This document shows, piece by piece, positions 1 to 64,000 of a DNA stretch of 64,000 nt; position 1 is the stretch's first letter, and every line of letters starts with the position of its first letter. The notes below the pieces were generated by a model, which did not search any database, was not told the origin of the DNA, and saw only the letters and a program-made list of their open reading frames with translations. The translations under genes and the position numbers were made by a program. Source of the DNA: Brachycybe producta (Eukaryota > Arthropoda > Diplopoda > Playtdesmida > Andrognathidae); contig JAUPFP010000007.1 of NCBI GenBank assembly GCA_036925085.1, positions 5,866,058-5,930,057 on the forward strand. Direction: 5' to 3'.

Positions 1-1842
1 TGGTTTTTAGTCACTTTTATGATTAAAACCATGTATTTTTTTTTAACTATTTTCTATTATTTGTTATTTTTTCTTAGTTTTTATGTCATTTTGATGTTTC
101 TTTGCACCTGTTCAACTTTAATTTTAAACTATGGGAAATTTTGCTTAAAATTATTTGATTCAGTAAATTTTTGACGCAGTTCGGTCAAAATTACTACCTG
201 AGAAAATTGCAACTGTGAGAAAATGAAAATTTACTCTGAATCAAATTAGCTAATGTATTTTGAATCTGTTGTACAATGTAATTGTCAATAATAAGAGAAA
301 AGCAATTTGATATGACATCACAAACGTGGCCCACCTATTCATTATAATAGTTAAGTCTGTTATGTTAGGTGAAATGAGGTGAGAAAACCCCGATCTCTCT
401 ACTACGTTAAGTTAAGTATAAAATTTCTCATCAATATTCACACTGAAATGGTGTTATTTGGAGGTAGAACTATAATTAAATGATATTTACATCTGATTTA
501 TTAAAGCTAAACACAATAAAGTATTACACCTAATTTACTAAAATAAGATATTTACAGTAAGTTTATAAACAGTTTGCATTTCTTAAAATAAACGGCCAGT
601 GACACGTTAGGAGCTCCAAGAGTCAAAAGTATGTTTATTTTATAGAAAATTGCACAAATTTGTTGACCAGTTGTCACGCACCATCTAAGGGTCTTATTAG
701 GTACAAGTGTGCAACTGTTGAAAACCACCATACTGAGGATCATAGGTCGCAAACCTTTAATTTTTGCATTAGTTATTTTAATTTATTTATGATATTATAC
801 TTTTAGAAACACGAAATGATATCAAAATGAACCAATTCTCTTTCTTTGTTATATTTTATTGTTTTGAATTGAAATTTGTCACGCGTTTCTTTCACGAATA
901 ACCCAGAACAACTTCGATTTTTTTATCTCTTTCTCTTTCTGTCTCCATGAATTTCATCCAACTGAAGTGAAACCAAGTAGTGAATTCATGATACATATTA
1001 CATTTGATACATTTGTTATTTATCATTTTTTGAGATTTGGTTAGTTAGAAGAGGAAGAAGAGAATAAATGAAATTCAGTGAGAAGTTGTATACTTAAACC
1101 ATCTTAGACCATATAGACCACCAAGTACCACATTAACCCTTTTGGCCTTTTCTTTTATTTCATTTTGTATTCATGTGATAACTCCACTTTCTGGCAGGTG
1201 ATCTCGGATTCGGAAAAGAAAGATATAAAAAAATAGGGTCCTCAAATGTCGACATTATCCATTGGACCAGCGTCACATCCCTAAGGATATAATTCGTGAT
1301 TTATATACTTTGAACACTTTCTCAGAATTGTAGGATTTTTTTTTCCAACTTTTTTTTTCTTCTATTTTTTTTTTTTTTTTTTTGGGTCAGAAACTTAGAA
1401 TTTTTTTTCTTCTTTTTTTCTGGCTGAAGTTATTTCTTAAGTTTTCACACTTATTTCGAAAGTAATAAAAGGAGATTGTCAACGGTGCGTTGAATTTCTT
1501 TAAAGATACGAGCTCTATAATTTTATTTGAGTTTCTCTAAGTGTCGTGCATCATTAATGTCATTTTGTATGCATCAATTAATAACTTGATAAAAATGAAT
1601 TAATTAATTGTTCTTAAAACTTATATAATATCTTATATTTTGCCTTGTACCTCTTATGACAGCAACATTAGGTTTTATTTTGTATGAATGAGTTTGTTGG
1701 TGTTTTGTACCACTGAGCAATGCTAAGTAATCGCACCATATTCCACTTTATTGCTTTAATTCAATCCAATTCAACTCAATACACCTGCAAATCAAGTGGC
1801 AAGTGGGATAATTCAAAATCATATGATTATCATTTAGTCCAT

Positions 1843-2165
1843 GGGACACACACTGTACATAGGAAATGAAAATGAAAACATTTCTGTCTTTTAGACTTTA
1901 CTGGGAATGTTCCCAACAGTTCCATTGCCGCTCTTCTGCTTTATGTGCGGAATGATGTTTCGAAGTAGCACTGTCATGAGCATCTATAGAAACACCTCAA
2001 CGACACCCTCTCTGAATTGGCCTTACTTTTGAGGAGCCCAATGGCACACAGGAAATGAAGACGTTTTTGTCTTGCATACTTCATTGAGAATGTATTGCAC
2101 CCGACAGTTTCATTGCCGCTATTTCGGTTCATGTGTGAAAGGGGTTTCGGGCAGTATTGGGCATA
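1843..2165. repeat. Diverged tandem duplication, unit about 195 bp
   Basis: Two consecutive segments, from about 1843 and about 2038, share ordered blocks: ACA(CA)..AGGAAATGAA, a TTTCTGTCTT/TTTTTGTCTT block, and CAGTTYCATTGCCGCT followed by TTATGTG/TCATGTG and GTTTCG. The copies are well diverged. There is no coding potential. Confidence 0.5.
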
Positions 2166-3566
2166 ATTCCATTTGGGGGGGGGGGGGGGTCTGTAATCGT
2201 AAAAAAGTTAAGAACCCCTATAACCCAAAAGAGAATCCTTTCGTCTGAGTACAATTTGGAAAGAACGTCCAGCAACATGCATCAGTTCTAGCTCTTAATT
2301 TTTTAATTAGCTTAGGATCGCCATGTCTATTTATATGGGGATATCTAGTAATTGTATCTTGTTCTCTGCAACCACCAAACTTTCAAAAAGAAAAAGGCTT
2401 TACTCGGCTCTATGTCTTGTCAATCATTCCCATCAGGCATGAAGATGAAAATAACTTGAAGCTTGTGACGTCAAAGAGGTTGACCAAAAAATTATCCTTG
2501 TTTCATTTTGTCTCATAGAAAAAAGGTTAATAGCAAAACTACTCAAGAAACCTTTTGTTAGAATCCAAGATAAATAGTTATAAATGGTATGATAACTACA
2601 TTAGAGAAAAGTGTCCTGTTTAATATTCTGTGGTTCACGCTCTTAAGTTACCTCTTCAAGTGGTCACAGTACAAGTTATAATGCTAACTAATTAAGGAGT
2701 GTATACTGTTTATCCTACTATGATTGTCGGCTTCCATCAGCTAGCACAAGTCATTGTTAACACTAGATGCTTCATCCGTACGGTGCCAGCTGAGGGTCGT
2801 ATTTTTACTGATTGCTTGCTGTCTATTAGATAGTTTGCTAAACAAATCAACTTTTGATAAAAAGTTTCATGTAAAAGTTGATGTGTTTAACTTTAGCTTT
2901 GAATATTTAACAATTATCAATCATTAAGAATACCACCACCACCCTTAGTGTTAAAACCTAGGCGCTAACTTTGTTAGCAGCAATATAGTGTCATCTACAA
3001 TTGGCTGTCAAAGATTTTTCTTGATAACGTGATATCAATAATGAAACTGGTTTCAGCTCCATAGGCAAAGCTCAATGTTTTTTTTTTAGTTCTTTTCTAT
3101 ATCTTGTTTTAAGCTTTTCAACTTATCAGAGAAAAAAGGATGCAAAAACTAGGGTTGTGGAGTCGTTATACAGTATAATCGTTCGACTCCGACTAATGTA
3201 ATTTGAAATTTGTAATTCGACTCCAACCAAAAATGAACGACTCCACCGATTCCGACTCTACAGCCCTATGCAAAACTAACTTTTTTTGGGGGCATCTCAT
3301 CTTACACCACAAGCTTCTAATTTACAGTGCCGGTTACTGCAAAATAACTTTTGCATTGCAAACTTTTAATCAATTTGCTTTTTTTTTATTTCTATTTATT
3401 TGTGCGACATGTAATTGGATTTAATGCACACAAATTGTGGTTCTGTTTTTACATTCTTTGGTTTGGTTTGCAACGTGGTTTTTATGTCATATTGCAGCCT
3501 CACTTCTTTCTTCTTTTCTGGAACACATAAAAAAGCCACAATAATGTATTTACCAATGGAGTGCAG

Positions 3567-3567
<1 letters not shown>

Positions 3568-3632
<65 letters not shown>
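3568..3632. repeat. (TA)n microsatellite
   Basis: About 32 uninterrupted TA dinucleotides. The poly-YI open frames across it are artefacts of the repeat. Confidence 0.95.
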
Positions 3633-5169
3633 AAGAGAAATTGTAATCCAAAAGTTGTGGACACTTACAGATTTAAGTGATGACCATTGGGATGGACGCA
3701 GAGGTGATATTTTCTTCAGATGAAAGAAACGAACATTATTATAAAAGGGGGGGGGGAGGAGAGAGATAGAGAAAGAAAATGGTTGAAGGAAAGAAGAAGA
3801 AGAAAAAAAAAAAGAAAGAAAGCTTAAATAGTTTGTTTCAACCGGTGAAACTTTCATTAGAAATCAAGCGTGTGTAAAAGTGCTAACGTGAATCTTGAGT
3901 TGTTTTTCCGGAGGTTTTTATATTTATTGAGAACGCACATATCCTTCTAAAAACATCGTATTCTTGTTATTATGTGGTCGTTTATTGGTCACTGGGTACT
4001 TTGCGTGGACATTTTCTAATTCGTCTCTCTTGATTCTTTATAAGTTATGGTGGTTCTTCTTCTCTACACATTGTTTGTTCTCTAATTTCTTACATATTGA
4101 CCATATAAAGTCTTTTTTTATTATTATTATTCGATTCTTTACCAGTCCGTAGAATAGCAAGCGCTTGGGTCAGTTGGAACTATTTTTTTGTATGTTGAAG
4201 CGGATATTTTTTTTTCTATTGGTGATTTTATTTTTCTTGTAACCACTAATACAAGAATTAATTTATTATGCATTTAAGTGTCCACGCAAGGAACCTATTA
4301 AACTGAGGTCGCACTACTTATCAATTTGTTTGTAGTGTACTGTTGCACACCTTGTGATGCGCAAACTGGAAACGTATACTTGACACTCTACTTCAGCAAC
4401 ATTGTATGGCATTAATCATTAATAATCTGTATTTATACAGATTATTGATGAGTCTATTTGAATTCGAATAACACTTGACTGTTAACAAAAATAAAATAGC
4501 CACAACCTAATATAGCATCATTATTCATCAGAGCCAGAGCAACATTGATTGCTGCAACAACAACATCGACACAAACAAATACAGAACTCATACAGTACAA
4601 GTGTTGTGTGCACTACACTACAAGCAAAACTCACGGGCACACTTTTTAGGAATCACTGTGTTAGATTATGATGCAATTTCTGTAGGCTATAAAATAGATT
4701 ATAAAACTGAAAAAGTTTTAAAAAATCCAGAAGAAGAAAAAACATAAGAAATCGATAATTTCCAAAAGTTCTAAAAAGTTTAGAAAAGTCCAAGAAAATT
4801 TCAAAAGTTTTTTTTTTTCTAACATCAAAACTTTTAAGAAAAATTTAAAAGGCCATAAAAGTCTAAAACTACATCTCCCAGAAAAATACAATTATTTTAG
4901 TGTTTCAACTGTGGTTTTATAAAAGAAATCTTAATAAAAACTGACAGTTGTAAGATCGAAAGGTTGAAAGTTTATTTCAGAATCTCAAGGATATTTTTTT
5001 TTTGGTTTTGAGAAATGTGGTGTCGAACGTTATTTTGTTGCCATTTTGTTGTGCTGTATCTTTACATTTGAAAGTGATTTTCTTAAAAGACATTTGATGT
5101 TGACAACAAAAATTGTAAGACAGATAAACTAATGCAATTTTCCTTTTTTTTGCTGTTTGTTTTCGACAG

Positions 5170-5305
5170 TTAAAGCATTCCAATCACAGCGTGGTGACGC
5201 TAAGAAAAGTGGATTTGTCGAGCTCGGGATTGTATCGGTGCGAAGTATCAGCAGAAGCACCGGCTTTCACAACCGTCTTCAAAGAAAAAGAAATGATTGC
5301 TATCA
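5170..5305 (+). CDS. Beat-like exon a: C-terminal half of Ig domain 1
   Basis: Acceptor TTTTCGACAG and donor A|GTGAGT. The 136 nt encode 45 residues from LKHSNHSVVTLRKVDL to KEKEMIAI plus one base. SSSGLYRCEVSAEAPAF is the F/G-strand region of the first Ig domain with its second conserved cysteine. The exon opens in phase 0 with no Met and no signal peptide, so it is internal. Confidence 0.87.
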
Positions 5306-7374
5306 GTGAGTATATTCTATTCTTTTTTTTAATCTATTCTTTTAATAATAATAATAATAATAAAAGACAAGATTATACTGAAATCACTAAGTTTACATGA
5401 AAAAACACCTTGGTGTTATCTGTTTTTTTATAGAATAAAATGTTCTTTTGAGCGTCTTTTTTAGTAAGTAATAGACACAGAAGTGGCATCTAGTGAAGTG
5501 ATGTTGGCACTTTTACAGATGTAGTCGTAAAGAAAGCTAAATGGGTTTAAAGTGTTCAAAAATGCAAACATTTAACTTAACTGTAATAATAATAATGCCT
5601 CACTTCAGTGGCGGGCAAGCCCATCTAGCAATTTGTCATTTGTCAAATGGGAAACTTGAGTTTGGACTGCGAAAAGTCTTTAGTAAGTCGGTAGGAAGCC
5701 TTGTACCGTGTTTAAAAGCTGCAATTAAAAAAAAATAAGTCACCTACAACTGGCCTGTTTAGACGTTTTGTTGCACAATGCCTGAAAGGTTAATAATTAT
5801 TCATAAAAATTGCTACGGGGTGAACATCATGAAATACTGCAGCAGCAATAGGAGGCCGTGCTCCAATGTGCATTGTGTGCAATGCACGGACACAGTAATA
5901 CTGAGCGATCTTGCATTGCTGTTGCATATTGCTTTATGATGTGCACCAGGCTTAAATGTTGTTGTAATGGAATTAACTAAGACTTTTTTTTTATATAAAC
6001 AGCCATTGAAAAATGTGCAAATTAATAAAAATGCTTAAATAGAACTACGATTATTACCCATTTCGGAAGTAACATTATGAAACTTTAATTTGAGCTAAAT
6101 TTAAAATAAAATTGCTTGATAAGTTGATAATATTAAAAAAGCTGAATTTTGGCCATTTTCAAGTTTGCTTTTAAAAAATGTCAACATGAAAAATACTTTT
6201 TCGTTTTTCATTTACTCTCCTCGTTTCTAAAGCAATATCAGGTTTTTTTTCCCAGATGCTTTCAAAACGCATAGTGTTGAGATTTTTGGCGATAGTTAGT
6301 TTTATTTGAAAATTTACTATCCAGAAGATGTCTTTAATATTTTAGGCCTTGTTGATGTTTCTTTAATTATAACTTATAAGTAAGTTACAGTGGCTTCTTG
6401 CTTGCCTATGGGTTTGTCAGTAAAATCTTACTTTTGACATTGTGCAGAAAATTCAAGTAGAACACTTTAGATGAGTTTCAAAAGTTAAAGACGATGCAAA
6501 AAGTATTTTGATGGTGATAACTTTAAAAATAAACTTTTATTGAGTTAAAAATAGCGTTTTTATTATTATTTAATCTTACAGTGGCTGAATAGATATTTAT
6601 TTTGTTTTTGTCCTTCCCCCTGGCTCGGAGCCATATGATGCAGTGGCTATTATGTTCTATAGGAGGTCTCGTCCCCTCCACCCGCGGTTTTGAGAAAATT
6701 TATATTTTTCAAGCTAACGTTTTTTCAGGAGAAACATTACAAAAAAATTCAAAGTGTTTTAGAAACTGGAATAGTTTAGTGATAATGCTAAAAGTTTTTT
6801 TCATGATTGATATCTTTAAAAATAAACTTTTGATTGCAATTTGAAAAAGGTAAAAATTGTTTTTTTTAATGAAATGTTAATGAAAAAATCTAAAAACGGG
6901 TCACTTTTAAACTGTTATAAAATGTTTATTTTAAAAAAAAATATTGCCATGAAAAATCTTTTAGCATAATCTAAAAACGGTTGCTTGACGTTTTTGCTTC
7001 CAAATATTCCAAAAAAAAAAACATCTATGGAGCTTAGCATTAGCCACTGCAGTGGAGCCATCTAGGTCGGGCCGGGAACCAAAAAAAAATCTATTCTGCC
7101 ACCTTAACTAAAGTGAAAAATGACATATGCATGTTTTAGTTTCAAATCGTAAATTTCTTGTAAATTTTTTTTTTAAAAGTGCAATAGAATTGAAGAAAAA
7201 GTGGTTTTTATTACAATGTACCATATTTAAGACATATACACTTATTTTCTTCAGCACTTTAATTTTCTCTATGAATAAGATCATAAAAAAGAAAAGTTTA
7301 GCGAAATGGAAGTAAAAGTGGTCATCACAATTTTTAGTTCAATTTTTAGTACCGGTATGTAAGTAATTTTATGG

Positions 7375-7462
<88 letters not shown>

Positions 7463-10400
7463 TCAGTTTTGAGCAAAATGCCCTAAATGTAATTTTGGTT
7501 GGTTCAATGAATGCGCTTGTGTTTTGCAAACCTCTTTATTTTTAGTCATTAAATTTGTGTATCCGTTCCAGAATTCAAACAAAATTATAGTTGAGTGTGT
7601 ATGTGTGGGGCCCATTAAACTGGGGAAACGAGTTAATTCGATCCATCTTAATCTGCCTTATATTGATGACATCTAAAACGAAGTGAATAAGGAAGAGATT
7701 ATATGCCTATGCAAATTTAAATACCATTTTAACAGCTCTTTTCTCTTTACCTTGTTCTAAAGTACTTGCAACATCATCATCGTTATTTATAATAGATAAA
7801 TAATTTGCATATTTGCAAATTCATTCTGATTGTCAACTACTACTTACTCTCCATTGTAAATGTTAAAGCCGCAGCTTTTTTTTTTAGAAGTTTTTTGAAT
7901 TTTTTTTTGGAGGGGATGATTCTAATCAATTTGAGGTTGAATAACTCTGTACATAATAAGACATTCAAGTCAGTTACATTTTTCATATTTTTTTTTACTA
8001 TTCTGACAAGAAATTAAACGCCTAATAATCTTATAACAATAAGTGGATATGTGTAGGTGGTATGTAAGTGGGTATTAGTAAGATGTTTTAAACGTTTTAT
8101 GGAAAAAAAAAATTTTTTGTAACTTTTTTCTTCTTCTTTATGAAATTAACTTTTTTTTTAATAAAAAAAAATTACCTAGTAGAAATATAATGGAAGTTGA
8201 CATTTTAATTTGCAGTGACGTTTTCTTTTTTTTTTTTTGTAACCTATAATTTAATTAATTTCATTTAATTTTTGACACATTCTCGGCGAAAATTTCCAAG
8301 TTCTTTTAAAAAGAAATTTCAAAATTTATTTTTTAACTACGAGCGTAAAGAGTAAGAAAATTTTAGAATGGTATTTTAATGATAGATTTAAAAGTGCTTA
8401 AAACTAAACATTTTATGACAGTTTATGTCAGATAGTTTAGAGATAATCTCAGGTACCTCTCACAAAGCTTGGAAGTTTATTTATATAAAATTAATAAAAG
8501 AAAATTAGTAATAAAAGTTAGAAAGTTTACAAAATAATTACTTCAAATTTTTATGTTTAACTAGAATATAAAATGAGTAAAAAAAATTACTACACAGTTT
8601 CTTGCGTGTATCTAAATTTAAATAATTTACGAGTAAATTTGTTTAACAAAGTATTAAAATAGAAACAAGAGCAGATTTAAGAATAATTCAAAATTTGACT
8701 AAGTCTTTACCTGTAGAGAAACTGGTATGGAAATTTTGAAAATTAATTTTTTCCCTAACGTTTATGCAAAAAAAACCTGCTAAAACGTGATCTTTATACA
8801 TTTATGCGTCAAATTTCAGTTTATGCAAATCTTTACAATATTATGTACACATATTTTGTAACTTTGAATTTTTATAAATGTTAATTTAATGTTTGTTTTC
8901 ATTTTATACCACTGAAATTAAATTTGAACGATTTGAAAGTAGGTCTGAAGGGAAAAACTATGAAAGTTTTTTTTCTAGAATTCTTTAATTTTATTTCTTG
9001 GTAAATTTGTATACAAATTGTATGTTATTTTCTGAGGTTTTATTTCAATTTTTTTGTCGTTTATTTTCTTGGAAGTTATTTTTATTGAAGAAAAAAAAAA
9101 TACAACAATTTCATTAGATATTTTATGAGCTATTCAAATTTTTATATACTGTATATATAGTCTTATTTTTCTCCAGGTTTTTTTTTAGATTATGCAACAA
9201 AACGTAATTTTGCATATCAATTTTTGTTTCGAAATAATTTTTTTTCTTCATTTTAACTACTCACTACCTTTTGAATGAAAAATGCATTTTTCGTGTTCTC
9301 TTTTTTGGAAAATGGCTGTCATTTTAAACGTCAAAAAATGAACAAAGTGGGTCTCAAAAATGTTTCCTTCGTTGTGTTCATTTCATACACATTATGTACA
9401 TAGAATAGATACATACATTCGTTTTATTTACATATTTTCTATTCGTTTTAATCTGTTTTTTTTTCGTACTTACAAAACACATACACGTAAAACAAAAATA
9501 AGAAAATGAATTTGTGTGTGTGTGTGGGGGGGGGGGGCTTAATATTATGCCCCTAATCATTTCACAGCTGGAAAACGTCATAATACTAAAACAATGTGTA
9601 GATTCAGGTGTTTTTACGATGAACACAAAGATCTTTTGTTCTTGGTTCTTTTTGCAACGAAATTTTATTTGCAAAACGTTACATTTACATTAGAATTAAT
9701 TGCTTTATTTTTGCATTTTATATATTTTTTTTTTTCATCAAAGTTTTGTTTCATTATTATTATTTAGTTTTAGCTTTCATTTTCAGTTATTTATTTATTT
9801 TTATGTCTTTTGCAGGGTTTTTATGCCTGTGACAGTTTTATATAGAAACTATAGATCATTTTTTTTTGTTAGGTTTTAACACTTTTTCGTTTTTTTTTTC
9901 CTCTCGAAACATTGAACTTGTTAAATGTTTTGCGGGCCCTTATGGCGCTTGCTGCGTTTCACTATATACTTTTCTGTATAACATACAATATACATACAAG
10001 CCATTTATATATAAAGTTAAGTACATTCTTGTAAGAACTTTTTTCATATGAAAAGTTCAATCAAAAATGTAGATTCATAGTAATAATTGAAAATTAAAAA
10101 ATTGGTTATTTAATTTTTTTAACGTAAAGGTGGGTTTCGAGTGGCACTATAGTGCCACTCGAACTCTGATTGTGCGTCTTTTGTGAGTAAAATGAAGAGA
10201 ATCTAGAAAGTGTTTAGATACTTGAAGGGTAGCTCAATTATGAAAGTATTTTGAAAGATTTTGCCCATTCTAGTTTCGAAAACATTCAAGTTTCTCTTTA
10301 TTTTACCACCTCAACGGCAAAATAATCAAGAGTTCGAAAGATGTTTACGCTTTAAAACCACCTTAATGGTCCTAACACAGATGACCGGGCCGAGACATGG

Positions 10401-13400
10401 CCGGAAAGACGGCCGTCACCCGGTGGAGGAAGCGCACCGTTAAATTCAATGCGTATTTTCACACAAAAACCTGCCGTGACAGGACAGTGCATTGGCCCTG
10501 CCGATGGGCCGAGTGGATATTGTCATATGCTTTTTACCCGGCGATCTCGGATCGCAGATTAAAGAAAGGGGGGGGGGGAGGGAAGGGGAGTTTCATTAAT
10601 TATTAACAAAGGGAACCGCCGTAATTAGACAATGCCGGTCAAGTGTGTTAGGACCATAATTGAAACTCGTTTTTACTAGAAAACGTAGTGTTTACAGTTG
10701 CCGAAAAGTTTATTTTCAGGGGAGGTTTGTAAACACACATTTTATGAACCCGTGATCAAAAATTTTTAATATTTTAAAATTTTTCTCTTATCTTGAATTG
10801 ATAATGTTATTTGATGTTATTTAATGCCCCATCATAAAATATCTTTCAAATTAGCTTTTAACAATAATGGGGTTAGTTAATTAAGCTTTAATGGAATTGA
10901 AATGAATCCAATCTCAAAATTAGTAGACCTAGGAGCTTGGATGCTAAACAAAATCATTGATTGCGTTTTTTTAGAAATGATGATGATGATGATGATAATA
11001 ATCTGGTATAATTGAATTTAGAAAGTTAAGATGGTGTAAAAAGGTAAGATTTGTTTTGAATAAGTTTTTAGATGTTTTTTTTTGTTTAATTCTCAAATTT
11101 GTTGAGTATTTTTGAGGTTAGCTTGAATAGATATTTATACAAAAAAAATGATTTAGCGTATAATAATTAAACATTTAAAGGACGAGTGTGGTGTAGGCCA
11201 TTGAGTTATATATAGGCTACACATATGAAATAAAAAATTGAATATTTATAGTCCGTGAATAAATGAAATTAGGGTCTAAATGTTTTTTTTTCTCCCTCCA
11301 AATGTGGAGCTTAGATGGGCGAAATAGATAGATGGGTTGATGGGCGTGGCCCGATCATCCCAGAATTTAATTATTAATGAAAACATTTTTCAAAACAGCC
11401 AAATAATTTAATTATGCAGACTACGCTGTAATTTGTTCTATGCTTAGGTTACACATATTTTGTCTTCAAAAAAATAAATTGATTTTCTACAATGATGAGG
11501 GAAATGTGTGGCTTATGGCTGTCTACGTCTTAACTTTTTACTTAGGTGGATTTAATAATTTGAAAATTGTATCAGCTGATGCAAAAGTATATGTTGCCAA
11601 TATGTGAGGAGATTTTTTAATTTCAAAACTTAAAAAGTCCAGTTACTCAAATTGTTTAGGAAACGCAAAAAAAAAAGAACAGAATCCTTTAACATATTTT
11701 TATCTGAATTTGAGTGACTTTTAGATTTGTTTTTGTTTTTCTACTTGGGGGGGGGAATATATTACCGATATCGATTCAGCTCTGAAAACTGTTTAACAAA
11801 CTGCAATAAAATATTGGCCAAAATATGGACTTATTGAGTTTTGAAAAAAAAAAAGCTCTTCATATGTTTGTTCTTTGTCAGATAAATGCTTTTTAATTGA
11901 GCTGAAGCTTACACTCTTCAGCTACAGCATCACGTTTTAAGAAATTAGGCGACAGAGTGACTGAACACTTGCTGAAAAACACTACTCACTTCAACTTCAC
12001 ATTCAGCTCAATCATTTCATCTTCAGCTAACATGTAAATTTGTCTCAGCCAAAACTGCCAACCTAATTTGCGAACTAGCTGCTTCAGCTAATTTGTGTTT
12101 ATCTTCAGCTCATTTTAAAATCTACTGTACTATACACTAAGCTTTGCAGCAATACCGGTCTTGCCTAGCTGACAATCGGGCATTTTCCCAATGGGCCGAT
12201 TGGTTTGAGGGCCAGTTTTTCTGTTAGTGGGCCGATTTTATCATGAATCTCAATGAAAGTTTTTTTTTTTTTCATTTTGATGTTTTTTTAATAATAGAAA
12301 ATTCAAATAAAATATAAAATAACACATTTTCAAGGGGAAAAAATGATAACTAGAAAAGAAAAAAAATATTTTTGCTCGTTTTAGATTTTTTTGTTTTTCA
12401 CCACTAACTATTTAATTTAGGCACACGTCAGACAAATATTTAATGTGCTAAAATAATTTGAAAATTGAAACTTTTCATAATTGTCATACAATGACAATTA
12501 TGAAAAGTTTCAATTTTTCTTTTCAATATAAACATTGATGCAAAACAAACTGAACATTTGGTCAATCTCAAATTGTTAAAGCTAATTTGTTTTTTTTTGC
12601 AAATTATAAATTTGCAAATTTATAGTTTATTGACCTAAAGCAATTATTGCATGATAGGAACCATTGAATAAACCATCAGTAATTTTTGCATTACCAAATG
12701 ATAATATAGTTTCGTTCCATTCTATTAATTATATTGACATAACTAAACGGGAAATGTATTTTATCTTTTCCTTTTCTAATAAAAAGTAAAGTAGACTTTG
12801 TAATTATAAAAGTCCATCATCATGATGTTACACATTTATTTCTTTTATAGTTTGGTTCTTGTTTTGGTATTGTTTTTTTTTGTCTTCTTTCTGGTTCCTC
12901 TTGCATATTACTCCTATAGATAGTTTGTGATTCTCATATTCAATACCCCATCTTTCTTCCCCCCCTCTCCCCCCCTCTCCCCCCAAACTTTCATCTTTAT
13001 TTTCTATTGCCTTATAGTTGCAAACTGATATCAAAGATTGGTTTGGTGATGGGCCTAAAATGTCTATATATACAATGTAATAGAAGCTTGTTTTTTTTTT
13101 GAATGCAATGAAGTAGCATTTTAGCTTTCTTCCCCCACCCCCTCTCTCTTATTTTACCCCTTTTTTATATCAATCCTTTCTCTTATGTATTTCTATCTTA
13201 GTGTACATTGGCAATACACATAAAGTAAAGAAAATGGGTGAATGGCAAAGTGAGAGAGAGTGAAAGAGAGAGTGTGTGTATGTGGGGGGGGAGGAGGTGT
13301 ATAAAACTCTGTTTACTGATCTTTGTCAGAAGTAATAGTCAAGTTCCATAAACCTTCCATCGATATTGATCAAAAAACTAAGAACTCTTTTGGATGTTAT

Positions 13401-13691
13401 CGTTTCCTCTATGTTCTCTTCAGTGTCATTCCTTTGACATGTTTATCTCTTGAAGGCAATAAAGATGTATATACCCTCCTCCCTCCTCCTCCTCCTCCTC
13501 CCCATTTTCTATATTGTATTTATATACTGTATATATATAGTATATATGTAATCTAGGCCTATTTATAATACTATAGCCTGTATTTTTAGTTTGTAACCCA
13601 AGCTTCATTTAGTCTCTGTCTATATATTACAAGCATTCATTTTCTTACTGTGTGTGTGAACAATCGTGAAATCTGGGTTCTGACTCTACCC

Positions 13692-13768
<77 letters not shown>

Positions 13769-16700
13769 AACCCTATCTTCAGTACATTATGTTTTTTTTT
13801 CTTCGTCTTTGTCATCTGTCAAACTAAAAAAAAACAATTTGCTGACATTTGATTCTTAATCAACTGATTCATATATGATTTATATGCAGAAGTAAATTTA
13901 ATTAGATTCATGACATAGGATCCTTATGAGGTTAGTTTTATTAGGATATCATCAACAAAGAATTTAAGAAAAATAATATTGAAATTTTTTTGCGTTTTGA
14001 AATTTATTTATTTTGAAGCAAGGAGCGAAACTAGAGAAAAATAACGGTCCGGGAAAAATTATTTGCTCCAGTCTTTAAAGGAGTAAGAAACTCCAAAAAT
14101 GTCTAGAACTCCAACCACCACTGTGAGTTTTTTTAAAAAAATGCTTCTATGCTTCTATTTTCATTTTTTGCCTACAATAAGTGTCAATTTCTTTTGCCAC
14201 TTTTCAAAAACGTTTATCTAGCGTAGCGAGCAAAAAAATGTTTTTTTTTTTTCTTCCAACAAAATGTGTCATTTCACTTTTTGGAAAGATTTTCTGTATT
14301 TTTAAAAACATCCGCTTTCTGATTTTTTTCTTGTGCGATATTTTTTATAGAGTTTCATCATAAATTGCGCCCTCTATTTGAAAAGCCGGTCCTCAAACTA
14401 AGCGGCCGATACAAAAAAATGTCCAATTGCCTGATAGATACGTCAGTCCGTCCCTGTTTTGAAGGATATCAACATTGAAAATTCTGGTTTCTAACACACT
14501 TCCAATTTTCCCTTTGTGTTGCTCCTGAAACGCAGAATTATGATGAGAGTTCAAAATAATATATTAACATGGGAGCCAGCATGCAATTCGTACATATTGC
14601 TTTTTTAATTAATGTCAGACATGGTGGTGGTAGTGGTGGCGGCAGCGGTGTTGGTGGTAGTCCCTACTTCGTATATGTTATTGTCCCTTTAGGCAAATAA
14701 CACAAGATTATTAATATGAAATGACAATCTTTGGGGGGGTTGTTGGCAAAGTAAAATAAAAATTGTCTGCATATTTGTAAACATATTTTGGAAAAACTAT
14801 TTCTCATAAATGAGAATCAATTTGTTGGCTAAACTTTTTGCATATTTACTAACTTTTTTTTTTGGTGACAGTGTAATTTGTTTTACAAATAAAATTTTAA
14901 TTTTCTAACTTGTACACTTACAAAAACGTGTTTGTAAAATAATAATAATAATATTATTAATAATAATAATAATAATAATAAAAGGCAAATCGTCTTTTTG
15001 TTTTAGCCTGGTTAATGTTTTACTCTTTTAAAATGGCTTCATTATTTAAAAAAAAAATAGTGGTTGCTTTGCCAACTTGGTTTTTATCTTGTATTTGCAT
15101 ATTTTATGGGTTTTTATGTTTTATGTAAGACACAGTAATAAGCTTTTTGGTAATTAGTTATCCAAGAAACATTTAAAGTGTATTCGGTTGTTGCTCGTTT
15201 TCTACTTGCATTTAATTATTCGTTTAATCTCAAAGGTGTGATCTTCGAATCACAGGATGTTGTATTTTCATGTACAAGTACTGTATATAAGAAAATGTAT
15301 GTGGAGTATGGTGAGAAATGAGACTTTTAAAATTTAAGGTTCTTAATCTGTGGCTCGCGAGCCATTTTACTTATAATATTGAATCTAAATGCATGAAAAG
15401 TGTTGAGAGAAAATTTCCGTTGTTTTTCTTTTACAGAATTCTCAAATAATGTTCTAAGAGACTCAATTGTCTTGAAATTATAATACTTAGACAATAGACC
15501 TGTTGAGAGATGAGCGGTTTATACATGTATTAATATAAAGAAGAAAACTTGAAAAATTGTCATCTATATAGATATTTGTATTATTAGCACACAAAGCTGG
15601 AAATATTTAAAGTGGCCAGAAACCATTTTATTTCATTCCATTTCTCTTCTCGGTGTTGATTATTTAATCAAGATTACAGTAGAAGACATATGTTTACATT
15701 GTTTTTCTCGAGAGAAATATTTATAGCGAAAGTTATCTTTTTTCTTCTCTCTCAGACACTCAACATTTTTCGTTTTAGCTTATGAATCATTTCAAATGTT
15801 TGGATGTGCTTAGAAGTTACACAGCCATTTTTAATTGTTGTTTAAAAATTATTTTAATTAATATTGTATATGTGTTTAATTTTTTAAAAAAGCAGCTTAT
15901 GGTCGTAACACTTTTAAAATTGTGTTTGAAATTTAATTGATTTCCTGTTGATTGTTATTTATTAACACAATATTTTTTTCATGTACTTTTAAATCAAGCT
16001 ACGCTCGTAATTTTAATGTGTTTTTTTGCCATTGTCTTAGTCTCTTAATGTAAAATGGAAGTTATAATAATAATATTGATGCTGATGATAATAATAATAA
16101 TATTAATATTTAATTAATAATAATAATAAAAATAATAACAATAAAGCAAGTATTAGAACCTCATAAATAGGGTTCGGATTTTTATGCACTAATGAAGCAA
16201 ACGTTTCTCAATTTGTGGCCCTAGTGCCAACTGTGAAGTAATCCTCATTAGCAATAGAGCAAATGCCAATTATGCTTATTTCTAAGCGAAATGGCTGGTT
16301 AGAAGCTAGGGATGCCTGGTTACTATCAGTTGTCAACTAGAGTTCTAGCCTCTTGCAAGCCTTTTTTAAACTATAAAAGACATAATTGCAGTTTCTCTAA
16401 TAATGATTATTATTTCACAAATGGAGAAACATTTGCTTCATTAGTGCATAAAAATCCGAACCCTACTCATAAAAGACAGGTTCATAATTTGCAAACAAAA
16501 ATAATATAAACAATTACTAATACATAACTAAATACATGTAAAGTTCAAAATAGGTTGAAATTGATAATACTTAACATAAGTAAAATAATTTTTTTAATTT
16601 CTAGAAAAATGATGTGTTTAAAAAATAATACTTTCCAAGCTGCCCTAAGAAGTGATTGAAAGTATTTTATAAATTAGAAATTTAAAGAAAAAGGATATGT

Positions 16701-17783
16701 GAATATTTATTTTCAAGAATTTGGCAGTTTAGGCAGTAGTTTTCAAATCTCCGCCATAGTTTATGAAAAACCCTTTTTCAAGCTGTAATAAAATTTTATT
16801 TTTAAAGACTTTAAAATGAAAATATTTTTTTGGCTTATACTCATTATATTTGTCTAGTTTTTAAAACCCTTTTCAATTTCTTGTTAAAAGATATACCGGT
16901 AAGAAAAAAAGAAGTATCAAATGCTTTTTTTCTTCTTCAAGTCTCTTAAGTCAATTAGAAAAATTAGTCTATGCCAACGATTAAAATTTACTTTACATTT
17001 GCTTCTCTTTGACAATTTAGGCCTTGTTTCCACTGGGGTGAAAATTTGAACTTTTTGAAAAATGTCAACTGGTGAAAACTTGAACAAACGTGGCCTTTGC
17101 CTAGAATAGTGAATGGGTGGGGGGGGGGTCACATTTCTATTTTTCATCAGTTGACATTTTTCATAAAGTTCTAATTTTCACCCCAGTGGAAACAAGGCCT
17201 TAACGTTTTTATTGGACATATAAGTTTTCATCTTTTATAAATGATTACATTATGATATTAGTGTAGAGATTAGTGTCTTGTTTTTTTGTACTACGATATA
17301 GTGGTCACTTCTATGAAAGATTTTGTAATTGTTGTCATGATTCAAATTTATTCACGTATTTATAATGGTATACTAACAGTATAAGTTGTCTTTTTCTTTG
17401 ATATGTAAAGTGCTCGTGAAATGTTGATTTTTTTTTGTGTTCAGATGGCGCTGTGTGCCTACATTTTTTTTTGGTTCATAATATGACTCTTTCCAATTTA
17501 AATAGCACTTATCCTATAGAAATGGTACGCATTAAGATCCACATAGGGCGAAAGACTTGCATAGAAATACACACACACACACATGTTAGATATATAGGTT
17601 TCTACTGTAGTAATGGGTGGGTGGTCGTTATTTTCACTGACTTTGCACAGACGTCTTACTATGCGAAATCCTTATAATACATGAATGTCTCAAAAGATGA
17701 ATTTTCATGGTTTACTGCCTTCAAAAATTGGTAGTTCCATGATTTTTTTTTTTATTTGGGTTGTACTGACTATGTCTTGACTA

Positions 17784-17847
<64 letters not shown>

Positions 17848-20800
17848 GGCAACGAAAAAAGAAGGTGGGAAAAGGTTTAAAGAGAGAGAGGGTCCAATCC
17901 AATGACTTTTTTTTCTACTCTTTTGTCCTCGGAAGAAGTCAATAAATGCTGTGTAGGATGGATTTTTGTAGAATGCACGTTATGAAATTTACTAGCTCTT
18001 TTTTTTTTCTCTCTCTCTCTTTCTCTTTCTCTCTCTCTCTCCCTTTTTTTCTACATTTGACGTCTCATTCTTTTTTTCTTTTCTTTTCTCAATGCAATCC
18101 ATTATACAACAGAGGAATTCTCGCTTTGCTTTAAGGTCTAAGGGTTTATATATTTGCTATAACTGCCACCAGAAAGTGAAAAAAGGACTTTTTTCTTCTT
18201 GTTGTACTTATAAAGCTTTGTTATAGTCTGTTTCTTTGATTTTTGCTAAAGAAAAAATCTTTACAAAAACATATAGACTTGTCAATTTTTGCATTGTATT
18301 TTCTTTTTTTTTTCAATCTCGTCGAATATTTAATAGGAGAAATGCTTTTTAGAGTTAATTAAGTGAGAAAAGAGGAAAGAGATTTGTGAATCTGATGATG
18401 ATGATGATGATGTTGGTAATTCCATTTTATCTAAGATTATCATAATAATGACAGGTTGAGTTTTCTTTGTATTTTAACCAAAAATATTTATTATGCATAT
18501 TTTTTTTAATTATAAAAGCAATTAGTTGACCATATTACAGTTTTTTTTTCTAATCATTTTCAGTTTTCTTTTTGCTTTTTTTGAATTATTTTTTTTTCTC
18601 TGAAAATATCATTAATGTTAAAAGGTACAAGCAGTGATTGCCCGCCTTCGGGGTGATGCTAATGCTTATAGTGATTACGTTTCTCTAGGGAAAGATGAAA
18701 ATCATTCAAATGCAGATTAGAGGCTTTAATATTGCAATTATGAAAAAAGTTCTTTTTGAATATTTTTGTACACTTGACCTTTTTCTGTAGTTGATCTTAA
18801 GGTGGATAAATAGCAATTCCGAAGTGTATAAGTAAACATATTACATTAAATATTTAAACAGAACTTTAAATATTAAAAAAAAATTCAACGTTTGTTGGAA
18901 ACCATAATAGCAGACTATCGTGCTAAATGTATTTTCAGGATGTTACTTTTTGTAAAAAAAAAATAATAATAATAATAACAGTTTGGAAATGATGATGTTT
19001 GCGGCAAAGTTAAAAATACTGGTTGAATCACTTCATTTTGCTACTAGATGGCGTTGTAACTAAAATTACTACGAATCAGAAAAGTTCTCGAGTAATTAAA
19101 TTAGTCTGAACTCGACTTGTTTTTGGTATTTTTTTTTTGCTAAAGAAACTTTATTCTCATTAGAGAAGACAAACGAAAGTACATGGTATTTTTTCATAAT
19201 TATTTTAAAACATTTTTCCTTTTTTTTAATAACTAAATATGGGACTTTTTTTCTATTTTAATTTGCATATGGGCCGAACTTTCTTAATAACAAGAGAATC
19301 ACTTTCATTAATTAGCTATGGTCTATATCTAGGTGCAGGGAGTATTTTTTTAGAATTATATCTTGAAAAATGAACTATTTAAGGTTTTTTTAAAAGTCTG
19401 TTAAGATTTTTCACGTTTTTTTTTATTCCAAACAAATGTATAATTTGACCATATTCAAAACTGCCATTAAAAGTTTATTTTAAACGATATCATTGTGGAA
19501 TTTACCCTTCCACCTTCGGTCTACTCTTCTAATAAGCTTTAGTTTCAAACGAATTTTGAAAACTTTTTATAAGTTAATAATTCACATTGAACAATCATTT
19601 TGTTACCAGTTCAAATTTTTGTTTTGATAATATTCGTAATAATATTTATTTATTTATACAACACACTACATAACTTGCACTGGAAAGAACGATCAGGAGT
19701 AAAACAAAAAAATATAGCCCCATTTATGAACTACCAATATGAATTACATCAAAATTATGAAAATTATTAAAAATTTTATATTTAAAAATAATAAGATATC
19801 ATGTAAATACTCTTAGAATATTCACCTGCCAATCATTTTTTTTTTCTTAAATGGTCAGCAAATTTACTTATGAGGCATTTTAATATATTACTTATTTATA
19901 CAAAATACTATAAACTTCAGCTTATTTTTGTTTGTGCTTTACTTTTTTCGGATAAATAATTGCATTTCTAATATATTGTATCAAGGATAGATTCTTCTAA
20001 AAAAAATTAAGAGCTTCTTATTTGCGACAAGTCTTTTTTTTTATAGGATAAAAAAAGGTCATAAGATCGTATTATATGGTGTATTTGAAAAAGAAGAAGA
20101 AGAAGAAACTCTTTTCCCGTTTTAACTTATAAAAAAAAATTCTGGCGCGGAAAATGGACTTTAGATTGACATTTTACTACTACTTTCGATTCCGCTCTGC
20201 TTGTAAAATGGACAAGTGGTAGTTTGGACTGGTATATAAGGTTATTATTGGTGTTGGTTGGGTGGTTTAGAAGGGTAGATGAGGTTTTTTTGTTGAGGTG
20301 GTTTAGGGGGAAAAAAAAAGAGAGAGAGAGAGGGATCCTTTTTTTTTTCTTTTCTTGGTTTGTTGGTCGATGTGATCATTTGTTCGATTGTTCTGTCGAT
20401 TGCTGCATCCTCCGTTAACTTTTAAAGAACATGGACTGATGGTCAAATGATCCTTTTATGTCTCCTCTCAAACTTCAATTCGTCTCCATTTTTATTTTCA
20501 TTGATTCGCGCGACCAAAAGTGTTATTCATCTTTAAATATAGAGAGGGCCAAACTTTTATACTCTGATAAAAAAATATCAGTGTGTGTTTGTGAGAGAGA
20601 GAGAGGTGCAATTTGAATAGCACTTTTTTATGGCCTTCTTTTCTTTTGTCTTTTTTTATTCCTGAAGCTTTTAAGAATGTATTTGTAGGTAGGCCTATCC
20701 CACTCTCAACTCTCAAGACAAGATAGTAAAAAAAAATAAGACACTTTTTGTGAATATCCCAAAATATATTAAAACTATGTTTTAAACCTTTACTTAATCT

Positions 20801-21603
20801 AACCAGTCATAATATAAAAGTAATTATGAAAGTGAAGAAAAATGATTACGTTGGTTTTTAAAGTGTAAACACTTCTCGAACTCTCTTAATTATATTCTGT
20901 TTTTTACGTGCAAAATTATGAGAAACTTCAATGTCTTTTACAAATTAGAAGAAATAACCTAATCACATAAGAGTATTTTCATTTGATTATCTTTCAAAAT
21001 AACTCAAAACAAAATTAAGAGATTTCTAGGGTGGAACTGTCTTGCACAGGATTTTATGCATGAAAATAAACTTGGGAATGTTAATTTTCTGATTGTGCAT
21101 TTTTGCAGCTGTTTCCAGAACATATTGCAATTTTTATTGGGTTTATATCTTTTGGTTTTGACATTCCATTTCGCATGTTGCGCATCTGGACTTTTGTCCC
21201 TCTACAACGGGTCTTCTCGGTTGCTTAAAGAGTGATTTTTTTCAAAATCAAAAAATTAAACACTTATTTTGTGAACATCGTCTACACTAAAAAAAGTCAA
21301 GGTTTATCGGTTCATAATGATGTTTGAAAACAAACGATTTTTCATTTGGTGTAAACAGGGGAAGACATTGATAAATTAACTAACATTATAATTATTTTTT
21401 TTTTTCATTTACAGATTTGCCTGAGGAAGGACCAAAAATCACAGGTGGACGTCCGAAATATCAAGTTGGTGACACTGTACAAGTGAATTGCACATCTTTT
21501 CGTTCAAAACCAGCTGCAATGTTGTCTTGGACTATTAATGGTGGAACGGTAATTTGTTTCTTCATAAACATTTTATACAAAAGAATGAACTTAGAAGAGA
21601 AGA

Positions 21604-21673
<70 letters not shown>

Positions 21674-21909
21674 AAAGGTGGTGTGTTGCTTATCTGTGGT
21701 TGTGATAGAAACAAACCAAATGGGTATTTTTTTTCTGGTTAATCAGAACATATCAGCAAATGCAGGTTGGGTGGAGAAAAAGAATGAGGTTCAGTTTGAA
21801 AGTTGGTTGTTTGGGGAAATGGTTTTATACATACAATGAGAGGACAATTATAATTTTCTCTTATGTCGCATGGGTCCAATTTATCAGCAACTATATTTAT
21901 ATGTCTATG

Positions 21910-21966
<57 letters not shown>

Positions 21967-22235
21967 TCTACACATACACATATATATAGCCAAGGTACAT
22001 ATATATCTATAAAAAGTGCTCACGGGGCTTGATTTATTAGTTATTTTCGTTTGGGAGTTTTTGGAGTGGAGGTTGGCTAGACATTTAGTGTAGCCCTGGG
22101 AGACATGGAGATGACGGCCATTTTATTATTTTGGCAAAGTGCTCTTGTTGCTTGTGCATGCTTTATTTTTTTTTTTGCTCATTTTGCTAAAAGAAATTTA
22201 TATGGTGGTTTTCTTTGAATGTGTGTATGTATCCC

Positions 22236-22274
<39 letters not shown>

Positions 22275-24389
22275 CAATGTCTTCAAAAATGTCTTCTTTT
22301 TAATTTTGAAATTTTCCTCTTTTTTATTTTTGAAAAGGTCAGGTACCGCAATATAACAAATGTTATTTCTTCTAGTGAAACAAATTTCTATATTGTTATA
22401 AGATGTGTTTGTCCAAGTTCTCTCTCTCTTTTTTTTTCTTCTTACATCCATATTTTGTCCACAAAAGGGTGGATAAAACAAGAACCAATTTCTCTTGGGA
22501 CTTTGAGGCCAGTACCATGAAATAGTGGGTTGGTTGAGTGTGTGTGTGGCTGGTGGGCGGGCTGGCTGGCTGGCTAGTTTCATACATCCCCATTAAACTA
22601 TAACGGTGTTTGCCTGAATAAACAACTAAGTAGCGTGGTGATGGATTGCCTAATAATCCTTTGTACAGGAGAGTATATACCTCATGTATAAAATTTATAA
22701 GGTAGTCCACCCTCTCTCTCCCCCTCCCCCAATTCTATTCTTCCACCCAACATAACCAACCACTTCAGTCCTTCAAGATCACAGTTCGAACTCGAAACTC
22801 AGAACGTGGCATAAACAGGTTTTTTTTTGTGTATGTTGGTTAAGGTGCTTTGCTTTTCAATAGACTTGACATTTCATTCTTCTTCTCTCTCTCTCTCTCT
22901 CTGTATTTTTGAGTCTCAAAGAAAATCTATAATCATGAATTTACAGTAGGCCTAGTTCATTGAGTTTGTGGCGCCATCTTCTGTTGTGCTTTTCCATATT
23001 ATGAAAGGGGTATTTACTTGTAAAGCAGAAGATGAATTAGTGGAAGCTGAAAAATCAGTAAAGCCTCGTTTAAACGGTGTCTCTTTTTATGCAATATGAA
23101 ACATGCGCATAGAGGCAGACTGATGCATACAAATGACGTATGATTTTGATATGCTCATTTGCATATCTATTTGCACGTGTTTTCCCCATTTTAATTGAGT
23201 AAAACGGGTTCAATAAACTACCTTACTACATAATTGGTCGTATTAATGTGTACGCCACTTTGTATCGATACATAAAGTTATCGTTTTTAGTTTAGCATTG
23301 ATTACATAGGGGTTGTTTCTATGAGGCACCGTTTTTTTTTTTGAACCACAGTGGCGTGAACAGTGGGTGAGTCCAAGCCACTAGTGGCGAACACTGTTTG
23401 TAAATAACGAACTATTGGAATGAACTTAAACATTGTTTTCAATGATGGTCTGTGTGAAGCCAAGCCGTGTTAATTATTTTGTGGCGACAGAAAGTGGTCC
23501 GTGTGAAGCGAGTCGACATTTTTCAGTTATTTGAATAATTCTAATTAAATGGAATGTATTTATTAAAAAAATTAGCAATGGATCAACAGTATAGATTTTT
23601 TTTTCCTCAGATTATTAGAAGAATAAATAAATTTGGACTTTTATTTTTTTAATTTGGGCCTAAAATAAAAATCACCTTTCACCTTTAAGAAATTTAAAAT
23701 CAGGTTATATTTGGCGGGGGGGGGGGGGTGAGAAACGTCATGAGGGCTTCCTGACTAAATGACCTCTCAATTTGATTGTTATATATATTTTCAGGCAAGT
23801 AAAGTACACCTTCAGGAATTCCCGTCGGTCGTTGAGGACAGTGGACTGGAAACTTCTGTCTTAGGGCTGGAATTTCAAGTGAGAGAACAACATTTTCTAG
23901 ATGGCGAAATGAAACTCCGTTGTACTGCTAACATTGCGCCCATCTACGTTAAAAGCGACGAGGAATCTGTCGTCGGTGGCAATCAACAGGCCTCAGTGTT
24001 GGAAAGTAAAGAAACTCCTAGCCAAGGTTACTCTCGAAAGACAGGGGGATGTTCAAGAAGTTAGATCTATTTTTTAAAAAAAAAAATTACAATGGTCCTT
24101 TTTGAGTATTTTTGCACTTCAGTATTTTATTTCGAGTGCACTTGAAATTCTTGAGCAACCTTTTAAAGATTTTATTTTAATTTTTGTTTTAAACATTTAA
24201 AATTAACTTTTAGAATTTATTTTATTTGCTTTTTTTAGGGTTTGGAAATTCATAATATTGAATATAATATTTTAATTTTTCTTTTCAGTTCGAACTACTG
24301 GTGGTCAGCAGCGGTCATCTGGTGGATTAACATCTACTTCTATGGTGGTATTTTTTATGATTCTTCTTCTTTTAAGTTCGGCGCGGTGA
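5170..24389 (+). CDS. Beaten-path (Beat)-like immunoglobulin-superfamily protein, 3' part of gene (four exons)
   Basis: Join 5170-5305, 21415-21548, 23795-24026, 24289-24389. The phases fit exactly (1 nt left over joins 2 nt; then 0/0; then 1 joins 2), giving about 199 residues ending in TGA. In order: the end of Ig1 with the YRCEVSAEAP motif (second Ig cysteine), the LPEEGP linker, Ig2 with VNCTS, the LSW tryptophan and the partner cysteine in MKLRC, a Ser/Thr/Gly-rich stalk, and a hydrophobic tail VVFFMILLLL ending SSAR. The GRPKYQ, GLEFQVR and EESV-to-VLES segments are family hallmarks of Beat proteins, which act at the cell surface or are secreted in axon guidance through Sidestep-type partners. 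The signal peptide and Ig1 start are missing, probably upstream of the window. The tail looks like a GPI-attachment signal or a very short membrane anchor (inference). Introns are 16.1 kb, 2.2 kb and 262 bp. Family assignment is firm; the subfamily is not. Confidence 0.87.
7375..7461. repeat. (CT)n microsatellite followed by (CA)n
   Basis: About 37 CT units run directly into a short CACACA stretch. Confidence 0.95.
10137..10162. repeat. 26-bp perfect palindrome
   Basis: The arms TCGAGTGGCACTA and TAGTGCCACTCGA meet with no spacer. It could be two TIR ends fused after internal loss of an element, or a dimeric binding site. Nothing nearby decides between these. Confidence 0.6.
10367..10656. 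mobile_element. GC-rich TIR element (MITE, PIF/Harbinger-like) with TAA target duplication
   Basis: The ends TGGTCCTAACACA and TGTGTTAGGACCA are inverted repeats extending imperfectly into GACCGG/CCGGTC. They are flanked by TAA at 10364-10366 and 10657-10659. A 3-bp TWA duplication is typical of PIF/Harbinger insertions. The 290-bp body is far richer in GC and CpG than its surroundings (GGCCGGAAAGACGGCCGTC region), which suggests a different origin. No coding capacity. It interrupts an older dispersed repeat. Confidence 0.6.
12461..12518. repeat. Near-perfect AT-rich hairpin, 26-bp stem, 5-nt loop
   Basis: The arm 12461-12486 (AAAATTGAAACTTTTCATAA, then TTGTCA) is the reverse complement of 12492-12518. 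With so tight a loop it would fold as a perfect stem in RNA or cruciform DNA. No flanking target duplication is evident. Confidence 0.6.
13697..13765. repeat. (CT)n microsatellite
   Basis: About 34 CT units, with a short imperfect end (TTTCTC). Confidence 0.95.
16170..16463. mobile_element. TIR element with GGGTTCGGATTTTTATGCA ends, copy 1
   Basis: Terminal inverted repeats of about 50 bp begin GGGTTCGGATTTTTATGCAC at the left and mirror it at the right. TA flanks both sides (16168-16169, 16464-16465). The 294-bp body is AT-rich and non-coding. A second family member lies at 59282-59603. Confidence 0.65.
17020..17199. mobile_element. PIF/Harbinger-like MITE with GGCCTTGTTTCC ends, copy 1
   Basis: The termini GGCCTTGTTTCCACTGGGGT and its inverse are flanked by TTA on both sides (17017-17019, 17200-17202). 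The element is 180 bp. The same family recurs at 56458-56652 and 56850-57038, again with TTA flanks. A 3-bp TTA duplication plus GGC termini is the PIF/Harbinger signature. Confidence 0.7.
17789..17842. repeat. (GA)n microsatellite
   Basis: About 27 GA units, with a smaller GA run at 17881-17890. Confidence 0.95.
21415..21548 (+). CDS. Beat-like exon b: linker and first half of Ig domain 2
   Basis: The acceptor follows a long T-run ending ACAG; the donor is ACG|GTAATT. The 134 nt read AT + 44 codons, LPEEGPKITGGRPKYQ to SWTINGGT. It includes the first Ig2 cysteine (VNCTS) and the core tryptophan (LSW). LPEEGP followed by GRPKYQ-GDTV is the signature at the start of Beat Ig2. Confidence 0.87.
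21607..21669. repeat. (GA)n microsatellite close to a splice donor
   Basis: About 30 GA units beginning some 60 bp after the exon b donor. Confidence 0.95.
21915..21965. repeat. (TA)n microsatellite
   Basis: About 25 TA units. Confidence 0.95.
22236..22275. repeat. (TTG)n microsatellite
   Basis: About 13 TTG units. Confidence 0.95.
23795..24026 (+). CDS. Beat-like exon c: second half of Ig domain 2 and stalk
   Basis: Acceptor TATATTTTCAG; donor CAAG|GTTACT, weaker than consensus but required by phase. The 232 nt encode 77 residues plus one base. They contain ETSVLGLEFQVREQHF, the second Ig2 cysteine in MKLRCTA, EESV and VLESKETPSQ, all recognisable Beat family landmarks. If the following 262-bp intron is kept, the frame continues GYSRKTGGCSRS and stops at 24062, which would give a secreted form. 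Confidence 0.87.
24289..24389 (+). CDS. Beat-like terminal exon: Ser/Gly stalk and hydrophobic tail
   Basis: Acceptor TTTCTTTTCAG, then TT completes a Val codon, followed by RTTGGQQRSSGGLTSTS, the hydrophobic run MVVFFMILLLL and SSAR, with TGA at 24387-24389. A small-residue region followed by about 12 hydrophobic residues at the extreme C-terminus fits a GPI-anchor signal. A transmembrane helix is less likely because nothing follows it. Confidence 0.8.
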
Positions 24390-24450
24390 GAATAGGTTTT
24401 AGCCTCGATTGCAACTATTTGTTTATTTGCGATGACAAAAAAAACTCCTG

Positions 24451-24456
24451 AATAAA
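24451..24456 (+). terminator. Candidate poly(A) signal of the Beat-like gene
   Basis: AATAAA lies 62 bp after the stop codon. Further AATAAA hexamers at 24533-24542 are alternatives. Confidence 0.5.
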
Positions 24457-26442
24457 ATTCGACTAAAACCATTTTTGCAGTAAAAAAAACACACACAAAT
24501 TGAGCAAAAGAAAAAAATTGCAATTTTATGAGAATAAATAAACCACAATTTAAAAATGAAATTTTGTTTTTCATTTATTATCTCATTTTTTCATTGTGGA
24601 TAATTGAATCTCATTGTAAAATAAACGAACAAACAAACAAAAGCAACAAAACTTATTATATAAATTGTATAAATAAGTAGTATGTTTAGTAAATTTCGAC
24701 TTAATTGTTTGAATCGTGTTGATCGGTCAGTTTTAAGTTGTTTTTTATTATTATTTTGGTCATGTATTAAACCTGTGGTACATAAAAGGTAACTTCGTAA
24801 AGTGAAGAAATTTGGCCCCCTCTAAATTCATGTCGTTTTTTTTTTCCTTCATCGTTTTCTAATTTTTATTTCATGAATGAAAATCGGGTTTTAAAATAAA
24901 CCCACAAACCATCAATATTGTAGACGACAATGCATTAAATTAGTAATGGACCTTTTATTTTGAAATGTGTTTTAAAATTTTATTTGGGGGATTCAGCCCT
25001 CTCGGTTCATCTCCATACAAGAATGCAAATCTGGTTGGTAACGAGACTAGAACTGAACACACAAAAAACATTGCATACAAATTGTATTTGAAATATGGAA
25101 TACAAATATAATTACAATAACTAAACCCATTTATTTCCAATACAAATAAATTACAAGATACCTTTTTTTGATTTATTAATTGAGAATTTTTTTTTTCATT
25201 GTTTAGTTGTATTTTTTGTGTTTTATATTTCAGATGTAATTTTAACTAGCGTTTTTTTTAATTTTAACATGTTGGACCTTTTTTTTTTAAAGTTTTTTCA
25301 TGTTGTGGTTTGTCATCACATTTCGTATAATACATATCTTTTTATACATGAAAAAAAAAAGGTTTAATTTCGGCTTTATAATATTCAGTGACACATTCAT
25401 TTGCATTTGGGAGTGAAAAGATAATTTAAAGCAAATGGCTTCCAAAAAGGAAAAGATAAATAATATTTTCTGACAAAATTATGATTTTATTTCAATAATT
25501 TGTTTTGCTGAGATTTTAAATTGAATTTATAATTTCAATTTTTATTTTTAACATGGAAGTGAAAAGAGTTTTTCCGTTTTTGTTTGTTAAAATGGCTTTT
25601 CAATGCTATTTGTGGGTTTCTTTCATCACTAATAATTGGAATTAATAAAGAAAAAAATGTGTGGAAGGCTATTTTAATGTATATGGCAATGTATCTTTGT
25701 AATTAATAGAGCCTATATATGTAACTAACAATTTATCCGTGTTTGTTATGTATTTTATTGTGCAACTAATCACTTCTTATATATTGATCTTGTCAAATTT
25801 ATTGGATGAAAATTGAGAAATAAATGGAACGAAAATCAGTTTTTTTTTAAGTTCAGGAAAAGTTGATTTCATTTTATTTAACACATTTCGTTGGTTAATC
25901 AATTTTTGTCAGTTGGATTCAAGTTATTAAATACATGAATACTCTGAGCAACGCAGAGGTATTTTGTTCAGATAGTCAGTCAGTTGACAGACCATGAGGC
26001 CGGTTCAACACGATGCGTGAAATTTGTCATATATTTTCACTTTGAATCCTTTGCATAGGGTTCCTAATATTCGTGTCCGTAACCATCAAGTCATGATGTA
26101 ATATGGCTAATTCCACAGCTTGGCTTTAATTTTAAAACGTTTAATATGTTAGTACGACACAATTTTATTAGAATTTTTGAAATACCGGTACTAAATAAAT
26201 TTAATTTTTTCAGGCGCGAAGAAAAATTTCAAGTCAAATGTGATTGGCAGCTAAGTTAATAATTGGTATTTTAGTTGATAAAAATTAATTGTTTTTGTTT
26301 TGTTTTTTTAAATATCGCGCGATGTGGGACGTTCAAATGGAAAAAATATTCAAGGAATCTTGTTAGTTACAAATTTATATTTGCAGGACCATTGAAGGTC
26401 ATCTTCTTGTGATCTGCACATGTGCGGATTGTTCTTTTGCTT

Positions 26443-26636
26443 AAGAGGCTACATCGCAAAATCACTTTCAAAAATCTCCACAAAGAGCGCTAGCATCGTT
26501 TTTCGATTGAGCCCATAGACCAAATGTTAAAGAAAAAACGTTAATTTTTAAAATACACAGTCGCGGCAATATGTTTATTTTTCATATTTAAAGTTGTTCA
26601 ATTTTTATTTTTAAAAGTGCGATGTGCACCGCTAAT
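26443..26636. repeat. Solo arm of the AGAGGCTACATCGC palindromic element
   Basis: It matches both arms of the element at 52950-53688 for about 190 bp: TTAAGAGGCTACATCGCAAA, the CACAAAGAG-GCTAGCATCGTTTTT block, TACACAGTCGC and a final GTGCACC. The other arm is absent, so it is a truncated copy. Confidence 0.65.
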
Positions 26637-26896
26637 CGAATCATCGTTAACCAAGTCATCATTGGAGTCAAAGTAAGTTTAAAAAGCTATATAGTTTGGT
26701 CGACTACGTTATGCGAGGTAGAACTATTTGATTTATTGTTTGGTTCGGTTTTTTGGTATTTCAACAATCTTTTGAGTGTGTCTTTAGGTGGCGCTTTAAC
26801 TTTAAATAAGTTTAAAGTTAAGTTTAATATTTTGTTGTTTGTGGTGTCGTCATAGTTGATAGTGGGTTAGTCATTGTTTGTTTGTTAGTTGCTTAA

Positions 26897-27274
26897 GGGT
26901 TGGTTTATACTCCCTTGCTAAGCGGCAAAGCAGCCTGCGAAGCTTCAAAAATGACGTCAGAGCTTCAGGTTTTTGCCTTCGCCAGAGCATGAAGCTAGCT
27001 TTGAAATTGTTCAACTTTTCAAAGCTTAGCAACTCAAAGCACCAATCAGGAAACGCATAGACAAAAGGGGTGAATAAGTCACACCTTTTTTCTTCCAGAA
27101 GGGGAAGGGTTCTATTGTTTTGTGTATCTGTTTTATAGGATATAAAGGTCATAAAATAGGGTAAACTTTGCAAGACTACATATGTATGTGTGAACAAGCT
27201 AAGCTTTGGGGAGCTAATTTTACAGAACTTCAAAGCTTGCAAATCTTAGCAAAGTTTGGAGTATAAACCTACCC
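26897..27274. mobile_element. PIF/Harbinger-like MITE with GGGTTGGTTTATACTCC ends
   Basis: The left end GGGTTGGTTTATACTCC is mirrored by GGAGTATAAACCTACCC at the right, with TAA target duplications at 26894-26896 and 27275-27277. The inverted repeat continues inward with TTGCTAAG and GCTTTG blocks. The body is 378 bp. A long minus-strand frame across it has no recognisable domain. Confidence 0.72.
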
Positions 27275-27277
27275 TAA

Positions 27278-27455
27278 CGTCCCCATCAACATCGAGGTCA
27301 CTTCAGGGACATACAACACAAAGACAATCTTTCAAACACAAGTCAAAGCAGGACAACACAAACATCCATCCCCTCGCCAGGATTCGAACCCGGGATCCCT
27401 AACACCGCAATCGGAGATCTTCCCATTGCGTTACCGAGGCGTCGGCAGGTTAAAG
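27278..27455 (-). mobile_element. tRNA-derived SINE-like element
   Basis: On the minus strand the segment contains a pol III B box (GGTTCGAATCC) inside a 5-bp T-arm stem CCGGG/CCTGG with the 7-nt loop TTCGAAT (27377-27393). Upstream of it is an A-box-like GGTAACGCAATGGG. A complete tRNA cloverleaf is not convincing, and about 100 bp of unrelated sequence follow, as in a SINE body. It abuts the neighbouring MITE. Confidence 0.5.
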
Positions 27456-27733
27456 GCATAGTTAAAAAATCTTTTAAAACATTTTACAAACTAGTACGAA
27501 AGATAACAAATAAAATGTGGTAATGATATTTTTAAGAATGGAATTTGGTTAAAAAAATCTTTAAGTTACTTTCTTGGTCCCAAACTTTCAAAATGTTTTA
27601 TTTTGAAATATGTAAATGAAAAAGTACCTTTTTTTTACCTTTAAACGTTTTAACCTGTAACGTAATATTCGTGTAATATTCCCTATTCTAGCATTAGACA
27701 ATGAATAGGGGACAAACATGACGTAGTGCGCCG

Positions 27734-27880
27734 TTGGCGATAGCTTTGGTCAATTTGAATTGGTCAATTTTTATGCAGCAGTATTAGAATGACGAATTCT
27801 GAAGAGCAGATTTTATAGGCTGCAAAAATAAAGTACAGCGTTCCTATTGGCAAATTGAAATTGACCAAAGCTATCGCCAA
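27734..27880. mobile_element. Small TIR element (147 bp)
   Basis: The perfect inverted ends TTGGCGATAGCTTTGGTCAA and its complement are followed inward by imperfect pairing (ATTTGAATTGG / CCTATTGGCAAAT). A non-autonomous MITE; no clear target duplication. Confidence 0.55.
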
Positions 27881-28773
27881 AGGGCGGCCTTGTCCAGTGA
27901 CTTTGGACAACACTCATTGCGAAACAGAACATTCCTGTAACAAACTGCTTATTCATCTTGGATTCACTGTCGTTTAGCAGCTCCTATGGCTCATGCTCCG
28001 TCTACTCCCTATACGTGGTCTAAGATGCTAAGAATGCTTCCTGAACTTTATAAAATAGAATTTGCTTTTAAACTCATCAGATAAATTATACTGCTAAATA
28101 ATTAATTAGTGACGTCATGATTTTCTAAAAGTACTATAGAAGAACATTTTTTGTTTAATTTGATAATACGATGACGTCGACATTCCAATCAATGCTGTGT
28201 CACGTGTTCTGCAGTACCCAAAGAATTACATATATATTAAGCCAGGTTTGTGTGTGGGTGTGGATTTAACACTACAAAACCCTTGAAGCACGTCGGAATT
28301 TATATAAATTTGAATAAATGAACCACTTTTTTTTTCTCAAGGTCAACTATATGTTGAACTCTTCCCGTCCAAGAACTCCATAATATTAAATTGGAGAAGG
28401 GAAAAGGTTGGAAAGTGTAGAGGGGGAGGGGAGAGAAAAACGTGGAGGGGAAAAAGTGGGAGGGGGTGACTGAAATTGAAATGAAAGGAGTAAAAAAGTA
28501 ACAACCGACGCGCATGCGCACACCAGAGAAAATGAAAAGCTCATTTTCGCTTTCAAATATAAAAAGGGGAGAGGGGATAATAGTAGCAAAATTAAACTAC
28601 AGTTTATCACAGGCAATTGTGCCCAGCATTAGAATTTCTTTTGCTCAGCTCTTTTATGAACGTCATCAATTTCTAATTGGTTTGTTACTTGGTCTGACGT
28701 CATAAAAGGGCGGAGGAAAAGAAATTCTAAGGCAGGACACAATTGTTTGTGAATTTGGCTCCCGTCATTTATG

Positions 28774-29358
28774 GGACTGGCTCACTACAGCTAACTGGGT
28801 CACTACAGCTACTAGGCTCACTACAGCTACTAGGGTCACTACAGCTACCAAAAAGAAAATATAGACCATTATTTCATCAAAAGGGTCACTACAGCTACCG
28901 AGGGTCACTACAGCTACCGAGGGTCACTACAGCTACCAAAAAATTTAGGCCTGTTTATTTATCAATATGTTTAGTTTAGATTACATTCGGTTCAGTTAGG
29001 TTTCATTATGTTCAGTAAGGTTCGGTTAGGATCGGTTAAGTTTGGTTAGGATCGGTTAGGTTCAGTTAGTATAGGTACTTTTTGGTTAGGATCGTTAAGG
29101 TTCGGTTAGGTAAGGTTCAGTAAGGTTTTATTAGGTAAGGTTCCGTTATTTTAGGGAGAAAGGGTTATTTTTTTAGCTGTAGTGACGAAAAAGTGATAAA
29201 AAAAGGTCTATATTTTGTCCCCCTATTTTTTGGTAGCTGTAGTGACCCTTTTGATGAACAAAAGGTCTATTATTTTTTTTGGTAGCTGTAGTGACCCAAG
29301 TAGCTGTTCTCCCCTTAGTAGCGCTTGTGAGCCTTGGTAGCTGTAGTGACCCCCAACC
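28774..29358. mobile_element. Foldback-type element 1 with TTAGG-like core
   Basis: The element is flanked by direct repeats TCATTTATG (28765-28773 and 29359-29367). The left arm is an array of GGGTCACTACAGCTACC units, the right arm the same unit inverted (GGTAGCTGTAGTGACCC), and the middle (28987-29155) is a degenerate GGTTAGG/GGTTCGGTTAGG tract. The ends are GG...CC. This layout, with a 9-bp target duplication, matches what is known of Drosophila Foldback and Mutator-like elements. No coding capacity. Confidence 0.8.
28987..29155 (+). repeat. Degenerate TTAGG telomere-like tract in foldback element 1
   Basis: Irregular repeats of GGTTAGG, GGTTCGGTTAGG and GGTTCAGTAAGG. TTAGG is the ancestral arthropod telomere unit. 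It is confined to the core of the foldback element. Confidence 0.65.
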
Positions 29359-31885
29359 TCATTTATGACGGGTTACCCCACTAGTTTGTTATATTGTGTA
29401 TTGAAATCAAGTTGATTTTTAATTAAGTTTTTTTTAAATTACATTTTAAATAGTGTTTTAACTATATAGTTTCAATATAATAATAACAAGAGTGACATAA
29501 TTAAAAAAAAAGAAATTGTGAAAACAAGCAAAATAATAAAGAATAAAACGTATGTAAATTAAGATACATAAGGACTGGCCATAACTAATTTTAAATGACC
29601 TTTCACACGATTTAAAAAAAAACATTATTTACAAAAAAAATTAATTAAATACAACATTTAAATAACAGACTTTTCAAATTTAGTGATAAAACATTTTTCT
29701 CTCTTTTTTCGTAACAGATAACTTTAATGAAAACATAAATTTTATTAAGAACTTTGAGCAAGTTTGTTGGTAAATTTTTTTTAAAGAGTTTTAGTAATAA
29801 TTTTTTAATTAATAATTTTTTTTTGGTAATTTTACTTAGAAAAAAAAACTTCTGAAATATTTTAAAAGTATTTTTCTTTGCAAATATTTTCGTCTACAAC
29901 AATTGGTAAAATTCTGCACCGAATTGAATGACTTCATTAGTGAGGAAATATATCAAATGTCCGATTAACTTGCAAATGTTTCACATATCTTATTTTATGA
30001 CTACCAACAATTATTCAATTACAAATAGTTCATTAAATTAATTATTTACAGTAATAATAATTGATTATAAATATGTTCGGTTTCCATTATAATAATTGAT
30101 TTGTTAAAAAGTATGAAATTTGGACGGCTTTTTTGATCATTTTTTTTCCTTCTTGGTCATAATAAATAGGCCTGGCCCATAATGAAATACTAATTAGTAA
30201 TTACTAATTACATGTGTTTTCAAGTTTCTTTTATAAATCACTTTACAACAATAAACAACAATAATAATAATAATAATAATAATATAATAATAATACTCAA
30301 AAGTTGCAACTGTTATTCATCACTAGAGCAACCACAGGTTTATAAAATAAGACTGGTTAGAGACTACTTTTTCTAGTCATCAGCCACACTATCACCTCTC
30401 AAGTTGTCAATTGGAGAATTCTAGCCCCTAAACAGTCTATTTAAATTAATAAAAACGCGTAATTGTGGTCACTCTTAGTTATCACTTATTCTCCAGCCAG
30501 TTAGCACATTTCTAAACTACTTGGTTCATAAATCGTTTGCATCGGCTGTGACATTCATAAAATTATAAAGTTAACATCACAGTCAATGTAAAATTGAGTT
30601 TAAAAATGTGCTTTTTATTATCAATAGACCAACTAAAGAACATTACAGTTGCAACCAAAACATGCTAACAAAAGACTAGCGCGTCCAATGAATGGGAGTT
30701 GGAAAGTAACTCAGTAATAATGTCATTTCAACATAGTAAAAGTAATTTGCTGAATGCCACAGTCAAGGCTAGTGATAAACTAGTCAAATTGTTAAAATAA
30801 AACTTCATATCAAAGTTGATGAGTTGATTTAACAAACATTAAGAATGTGATCAGGAGTTTACTAGTACTTAGTTGTATAATTAATCATTGCTAAGTCAAA
30901 GGTAGTGCTAACCTCATGGATTTTAGATAGGAAGTTTCTATGCAAAAGTTGACGAGTTTTGCACTAGCTTTGACTTACCAATCATTAAGAATATGACCTT
31001 TAGTTACAAGTCAGGGCTTGTTCCAACTATGAATTTTAATGTAGGTTAAGATAAGGTCGTTCTCTACTGCATATCCTCAAATGCACCAATAGGAATAAAT
31101 TTATACATTAGTGACTACAGTCTGCACATCCACAGTAGAGAGCGAAATTAACATACATTAACTTCATCATGTGAACCCGGCCTTTTCGCTTTTGACATTG
31201 TATGACTTTGGTTGACAGTAGTTTTCAAACAACTTCTGCCTAACGTTGTTCAACAGACATTCTTCCTTTCAGCTCCAGGTTTTTGCAACTTTCTGATAAT
31301 TTAAACAACGCCACCACCACGAGTTGCAATTTATATCGATCATGGATTTCGATTAGGGAATCTCGCCTCCCAAACACAATTCGATACAAATATGGTTGGG
31401 GTTGTTCAAATTATTTATTGCATTCAGTTAATATTTCAAACAGTAAGTTAGTAACTTAAATGTTCTATGTTGATTTTACTCAATTACTTTTCAAACGAGA
31501 GAGTGAGGTAAAAAGATGAACTAAATTAAAATTTAAACCATTAGAAATAGAAAACGAATAAGAAATTTATGAACTTAAATTGTCGTTTTTATATTTTCAA
31601 CAAAACCTCATATTTCTTTTATTCAGTGACTTAAACCAGTCGTTTAATGAAATGTAACGTCACGTTCGATTAAAAGGCTGGATAAGTAAATGAACAAAGG
31701 GGGGGGGGGTTTGTTCTCAGTAAAATCTAAAAAAAAGCATTGTTTCCACTTATACTTACTAGTCTGTATACACGAGTCTGCAACATACGGTCTTGACAAA
31801 AATAACTTCATTTTTTGAGTCTGTAAATTAACGTTTTTCTTGTCGTTGTCACATCGCAGGCTGGTGTAAGGTTGCATCACCGTAA

Positions 31886-32060
31886 GCTGAAGCTTGTGAC
31901 GTCAGAGGGATTGTCTCATTTAGTCTTGACAGAAAACGTTGTTGACAGTTTAAACAGTGGGTTCTTGCATTCTTTTATTATTACGCTTTTTTTTTAATTA
32001 GACAAAATAACACAAGCGTAAATTTCTTGTCAACCTCTCTGACGTTACAAGCTTCATCTT
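31886..32060. repeat. Inverted repeat near the 3' end of the USF3-like gene
   Basis: GAAGCTTGTGACGTCAGAGG at the left is mirrored by CTCTCTGACGTTACAAGCTTC at the right. A related single arm is at 2455-2480. Probably a small MITE lying in or next to the 3' UTR. Confidence 0.5.
31974..31979 (-). terminator. Candidate poly(A) signal of the USF3-like gene
   Basis: TTTATT on the plus strand reads AATAAA on the minus strand, about 220 bp past the stop codon. Another is at 31618-31623. Confidence 0.35.
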
Positions 32061-32196
32061 AAGGTGAAACAATTAGACACAAACTCAAGAGTCCGAGTGG
32101 AAACGTACCTTTAAACGCACAAACATCCACACATACAAGTAATTTTAAAAATACTATTTACAATTTTAATTATTTGTTATATATAAGAAAGTGGAG

Positions 32197-35100
32197 TCAG
32201 TGGTCGTGCATAGAGAAATTCAAAGCCGGGATAACATTTCCAAACGACGTTGGATGTGAGTGTCCGTGAAACGGTGGCGTCATCGTGTTGTTTATACCGA
32301 TGGCCACTTGAGGTCGACTATCAAAACCATGTGGATTATGTCCGAGAAGAGAATTGATGGTCATTCCGTTATGTATGGGTGGAGGCGGAGGAGGAGGATG
32401 TGTTCTATTATGATACAATGGACCACCAGGCTGATGATGATGCTGCAAATTGTGTTCCATTCCTGAAGGAGGTTGATGATGTGAAGGTGGAAGGATGTGG
32501 TTCCCAGGATGATGAAATTTAATGGGTGACATACTAAGGCTATCATTTGAACCGCTGATGTCGGGAAAGATGTTGCTCAGATTAAAATTAGGGACATGAG
32601 GAGGAGGAGGTGGTGGTGGAGGTGGAGGAGGAGGAGCACCCGATGGACCATGAGGCGCTATCTGATTCGTAACAGCGCCTCCATTACCATGATGAAGATG
32701 GTTGACTCCAAAGCCAGGAGGCGTTTGAAAATTGAGGTTCAGTGTTCCACTTTGACTTCGTGGAGTAAAGAGAGGATTGTAAGGAGAGCCGGTAGTGACG
32801 TCGGACGCCTTCGACTGTTGGACGGCAACGTTAGGAGCAGCTCCTCTTTGAGGAGCATTGAACAGTGGATTCGTATTCGGGATGTAAGTCGGTGCTTCGT
32901 TACGAGGTGGCGACAGGTTAGAAATGGAGAAATACGGTGTCATGCTACGACCAGTTTCGAAGATTGAATTTGACAAGTTCACTTCCTCCATTCCGTACTG
33001 CAGCTGCTGCTGTTGTTGTTGCTGCTGTTGTTTCTTTCTAGATGTTTGCTGTTTTGACTTTGAAGATTTAGCCGTCGATCCTTCCTGACTTTTCTTTGAC
33101 TTATAATGAGTACTTTTGGCATGAACTTGGACATTCGGAGTGTTTCCGGAGCCTGTTGTAGAACCTCCAAGTTGCCCTTGATACGGTGCCGTGTCTCCGA
33201 ATGAAGGTCCATTCTCCATTCCTCCACAAGTGTGTGGACCGAACGAGTTCATTAGAACCTGCCCACGAACATTAGCCATATGATTTCCAGCAACAGGTGG
33301 TTGGTTGCTTCCGAACGGTGGCATAGAATGATGGTGAAACGCTTGTACGTCCTTTTGTGATGGACACTGCAGACCTGGCATTTGAGCCGTCATCTGTGCT
33401 GCATAACTTCCCATTGGTAGATAGTTATTGTGTCTCATTGAGTTCACATCATGAGGTCCACCCGAATGACCATCTACTCCTCCTCTTTGATGTTGTTGTG
33501 GAGTCAGCTGTGGTTCAGAAGGTGTATGTTGCATCAAACTGAACGTAAAGTTCGGTTGCGACTGAACAGTGATCAGAGATCCAGCTTCCGAAGAGGGTCG
33601 TGTCGAAGGCAGACATGACTTATTATTGGCCGACGCTTGTATCGTCGAATTGTGCTTCAATGGAGCACTGATAGACGTTGGTGGCATCGGCCTTCCCAAC
33701 TGAGGTCGCAGTTGATCGCTCGATGTCGGCTGCTGTAAAGTGAAATATGGAAAAGAGGAATTCTGAATGCTTTCGGATGCAGACATACGAGAAACATTCT
33801 GCAAGAAAGGTGGCTGTGGTCCACCGGGTGGACCCTGTAGTGGCTCGGTTCCAATTAAAATCTGCCGTCCCATCGGAGACACGGCGTGTCCTTCTCTCGC
33901 ACAGTTTGGTCTATGTCTCGGCTGCGTCTGAAAAAGACTTTCGGCCGAGTACGAGATAGTTGTTCGAGGTGGTGCAGTGACATTCATCGAAGTCAGTTGT
34001 TGACTAGAGTGTTTTGGAACGACCGAGAAGTTTAGATCTCGAAATGCATCTTGCGACGAAACCATTCCATCGGATGTTGCTGCTCCTGCGTAACCTCCAA
34101 TGATGTGTGCGTCCACAGTAGAGTGTGGCACAAATGTTGAAGGTGTCGATACTGGAGGAGTTGGGAGCGTGTTACGTCCCGGAGAAGCAACTGGATGATT
34201 CCGTGAAGGCATTCCAGGTTTTGGTGATGTACTGGAACTAGATGCAACTGAATGAGGTCCACTACCACTACCTCCTCCTCCTCCTCCTGATCCTCCTCCC
34301 ATCGGAGAGTGTCCGTGGACGTCTCCAATTTTAGGCGAATGAGCATTATTATTACTCGAGATATTTCCTTGAGCAGGTTGGTGATTCAATGTATGAAGCC
34401 GCGGTGAAGTAGTGTTGTAGCTTGGCGTATGCCGATGATGATTAATGCTCGGCATTTGAGAAGTGTCCGGAACCTGATGGATCGAGTGTGATCTTTGCAA
34501 CTGAATAGTTGGTGGTGACGTCACTATTCCATTGTTATGTTGTGCAGAATCGCTACTATCGACACTCGATCGACTGTTATTGGCCGTAGTTTTACTTTTG
34601 TTTCTACTGACATCACTTTGAGACTGAGTAACGTTGCCGTTACCACTACTTGGAACCGAAGGTCGAGTGTGTGTGTCCAACTGACCCGAGTGATGATGGG
34701 TCAATGGAGTTGAATAACCCTGACAGAAAGGAATAGGCACTTGGGTGTTTGAGGACTGCATTGTATGAAAGTTATGACCACTGGTCATTGGTCCCCTGTG
34801 TTGATGCTGACCCATCTGATGATGCTGTTGCTGCTGCTGTTGTTGCTGACCGTAAGTCATGGAATGCGTTTTCAGCTGACCTTTGTCCAGGTTCGAATGA
34901 GGTATTAACCCTTGACTGTCGGTCACGGCACCAAAGTTTTGACGTGTAGTTGGCGAATTCACCGATGAATAAGTTGTTCGAAAGTTTGGATGCTGAAGTC
35001 CATTTTGTCCTCCTACCCCTCCTCCACTTACTCCAATTTCCGATAAACCGAAATTTGGTGATCCATTGAGAGAGTTAGGAGTAAACGACGAACTGAAAGT

Positions 35101-37949
35101 AGCACCTCCTCCTCCGCAAGCTTCCATTCCCATACCGCTCGAAGCTTCGTCTGACCTCGAAAGATCGGAAATGGCAGCTCCAAGACTAAAAGCTAAGTCG
35201 TTACTTTTGTTATTTGGACTACTGAGCAACGGCGAGATGCTACAAAGTGGAGAACTGTCGTTTGAAATAGCCGTTTCGATCGAGAACGGAGTGATGCTTG
35301 TTGCTATCGTGTTTGCAAATGTAACGGAACAAGATGAAGCTGGTGGAACAGCCGAAGTAACGACAGAAGACGAACTACTAGCTAACTGTGAAACTGACAC
35401 AAAATTGACAACAGCCGAAGCGTTGGACATACTAGTCGGCGAAGACTCTGCAGTGGAGTTCAACTGTGCTACCGATGACGTGTCTCTGATTTTAGAATTA
35501 TCTTCTTTATCCAATAAAGAATCGACAACGACGGCAGACGCTTCTTCACGTTGCCTCTTTGCCACTGGTACTTCTTCGTAAGTGCATTCACGTTTAGAAT
35601 TCCTCGATACGTCGAAATGACTCGATGAGGGACCGTTAGAAACAGCAGCAGCAGCAGTAGAGGAAGGCGACGGACTAAGTTCCATTCCATTTACAGATGT
35701 CGGTGTCGATTCCGACAAATTGTTTCCTACTTTCAAAGATGATGTTAATTCCATGTTTGGAGACTTCAAATTGTCGATTCCAGATGACGTTACGACACCA
35801 GTCGAAGATGATATCGTAACATCCTCTACACCACCACCATCACCACCACAAGACGAAGTGACCATTCCGATAGCACAACTCGAATTATCAGTCGTCGAAT
35901 GTGTGTTTACGACAGATGATTCGCAGCTGGTCGTTGTCTGATAAACTTCTCCGACCAAATCGCTAAGAATATCAACGGTCTTTTTCTGATTATCGTCGCG
36001 TAATGTAATATTGCGATCATCTGAACCACTCTCCGTAACAGGAGGAAGCGGTGAAGAATTGTCTTTGCTCGAAGTCGCTTCCGTCTGTGGCGAAGTACTC
36101 TGTTCGAGAGTACGAGAAGACGATACCGTCGTCGTCGTTGTCGCCTCCGTTGCCGACTGAATATACTCAAGGCCGCTGCTATTTGAAGAATAGAAATTAG
36201 ACGACGTGGGTGAAACGTCTGTGGCCGAAGTCGCAAAAATCGACTCCGTGGCTTGAGCCAATATATCGTTGATTAATGAAGAAGGTCTTGAAACAACCAC
36301 CTGTGGTTTAGAAGCATTAACTGATTTCTGTGGCACTTCCGTCGTGTTTGTGTTCGTTACGGTCGTTGTTTGAACTGTGTTAATGGTTGGTGTAGTAGCT
36401 AAAGTACGAACTAACGGCACGACGAGTGGTGACGAAGACGACGTTTTCTTTTTGGTAGTTTTTTCTTTCGTAGAGACAGATTTATTGGCTGATTTCTTCG
36501 TCGACTGAACGGAAGAATTAGCCGATTGTGGTTTCGGTTTAATCGCTCTCGTTTTTTGTGAAGAAGCTTTCTTTGTGGCTTGCGTATTAGCCGGAGTTGA
36601 GCTTCTAGAGGGAATCGTTGATGATACTCCAGCCTCTTGCGGTTTTGCAGAACACGATACATCCGTAGTCGAAGAGGAAACCGGCAACGATCTCGGTGGA
36701 TTCGTTTGCTGAGCACTTGACGGTAAAGCGTTCGTAATTATATTTTGTGGCGTTCCTCTTCCTTCGGACACTTGATTGGTGGTCAATCTAGCACCACAGT
36801 TGTCCAATCCGATCGGGTTTTTTACTATCGAATTAGACGATACGCTCGTTTGTGTTTGTATTCGATTCGAAGCCGATATTATAGTTTGTGGAACGTTTGT
36901 CGTAGCCGCTGCCGTCATCAATAGATTTTCGCCTAAAGGATTTGCATTCGGATAAATAAGAGACGGTTCTCGAACAACGGGAATGATTTGACCGTTCGGT
37001 AACATCAAAGCGGAAGGCAACGAATTGTTATTCGACGTCGAAGAATTCATTGTTAATAAGGTATTATTCTGTTGCGACGATCCTAAAACGACGTTTCCAT
37101 TCTGTGTCGTAATCATGTGAGGAGTTATTAATCGCATCTGATTTGTTTGTTGCGTTCCGTGTGAAACGTAACGTGGATGATGACCGACAATCGTCTGTTG
37201 AAAGATTCCACCATCGTTTTGTATAAAACTTTGCGTTTGAGCCGTTTGACAATCGATTGTTGTTGGATCGCCGGTCGAAATTAAATTTCCGTTTACGATC
37301 ATTTGACCGTTATGAGGTTGTTGTTGAGCCGCAACCATTTGTAAAACTGGAATCCCCTGTTCGTTAATCGTTATCATTGGTGTTTGCATTACGTTCATCG
37401 TCGTTCCAAAGTTAAGAAGAGGTAATTGATTGACGACAGTCGGTTGTTGTTGTTGTAATGTCGTTGTTGTAGAATGGCTCGAAGTCGACATTATCGGAAC
37501 ACCGGGTAACGTCTGCGTTACGGCAGTTGCGCAGTTTGTCGATTGTGTCACCGATGATTCGTTCATCGTCGTCATCATCATTGGAACAGTCATCCAACCA
37601 GTCTGCGTAACGAACGATGTAGTTCCAACTTCCGCAGTTCCGTTCTGCGTTGTACGAACGGATGATGTTTTAGTTTTCTTTGCTTTTTTCTTCTTCGTTT
37701 CGACATCTTCCGTTATCTTTACGTTATCTTTCTGTGAACGTTTTTCGTCCGCAAGAAGAATAACGTCACCGTTTTCGCTCATTCCTATCAATTCCGGATC
37801 GAGTTTACCGATGAAATCTTTACGTTGTTTCCACATCGAAATCGGATCTGCGTTTGTAGCGATTCCAGCAAATCCGAGTAGTTTCTCGTAATTTGTATTC
37901 TGATGTTCAAGTTCTTCGATTCTTCGTTTCAAACGTCGGAATTCCACTT
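32197..37949 (-). CDS. USF3: USF3-like exon 5: coiled coil and giant low-complexity region
   Basis: Acceptor CTTTTCTTATAG at 37950-37951; AA completes a Glu codon, then 1916 codons run to TGA at 32197-32199. It opens with a coiled coil (RRLKRRIEELEHQNTNYEK) and NADPISMWK, recalling the corresponding vertebrate segment. Then come Ser/Thr-rich disorder, a basic Lys-rich patch (near 36440-36600), Gln runs at about residues 1158 and 1765, Gly and Ser runs, and a 12-residue proline run just before the C-terminal NFNLSNIFPDI motif. One uninterrupted exon of almost 6 kb with thousands of bases of sense frame and no stop is strong evidence of selection. The many shorter frames on either strand here are shadows. 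Confidence 0.9.
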
Positions 37950-38994
37950 CTATAAGAAAAGAAGGAAAGAAAAGAAAAAAAACAGAAACAAGAAAAACTT
38001 AAAAAATATTCGTTTAGCTGTTTCAAAATCCAGTTATTTTGTTCATAAAACTCATTTGTTTTCATTATTAAAGTACCTTGGACTTCGTCAACTTTTCCGA
38101 GAAGTAGTTTCTCGTGAGCTTCTTTAACTTCGTGAATGTATTCTACTGCTTTTTGCAACGCTTCCGTCTTACTCTTTTATTACAAAACAACGAAGAATCG
38201 ATAAGTTTTACTCCTATCAACTATTTTTACCCGCTTTTTTTTTTGACAATCTTACCCATCTTTTACCATCTTTATTCGGTAAAATTTTAGCCAAATTGGC
38301 GATGTAAGTGTTAATTTTGGTTTTTCTTTTATGTTCCACTGCATTATGAACCTTGTTGGATTCCTTGTTTTTACTAAAAACATAAAACAGAAATCTCAGC
38401 ATCTTTCTGTTTCACAATTGAGCATTTTTTTGTTTTACCAAGTTTCCTTTCCTCCTGTATTAGGAGGTAAGGCCATAATTGGAGAAACATCAAGTTTTTG
38501 ATTTGAAAACTTCGAGTTGGAAACCGATTTCAAACCTAATGTAAAGAAAAGAGTTCAATTAGTTATACGAAAGTTAACTGGCGCCTTTTATGCAAATATT
38601 TAAGTCCTTAAAAGTAACTTATTTGACCTCATAAAGGTCAAAAAAGGTGCCGAAATTTGATTGTTAAAAGGTCAAATTTTTCGGTCTTTAACGAATGGAA
38701 TTTAACATAAAAAAATGAGATTTTCAAAGAATTTATACAAATTGAAGGTCTTCTTAAGACTTTAACACAATTAATATCGTTTCTTTTGTATATTTTATGT
38801 TGCAATCATTGATTCAGATGTTAATTTTGTTTGTTTTTTTGTGTTGTGTTTGTCCATCCTGTTGCTCCATTCGTGTTTCGTCACTTTGATTCTCCCCTAT
38901 TTTCAATCCTTTGTCGGTATCACCACTTACTAGAATCAATGCAGTCCTTTTCAGTAACATTTTTAGCCTGTTTTGATATTGTTTTAACTGACAT
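32197..38994 (-). CDS. USF3: USF3-like (KIAA2018-like) basic helix-loop-helix transcription factor, five exons
   Basis: Join, minus strand: 38994-38931, 38535-38439, 38373-38256, 38173-38077, 37949-32197. All phases agree and the product is 2042 residues. Residues about 61-112 form a bHLH domain: basic region HNAVEHKRKTKIN with the E-box-contacting Glu, a helix LAKILPNKDG, and a second helix KTEALQKAVEYIHEV. A leucine-bearing coiled coil follows (EFRRLKRRIEELEHQ). The long remainder is low-complexity (Ser/Thr, Gln, Pro, His). As in vertebrate USF3, NAVE-type basic sequence, an SYSAESLF motif and C-terminal PNFNLSNIFPDISG / SMSPI segments occur in the same order, which is my reason for the assignment. 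Expected role: nuclear DNA-binding regulator. The start is the first Met after an in-frame stop (TGA at about 39001); a second Met at 38476 is possible. It is convergent with the Beat-like gene and divergent from the exon at 40357. Confidence 0.85.
38077..38173 (-). CDS. USF3: USF3-like exon 4: helix 2 of bHLH
   Basis: The 97 nt read SKTEALQKAVEYIHEVKEAH and on to EKLLLGKVDEVQ plus one base. The acceptor is AATAAAAG and the donor AAG|GTACTT. It encodes the second amphipathic helix and the beginning of the zipper-like extension. Confidence 0.85.
38256..38373 (-). CDS. USF3: USF3-like exon 3: basic region and helix 1
   Basis: The acceptor is ATGTTTTTAG and the donor TGG|GTAAGA. The 118 nt encode KNKESNKVHNAVEHKRK, TKINTYIANLAKIL and PNKDGKRW. 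The basic region H-x3-E-x3-K, with Lys at the last position, resembles vertebrate USF3 as I recall it; USF1/2 have Arg there. Confidence 0.85.
38439..38535 (-). CDS. USF3: USF3-like exon 2: N-terminal linker
   Basis: Acceptor TTTACATTAG, donor CTTG|GTAAAA. The 97 nt stay open in the frame required by exon 3 (KSVSNSKFSNQKLDVSPIMA and LPPNTGGKET). It contains a Met at 38476 that could be an alternative start giving MALPPNTGGKET. No domain. Confidence 0.7.
38931..38994 (-). CDS. USF3: USF3-like exon 1: probable start codon
   Basis: ATG at 38994-38992 opens MSVKTISKQAKN and runs 21 codons plus one base to the donor CTA|GTAAGT. An in-frame TGA lies two codons upstream, so this is the first usable Met in the frame. 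The 5' UTR probably begins near the AAGATGGCGGC motif at 39060, whose own ATG opens a short 16-codon upstream ORF. Confidence 0.6.
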
Positions 38995-39049
38995 AAGGCA
39001 AGAAATTCATCGCAAAATCTGATTTCCAACAATAAATTGAAACACAACG

Positions 39050-39060
39050 GCCGCCATCTT
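39050..39060 (-). promoter_or_regulatory. YY1-type AAGATGGCGGC motif at the probable USF3-like transcription start
   Basis: On the minus strand AAGATGGCGGCCG matches the extended YY1 site, which in animals often sits just downstream of TATA-less start sites and overlaps upstream ATGs. It lies 56 bp before the proposed start codon. Confidence 0.5.
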
Positions 39061-40356
39061 AGATTTTTATTATTGTGTAAATATATGCGGCCAGGAACGT
39101 ATGAGTGCGTTTATCGACTCGGAGCGCTCCGAGTAATCTTATTCTCATAGAAACCGATTATTTGACAATAACTCGGAGCTCTCAATTTCTGTTTTAACAA
39201 ATGTTTTAGTTGTACTACTTTTTAAAATTGCATTATTATCATAAATATAATTAGATTTTATAACAATTGACATCTGTCATATTAGAAAAGTTTTATTCTT
39301 TCAATAAAATACCCGAAAAACCTCAAATAATCATTGCAAAAATGAAGTTAATAGTTGAAATTACGTCAGAAATATTTTAGCAAAGTTAATTACAAACGTA
39401 ACCAATAGAGGGCAGTACTGTATCCGTTGTTGGTATTAATGCTAGTAGTGATTGCCATTGGTAAGGGGCTACTATACGAATTTTCTATTCATCATTTGTA
39501 AAATGTATTTGAATTTCTATCTTTTCAGTTTGAACATCATATTAAAACTTACATTTAATACAAGTAAATACAATTTAGCAAAATGAGAAAGTATTTATTT
39601 ACACATGAATACAAATATTGATCTGCATTATTAATTTTATCGATTATATAATTATTGATTGAAGAAAATATGTGTGAAAATATTGGAAGCGCAATTACAG
39701 TATGTACCAATATGGCGGCTTCCGTATATTTTTATTTACTCTATTTGATTTATAATTGGTTTAAAAAAGAGGTACGGAACCCTGTAAATGCCAGAATCTG
39801 TTTACTGTAAATTTAAATTTGTTACAAAACTAAATATTTGGTCTTTGCAATTTTAACATTATTAAAAACGAGCTCTTTTTTATTCCTGTTTTGTTAATTT
39901 TGTTATTTTTATTGTCTTAATTAGAAGAAGAAAATTGTCCAAATTAGAATTGAAAATAATATTTTTTGCAGGCTTCTGTAATTGTCTTAAATACTATCAT
40001 TGGTTGTGACCCAAAACACCATATTGGTTCACCTCTTCTTTTCATTTTTGTAGGCTCATAAGCCACGCCTCTTTCTTCCAAAATGGTTCAGCAAAAGATA
40101 TATCTCGTGTCGCCTTATACTTTTTTATTGTTTCTATTTAGAGCTCCACCCTCTCGCTTGTATTAATATGGAATAACGTCATTGTGACGTGTTTGACATC
40201 CCTATAAGACTGCAGCGCGCCATGTCGGTCAAAGTGTGCATTTTTGTGTCAGTGTGTAAAGGAGGACATCCGTTTTTTTCTCCCTCCCTGCTCCCTCCCC
40301 CCATCCTTCTCGCTCTTCCCTCCCCCCCTTTGATCGCATTTTTGTGATCCCAGAAC
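39061..40356. promoter_or_regulatory. Divergent intergenic/promoter region
   Basis: 1.3 kb between the USF3-like 5' end and the first exon at 40357. It contains an 18-bp palindrome ACTCGGAGCGCTCCGAGT at 39117-39134 with a half copy ACTCGGAGCTCT near 39171, an ATGGCGGC/CTTCCG (YY1/ETS-like) pair at 39712-39724, and the CRE/TATA-like motifs near 40176-40208. No long inverted repeats or microsatellites, unlike the flanking DNA. The regulatory reading is inference. Confidence 0.45.
40176..40208 (+). promoter_or_regulatory. Core promoter candidate: CRE-like pair and TATA-like box
   Basis: ACGTCATTGTGACGT (40176-40190) has two CRE half-sites head to head, followed by TATAAG at 40203-40208. A start near 40232 would leave about 125 nt of 5' UTR before the ATG at 40357. 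A short upstream ORF begins at 40222 and stops just before that ATG. Confidence 0.4.
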
Positions 40357-40386
40357 ATGGCTGCCAAAAACAAGACGGATGATCAG
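40357..40386 (+). CDS. Candidate first coding exon of an unidentified gene
   Basis: ATG in a good context (AGAACATGG) reads MAAKNKTDDQ and ends at a donor CAG|GTAAAAG in phase 0. An in-frame TGA lies three codons before the ATG, so translation would start here. I do not recognise the protein from ten residues, and no following exon could be found by eye in the repeat-rich DNA to the right; the second exon may lie beyond the window. The placement downstream of a CRE/TATA-like promoter and opposite the USF3-like gene is what makes it credible. Confidence 0.42.
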
Positions 40387-41479
40387 GTAAAAGATAATTT
40401 TTACTATTTTTTCATTATTATAAACATCTGAAAACATAAAATATGAATATGATTAAGATGACTGAATCTTACTAAAGATTCATTTTTATCTTATGTAATT
40501 TTTTTTTGATTTCTAACTGATGCATTCGTATGAAGACGCGTGGGTGGAAAAAAGGGAGGGAGGAAAAGAGAACCACTTTTCACTCTGTCTGTCTGTCTCT
40601 CTCCATTCATTCAGTTCTACCCATCATCATTAAGGGTCCAATGGAAAATCCAGGGTGGGGATAGAGAGAGAGAGAGAAAGTCAGAAAGAAATGCCGGCTT
40701 ATTTCTGTTAATCATCCTCATCTTACATTTGAAAATGCAAAAAAAAAAATCACCTTTTTTTAAAAAATAGAAAAAAAAAATCTTAACCTCATGTAATTTT
40801 CTATGTTATTTTTATTGATTTTTTTGTTCGCCTTTTCCTCAATTTAAAGATGGGTCCTTAAAAATGGTGCATTTCCTATTTTCTAGAAGGTGGCATCCAT
40901 TTTAATATACAGCAGCAGCAACATCCCTTCATTCAAATCCATGATTTTCACTTTTTCACATTTATTAATTTTTTTTAATTATGTTCCTTTTTTTTTTTAT
41001 AGTTTTTTCGTTTTATTTTGATTAATTTTTTTTTTCTCCTTATTTTTATTTTTTCTTTTATATTTTGGGTTATTTTTTCTTAAAATCAATATTATTTTCT
41101 TCTTCTTCTTCTTAACTTGAAGGTTTTTCGCTGCAGTGCGGGTTTGTTCTTAAAAAAAACATCCAAACTATTAATGAGTATTATTTTTCTGACCTTGTTT
41201 CCGCTTTGTTTAAAACACTCATCCAAAATAAGTCATTTAACTCATTTAAAAGATCATTTTTATATTGTAAAAGGAAGTCTTTTCTTTAATGTTTTGTCAT
41301 GAAATTTATAAATATGGCTCTTAAAATGACTCGCGAGCCACACATTTGGCTCTTTAATGGTCATTTTTATATATTATATTTTAAAGTGATGACAATGAAC
41401 AATTTTGTGATTTTGAATAATGACTTTTGTAAAGTAGCACCATAGGGCTAGAGGGCTGGTTAGAGTTTAATATCTTTTT

Positions 41480-41760
41480 TTTTTGTCCAGTACAAAATGG
41501 AGAAAGATTTGAAAGTTTTTAGAAACTAGAAGGGTAGTTCCAATCACTTAAATATATTTTCGTGTTGCCTATCTTTCAAAATAAGCTTTTTATGTCAGTT
41601 TGTAAATGGCCCAACTTTAAGCGGACAATATTTTTTTAAAAAAATTTTGTCTATAAAAAAAGCTTATTTTGAAAAGTAAATCGTAAGAATTATATTAAGT
41701 GATTGCCGCTGCCCTTCTAGATTCTAAAAAAAAAACTTTCTAATTTTTTTCTTAATTTTG
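41480..41760. repeat. Dispersed foldback repeat (AGAAACTAGAAGGG family), copy
   Basis: The left arm TTTTTAGAAACTAGAAGGGT, then CAATCACTTAA and TTTCAAAATAAGCTTTTTAT, is mirrored at the right by AAAAGCTTATTTTGAAAAG, TTAAGTGATTG and CCCTTCTAGATTCTAAAA. The family also occurs at 42817-44165, 52880-54340 and 55310-55600. Confidence 0.6.
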
Positions 41761-42618
41761 CTCCTTAAAAACAAGAAAAAAAAGTCAAAGAGTTCGAAAA
41801 GCAGCTGTTTGTAAACCAGTTTTAATCGACCTTTTTGTTGTTAAGTTTCTCGCGAGCCACCACATATAATTAATTAATAATTAATTGGTTAGTGTATAGA
41901 ATTTGTGTAAAAATTGATTCTGTAATCACACTTTATATTAATAGTAATAATAAATTGGGCTGTTGTTTAGTGGAAGGAGGAGGGGGGGGGGGTGGAGAAG
42001 AATGTGAATTAGAAAAAATAAAAACCACTCATTTTTATCATCATACATAATAATAAGGGTTATACTTGTAATTCTAAAAATATGTTCATGTCTAAATTAA
42101 TTTGAAACAAACAAAAATAAAAGTGGTCACGCAACTTATTTGTATTTTTTGTACAAAATTAACAACAGTTGCCACACACAACCGAAAATGGTCACTTTAT
42201 TTACTGACATAAGCGAGGGCCGTTGTTTTTTTGTTTTTTTCTTTGGACACTCTCTCTCTCTCCTCCCCCCTCACCTCCCCCACTTTTTCAGCTGTTGGTT
42301 TTAATAATATAATCCTCCTCTCAAATTAATTTCATCTATACATTACATGACGGATGAATATATATATATATATATATACACGATGATTTGGAAAACCTTT
42401 GCTTAATTATTCATACAAATATTTTATTAAATGTGATGTTCGTTTTTATGTTGTGTTTACAATAACCAAAAAAAAAAAAAAAAAAAACAGAACAAATTGT
42501 GATAAAAGGATGCAGAAAATTTATTGCATAAATAACAAATCTATTAAATTGGGTTTAAAGTGTAAATGGCGCCTCCCTCGAACTATGGTTATTTCTGTCT
42601 CTTAAGCTCCTGGTCATT

Positions 42619-42797
42619 TTTATATACGACTAACTGCGACGCACGCAAATGGCAATATGGAATAGTTGCGTCAAATGACGTCACGTTTATAAGCAATGCA
42701 TTGAGATACAAAGCATTGGCTGTGATGTCATTTTGACGTTACTATTCCATATTGCCGTTAACACTGCACATACTGTATATACACTGTAGTCGTATGA
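42619..42797. mobile_element. Small inverted-repeat element (179 bp)
   Basis: The left end TATATACGACTA, then GCAATATGGAATAG, mirrors CTATTCCATATTGC and TAGTCGTAT at the right. The inner arms carry GACGTCA motifs. Confidence 0.5.
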
Positions 42798-42816
42798 TCG
42801 TAACCAAGGCTTTTTC

Positions 42817-44165
42817 AGGTGCAAAATGAAGAAAAACTTGAATTTTTTCAGTTTGGAAAAAAAAAAAACGTATGATTTACAGCGTGATTTTTAAAGTCTG
42901 ATTATTCAGTCTTTCGGGAGCATAATTAACAGAAAATAGAAAATGTTTTAGAAACTAGAAGGGGTAGCTCAGTCACTTAAGAGTATATTTGTCATATTGA
43001 CATCTTTTAAAATTAAGCTTTTCGCATAAAAAGCTTAAGAGCCTATATGTGTGACGCCATTTTGAATATTAGCAGATGACAATTATAGTTCCACTTTTCG
43101 CCGTTTAGTGGCGCCCCACAGCTAAGCCATTGAAACCAATGAGAAAGAGAAATTCCTATTTTAAAAAATACATGTTTCAGGCAAAAGTTTTCTGCAACGA
43201 AAATTGTTATTTTCAAAATTCAAATTGTAATATGTACATAACAATATTGCTCATCTAGTGATACGTTGGTACAAGTTTATAATTAGTTTTTCTATTTTTA
43301 ATTTCGCTTAAAATCTCGTATTTTTTAGCCCATGTTAAATTCCTATTTAAAAAATACATGGTTCACACAAATGTTTTGTTTTCTGCAACAAAAATTGTGA
43401 TTTTCAAAATTCAAATTGCAATATGTACATAACAATATTGCTCATCTAGTGATACATTGGTACAAATTTATAATTAGTTTTTCTATTTTTAATTTCATTT
43501 TAAAATCTCGTATTTTTTAGCTCATGTTAAATCCCATAGGCGACAAACGCTCCTCCGTTTATACATTTTATAGGATCAAACTTCCCACTAACAATAAGTT
43601 TCATAGTACGTTAAAATTTGACCACTAATTGTATACGACTCAAATTACTCACCATTGTAGATCAAAAGTTGCTCTTCCTTTTTTCAGTAGTGCATATTTA
43701 CCCAAAAAAAAGTCGTTATTAAAATATACCCACTTTTATCCATCGATAGGAGAGAAAATGGCGGACAAAAGTGTATCAAAATTGATTTTTTTTTTCCACA
43801 TGTTGACGTCACAGCTACAGAAGCGCCTACATGCGAAGATTTTTGTAAGTTTTTTTTTCACTGTAGGCTCTTAATTTTAAAAGATGTCAATATGAAAAAT
43901 TTACCCTTAAGTAATAAATAAAGTAAAATAAGCTTTGGGTCATTTTCAAACTCGCATAAGTTTGAAAATGACCCAATTTTTAAGCAGACGACATTTTTTA
44001 AAAAAATTTTGTCTATAAAAAGCTTATTTTAAAAGATAATCAACATCAACCTTCTAGTTTCTAAAACATTTTATATTTTCTGTTAATTTTGCTCCTGAAA
44101 GACTGAATAATCAAATTTTGAAAATTACTCTGTAAATCATACGTTTTTTCCCCCCCAGAACTGAA
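42817..44165. mobile_element. Long foldback element with about 200-bp inverted ends
   Basis: The left arm (CGTATGATTTACAG, ATTATTCAGTCTTTC, AGAAACTAGAAGGG) is reproduced inverted at 43930-44150. The 900-bp interior carries a tandem duplication (43145-43530). Non-autonomous: no transposase frame. Confidence 0.55.
43145..43530. repeat. Tandem duplication, unit about 187 bp
   Basis: Two adjacent copies begin AATTCCTATTTTAAAAAATA at 43145 and 43332 and share TATGTACATAACAATATTGC and CTCATCTAGTGATAC, with few differences. The event looks recent. Confidence 0.75.
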
Positions 44166-44875
44166 AAAAAAAAACAAATAAACATCATGTTTATTAAATT
44201 TTTTTATTGACAATTGTAAGTTTTTTTGGTTTTGTTTTCAGTTAGTTTTATTTCTATATTTGAGCAAAAAAAAATTTCTAACAAATTGATGAACCTAAGC
44301 TTGAGAATATTTGCACCTGGTGACGTTGTTATAAAAAACCCATAACCCACCCTCGCTCCACCTTACCTCCACCTCCACCTGATGGCCCAACACACCAGCA
44401 CCCCTCTTCTTACCCTGAAAACACAAATAATATTCAATTCGTACATCATCCCAAATTCCCATTTTCTGGATACACACACACACATAAGACAGACTCAAGT
44501 CATGTCCAATTTGTGTCTATTCAATTGTTGTTTTTATACTCTTAAATTGAAAGGAGATTACATATATGGTGGGGGTGGGTGGGGGAGAGTGAGTTATGGC
44601 CTTATTTGTAGTTGAAGGTGGGTGTGGACCGTGTGGAAAGATGAAAATCGGACTGTTTACATTTCATCAGTACTAATTAAATGGTAGGACCTCTCTCTTT
44701 AGTAGTTGTTGTACACATGATGTAGTAATAAAGTTAATGTTCATCATCATAATATAGTCATGAGTTGTTTGTCCAGAATCAGAGGGAGAAAAGGGGGGGG
44801 CGGTCCTCCTAATGTATTTTTCTGGGGGGTTGGTGGTGATTCTAGTTAATGCTTACAGAACCGTACCTATACAAT

Positions 44876-45017
44876 GTATATGTCACATCCATTTGGTGTA
44901 ATTGTCCATTACATGAAATGGTATTGCCATGAACATAAATTGGCCTGAGATGCAAAACGCGAAATGGACAGACATTTCGTGTAATGGACAAATTACATCA
45001 AATGGATGCGACATATA
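44876..45017. repeat. Inverted-repeat element with 45-bp arms
   Basis: TGTCACATCCATTTGGTGTA, then ATTGTCCATTACATGAAATG, at the left is mirrored by CATTTCGTGTAATGGACAAA and TTACATCAAATGGATGCGACA at the right. Confidence 0.6.
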
Positions 45018-45544
45018 TACTGTATATAGATATACACGTGTGTGTTACTTTTTGCACGTTTCTCTCCACCCCCTCCCAACCATCTATTACCTCCCCACCT
45101 CCCCAATCTTATTCATATTATAACCTCCCCCCCCCCACTCGTTTTCTATAAAAATCAATGTTTCGAGAGTTTACTGTTGCAATATGTCACAGTGTCATTT
45201 CCTTCCAGAAAATAGATTTTTATCATCTTATGTAAATTTATTTTTTTTTAAAAAAATATATATTGTTTGTTGGAAGGCGATGGATTTAGGGGTGGATAAG
45301 GGAGTGAGAAGTAGTGGGGTGGGGTTCATACGGAAATAAAGAGTTGAGTTTGGGGTGTTTTACTGTATTTGTATTAAAATTAATGTAGCATTGCCTCATT
45401 ATTTTAACTCCACACTCAAAAACTATAAAGATGAGAGAAACATTTTTGTGTGTGTTGTTGTATATGGAATGCATTTAAATTTAAACCAGACTAATAATGA
45501 AAACAAGACAAGCAAAAAAAAAGGACTCTTTTCGATTACTGTTT

Positions 45545-45895
45545 GATTAAGAGGGCTCCATAGAAAAAATACTTGTGTAAATTGCAACGGTAGATGGCGC
45601 GTGCAACCTCCATAGGTGACAAACTACACACGTGCCAAATAGTTGAAGTCGAATGCAGCCTTTTAACTCTAAAAGCGCCCAAAACAACCTTAATTATCAG
45701 CACGTGACAAACTTATATCCAGAACATAATACAAGTGAAGAGAGCACGTGCAGAAATAGCCAGGCAATTCAAAATTTGCCACGTGAAAAAGAGGAATCAC
45801 CTTCCTCTTTTTCACGTGGCAAATTTTGAATTGTCAAGAGTTTAAGAAGTGTCAGTACATTTATATGGGAGGAGGGCTAGTGGTGCCATCTAATG
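45545..45895. repeat. Dispersed repeat with internal perfect hairpin, copy 1
   Basis: It matches 63180-63468 in the opposite orientation, from TAAGAGGG...CATAGAAAAA-TACTTGTGTAA to TAGTGG-GCCATCTAA and CTACAGG. This copy additionally has a short insertion (TAGATGGCGCGTGCAAC) and a perfect 31-bp stem (45765-45795 with 45803-45833, CACGTGAAAAAGAGGA / TCCTCTTTTTCACGTG) that the other copy lacks. It has no terminal inverted repeat at its outer ends, so its class is unknown. Confidence 0.65.
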
Positions 45896-46084
45896 CTACA
45901 GGAACAATATAAATGATCTACTTTTATTGTTAAGAATGATGTAAAGGTGTATTTTAATCAGAAAGTATTTTCTCTGAACAATGAATGCCATAGGTGCATA
46001 ATATCTGAAGTAATTTAAGTTTTTATTCTTTTTCTCCACTTTTGTTTTAATGGGAGTTCGATTATATGAACTTTTGATGGGACA

Positions 46085-46290
46085 GGATAAAAAGATGAAC
46101 GGATGAACATTGGGTGTAACTCTAAAACTCGACACAGAATACACATAGAATTGGATGAACACTGTATTAATATGGGTGAACACAAATTTTAAAAGGATGA
46201 ACATAGGGGGATAAGAGGAGGAACATACTTTAAAAAGGATGAACATGATTTTAAGGAGGAATGAACATATTTTGAAGGGGATGAACATGG
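46085..46290. repeat. Degenerate GGATGAACAT minisatellite
   Basis: About nine irregularly spaced GGATGAACA cores (spacing roughly 20-35 bp). The 130-residue minus-strand frame here comes from this repeat. Confidence 0.6.
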
Positions 46291-46309
46291 TTTGAAGAGG
46301 GGGGGCTCT

Positions 46310-46341
<32 letters not shown>

Positions 46342-47374
46342 AAAAAAATTTGAAACTGCAGTTTCTATTTTTGTCGCCTGAAACATTTTAAGATGACCCA
46401 GGGATAAATAAATATCACATAAAGTAATAAATCCAATAGTAGTAATCTATAGATAGGAAAAAGAGATTGGTGTTTGTATCTTTAAGGTAGGTGCACACGC
46501 GCACGTGGGCGGATCATGATGATGATACACGTAGGTCTACTGCATGCCATAAAGGTACATATTACACCTTCCCTTCTATTTTTATACTCAATTGCCTTCA
46601 CATTAAATTACTACTAATTGATTTTTGATTTTACTACAAACAAAACTGCTTTAATTCAACTATCTTGAATTAAAAGCTGACCGCAGACGATAAATATCAT
46701 GGCTTGACAATCCTGAATTGTCTTTTAAAATTGTCACAAGACGTGTTCCATCCATTTCTGTGCGTTATTTCTTGGTTTTCTTATGAAATTCTATGTTGGC
46801 AATGTCAACAGTTTTATTTTTTAACTTCTTCACTTATTTTAGCTTCATTTATATTAAGGGCTTTGGCACGCGAACTACTTTTTAGTGGTCGAGTTCGACT
46901 TCAAAATGAAGTCGACGTGTGGCTCGTAGAAATAAATCGCAACCACAACTTCACCACCGGTTTTCGACTTCAGAAACCACTCATATGTGCAAAGCAATAC
47001 AATGTTAACTACAGCTCGCGTCCATCTGTGACAACATTTTGCAGTCGAACTCGACCACTCAAGTGGTTCATTATGAAGCCAACAAGCCGTATGTTGGCTG
47101 CAATTACCTTAGGTTCTTAGGTCTAATGTTCACAGGCTTTATACGTGTATTATTTAAATGAGAAATCTGTTTTCTTGGAGTCAATGCTGCGTTTATAATA
47201 TGAAAATATGAGTCTGGTCACCGGTGGTGGCTCACTGCGTGCGGTCCAATCAAGCACAATCGAAAACGATAGCGGTGCGTCTAATTTAAATAACATAAAC
47301 AGTAAATTCGAGGTGACATTCTGGTAGTTAAGTGAGTTTCTCTGCTGTCAAATTTTACTCATATTCTGACAGAA

Positions 47375-47411
<37 letters not shown>

Positions 47412-48849
47412 CCTCACCTCCCTAACTCTCTACACACGAACTTTAAGATGCTTTTTTGTTGCAACTATTGATAAAATATTGATTTCATTTGATTGACAGA
47501 TGACGTTTTTTACTCGATATGTTTGTTATGTTTATCGGAAATTTTTTTGTATACCAATTCGACTAAATGCAGGAAAAGGAAAAAATGATGGTGAGGGGTG
47601 GAATGAAACTGACTTGAATGATAGAAAAGAGGGGGGGGGGGGGGGAATAAGGTTGTGGTGATTCCTATGAGTCAGAATTTTTCATTTGAATCTCCTCCTA
47701 GTGTTCTTTTGATGATTTTATAATTACAGCTTGGAATGACAAAGTAATTAAATGTTTATCTTGAGCCCAGCTGTTACAAATTTTACTATAGAAGTTAGTA
47801 GATAAAGTTAACTTTAAAAAAGTTAACAATAAATTATCTTAGTCAAATTTAGAGCGTTAATAACGTTGGTCCAATTGATGAAAATGCATTAGTTGCTGTT
47901 CAGTTTCGAAGCACTTTTGAAATTGCTCAAGCAAATTTGATGCGCTGAAGATCTTGAATGCCAAATCATAAAGTTGCTCAAATGGAATCGCTGGATGCGC
48001 TCGTCGAGGATTTGAACGCCAAATAAAAGACAGCACAATGCGCTCGTCAAACAACGTACATAGCAATTAACAACAACCTCTCACCAGTTTAAATATAAAA
48101 GGTTTTTTATTTTGACCAATAGATGGCATCAACTGAACTCCTAGCTGTGTGTTCAATTCATTTACGAGTGCTTATTGCAAGTGGCTTCAAACGAGCAATA
48201 AGTGCAAAAAAAAGAGGTGCTTAGGATCAGGAGACATGCTGCCAATTTCTTTTTACTGCAGTGTCCAAAAAATGAAAAAAAAAATGGATATTGTCATTGT
48301 CATTTTTGAAAACAATGAGAAAATTGAATTTAGACTTTTTAAATTAATTGTCAGGTGTTCAGCCCTCTTTTATTTTTTTTTTGTTGAAAGTTAACTCCCA
48401 AAATAGTTATCTAGAATTATAATTCGAGTGTTTTTTTATTCCACATAATTTATACCTTAATATATTCTCAAATGGCCAAATTTCCTTTGAGAGTGATAGT
48501 GAGGGTGGAGTTAAAATAGAGACTTCCCTTCTACTTTTTCACCTTTCAATATGTGACGAGTGTCGATCACAATCAACAACAATATTGCATTACTTTAATT
48601 GAAGATATATCGTTATATTCAATAATTATCTTTAATGAATTATAAACAAGAATATTCAAACAATGATTATATTCTATGAAGGAGTTGAATCGCAATTAAC
48701 TTGCAAATATTTTAATCACCCTTCTTAATACACTTGGTCTTGTCTAGCGACTGTGGCGGGGTACAATTAGTAGACAAGGTTCTGAAGACTCAAGACTGTT
48801 GCAAGACACAATTCTCATGTCTTTTGTATCCCACCCTAAACCCTGTGTG

Positions 48850-49384
48850 TGATTAACGCTGTACAAACAAGGACAAAAACCTTGAAGCACGTCGGAATTT
48901 ATATAAATTTAAATGAATAAATGAACCGCTTTTTTCTCAAGGTCAACTATATGTTGTACACTCCCCATCCAAGAACCCCATGATATTAAATTGGAGATGG
49001 GAAAAGGTTGGAAAGTGTAGAAGGAGGAGAGAAACGTGGAGGGAGAAAAAAGGGGAAGGGGTGACTGAAATTGAAATGAAAGGAGTAAAAAAGGGAACAA
49101 ACGACGCGCATGCGCACACCAGAGAAAATGAAAAACTCATTTTCTCTTTCAAATATAAAAAGGGGAGGGGATAATAGTAGCAAAATTAAACTACAGTTTA
49201 TAACAGGCAATGGTGAACAGCATTAGAATTTCTTTTGCTCAGCCCTTTTATGAACATAATCAATTTCTAATTGGTTTGTTACTTGGTCTGACGTCATAAA
49301 AGGGCGGAGGAAAAGAAATTCTAATGCTGGGCACGATTGCCTGTGAATTTTGCTCCCGTCATTTATGACGGGTTACCCCACTAG
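48850..49384 (+). mobile_element. Non-autonomous Helitron, copy B
   Basis: Same family as copy A. The body starts about 48864 (ACAAACAAGGACAAAAACC). The 3' end is the intact hairpin CCCGTCATTTATGACGGG followed by TTACCCCACTAG, with CTAG at 49381-49384 and T next, the canonical Helitron terminus. The internal dyad 49203-49345 is shared with the other copies. The 5' TC end was not fixed. Confidence 0.78.
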
Positions 49385-49407
49385 TATATATATATATATA
49401 TATATAT
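49385..49407. repeat. (TA)n microsatellite directly after the Helitron B terminus
   Basis: It begins at the base following CTAG. Copy A also has a short TATATATTAAGCC near its 5' side, so this may be part of the 5' region of the next Helitron copy. Confidence 0.7.
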
Positions 49408-49439
49408 TAAGCCCCATCTATCTTTCTTAGTCTCCTTGT

Positions 49440-50246
49440 TTCCTTCCCTCAGTAATGTTCTACAAACAAGGACAAAAACCTTGAAGCACGTCGGAAGTTA
49501 TATAAATTTAAATGAATAAATGAACCACTTTTTTCTCAAGGTCAACTATATGTTGCACTCTCCCAATCCAAGAACCCCATGATATTAAATTGGAGAGGGG
49601 AAAAGGTTGGAAAGGGTGGGGAAGAGAGAAACGTGGAGGGGGAAAAAGGGGGAGGGGAAACTGAAATTGAAATTAAAGGAGTAAAAAAAGGAACAAACGA
49701 TGCACATGTGCACACCAGAAAAAATGTAAAGCTCATTTTCTCTTTCAAATATAAAAAAGGGGAGGGGATAATATCAAAATTAAACTTAAATTTATCACGG
49801 GCAATTGTGCCCAGCATTAGAATTTCTTTTGCTCCGCCCTTTTATGAACGTCATCAATTTGTAATTGGTTTGTTAATTGGTTTGATGTCACATGCTTCGC
49901 GTTTTTCAATTTCTAATCTGTTTGTTACTTGGTCTGACGTCATAAAAAGGCGTAGGAAAAGAAATTCTAATGCTGGGCGCAATTGCCTGTGAATTTTGTT
50001 CCCGTCATGAGCCAGTTTTTTCTCATGGACAACTTTATGTTGCGCTCACCCGATCCAAGAACCCAAACAATATTAAGGTGCTTAGACAAAATGGAAGTGG
50101 TCAAGGCAAATTACTTCATGACAACCGGACATTCACACAAAATGTCATTTATAATGAAGTATTTGAATAAAATAGTTAAATAATTTTAGTAACAAAATTA
50201 GACTAGAATTGTATTCCCGTCATTTATGACGGGTTACCCCACTAGT
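49440..50246 (+). mobile_element. Helitron, copy C, carrying the end of a helicase gene
   Basis: In tandem with copy B. The shared body runs to about 50010, where the 3' hairpin is entered (CCCGTCAT at 50001-50008) but then switches to helicase coding sequence. A second CCCGTCAT at about 50214 leads into the complete terminal hairpin and CTAG at 50243-50246. The element thus has an additional 213-bp segment that A and B lack. Confidence 0.72.
50012..50170 (+). pseudogene. Helitron Rep/helicase, C-terminal fragment
   Basis: The frame FSHGQLYVALTRSKNPNNIK, then VL, and after a short linker NVIYNEVFE and TAA, is the C-terminal end of the Pif1-like helicase of Helitrons: the GQLYVALTR block is helicase motif VI and V-YNEVF is the usual ending. 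Only about 50 residues remain; the Rep endonuclease and the rest of the helicase are missing. The same motif VI region survives as a decayed fossil (SQGQLYV...SKNP) at about 48940, 49540 and 28340. The stop is immediately followed by a 3' UTR leading to the Helitron terminus. Confidence 0.8.
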
Positions 50247-51590
50247 GTTATAAAGTTGCACAACATTTCGTATCGTGATTCAGAGGCTGATAATGTCTAC
50301 TATGTCTAGATACAAAGTCTTGCAACTGTAATTTGGCAGTCGCTAGTCAGTCCCATACATTGACGGGCGACTTTGTATCCAAGTGTGAACTATGCTTTAC
50401 TGTATGGTGGAAAGAGGGGTACAACTGATTTCACAGTGAAAGGAATACTTTATAATAGTTCCATACGTTTTCATTGACATAATCAGGTTATATGATCTAA
50501 ATGTGCAAATGTCAATGAGTATGGGTTACACGAGCATACTTAATTGTACCAAAAGGCTATATTCCTTTAAAGGCTTGTGTGTGTGTGTGCAGCAGTGCAG
50601 CAAAATGAACTTGTTTCTTTACAAAATATACATGTATGTAAGGTACACGCATGAGCAGCAAGTGTTTCGTTATGCCTGTGAGGTCCTATGAACTGTTTCA
50701 TTGTATTCAAAATAGGTATCGAACCCTTAAAAAAATGGTGACATTAGTCAAAATTTGCATATTTTGAGTTATTTCTGCAAAAACATCAGAAAATAGTTGA
50801 ACTTTCATTAGGAAGTGTCATTAGGGTTTGTTAATAATAACTGTTATAACAAATGAAAATAATTGGTAATTTAATATATTATTTCTGAGACATGCATTAT
50901 TTTTAATTGTGTTTTCTGGAAAATGATGTTTTTGTTTACATGTGTCACTATTGTAACACCCTGTAGTAACAGAATGGTGGAACACACCGTAGAAATTCCT
51001 TTCTTTCAGTATGGCACCCCTTGGTGCACAGATGTCCAAACTTGGGTGGCCCGAATTCTAGTGAATTCGAGGAACCGTGAGAAATTGGAAAAAGAGTCCC
51101 AAAAATACCTTTCCTTATAAGGTATTGATCTCAGCCCGGGGCAATGATTGGCTCAATTGGTCAATCATTGAGCCCTGAGGTGACAGTCGCCCCTCCTTAA
51201 AGACCGGATGAAAGTGCCGTGACACTTATGTGTGAGGACAGTTAGTCAGAGATTTTTAGAGAGTTCAGTTGACTAAAGAAGAGATTTTTATATTATCACA
51301 AAAGATGTATATGCAACAATGTAAAGATAACCAGTAGAGAGTCTTTATCTGCCTCAAATAGTGGGAGTGTTGTGTATTGTGTTTTTGAGTCGATTGTTCC
51401 AAAAATAGTGGAACGCCCAACAGAGGCACTCGGATACTATCCGAGCCCCTCTGCTTGGAGCCTCCATAGGACTCGACAGAACAGTAATCGTGCCATCGTA
51501 GTCGTCTCGCACTGTACAGAAGATCCCTAAGAGAAAGTCTTTTTGTGGGCTTTAAAGAGCGGTTAAACCGAATGAACTGTAACCACAGAA

Positions 51591-51749
51591 ATGTCGCGAC
51601 CAGTGAAATCATTGCTGGCTGGTCCTCCAGAGCCGGCACCAGCACGTCAAAATGGTGGCGTCAAAGGGCCAGCCACGTCACACTATTCTTCTAAGGATGT
51701 TGTGTGTTTTAATTCAGCCTGCGATAATAAATCGTTATTTATTTCATGA
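51591..51749 (+). other. GC-richer 52-codon open frame, unidentified
   Basis: ATG reads MSRPVKSLLAGPPEPAPARQ, then NGGVKGPATSHYSSK, ending at TGA. The composition (Pro, Ala, Gly) and higher GC differ from the AT-rich DNA around it. It could be a first coding exon, or part of a solo LTR or other insertion that begins near 51120. No domain recognised. Confidence 0.2.
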
Positions 51750-51775
51750 TATAAAAAATATTTTCTGATTGATGA

Positions 51776-52022
51776 CAATCGATTCTTAAAACTGCAATAA
51801 ATGCCATAATGTTATGGCAAGGTCAAGACATAATTTAGATTTGTTAATTAACAACAACAAAGTTATGATTGATTTTTTTAGTTTTGGTTGATTTAAATGT
51901 TAATATCATTACAAAGTCTTTAAAATCAATAACAAGTTTAGTTTAGTTAGTTGAGAAATATAAATTGTGTATTGATCTTGTCATAACATTATAGTATTCA
52001 TTGTAGTTTTAAGAATCGATTG
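51776..52022. mobile_element. TIR element with about 50-bp ends (247 bp)
   Basis: CAATCGATTCTTAAAACTGC, then ATAATGTTATGGCAAGGTCA, at the left mirrors TATTGATCTTGTCATAACAT and GTTTTAAGAATCGATTG at the right. Confidence 0.65.
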
Positions 52023-52949
52023 CATGTTATGGATCAGAAGACATTTTACATATATATCGTGAAATGAATCAACATTTACTACTTTTGTGAAATGTTTATG
52101 CCCAACTTTTGAACATAAGTGGGAACAGTCACTCATAGATGCCTATGTAAACTATTACTGCTCGTGTACTTAACACCTCTGTTTCCAAGTCTAGCCTATT
52201 TTCTAGCCTCTTAAAAACTGATTGTACTGAAAAGGCACAGAAGGACACTTCTGAGTTTTACAAGAGTTGTTTTCTGCGGCTGATCTATTCATTAAGGAAC
52301 AAAAAAGGTGGTTTTGGTGTTAGTGATTTACACACCAAGCACTAATTTTTTTTTGCTAATGAAAACTATTTTCCATTTACAGTATGTTTACACAAACACT
52401 TTGCATCATATTTCCCTTTTCTCAACGATAGATATCTATTTATACAAAAAAATAACATTTTTTGTCAATGTAAACATTCAAGTTCGCTCGTTATGTGTGG
52501 TTTTACTTTTTTAGATCGGAAGTTCATACAAGTAGCAAACAAAAATCCCCACCATTTGTATCGACGATTTGGTAGGATCGACTCCTATGAATACTCAGTG
52601 CTGTTGCAAGCTATTACTAGGTATCATAAACGAATGTAACCAAAAGTGTCGATATTAGTATAGCCTCCTACGCAGTTTTCGCACCGCCCACTATTTTAAA
52701 TTGTTGCCTACATTATGTGTAGAGCCTCTGTAGGAGGACATACTATATATAGGGCTATACAGAATTTTAGTGGGATAAGTGCTCAGGTGGAACCCGGCTT
52801 AATTGGTTGAAGGGAGTTTTAGGTTAGGATGTTTACGAAAAGGAGATCTACACTATCGCTTGCAAAGCATGATCTGCTTTAAAGTTTGGTCATTTTCAAA
52901 CTCACATAAAAAGCTTATTTTGAAATATATCAACACGAAAATACTATTA

Positions 52950-53688
52950 AGAGGCTACATCGCAAAATTTCTTCGAAAAATCTCTACAAAGAGCACTAGC
53001 ATCGTTTTTCTATTGAGCCCTTAGACCCGATGTTAAAGAAGAAACGTTAGTTTTTAAAATACACAGTCGCAGCAGCAATATATTTATTTTTTATATTTAA
53101 AGTTGTCCAATTTTGATGGTACAAAGTGCAATGTGCACCTTAAATATATGCTTATCTATTGATAGAATGACAAAAAATTGGTGTTTTTTTATTTTTAAAA
53201 AGTATTTCAAAATCGCGAATGTTAAACTTCAATGAGTACACCCAAATAACAAAAAGACATCCATTAAAATGTTGGTAAAAAATATCTAAAAGTAAAATTT
53301 AAAAAAAAAACACAAGTAAACCACAGTGAAGGCAACACATTGGCGCACGTGCTGATTTTTATCTGGCTTTTTATTTGGTTGTACTCAATGGTGTTTAACA
53401 TAAGAGTTAGAAATTCGCGATTTTGAAATAGTTTTTAAAAATAGAACCGCACTTACCAACTTTTTGTCATTATATCACTAAATCAGCATAAATTTAAGGT
53501 GCACATTGCACTTTGAACCATCAAAATTGGACAACTTTAAATATGAAAAATAAACATATTGCTGCTGCGCCTGTGTATTTTAAAAATGAACGTTTCTTCT
53601 TTAACATCAGGTCTATGGACTCAATAGAAAAAAACGATGCTAGTGCTCTTTGTGGAGATTTTTCAAAGTAATTTTGCGATGTGGCCTC
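52950..53688. mobile_element. Palindromic element with about 195-bp arms
   Basis: The arms begin AGAGGCTACATCGCAAAA and end TTTTGCGATGTGGCCTC. They match along TACACAGTCGCAGCAGCAAT and TTTAAAGTTGTCCAATTTTG and end at GTGCACCTTA. The target duplication is TTA (52947-52949 and 53689-53691). A single arm of the family is at 26443-26636. Confidence 0.7.
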
Positions 53689-53691
53689 TTA

Positions 53692-54258
53692 TGCCTAGTT
53701 CTCACAATCTTCTTGTAGCTCGGGCTAAAATAGCCTTGGCTAAACGACTGTGTTCACATGTGAGCAGCACTGGCCATTATGTGTGGACATTGTGCGTGTG
53801 TATAGCCTGCATAATGTATACATAATTAAAGGTAAAAATGGCTGATATTGTACATACTAACAAAACTGAATTGCATGTGTCTTCTTCCAACACACTAAAT
53901 GCAACATATTTTAATTGTAGGTAGGTTGATGATTTAGAGTTTATGGAAATAAGTAATTATTAAATAAAGATCAATTGATAATTTTAAATTATTTTAATAA
54001 ATTAACAAATAGACCAAAACATCTAACAATGGAAATAGAAAATGAATGACGCCATTTTCTATTCAGATTTATGACCACCAGGTGGGGTAGGATCAAGTTA
54101 ACTTTTTCTTGCATTCACACTAAATAATGTGTAGGCTACATATATGTAACCAAGGCTACCTAACCAAAGCTAACATTTGACATTGACCACCATCTAGTGT
54201 GTGTTCTCACAACCCGTATACATAGCCTGAGCTACATGAAGGTTGTGAGAACTAGGCA
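53692..54258. mobile_element. TIR element TGCCTAGTTCTCACAA, inserted in the neighbour's target duplication
   Basis: The perfect 16-bp ends TGCCTAGTTCTCACAA and TTGTGAGAACTAGGCA extend imperfectly (CTTCTTGTAGCTCGGGCTA / TAGCCTGAGCTACATGAAG). It is flanked by TTA at 53689-53691 and 54259-54261. 567 bp, no transposase. Confidence 0.72.
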
Positions 54259-55309
54259 TTAGGTGTTTGAGTTGTTGTTAACCTTCTAGTTTCTAAAACA
54301 CATTCAAGTTTCTTTTCATTTTGCAACTGAAAAACAGAATAATGAAGACTTGGAGATGTTCCGTTCTGATATGAAATAAGCTGAGTTTAATGTGGAGTTG
54401 TGTTAGTTTGTTTTACTAGTACAAATTTCCTTTCTGAACTTATTTTAAGGTTAAAATTTTTCTAAAAAAAAACACATTTTAAATTTGTCTACCTTGTAGA
54501 AAAATAAGTCTTTATTGACTATAAATGGTATGATGGGAATCAGTACTGTCCTCCCCCCTCCTCCCTCTCCTCCACCCTAGAAAACTTGAATACAATCAAT
54601 GTCTTTTCTGGCGACTGAATGCAATTTTTTTTTATTCTCTCATTTTCACTCAATCAATAACAAAAAGAACATGAAAATGTATTGAATTTTTTTTTTTCAC
54701 ATAAAAGTTGACCTTTTTTTTTTGTATATTCAGAGCAAACGAACAAAATTTTTCCTTTTTTTTGTTAGAATATTTCACGCACTCTCCCCTCTCTCCTCCT
54801 TGCTTCCTCTTTATTTCTCTCAACTTGAAGTTAACCTCCTGTCGACAAAATCTATTATTTTATTTTTCAGCACCTTTTTTTTGTTATTTTTCTTGATTTT
54901 TCATTAAGTTGAAATTTATTCTTAGAAAAGAAGAAGAAGAAAATATTATTATTGTCATTTCTGAAAGATGTTTTGAGGTTTAAGACTGCATATTTTTTTT
55001 ATTTTCTAAGAAAAATGAAATTTATTTTTTCTTTGACTTTCTAAGAATTCCCCGGTTGAATTTTAATGGACTATATATATAAATTTTAATGATATTTATT
55101 TCGGTCTGGTATTTTGAAGGTTATGTTTTCCATATCTTAAGTGATGAAATAGTTATATGCCTATTTGAGTTAAGAGGAATGGGCGCACAATGGGCACATC
55201 AGCAAATAGTTGATGTGAAGATCTTTTGTTTTTTTCCGGCTTTACTAAAACCTCACTTTTTTAACGTTTAATGAACAGCTAATTAGGGACGCTGATTAAT
55301 TCTGTTATT

Positions 55310-55600
55310 CAGGAGAAAAATTAAATTGAAACTAGAAAGTGTTTTAGAAACTAGAAGAAACAGTTCAATCACTTACTGGCATTTTCATGCTGATATCTTT
55401 CAAAATAATGTTTTATAGATAAAAATTTTAAAATATCGTCTGCTTAAAATTGGGTCACTTTCAAACAAAACATAAAAAAGCTTATTTTGAAAGATATTAA
55501 TGAGATTATTCCTTAAATGATTAAACTACCCTTCTAGTTTCTAAATCACACTCAAGTTTCTCTTCATTTTGCACCTAAAAACGAAATAATTAAGGGTTTG
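55310..55600. repeat. AGAAACTAGAAGGG-family foldback repeat, copy
   Basis: GTTTTAGAAACTAGAAG, CAATCACTTA and TTTCAAAATAA are mirrored by TTATTTTGAAAGATAT, ATTAAACTACCCTTCTAG and TTTCTAAATCACACTCAAG. This is the best preserved copy in the window. Confidence 0.6.
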
Positions 55601-56457
55601 AGAGGCGTATACACTTTAAAAACGCCGTAAGTGACATCATCTATACAAAAATGGGTTAGAAAGCAACAAAAAGGCCCTTGAAATTGGAATATTTTTGGGG
55701 GTTTCTATATATATTGGCACTAGTGCCTTATTTTAAGAGCACACGCCCAAAATGCATTGGTCCAACACCAATTTTCATTGGCCCTGTGCACACTTTGATA
55801 CCGCAAAACGCCCATTTTATCTCTGTAGCTCCAATAACCATGTTGAAGCTATCTTTTATATGAAGTTTTTATGATATTGTTCAACTATTTAATTAAAGTA
55901 TTGTTCCAATTTAGTTTTGTCGTAATTTTATTTTGTCATCAATGGGAGGAAGAGCAAAAGGAGGAGGAGGAGGAGAAGAAGAAAAAAAGTCGCCCCAGTT
56001 TGACTTTTTATATTACAATTTTACAAATGGAATTTCGGAACAGTTTTGTTCCTCTTTAGGGAATAAAGCCTCGTTTTTTGTGGGGGGGGGGGGTTATTTG
56101 GCACTTTCATAAGAATAGATACACACACACACTCTCGGATGTCATTATGATAATTTGTCAGGTATTTTCTATCTCTAGAATACACAGAACTATATATAGG
56201 ATGGATAGAGAAAAAGTTAGCGTCATTTTGACGCCATTTATTAATTTGAGGATCTAGGAAACCTTTTTTTATCTTCTTTTAAATTGGTAACAAAACAAGT
56301 GAAGATTGTCGTTTATTGATGGCTAAATATAACCGGAAGTGTCAACATTGATGTTGATAATCGATATAATAATGTTTGATTTGTGGGGAAAGCTTTGACA
56401 GAGTTAATTTTTTATATTTATATTGATTCAACATTACAGTTGAGTTTTTTCCAGTTA

Positions 56458-56652
56458 GGCCTTGTTTCCATTGGGGCGAAAATTTGAACTGTCTGAAAAC
56501 TTCAACTGATGGAAAATAAAATAAACGTGGCTCCCGCCAATAAATAGTGAATAGGCGAGGGACACGTTTGTTCTGTTTTTCTGTTTTTTTTTTTTTTTCA
56601 TCAGTTGAAATTTTCAAAAAGTTTAAATTTTCACTCCAATGGAAACAAGGCC
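56458..56652. mobile_element. PIF/Harbinger-like MITE with GGCCTTGTTTCC ends, copy 2
   Basis: The ends GGCCTTGTTTCCATTGGGG and its inverse are flanked by TTA (56455-56457, 56653-56655). 195 bp. Confidence 0.72.
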
Positions 56653-56849
56653 TTAGGAACAATATATTGACTATGAAGATAATCTTGAGAACTCAGAATG
56701 TCAATGAATAATTTTACGAGGTTGTTTTTACAAAGAAAAAAATTCAATGTTTATTGGAAACAAGAAAATATATTAAGTTTATTAAAAAATATTTTTATGA
56801 GAATATTTTTTTTAAAAAAATAAACATGTTATATTGTGAATGTTTTTCA

Positions 56850-57038
56850 AAGTTCAAGTTTCCACCCCCAATTGAAACAAGGCCTATTGTTTCCATTGGG
56901 GGTGGAAATTTGAACTTTTTGAAAAAAATATCAACTGGTGAAAAATGGAACAAACGTGGCCCCCTCCGCCTATTCACTATCATAAGTTGATATTTTTTTC
57001 AAGAGGTTGGAAATTTTCACCCGAATGGAAACAAGGCC
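56850..57038. mobile_element. PIF/Harbinger-like MITE with GGCCTTGTTTCC ends, copy 3 (complex)
   Basis: The right end CAAGGCC is followed by TTA (57039-57041). The left end consists of two outward-facing termini (CAATTGAAACAAGGCC next to TATTGTTTCCATTGGGGG), so this copy is probably two fused or nested family members. Confidence 0.6.
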
Positions 57039-58287
57039 TTAGCATTATTTGTATAGTGTGTGGAAACGGGTTTCGTTTGTGATATTCTAAGATGAAAAGT
57101 TAGTTTTTAAGCAATTTTCAATATATGAAGATGATATTGTTGAAGACACTCAAATCAACAAAACACTCTTCTCTTTTGTTCTTATTTTAATAGAATTTAC
57201 TTGTGTAGTCTCGAAGTCATATTTTTATACTTAAAAATAATTACTATTGTAATTCTTCAAAAGATGTTGTTGTGGTTGTCTTAACAACATACATTTTAAT
57301 AATTGAAATTTCAATTTTTTTTAGTCTATAATTCAATTTATAGATAAATCTTTTTTTTTTTTCACTTATGACTTCAACAAAAATTTCTACACCTTTACTT
57401 GAGAAATTAGTCGCAAAACTGTTGAGTGATTACAAGTCTCTTGTGTTTCTGTCATGCAAATCACCTTAAGCATTTACTGATTGAGAAAGACTTGAGATTT
57501 CTCAACAACAACAACGACAACAACAAAAACAAGATAACTTTTGTCTCTTTACGCTCGTACTTTATCCATCTTCTCCTGATGTGACACAATCACTGCAAGC
57601 ATGATTGCATTTTCATTGGACGACACTTCGCTTGCAGGAAGAAGTTCGTTGTTTGCGCATTCGTTGCCGCCAAAGTGGAAAAACAAGCCAATTTGAAAAG
57701 TCATTAACCAGTTTATGTAATGACTCATTTAGCATTTTATTACAATTTTAAACAGTGTGTAAAATAAAAAAAAAATTGAAACCAATCTACAAAAATTTTA
57801 TAGTAAAGGTTTTGGCTTGTTGATATATAGGTCTTATTCGGAAACTAAAGAAAAACCCTAATATCTGGAAAAAGAAAACAGAAAAAATAGTTCCGGAAAC
57901 AACATGGTGTATGTACAGAAAACGTGTTCAAGAAGAAAGAAATCATCTTAATTCACATGTTTTCTGCAGACGATTGAATTCAATATGGCAAATGATGCAT
58001 ATAATGTGAATACGAAGACGACATATTTGCAAAATGCCCCCACCTCCCTGCTTCATGTGACGCATTCGATAACCTTATTGGTGAGGTAATCATTGGAAAA
58101 AAAAGGTTGCACATCCGGGAAAGCCTTTTTTTTTACAGAATATTCTAGGGAGTGTGGAGCAATCACCTTTCTGAATTAAGTACAGCACAAAGAAATTCTC
58201 TTTAGTTTCCAATTACCACTATAGAGAAATGTCTTCATTTACTACATAATTGATAGATTTGCATAATGATTAATGATTTCACAAAAT

Positions 58288-58844
58288 GGGGCGACTGAAT
58301 AAGCGCCAAATTGAACAAACGCCAAACTGAATAAGCGCCAAATGGAACAAACGCCAAACTGAATAACCGCCAAATTTTTGGCTTTTATTCAGATTGGCGT
58401 TTCTTCCATTTGGCGCTTATTCAGTTTGGCGTTTGTTCCATTTGGCGTTTATTCAGTTTGGCGGTTATTCAGGTTTTTTTTGTTAATTCTGATGGTCCAA
58501 ATATTGTGAGCTTTTATAGACGTCAGACTGTGCAGATTTACAAACAGAACATGCTAACCTAACCTAACCTAACCTAACCAATCCTAACTTAACCTAACCT
58601 AACCAAACCAAACCTAACCAATCCTAACCTAACCTAACCAAACCTAACCTAACCTAACCTAACAATGTGTTTATCACATTTTGGCGGTTATTCAGTTTGG
58701 CGCTTGTTCAGTTTGGCGTTTGTTCCATTTGGCGCTTATTCAGTTTGGCGTTTTCCATTTGGCTTTTATTCAGTTTGGCGTTAGTTCAGATTGGCGTTAG
58801 TTCAGATTGGCGTTTGTTCAATTTGGCGCTTGATCAGCGCCACC
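58288..58844. mobile_element. Foldback-type element 2 with AACCT core
   Basis: The direct repeats CACAAAAT (58280-58287, 58845-58852) flank an element with ends GGGGCGACTG and, inverted, GGTGGCGCTG. The arms are arrays of about 19 bp alternating GAATAAGCGCCAAA/GAACAAACGCCAAA units at the left, inverted (TTTGGCGCTTATTC, TTTGGCGTTTGTTC) at the right; the left part also turns back on itself near 58375. The core 58555-58663 is an AACCT array. Same plan and size as 28774-29358 but unrelated unit sequence. Confidence 0.8.
58555..58663 (-). repeat. AACCT (TTAGG on the other strand) array in foldback element 2
   Basis: About 20 near-tandem AACCT/AACCA units, with long stretches of exact AACCTAACCT. 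It is the telomere unit of most arthropods, but here interstitial and inside a transposon-like structure. Confidence 0.8.
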
Positions 58845-59281
58845 CACAAAATATCTGATTTTCCACTTTGAAGCCCTCGATTCTGTGGCCCTCGAGTCTC
58901 TCTTTCTCTCGTAACTGTGAATTTGCAAATTTACGTTTCTCTAAATTTAACAGCTGCTTAAATTTCAAACAGATTTAATTTTATATTGAAAAAAAAACAA
59001 TGTTGCTAATTTTTATGGCTCGCTTTCCTAGCCATTAGATAAAAGATTTGTGGTTGGGGGGAAAGGTAGGGGGCAAAGTGCCAATGCCGAATATTGGAGA
59101 CCTAGGATTTTGTAGGTAAGTACGTGCCAGATCGTAACAAGGGCTTTACATCGATATAACCACAGCCATAATACGTGTCTTCGTTAGTAAGAGGGAGAGA
59201 AAAGAGAACATTGGATGGAAATTTTAGCTTTTGAAAAGACTGAACCTCATCGCTTACTGTGTTAATCAGCTATGATTACGA

Positions 59282-59603
59282 GGGCTCGAATTTTTATGCA
59301 ATATAATGCAAATGTTTCTCAATCTGTGGCTCAAGAGCCAATTAGGAAATAACAATCACAATTAATCAACCAACAATTATGTTTTTTTAATTTTTTTTTT
59401 AATCAAAAACACCTGGTTAGATGCTAGAACTTTCTAGTTGATGACTGAGAGTGACCAGACATCTAACTTCTAACCAGCCTTTTTGATTAGAAAAAAGCAT
59501 AATTGCAGCTGCTCTTATGATGATGATGATGATTACTTCACAATTGGCACTTGGGCTACAGATTGAAAAACATTTCCTTGACTTTGCATAGAAATCCGAG
59601 CCC
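59282..59603. mobile_element. TIR element GGGYTCGRATTTTTATGCA family, copy 2
   Basis: The left end GGGCTCGAATTTTTATGCA and the right end TGCATAGAAATCCGAGCCC mirror each other. The interior shares CTGGTTAG-TGCTAGAAC and ATTGCAG blocks with the copy at 16170-16463. Confidence 0.6.
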
Positions 59604-59934
59604 TAAATATTACCATTAGTTTGGCACAATTTACAAAAAAAAATAGTAAGAGTTAATTCCTTATTTTTATATATATTAAGACATCTATATAGTGTTTAGT
59701 AAGGTAGATCAATGATTGAACTAAAAATCGGTTTTCTTGTTGTCGTTGAATTGTTGAAAATATATACTATTGAGTAGAAGATGTGGTTATTCTCAAAGAG
59801 GAGAAAAGAGTGGAAAAAAATGATTGTGCGCATGGGCAGATGAGTGCAACATTGCAATAAAGTTTACCTCTGACATTTAAAGGCTTTCTCTTGAGATCTG
59901 GGTTCTTTTTCTAGGCCACCCCTTCTCTCTCTAT

Positions 59935-60381
59935 CTCTCTCTAGCTCTTCTCCCTCATTTCCCTTCTCTTCTTTCTAAATCATGTAACCACCCTCTCTCT
60001 CATTCCCTTATCTCTCTCTCTCTCTCACTCCCTCTCTCTCTCACTCCCTCTCTCTCTCACTCCCTCTCTCTCTCACTCCCTCTCTCTCTCACTCCCTCTC
60101 TCTCCCACTCCCTCTCTCTCTCACTCCCTCTCTCTCTCTCTCTCTCTCTCCCTCTCTCTCTCTCCCTCTCTCTATCTCTCTCTAGCTCTTCTCCCTCATT
60201 TCCCTTCTCTTCTTTCTAAATCATGTAACCACCCTCTCTCTCATTCCCTTATCTCTCTCTCTCTCTCACTCCCTCTCTCTCTCACTCCCTCTCTCTCTCA
60301 CTCCCTCTCTCTCTCACTCCCTCTCTCTCTCACTCCCTCTCTCTCTCACTCCCTCTCTCTCTCTCTCTCTCTCTCTCCCTC

Positions 60382-60412
<31 letters not shown>
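59935..60412. repeat. CT-rich minisatellite with a higher-order duplication
   Basis: A 16-bp unit CTCTCTCTCTCACTCC is iterated, and a larger block beginning CTAGCTCTTCTCCCTCATTT at 59941 is repeated at 60182 (period 241 bp). Confidence 0.85.
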
Positions 60413-60605
60413 TAATATAGAAGGGACTAGACGAGACTAGGAAATTATCGATTGTTTAGCTTTGCTCTACTTTTTTTTTTCGTTCTTGTTTCTTCTCATT
60501 CGTTTTTGATATCGTCATCTCTAACGTTTTGAGGGTTTTTTCTTCTTCTTAGACTTCTATGATAGTAGTTATAGAAATGATGCTAAGAAATTAAACAAAA
60601 AGGGA

Positions 60606-60722
<117 letters not shown>

Positions 60723-60734
60723 GTATATTACTTA

Positions 60735-60764
<30 letters not shown>

Positions 60765-60765
<1 letters not shown>

Positions 60766-60939
60766 TACTGTCAATCTGCAAATTGACTATGCAATCTGCA
60801 AAACAACCAACCTGCTAGTGAATCTGCAAAATTCAACACCTTAAATGTATTGACTTTTGCAGATTCACTAGCAGGTTGGTTGGTTTTGCAGAATGCCTAG
60901 AAAATCTGCAGATTGACTGATTCCGCAGATTGACAGTAA
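60765..60939. mobile_element. Foldback-like element built of AATCTGCAAA units
   Basis: The ends TTACTGTCAATCTGC and GCAGATTGACAGTAA enclose arms with three to four copies each of AATCTGCA (or its inverse), mirrored through AACCAACCTGCTAGTGAATC and its complement. 175 bp; it lies in a TA-rich tract, so the target duplication is unclear. Confidence 0.6.
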
Positions 60940-61700
60940 TATATATACTGTATATACAGTATAACATAGGATAGAGAGAGACCCCTAAAGGAGTTTGGAG
61001 AGAGAGAGAAAAAAAGAAAGGAGGAGGATTTAAAGACAAAATTATTTCGTGTGACAACAGCTGTGACTAGTATAGATTTTAAGGTTTGAAAGGGGTGGAG
61101 GAGGAGGAGGTAAGAGAAGAGGTGTTGGATGGGATTGCTCATATAAAGTGGGATGAAAAAAGATAGAATTTTGGTTTCACATCACTTATGATATTTCTTT
61201 TTAGAAAATGTCAGTGTTTTCAAATACTACAAAATTTTCATCTTTTTTTTATTATGATTTTTATCTGTCAATAGAACAGTACATTTTTAAACAAAATGCT
61301 TGATAAGCCGTTAAAAAAAGCGCGAAGAGCATACATACAATTGAAAATAGATTTTATCGAAGGGTTGGTTCACACATGCAGAAAAAAAATTAAACTGAAA
61401 ACAAAAATTTGTCTTATTTTGAATAAATTCATTTGATTTATTTGGCTGAAAGTAAGCATAAAAAATGGTAAAATTGGTTGTTTTTTTCTTCCTCTGCTGT
61501 ATGAAATTCCATTTTATCAGCCAATAGGAATGCATCTTTCAGATGCATCCTTCTTTAGGATTTCTTCTTGTATTATTTTTTAAATAATTGTTGCTTGTAA
61601 AAATTCAGTAATGTCCTTGAAATGTTTTTTTTATTGTAATGAGGAAAAAACCCTTACACGCAAAAGAAAGCAGAAATATTGCTGAAACTGTACTTTCTTA

Positions 61701-62171
61701 AGCCGGGCGCAAATTAGGCAACAAAATGGACGAGCAACCAGCAACCAAATCATGATTGCGTAACAAGAAAATGATTGCTGGCACACAAAGGTACAGGCAA
61801 TTGGAAAACGGGATGAACAGAAGTTGGCTCCGCCCTTTTTATGACGAATGCAACTTCTAATTGGTTGGTTATGTAGTCTGACGTCACATGCTCCGCCCTT
61901 TTAGACGTCGAACCACACAACAAACCAATTAGAAGTTGCCGTTCGTCATAAAAAGGGCGGAGCTAACTACTGTTCATCCCGTTTTCTAATTGCCTATCAC
62001 AAAGGTTGCTTGTTCCCTCTTCTCATCATACTGAGCAGAGGCAACATCCACTCACTACTGTTGCCAACTACTAATTTGTTGCTTGCAAATGCAGCGGTGG
62101 TGCTAGTGTAGTGTCACTAACAACAGTTACTGGTTGCAAGCTTGCTTTGTTGCCTAGTTTGCGCCTAGCCT
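61701..62171. mobile_element. TIR element AGSCGGGCGCAAATTAGGCAACAAA
   Basis: The left end AGCCGGGCGCAAATTAGGCA and the right end TGCCTAGTTTGCGCCTAGCCT are inverted, with TA on each side. The interior pairs around GCAACCAG and TTGCT motifs. It carries a second inverted-repeat element at 61795-61995. No transposase. Confidence 0.62.
61795..61995. mobile_element. Nested TIR element AGGCAATTGGAAAACGGG
   Basis: The ends AGGCAATTGGAAAACGGGAT and ATCCCGTTTTCTAATTGCCT enclose arms with CTCCGCCCTTTTTATGACG and its inverse. The inner arms resemble the dyad found inside all three Helitron copies (CGCCCTTTTATGA, GACGTCATAAAAGGGCGG). Confidence 0.65.
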
Positions 62172-62428
62172 TATGTTTCTATTTGTATTTTTATTGGGCT
62201 TATTTTACGTATGTGTGATCCAGGCCTAACTTTCTAATTCTTAATTATAGAGTTGTGTAAAAATAACTTATCTTTTTTTTTACTATTGATAACGTTATTA
62301 TTGATATTTTCCTATCTCTTTATCTGTCACAAATTAGAATTGACAACAAATGTCCTTTGCAGACACGTTCGTACATAGTTTTAAGCAATGTGTCTTGTTT
62401 TTAAAAAAAAGTTAGTGTCAGTAACAAG

Positions 62429-62474
62429 ATGGCGGCAATGCACAGAAATATTATAATAGACAGGATGATGGAGG
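62429..62474 (+). other. Candidate short first coding exon with YY1-type start motif
   Basis: AAGATGGCGGC (62427-62437) contains an ATG that reads MAAMHRNIIIDRMME plus one base to a donor GAGG|GTAAAG. The same motif marks the USF3-like start. No other support, and no recognised protein. Confidence 0.22.
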
Positions 62475-63179
62475 GTAAAGGGCGAGATTGAAAAGAAAAA
62501 ACACAGAAAAGGGTCATTTAGAAACGTTTCATGCAAAATTGTTGCGTTCATTATTTATATTAGATGGATGCACGACTGATTTAATAAACTTGAAGTGGAA
62601 GCAAAGGGTTTAAAAAATTAATGAGCTCACTGACCACTGGTCAGTGGTATTGAAGTCCAGTATCTCTCTCTCTCATGGTCAGTTGATACATTGATCTCTA
62701 AAGTAGTCTGTATTATGTTAATCAATATTTTTTTTACATACAGTGCGGTTAGGCCTACATAAAAATGTGCAAACAATTTGAATTTTGATTGTTTTAATTA
62801 CTTGTAACATAAAAGATACTCGACCTTAGATCATAAGGTTATTTGAAAAGGAGCATTCAATTAAGGCTAAACACGTAATGGAAAATTTCTAAAACTTGCC
62901 TCATCTTTTAAACTAGGCTTGCAAGAAAACATAAAAAGCCTTTTACTGTTTGCACTTTCAAGCTAGGAATTACAATTCGGAAGAAAGAAAAAAAAAAGAA
63001 GAAAAAACTATGATGAGATTTGTTGTAAAGTTTTCTGAACTTAAGGATGACTGCTAATGACTGCTTAGCCAAAGTTAGAACTGAGAGCTAAAGGGTAGTG
63101 CATTACTAATGGGTACTTAGAGATGAGCATTGGGATATAGATGCAGAGCTAGGCAACTGATTAAGAATGCAAGTAGATC

Positions 63180-63468
63180 GCGATCATTGCTTTTGTCCCT
63201 GTAGTGTTAGATGGCGCCACTAGCCCTCCCATAGAAATGTACTGACACAACTTTTTTCACGTGGCAAACTTTTAATTGCATCATCGCTATTTCTACACAT
63301 GCTATCTTCACTTATAATATGTTCTGGGTAAGCTTGTCACGTGCTGATAATAGGTTGTTTGGACGTTGTTATAGCTAAAAGACATTCTATTCAACTAATT
63401 GGCGAGTGTAGTTTGCCACCTATGGAGGTTGCATTTACACAAGTATTTTTCTATGTAAGCCCCTCTTA
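63180..63468. repeat. Dispersed repeat, copy 2 (inverted relative to 45545-45895)
   Basis: It runs from CCTGTAGTGTTAGATGGCGC to TATTTTTCTATGTAAGCCCC, then TCTTA, matching copy 1 in reverse. It abuts the reverse transcriptase fragment. Confidence 0.65.
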
Positions 63469-63471
63469 AGA

Positions 63472-64000
63472 ATGATGACTTTTAACTTAAATAAACAAGT
63501 AATTTTGTGGACATCATCATTCTTATCAAATAGACAACAGCGAGTCCAAATTGATGGTGCTGTGTCAGACTGGGCTGAAGTAACATCTGGTGTACCTCAG
63601 GGTAGCATTCTTGGACCACTGCTTTTCCTTCTGTTCATAAACGATCTGGCAGACAGATGCAACAGTACGATGCGTTTGTTTGCAGATGATGCTGTTGTTT
63701 ACAGGAGGATTAGGGATAATGAGGATAGTGAAGTCCTCCAAAGAGATCTAGACAGTGTTGAAGAGTGGTGCTCTGAGTGGCATTTACAACTGAATAGGAG
63801 TAAATGCAATGTTATGCGAGTTTCCCGAAAGCGAGAATCGTTCATGGCAGATTACACAATGGGAGATGTTCAGCTAACCCATGTTGATACCATCAAATAT
63901 CTTGGATTAACCTTGTCCAAGGACATGCTTTGGAAAGATCATATAACCAAAGCAGTTGCCAAAGCTAATCAAAGGCTGCGGTTTGTCTAACGCACCCTTA
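63472..64000 (+). pseudogene. Non-LTR retrotransposon reverse transcriptase, truncated (jockey/CR1-type)
   Basis: The 172-codon frame contains, in order, the thumb-proximal SSFLSNRQQRVQIDG, the RT block TSGVPQGSILGPLLFLLF-INDL, the catalytic FADDAVVY motif (metal-binding Asp pair), the LNRSKCNVM block and IKYLGLTLS. These are RT motifs of metazoan LINEs. The beginning of RT and any endonuclease are absent (5' truncation at about 63470, directly after a dispersed repeat). In-frame TAA at 63988 interrupts RLRFV-RTL, where homologues normally read through, so this copy is not functional. It continues off the right edge. Confidence 0.85.

Follow-up and report, generated by a model that had tools for sequence, protein, structure and literature searches.

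How two foldback elements with unrelated arms each came to carry a telomere-type core is the question raised by a 64-kb stretch of Brachycybe producta DNA (64,000 nucleotides; here, the window). The original prediction held that both stretches were foldback elements with target duplications and telomere-like cores. This is confirmed, and both are multicopy in the genome with recurring ends. With at most one mismatch in the 295-Mb genome, the B right end matched 730 times, the B left end 709 times and the A left end 532 times, and reversed control sequences matched 0 times. We favor, at a probability of about 0.75, the reading that A and B are non-coding foldback families mobilized in trans by a transposase most likely of the Mutator-like (MULE) type and that their core is an ancestral, inherited, passive cargo.

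Element A is a complete copy of 586 bp (GGGACTGG...CCCCCAACC) at positions 28773 to 29358, as set by comparison of copies; element features are on the plus strand unless stated otherwise. It is flanked by the target-site duplication TCATTTAT at 28765 to 28772 and 29359 to 29366, with the sequence read directly and the 8-bp length taken from 36 pairings of ends. A duplication had been predicted here, but with 9 bp and an element start at 28774. Comparison of many copies shows that the G taken for a ninth base already belongs to the element as its first nucleotide, so the duplication is 8 bp and A begins at 28773. The left arm (28779 to 28937) comprises two blocks of GGGTCACTACAGCTACC-type units and a spacer, the core (28976 to 29150) is a degenerate TTAGG-type array with a 10-bp period (GGTTAGGATC/GGTTAGGTTC), and the right arm (29168 to 29352) carries the units inverted (GGTAGCTGTAGTGACCC). 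Core and right arm meet at the 17-mer TAACCCTTTCTCCCTAA on the minus strand (29151 to 29167; contig C7, 5895208 to 5895224), the first 12 bases of which lie outside the pentamer array. The 17-mer is common to a third family, C, whose inverted arms have no obvious tandem units as judged by eye. A second copy of the host repeat at 49267 to 49411 (plus strand) lacks A and has one TCATTTAT, making it a paralogous empty site, and further empty sites of A were found in L037, in L024 and in L021/L090, the last a single site. Elsewhere, two A left ends face each other 3.3 kb apart on contig C1 (17311303 and 17314562).

Element B is a complete copy of 557 bp (GGGGCGACTG...CAGCGCCACC) at 58288 to 58844, flanked by the duplication CACAAAAT at 58280 to 58287 and 58845 to 58852. 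A left array of 16-bp units in the CGCCAAA orientation (58294 to 58376) is followed by an inverted array in the TTTGGCG orientation that pairs with it (58377 to 58472). A unique stretch (58473 to 58553) opens the core module, the telomere-type array (CCTAA)n with variants CCAAA and CCAAT occupies 58554 to 58663, a small hairpin, AATGTGTTTATCACATT, ends the module (58664 to 58680), and the right array, in the TTTGGCG orientation, runs from 58680 to 58837. The two elements had been predicted to share an identical arm-core-arm plan. Both do have inverted short-repeat arms and a TTAGG-type core, but B is not a simple arm-core-arm structure: its left half forms a hairpin of its own (58294 to 58374 against 58377 to 58457, 93% complementary), and its TTAGG module lies inside the right-hand array, flanked in the window copy by two exact TTTGGCGGTTATTCAG arm units.

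Exact 8-bp duplications flanked 26 of 36 A pairings, 29 of 41 B pairings and 10 of 21 C pairings, with another 2, 4 and 7, respectively, matching at 7 of 8 positions. Pairings below 7/8 numbered 8/36, 8/41 and 4/21, and mispaired controls reached at least 7/8 in 11/1260, 4/1640 and 0/420 cases. The 36 A pairings represent 29 loci plus the window and retain chimeric pairings of clustered loci (e.g., L031_0, L095_1 and L095_2). L047 and L049, apparently one insertion on two contigs, are counted twice; the B and C totals leave out loci without an end pair (L057, L066, L067, L076 and L077, 5 of 39 in B; L131, 1 of 22 in C). Thus, the duplications predicted at 9 bp for A and 8 bp for B are 8 bp in both families. 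Most copies of A, B and C start with GG and end with ACC, and the insertion targets are AT-rich.

Duplications of 8 bp, as in A, B and C, fall within the 8 to 11 bp given for Mutator-like elements in PMC6446971. The inverted arms of A and B are long and contain short tandem repeats in subterminal position, as in the Muta families. The foldback part of the predicted identity stands, and kinship with Mutator is probable. Because neither the two MULE loci read nor the B end pairs read on contigs C1 to C5 yielded a transposase gene between A, B or C ends, assignment to the MULEs is based on the length of the duplications, on the ends and on the style of the arms. The genome contains 21 MULE-domain matches. 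The MULE on contig C5 (L102, L135 and L136) is a giant palindrome with an outer minisatellite and matches none of A, B and C, and the MULE on contig C89 (L103) has ACAGGCAATTGTGCCC-like borders and likewise matches none of the three. Merlin was rejected as the superfamily: a six-frame search for its IS1595-type transposase domain (PF12762) gave 0 matches, although a gene with introns or a divergent one could have escaped it. Alternatively, the elements might lie outside the MULEs, in a different superfamily that also includes foldback-like elements, for instance the P superfamily with Galileo. Galileo duplicates 7 bp of target and P elements have CA ends, whereas the duplications here are 8 bp and the ends GG...ACC. 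Galileo arms are long, internally repeated and foldback-like (PMC3573991), but we regard a P-superfamily origin as quite improbable.

Mobilization in trans would supply A and B, as non-autonomous elements, with a transposase encoded elsewhere, most likely in the MULE superfamily, and insertion into AT-rich sites would generate the 8-bp duplication. The arms, as arrays of short units, are probably transposase-binding regions, as the arms of Mutator elements and Galileo suggest by analogy. Perfect-match B ends on contigs C1 to C5 formed 63 adjacent left/right pairs spanning 128 to 2229 bp, spans of 1465 and 1542 bp among them. Those of the other pairs that were read were either short elements or several distinct copies lying close together, and not an autonomous B. 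The longest span, 2229 bp, comprised three separate core-less B copies, and a 3-kb candidate (L101) consisted of a complete B copy and a second copy lacking a recognizable left end, within other sequence.

Is the core telomeric? CCTAA made up 90 of 90 units in a telomere sample from a single contig, C1, and TTAGG is probably the telomere unit of B. producta. The pentamer array might instead be a non-telomeric simple repeat that matches TTAGG by chance. The variant units do fit a wider CCNAA/CCNAT pattern, and in the strongly degenerate A core only about 40% of units are CCTAA, a count that covers the 18 cores, of 36, that could be isolated. CCTAA is nonetheless the commonest unit in A, B and C alike and forms pure runs in B. 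Moreover, distinct pentamer classes number about 100, which makes it unlikely that the telomere unit was matched by accident. We therefore consider a chance repeat unlikely and take the array to be of probable telomeric origin.

Interstitial telomeric repeats are usually taken as marks of chromosome fusion or telomerase repair. In the window, runs of at least three CC[TAG][AT][AT] units occur only within A and B, in 5 runs total. On five contigs, 31 interstitial TTAGG loci were surveyed; 26 belonged to B (6 read, 2 fetched [L048 and L099] and 18 assigned by position only, each lying no more than 1 kb from a perfect B end), 2 to family C and 3 to neither. Fusion or telomerase repair would leave arrays not bounded by transposon ends, whereas 28 of the loci fell to B or C elements and 3 did not. 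The expectation that interstitial arrays are tied to inverted-arm elements was borne out at those 28, and the converse, that most would lack such arms, did not occur. B, by hitchhiking of its core, accounts for most of the surveyed arrays. Most interstitial TTAGG in the surveyed part is thus cargo of transposons, and its variant units are inherited; 8-bp duplications plus inverted arms around arrays offer a simple test for other genomes.

How the array entered these elements is addressed by its variant units, which are CCGAA, CCGAT, CCTTA and CCAAA in A, CCAAA and CCAAT in B, and CCGAA, CCAAA and CCTAT in C. Most of ten C cores printed show the order CCTAA..CCTAT CCTAA CCAAA CCGAA CCGAA CCTAA, and the variants of this ordered pattern are absent from the 90 sampled telomere units. 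Because they carry variants absent from the sampled telomere, the cores are inherited and not freshly captured. It had been suggested that telomeric DNA was captured during repair of excision gaps. As a rival reading, it would be captured anew, or added by telomerase, at each excision break, hairpin elements being break-prone. The array unit is the same as the probable telomere unit, and the B module in the window sits between its two exact arm units as if pasted in once, but within a family the same variants recur in the same order from copy to copy, and A and C also share the core border. Capture, if any, was therefore ancestral, and fresh capture is highly unlikely. We suggest that the pentamer array was gained in an ancestor, once for A and C, that B may or may not share that gain, and that the core has since been inherited with its own variant units and changes in copy number.

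A and C share the core and its border plus an inner-arm stretch, and the outer 90 bp are without match. With the array included, the A-C score was 46 against a maximum of 19 in 200 shuffles. With arrays masked, one strand scored 17.5 (shuffle maximum 17.0) and the other 16.5 (shuffle maximum 13.5), with 0/200 shuffles reaching the score in either case, so that the match outside the array appears real but modest, one strand barely passing the shuffles. For B with the array masked, matches to A and C did not exceed those of shuffled sequence (171, 95, 21 and 29 of 200 shuffles reached the score). The proposal of a retained core with exchanged arms therefore fits the A-C pair, a concrete example of transposons with a common interior and different ends. 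Perhaps the telomere-unit module is a heritable interior kept across, or passed between, foldback families with turned-over termini and outer arms. One such module would explain A and C, and possibly B too, and its lineage would be the main genomic source of interstitial TTAGG. We hold this idea tentatively and rather doubt it. If it is true, maps of "interstitial telomeres" would follow transposon history rather than chromosome fusions.

Whether the core does anything for its element bears on the passive-cargo reading. The array could be functional, in binding telomere or zinc-finger proteins, aiding replication or countering silencing, and be selected in unrelated families. It is present in three families that differ in their outer arms, 39 of 41 sampled B copies have it, and 49 of the 63 B end pairs exceed 330 bp, long enough for a core by length alone. 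The sampled copies, however, were the best-scoring matches to core-bearing queries, which under-samples core-less copies. The 99.4% identity of the unique stretch among B copies is biased upwards, the 24 of 39 copies having been chosen by exact words. Moreover, the A core is heavily degenerate, and the A and C cores are probably shared by descent and thus not independent cases. Finally, some core-less B copies have a perfect 8-bp duplication, and the core is therefore dispensable in cis for B insertion. A selected function seems improbable, and the core is probably passive cargo as regards insertion.

Drosophila FB elements have arms built of short repeats, as do A and B. The 9-bp duplication by which A had been likened to FB is 8 bp in both families, and the 9 bp of FB and Rehavkus was not found. 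Rehavkus differs likewise, with 9-bp duplications in PMC6446971. Unrelated arms on one plan, proposed as a surprise, are a weak one, as 10 of 12 long-TIR Mutator-like families of Aedes have short subterminal tandem repeats in the text seen of PMC5225508. According to the same text, Muta1, Muta and Phantom of Aedes aegypti resemble A and B in their 8- to 9-bp duplications and in long arms that combine short tandem repeats in subterminal position with a terminal motif, Muta and Phantom have hundreds of non-coding derivatives with heterogeneous interiors, and Muta1 is classed as a type-2 foldback element; unlike A and B, Muta has a known transposase, and that text mentions no telomere-type core for Muta or Phantom. 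Tetris of Drosophila virilis, in the excerpt of PMC4079207, is a non-autonomous foldback element with 8- to 10-bp duplications, tandem-repeat arms, a variable middle domain and an autonomous partner not found; its arm repeats, however, are about 220 bp and seed satellite DNA, and the excerpt mentions no TTAGG core. The Mutator/Foldback element Tm1 of root-knot nematodes, as partly covered by PMC3169594, has composite arms with 13- to 15-bp tandem units, asymmetric left and right terminal motifs and both non-coding and coding members, but its duplications are mostly 9 bp and its groups carry a histone-hairpin motif, are MITE-like or have a transposase. Among the papers listed on telomere repeats and transposons, no title or abstract opening described TTAGG-core foldback elements. 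The unusual feature of A and B is their telomere-type core.

Elements A (window positions 28773-29358) and B (58288-58844), each taken with its genome-wide family, are real transposon copies. Queries with A and B returned at least 227 matches (40 of 695 first-look candidates scored) and at least 183 matches (40 of 1,601), respectively, and with up to one mismatch allowed, the right end of B was counted 730 times, its left end 709 times and the left end of A 532 times; reversed patterns, used as controls, gave zero matches each time. Copies of A, of B and of C, a third foldback family found elsewhere in the genome with a TTAGG-type core, are flanked by 8-bp direct repeats. These were exact in 26 of 36 pairings for A, 29 of 41 for B and 10 of 21 for C, and seven of eight positions matched in a further 2, 4 and 7, respectively. 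When flanks were mispaired between different copies, at least seven of eight positions matched in 11 of 1,260 pairings for A, 4 of 1,640 for B and 0 of 420 for C. The duplications that the original prediction placed around both elements recur across copies and far exceed the mispaired controls. The 9-bp length given for A was one base too long, however, because the ninth base is the element's own first G and the true repeat is TCATTTAT. Direct evidence of insertion comes from empty sites: joined A flanks match copies of the host repeat without the element, each with a single TCATTTAT, at window positions 49267-49411 and at loci L037, L024 and L021/L090 (one site, fetched twice). Two A copies (L079 and L089) carry the duplication GCTTGTGA, a word found within A, which suggests that A inserted into A at one internal site. 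Elsewhere in the window, a non-LTR reverse transcriptase frame fragment was recognized by eye at 63412-63990, and an exon resembles a Beat-type protein; together with the telomere unit, it points to an arthropod genome.

How A and B are built is alike in outline. Both are foldback elements with a TTAGG-type core, as predicted, but the plan is not identical, as B differs in detail. The arms of A consist of 17- to 19-bp units and enclose a degenerate core of 10-bp period. In B, the left array folds back on the adjoining one, 2 bases away, into an 81-bp hairpin; a unique sequence of about 80 bp, a CCTAA array, a small hairpin and the right array follow in that order. The borders of the core insert of B, or module, were sought in eight copies and read in seven; the unit to its left ended in exact TTTGGCGGTTATTCAG in six of the seven, and that unit also lay directly to its right in six of seven. 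Moreover, module-less B copies exist, one of 144 bp flanked by a perfect duplication and another of 176 bp lacking one, and locus L138 holds three more, with zero runs of three telomere-type units; one of these is flanked on both sides, as read, by GTTCAATA. With arm units bordering the module and copies lacking it, B is best seen as a hairpin element with a module pasted into its array. The core looks like cargo, as some inserted copies are without it.

The telomere unit of the genome (295 Mb in 442 contigs) is very probably TTAGG, and its occurrence inside elements therefore merits explanation. The telomere sample comes from one contig, C1, on which a perfect CCTAA array begins at base 5001, directly after N at bases 4951-5000, with 90 of 90 units perfect in the 450 bases read. 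Genome-wide, a four-unit telomere pattern gave 7,450 forward and 672 reverse matches, with 1 and 5 in the control. Units between CC dinucleotides were counted in the cores that were cut out (18 of 36 for A, 29 of 41 for B and 15 of 21 for C). CCTAA made up 40% of units in A (also CCGAA, CCGAT, CCTTA and CCAAA), 71% in B (also CCAAA and CCAAT) and 46% in C (also CCGAA, CCAAA and CCTAT). CCAAA is common to all three families; CCGAA is common to A and C and accounts for less than 1% of units in B. None of the variants occurred among the 90 units of the C1 sample, which speaks against fresh telomeric capture, an origin raised in the original prediction. We conclude that the cores are passed down by inheritance and that their evolution takes place within the elements.

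Family C, with ends GGCGGTATCC and GGTGTGTTCC, has arms with 98 to 99% complementary stretches of 93 and 72 nt at the two loci tested and a core whose median length is 48 bp (15 of 21 cores cut out). Because C was discovered through its array, its existence does not independently show that cores of this kind are common. Against the reverse strand of A, a match running from AAAAATATAACCCTTTCTCCCTAA into the array scored 46 versus a maximum of 19 in 200 shuffles. With arrays masked, the best matches fell in an inner-arm stretch (AGCTACCAAAAAAAT...) and scored 17.5 versus a shuffle maximum of 17.0 on one strand and 16.5 versus 13.5 on the opposite strand; neither score was reached in 200 shuffles. 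Moreover, the 17-mer TAACCCTTTCTCCCTAA, which has its first 12 bases outside of the array, has 339 genome matches and 0 in the control; of the 42 listed from contigs C1 and C2, 16 have a perfect A end nearby, 4 belong to known C copies and 22 are unassigned. Among the outermost 90 bp of the three families, no match exceeded shuffles. Thus, by sequence comparison, a single core and border appears in two sets of outer arms, those of A and C. B matched A or C outside the array no better than shuffles, and the common CCAAA is weak evidence that its array might have an ancestor in common with theirs.

How far such elements account for interstitial TTAGG was surveyed with four telomere units preceded by a nontelomeric base, a pattern with 206 matches genome-wide and 1 in the control. 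The pattern is biased to young, pure arrays in one phase and would miss the degenerate core of A, such that the result is a sample rather than a full count. About the first 100 matches were examined, covering contigs C1 to C5 whole, where they form 31 loci. Most were assigned to inverted-arm elements, as the original prediction expected: 26 to B (24 by a perfect B end within 1 kb, and L111 and L113 by sequence) and 2 to C (L109 and L114). The other three were L107, a lone short array, and L104 and L105, which have in common a noninverted repeat; that family carries a short CCTAA array with AACACCTTATACATGGACTCTATG after it and occurs twice in tandem in L104. A nonautonomous foldback plan in which each family has its own arms is ordinary among Mutator-like elements. 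New are the core of telomere units and its inheritance, its presence in two families whose ends differ and the large share of the surveyed interstitial TTAGG held by B. No counterpart was found in the literature, seen mainly as titles and abstracts and mostly outside subscription journals.

What moves A, B and C would be a Mutator-like (MULE) transposase from elsewhere in the genome. MULE genes are present, the genome search found no Merlin-type genes, and neither of the two MULE loci read matched A, B or C. One, on contig C89, has borders like CACAGGCAATTGTGCCCAGCA and a 750-amino-acid frame that matches a C2H2 zinc finger weakly, below cutoff; given its borders, it may be the autonomous source of short hairpin repeats that are bordered in a similar way (window 28605-28752, 49202-49344 and 49793-49990). 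A is inserted into this type of repeat, and one C copy (L121) possibly is also. The other (C5:5399350-5409350; L102 with L135 and L136) has two divergent MULE genes with open frames of 1,003 and 1,088 amino acids in a palindrome of near-identical arms, each over 4 kb and extending into a minisatellite. Opposite paired matches, by profile alone, also lie at C2:4233697-4236531 and C38:896639-898720, and an assembly effect may be behind such palindromes. The C5 frames have a weak C-terminal PHD-finger match below the Pfam cutoff, and the locus resembles the Rehavkus group, which has a PHD finger and a minisatellite (PMC6446971). Mutator elements and Galileo are known to have transposase-binding sites in their arms (PMC3310237, PMC3688188), and Muta/Phantom elements make 8- to 9-bp duplications and have many noncoding derivatives (PMC5225508, PMC6446971). 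A, B and C resemble these Mutator-like Muta/Phantom elements in duplication length, in GG...ACC ends that differ between left and right and, for A and B, in arms of short tandem units.
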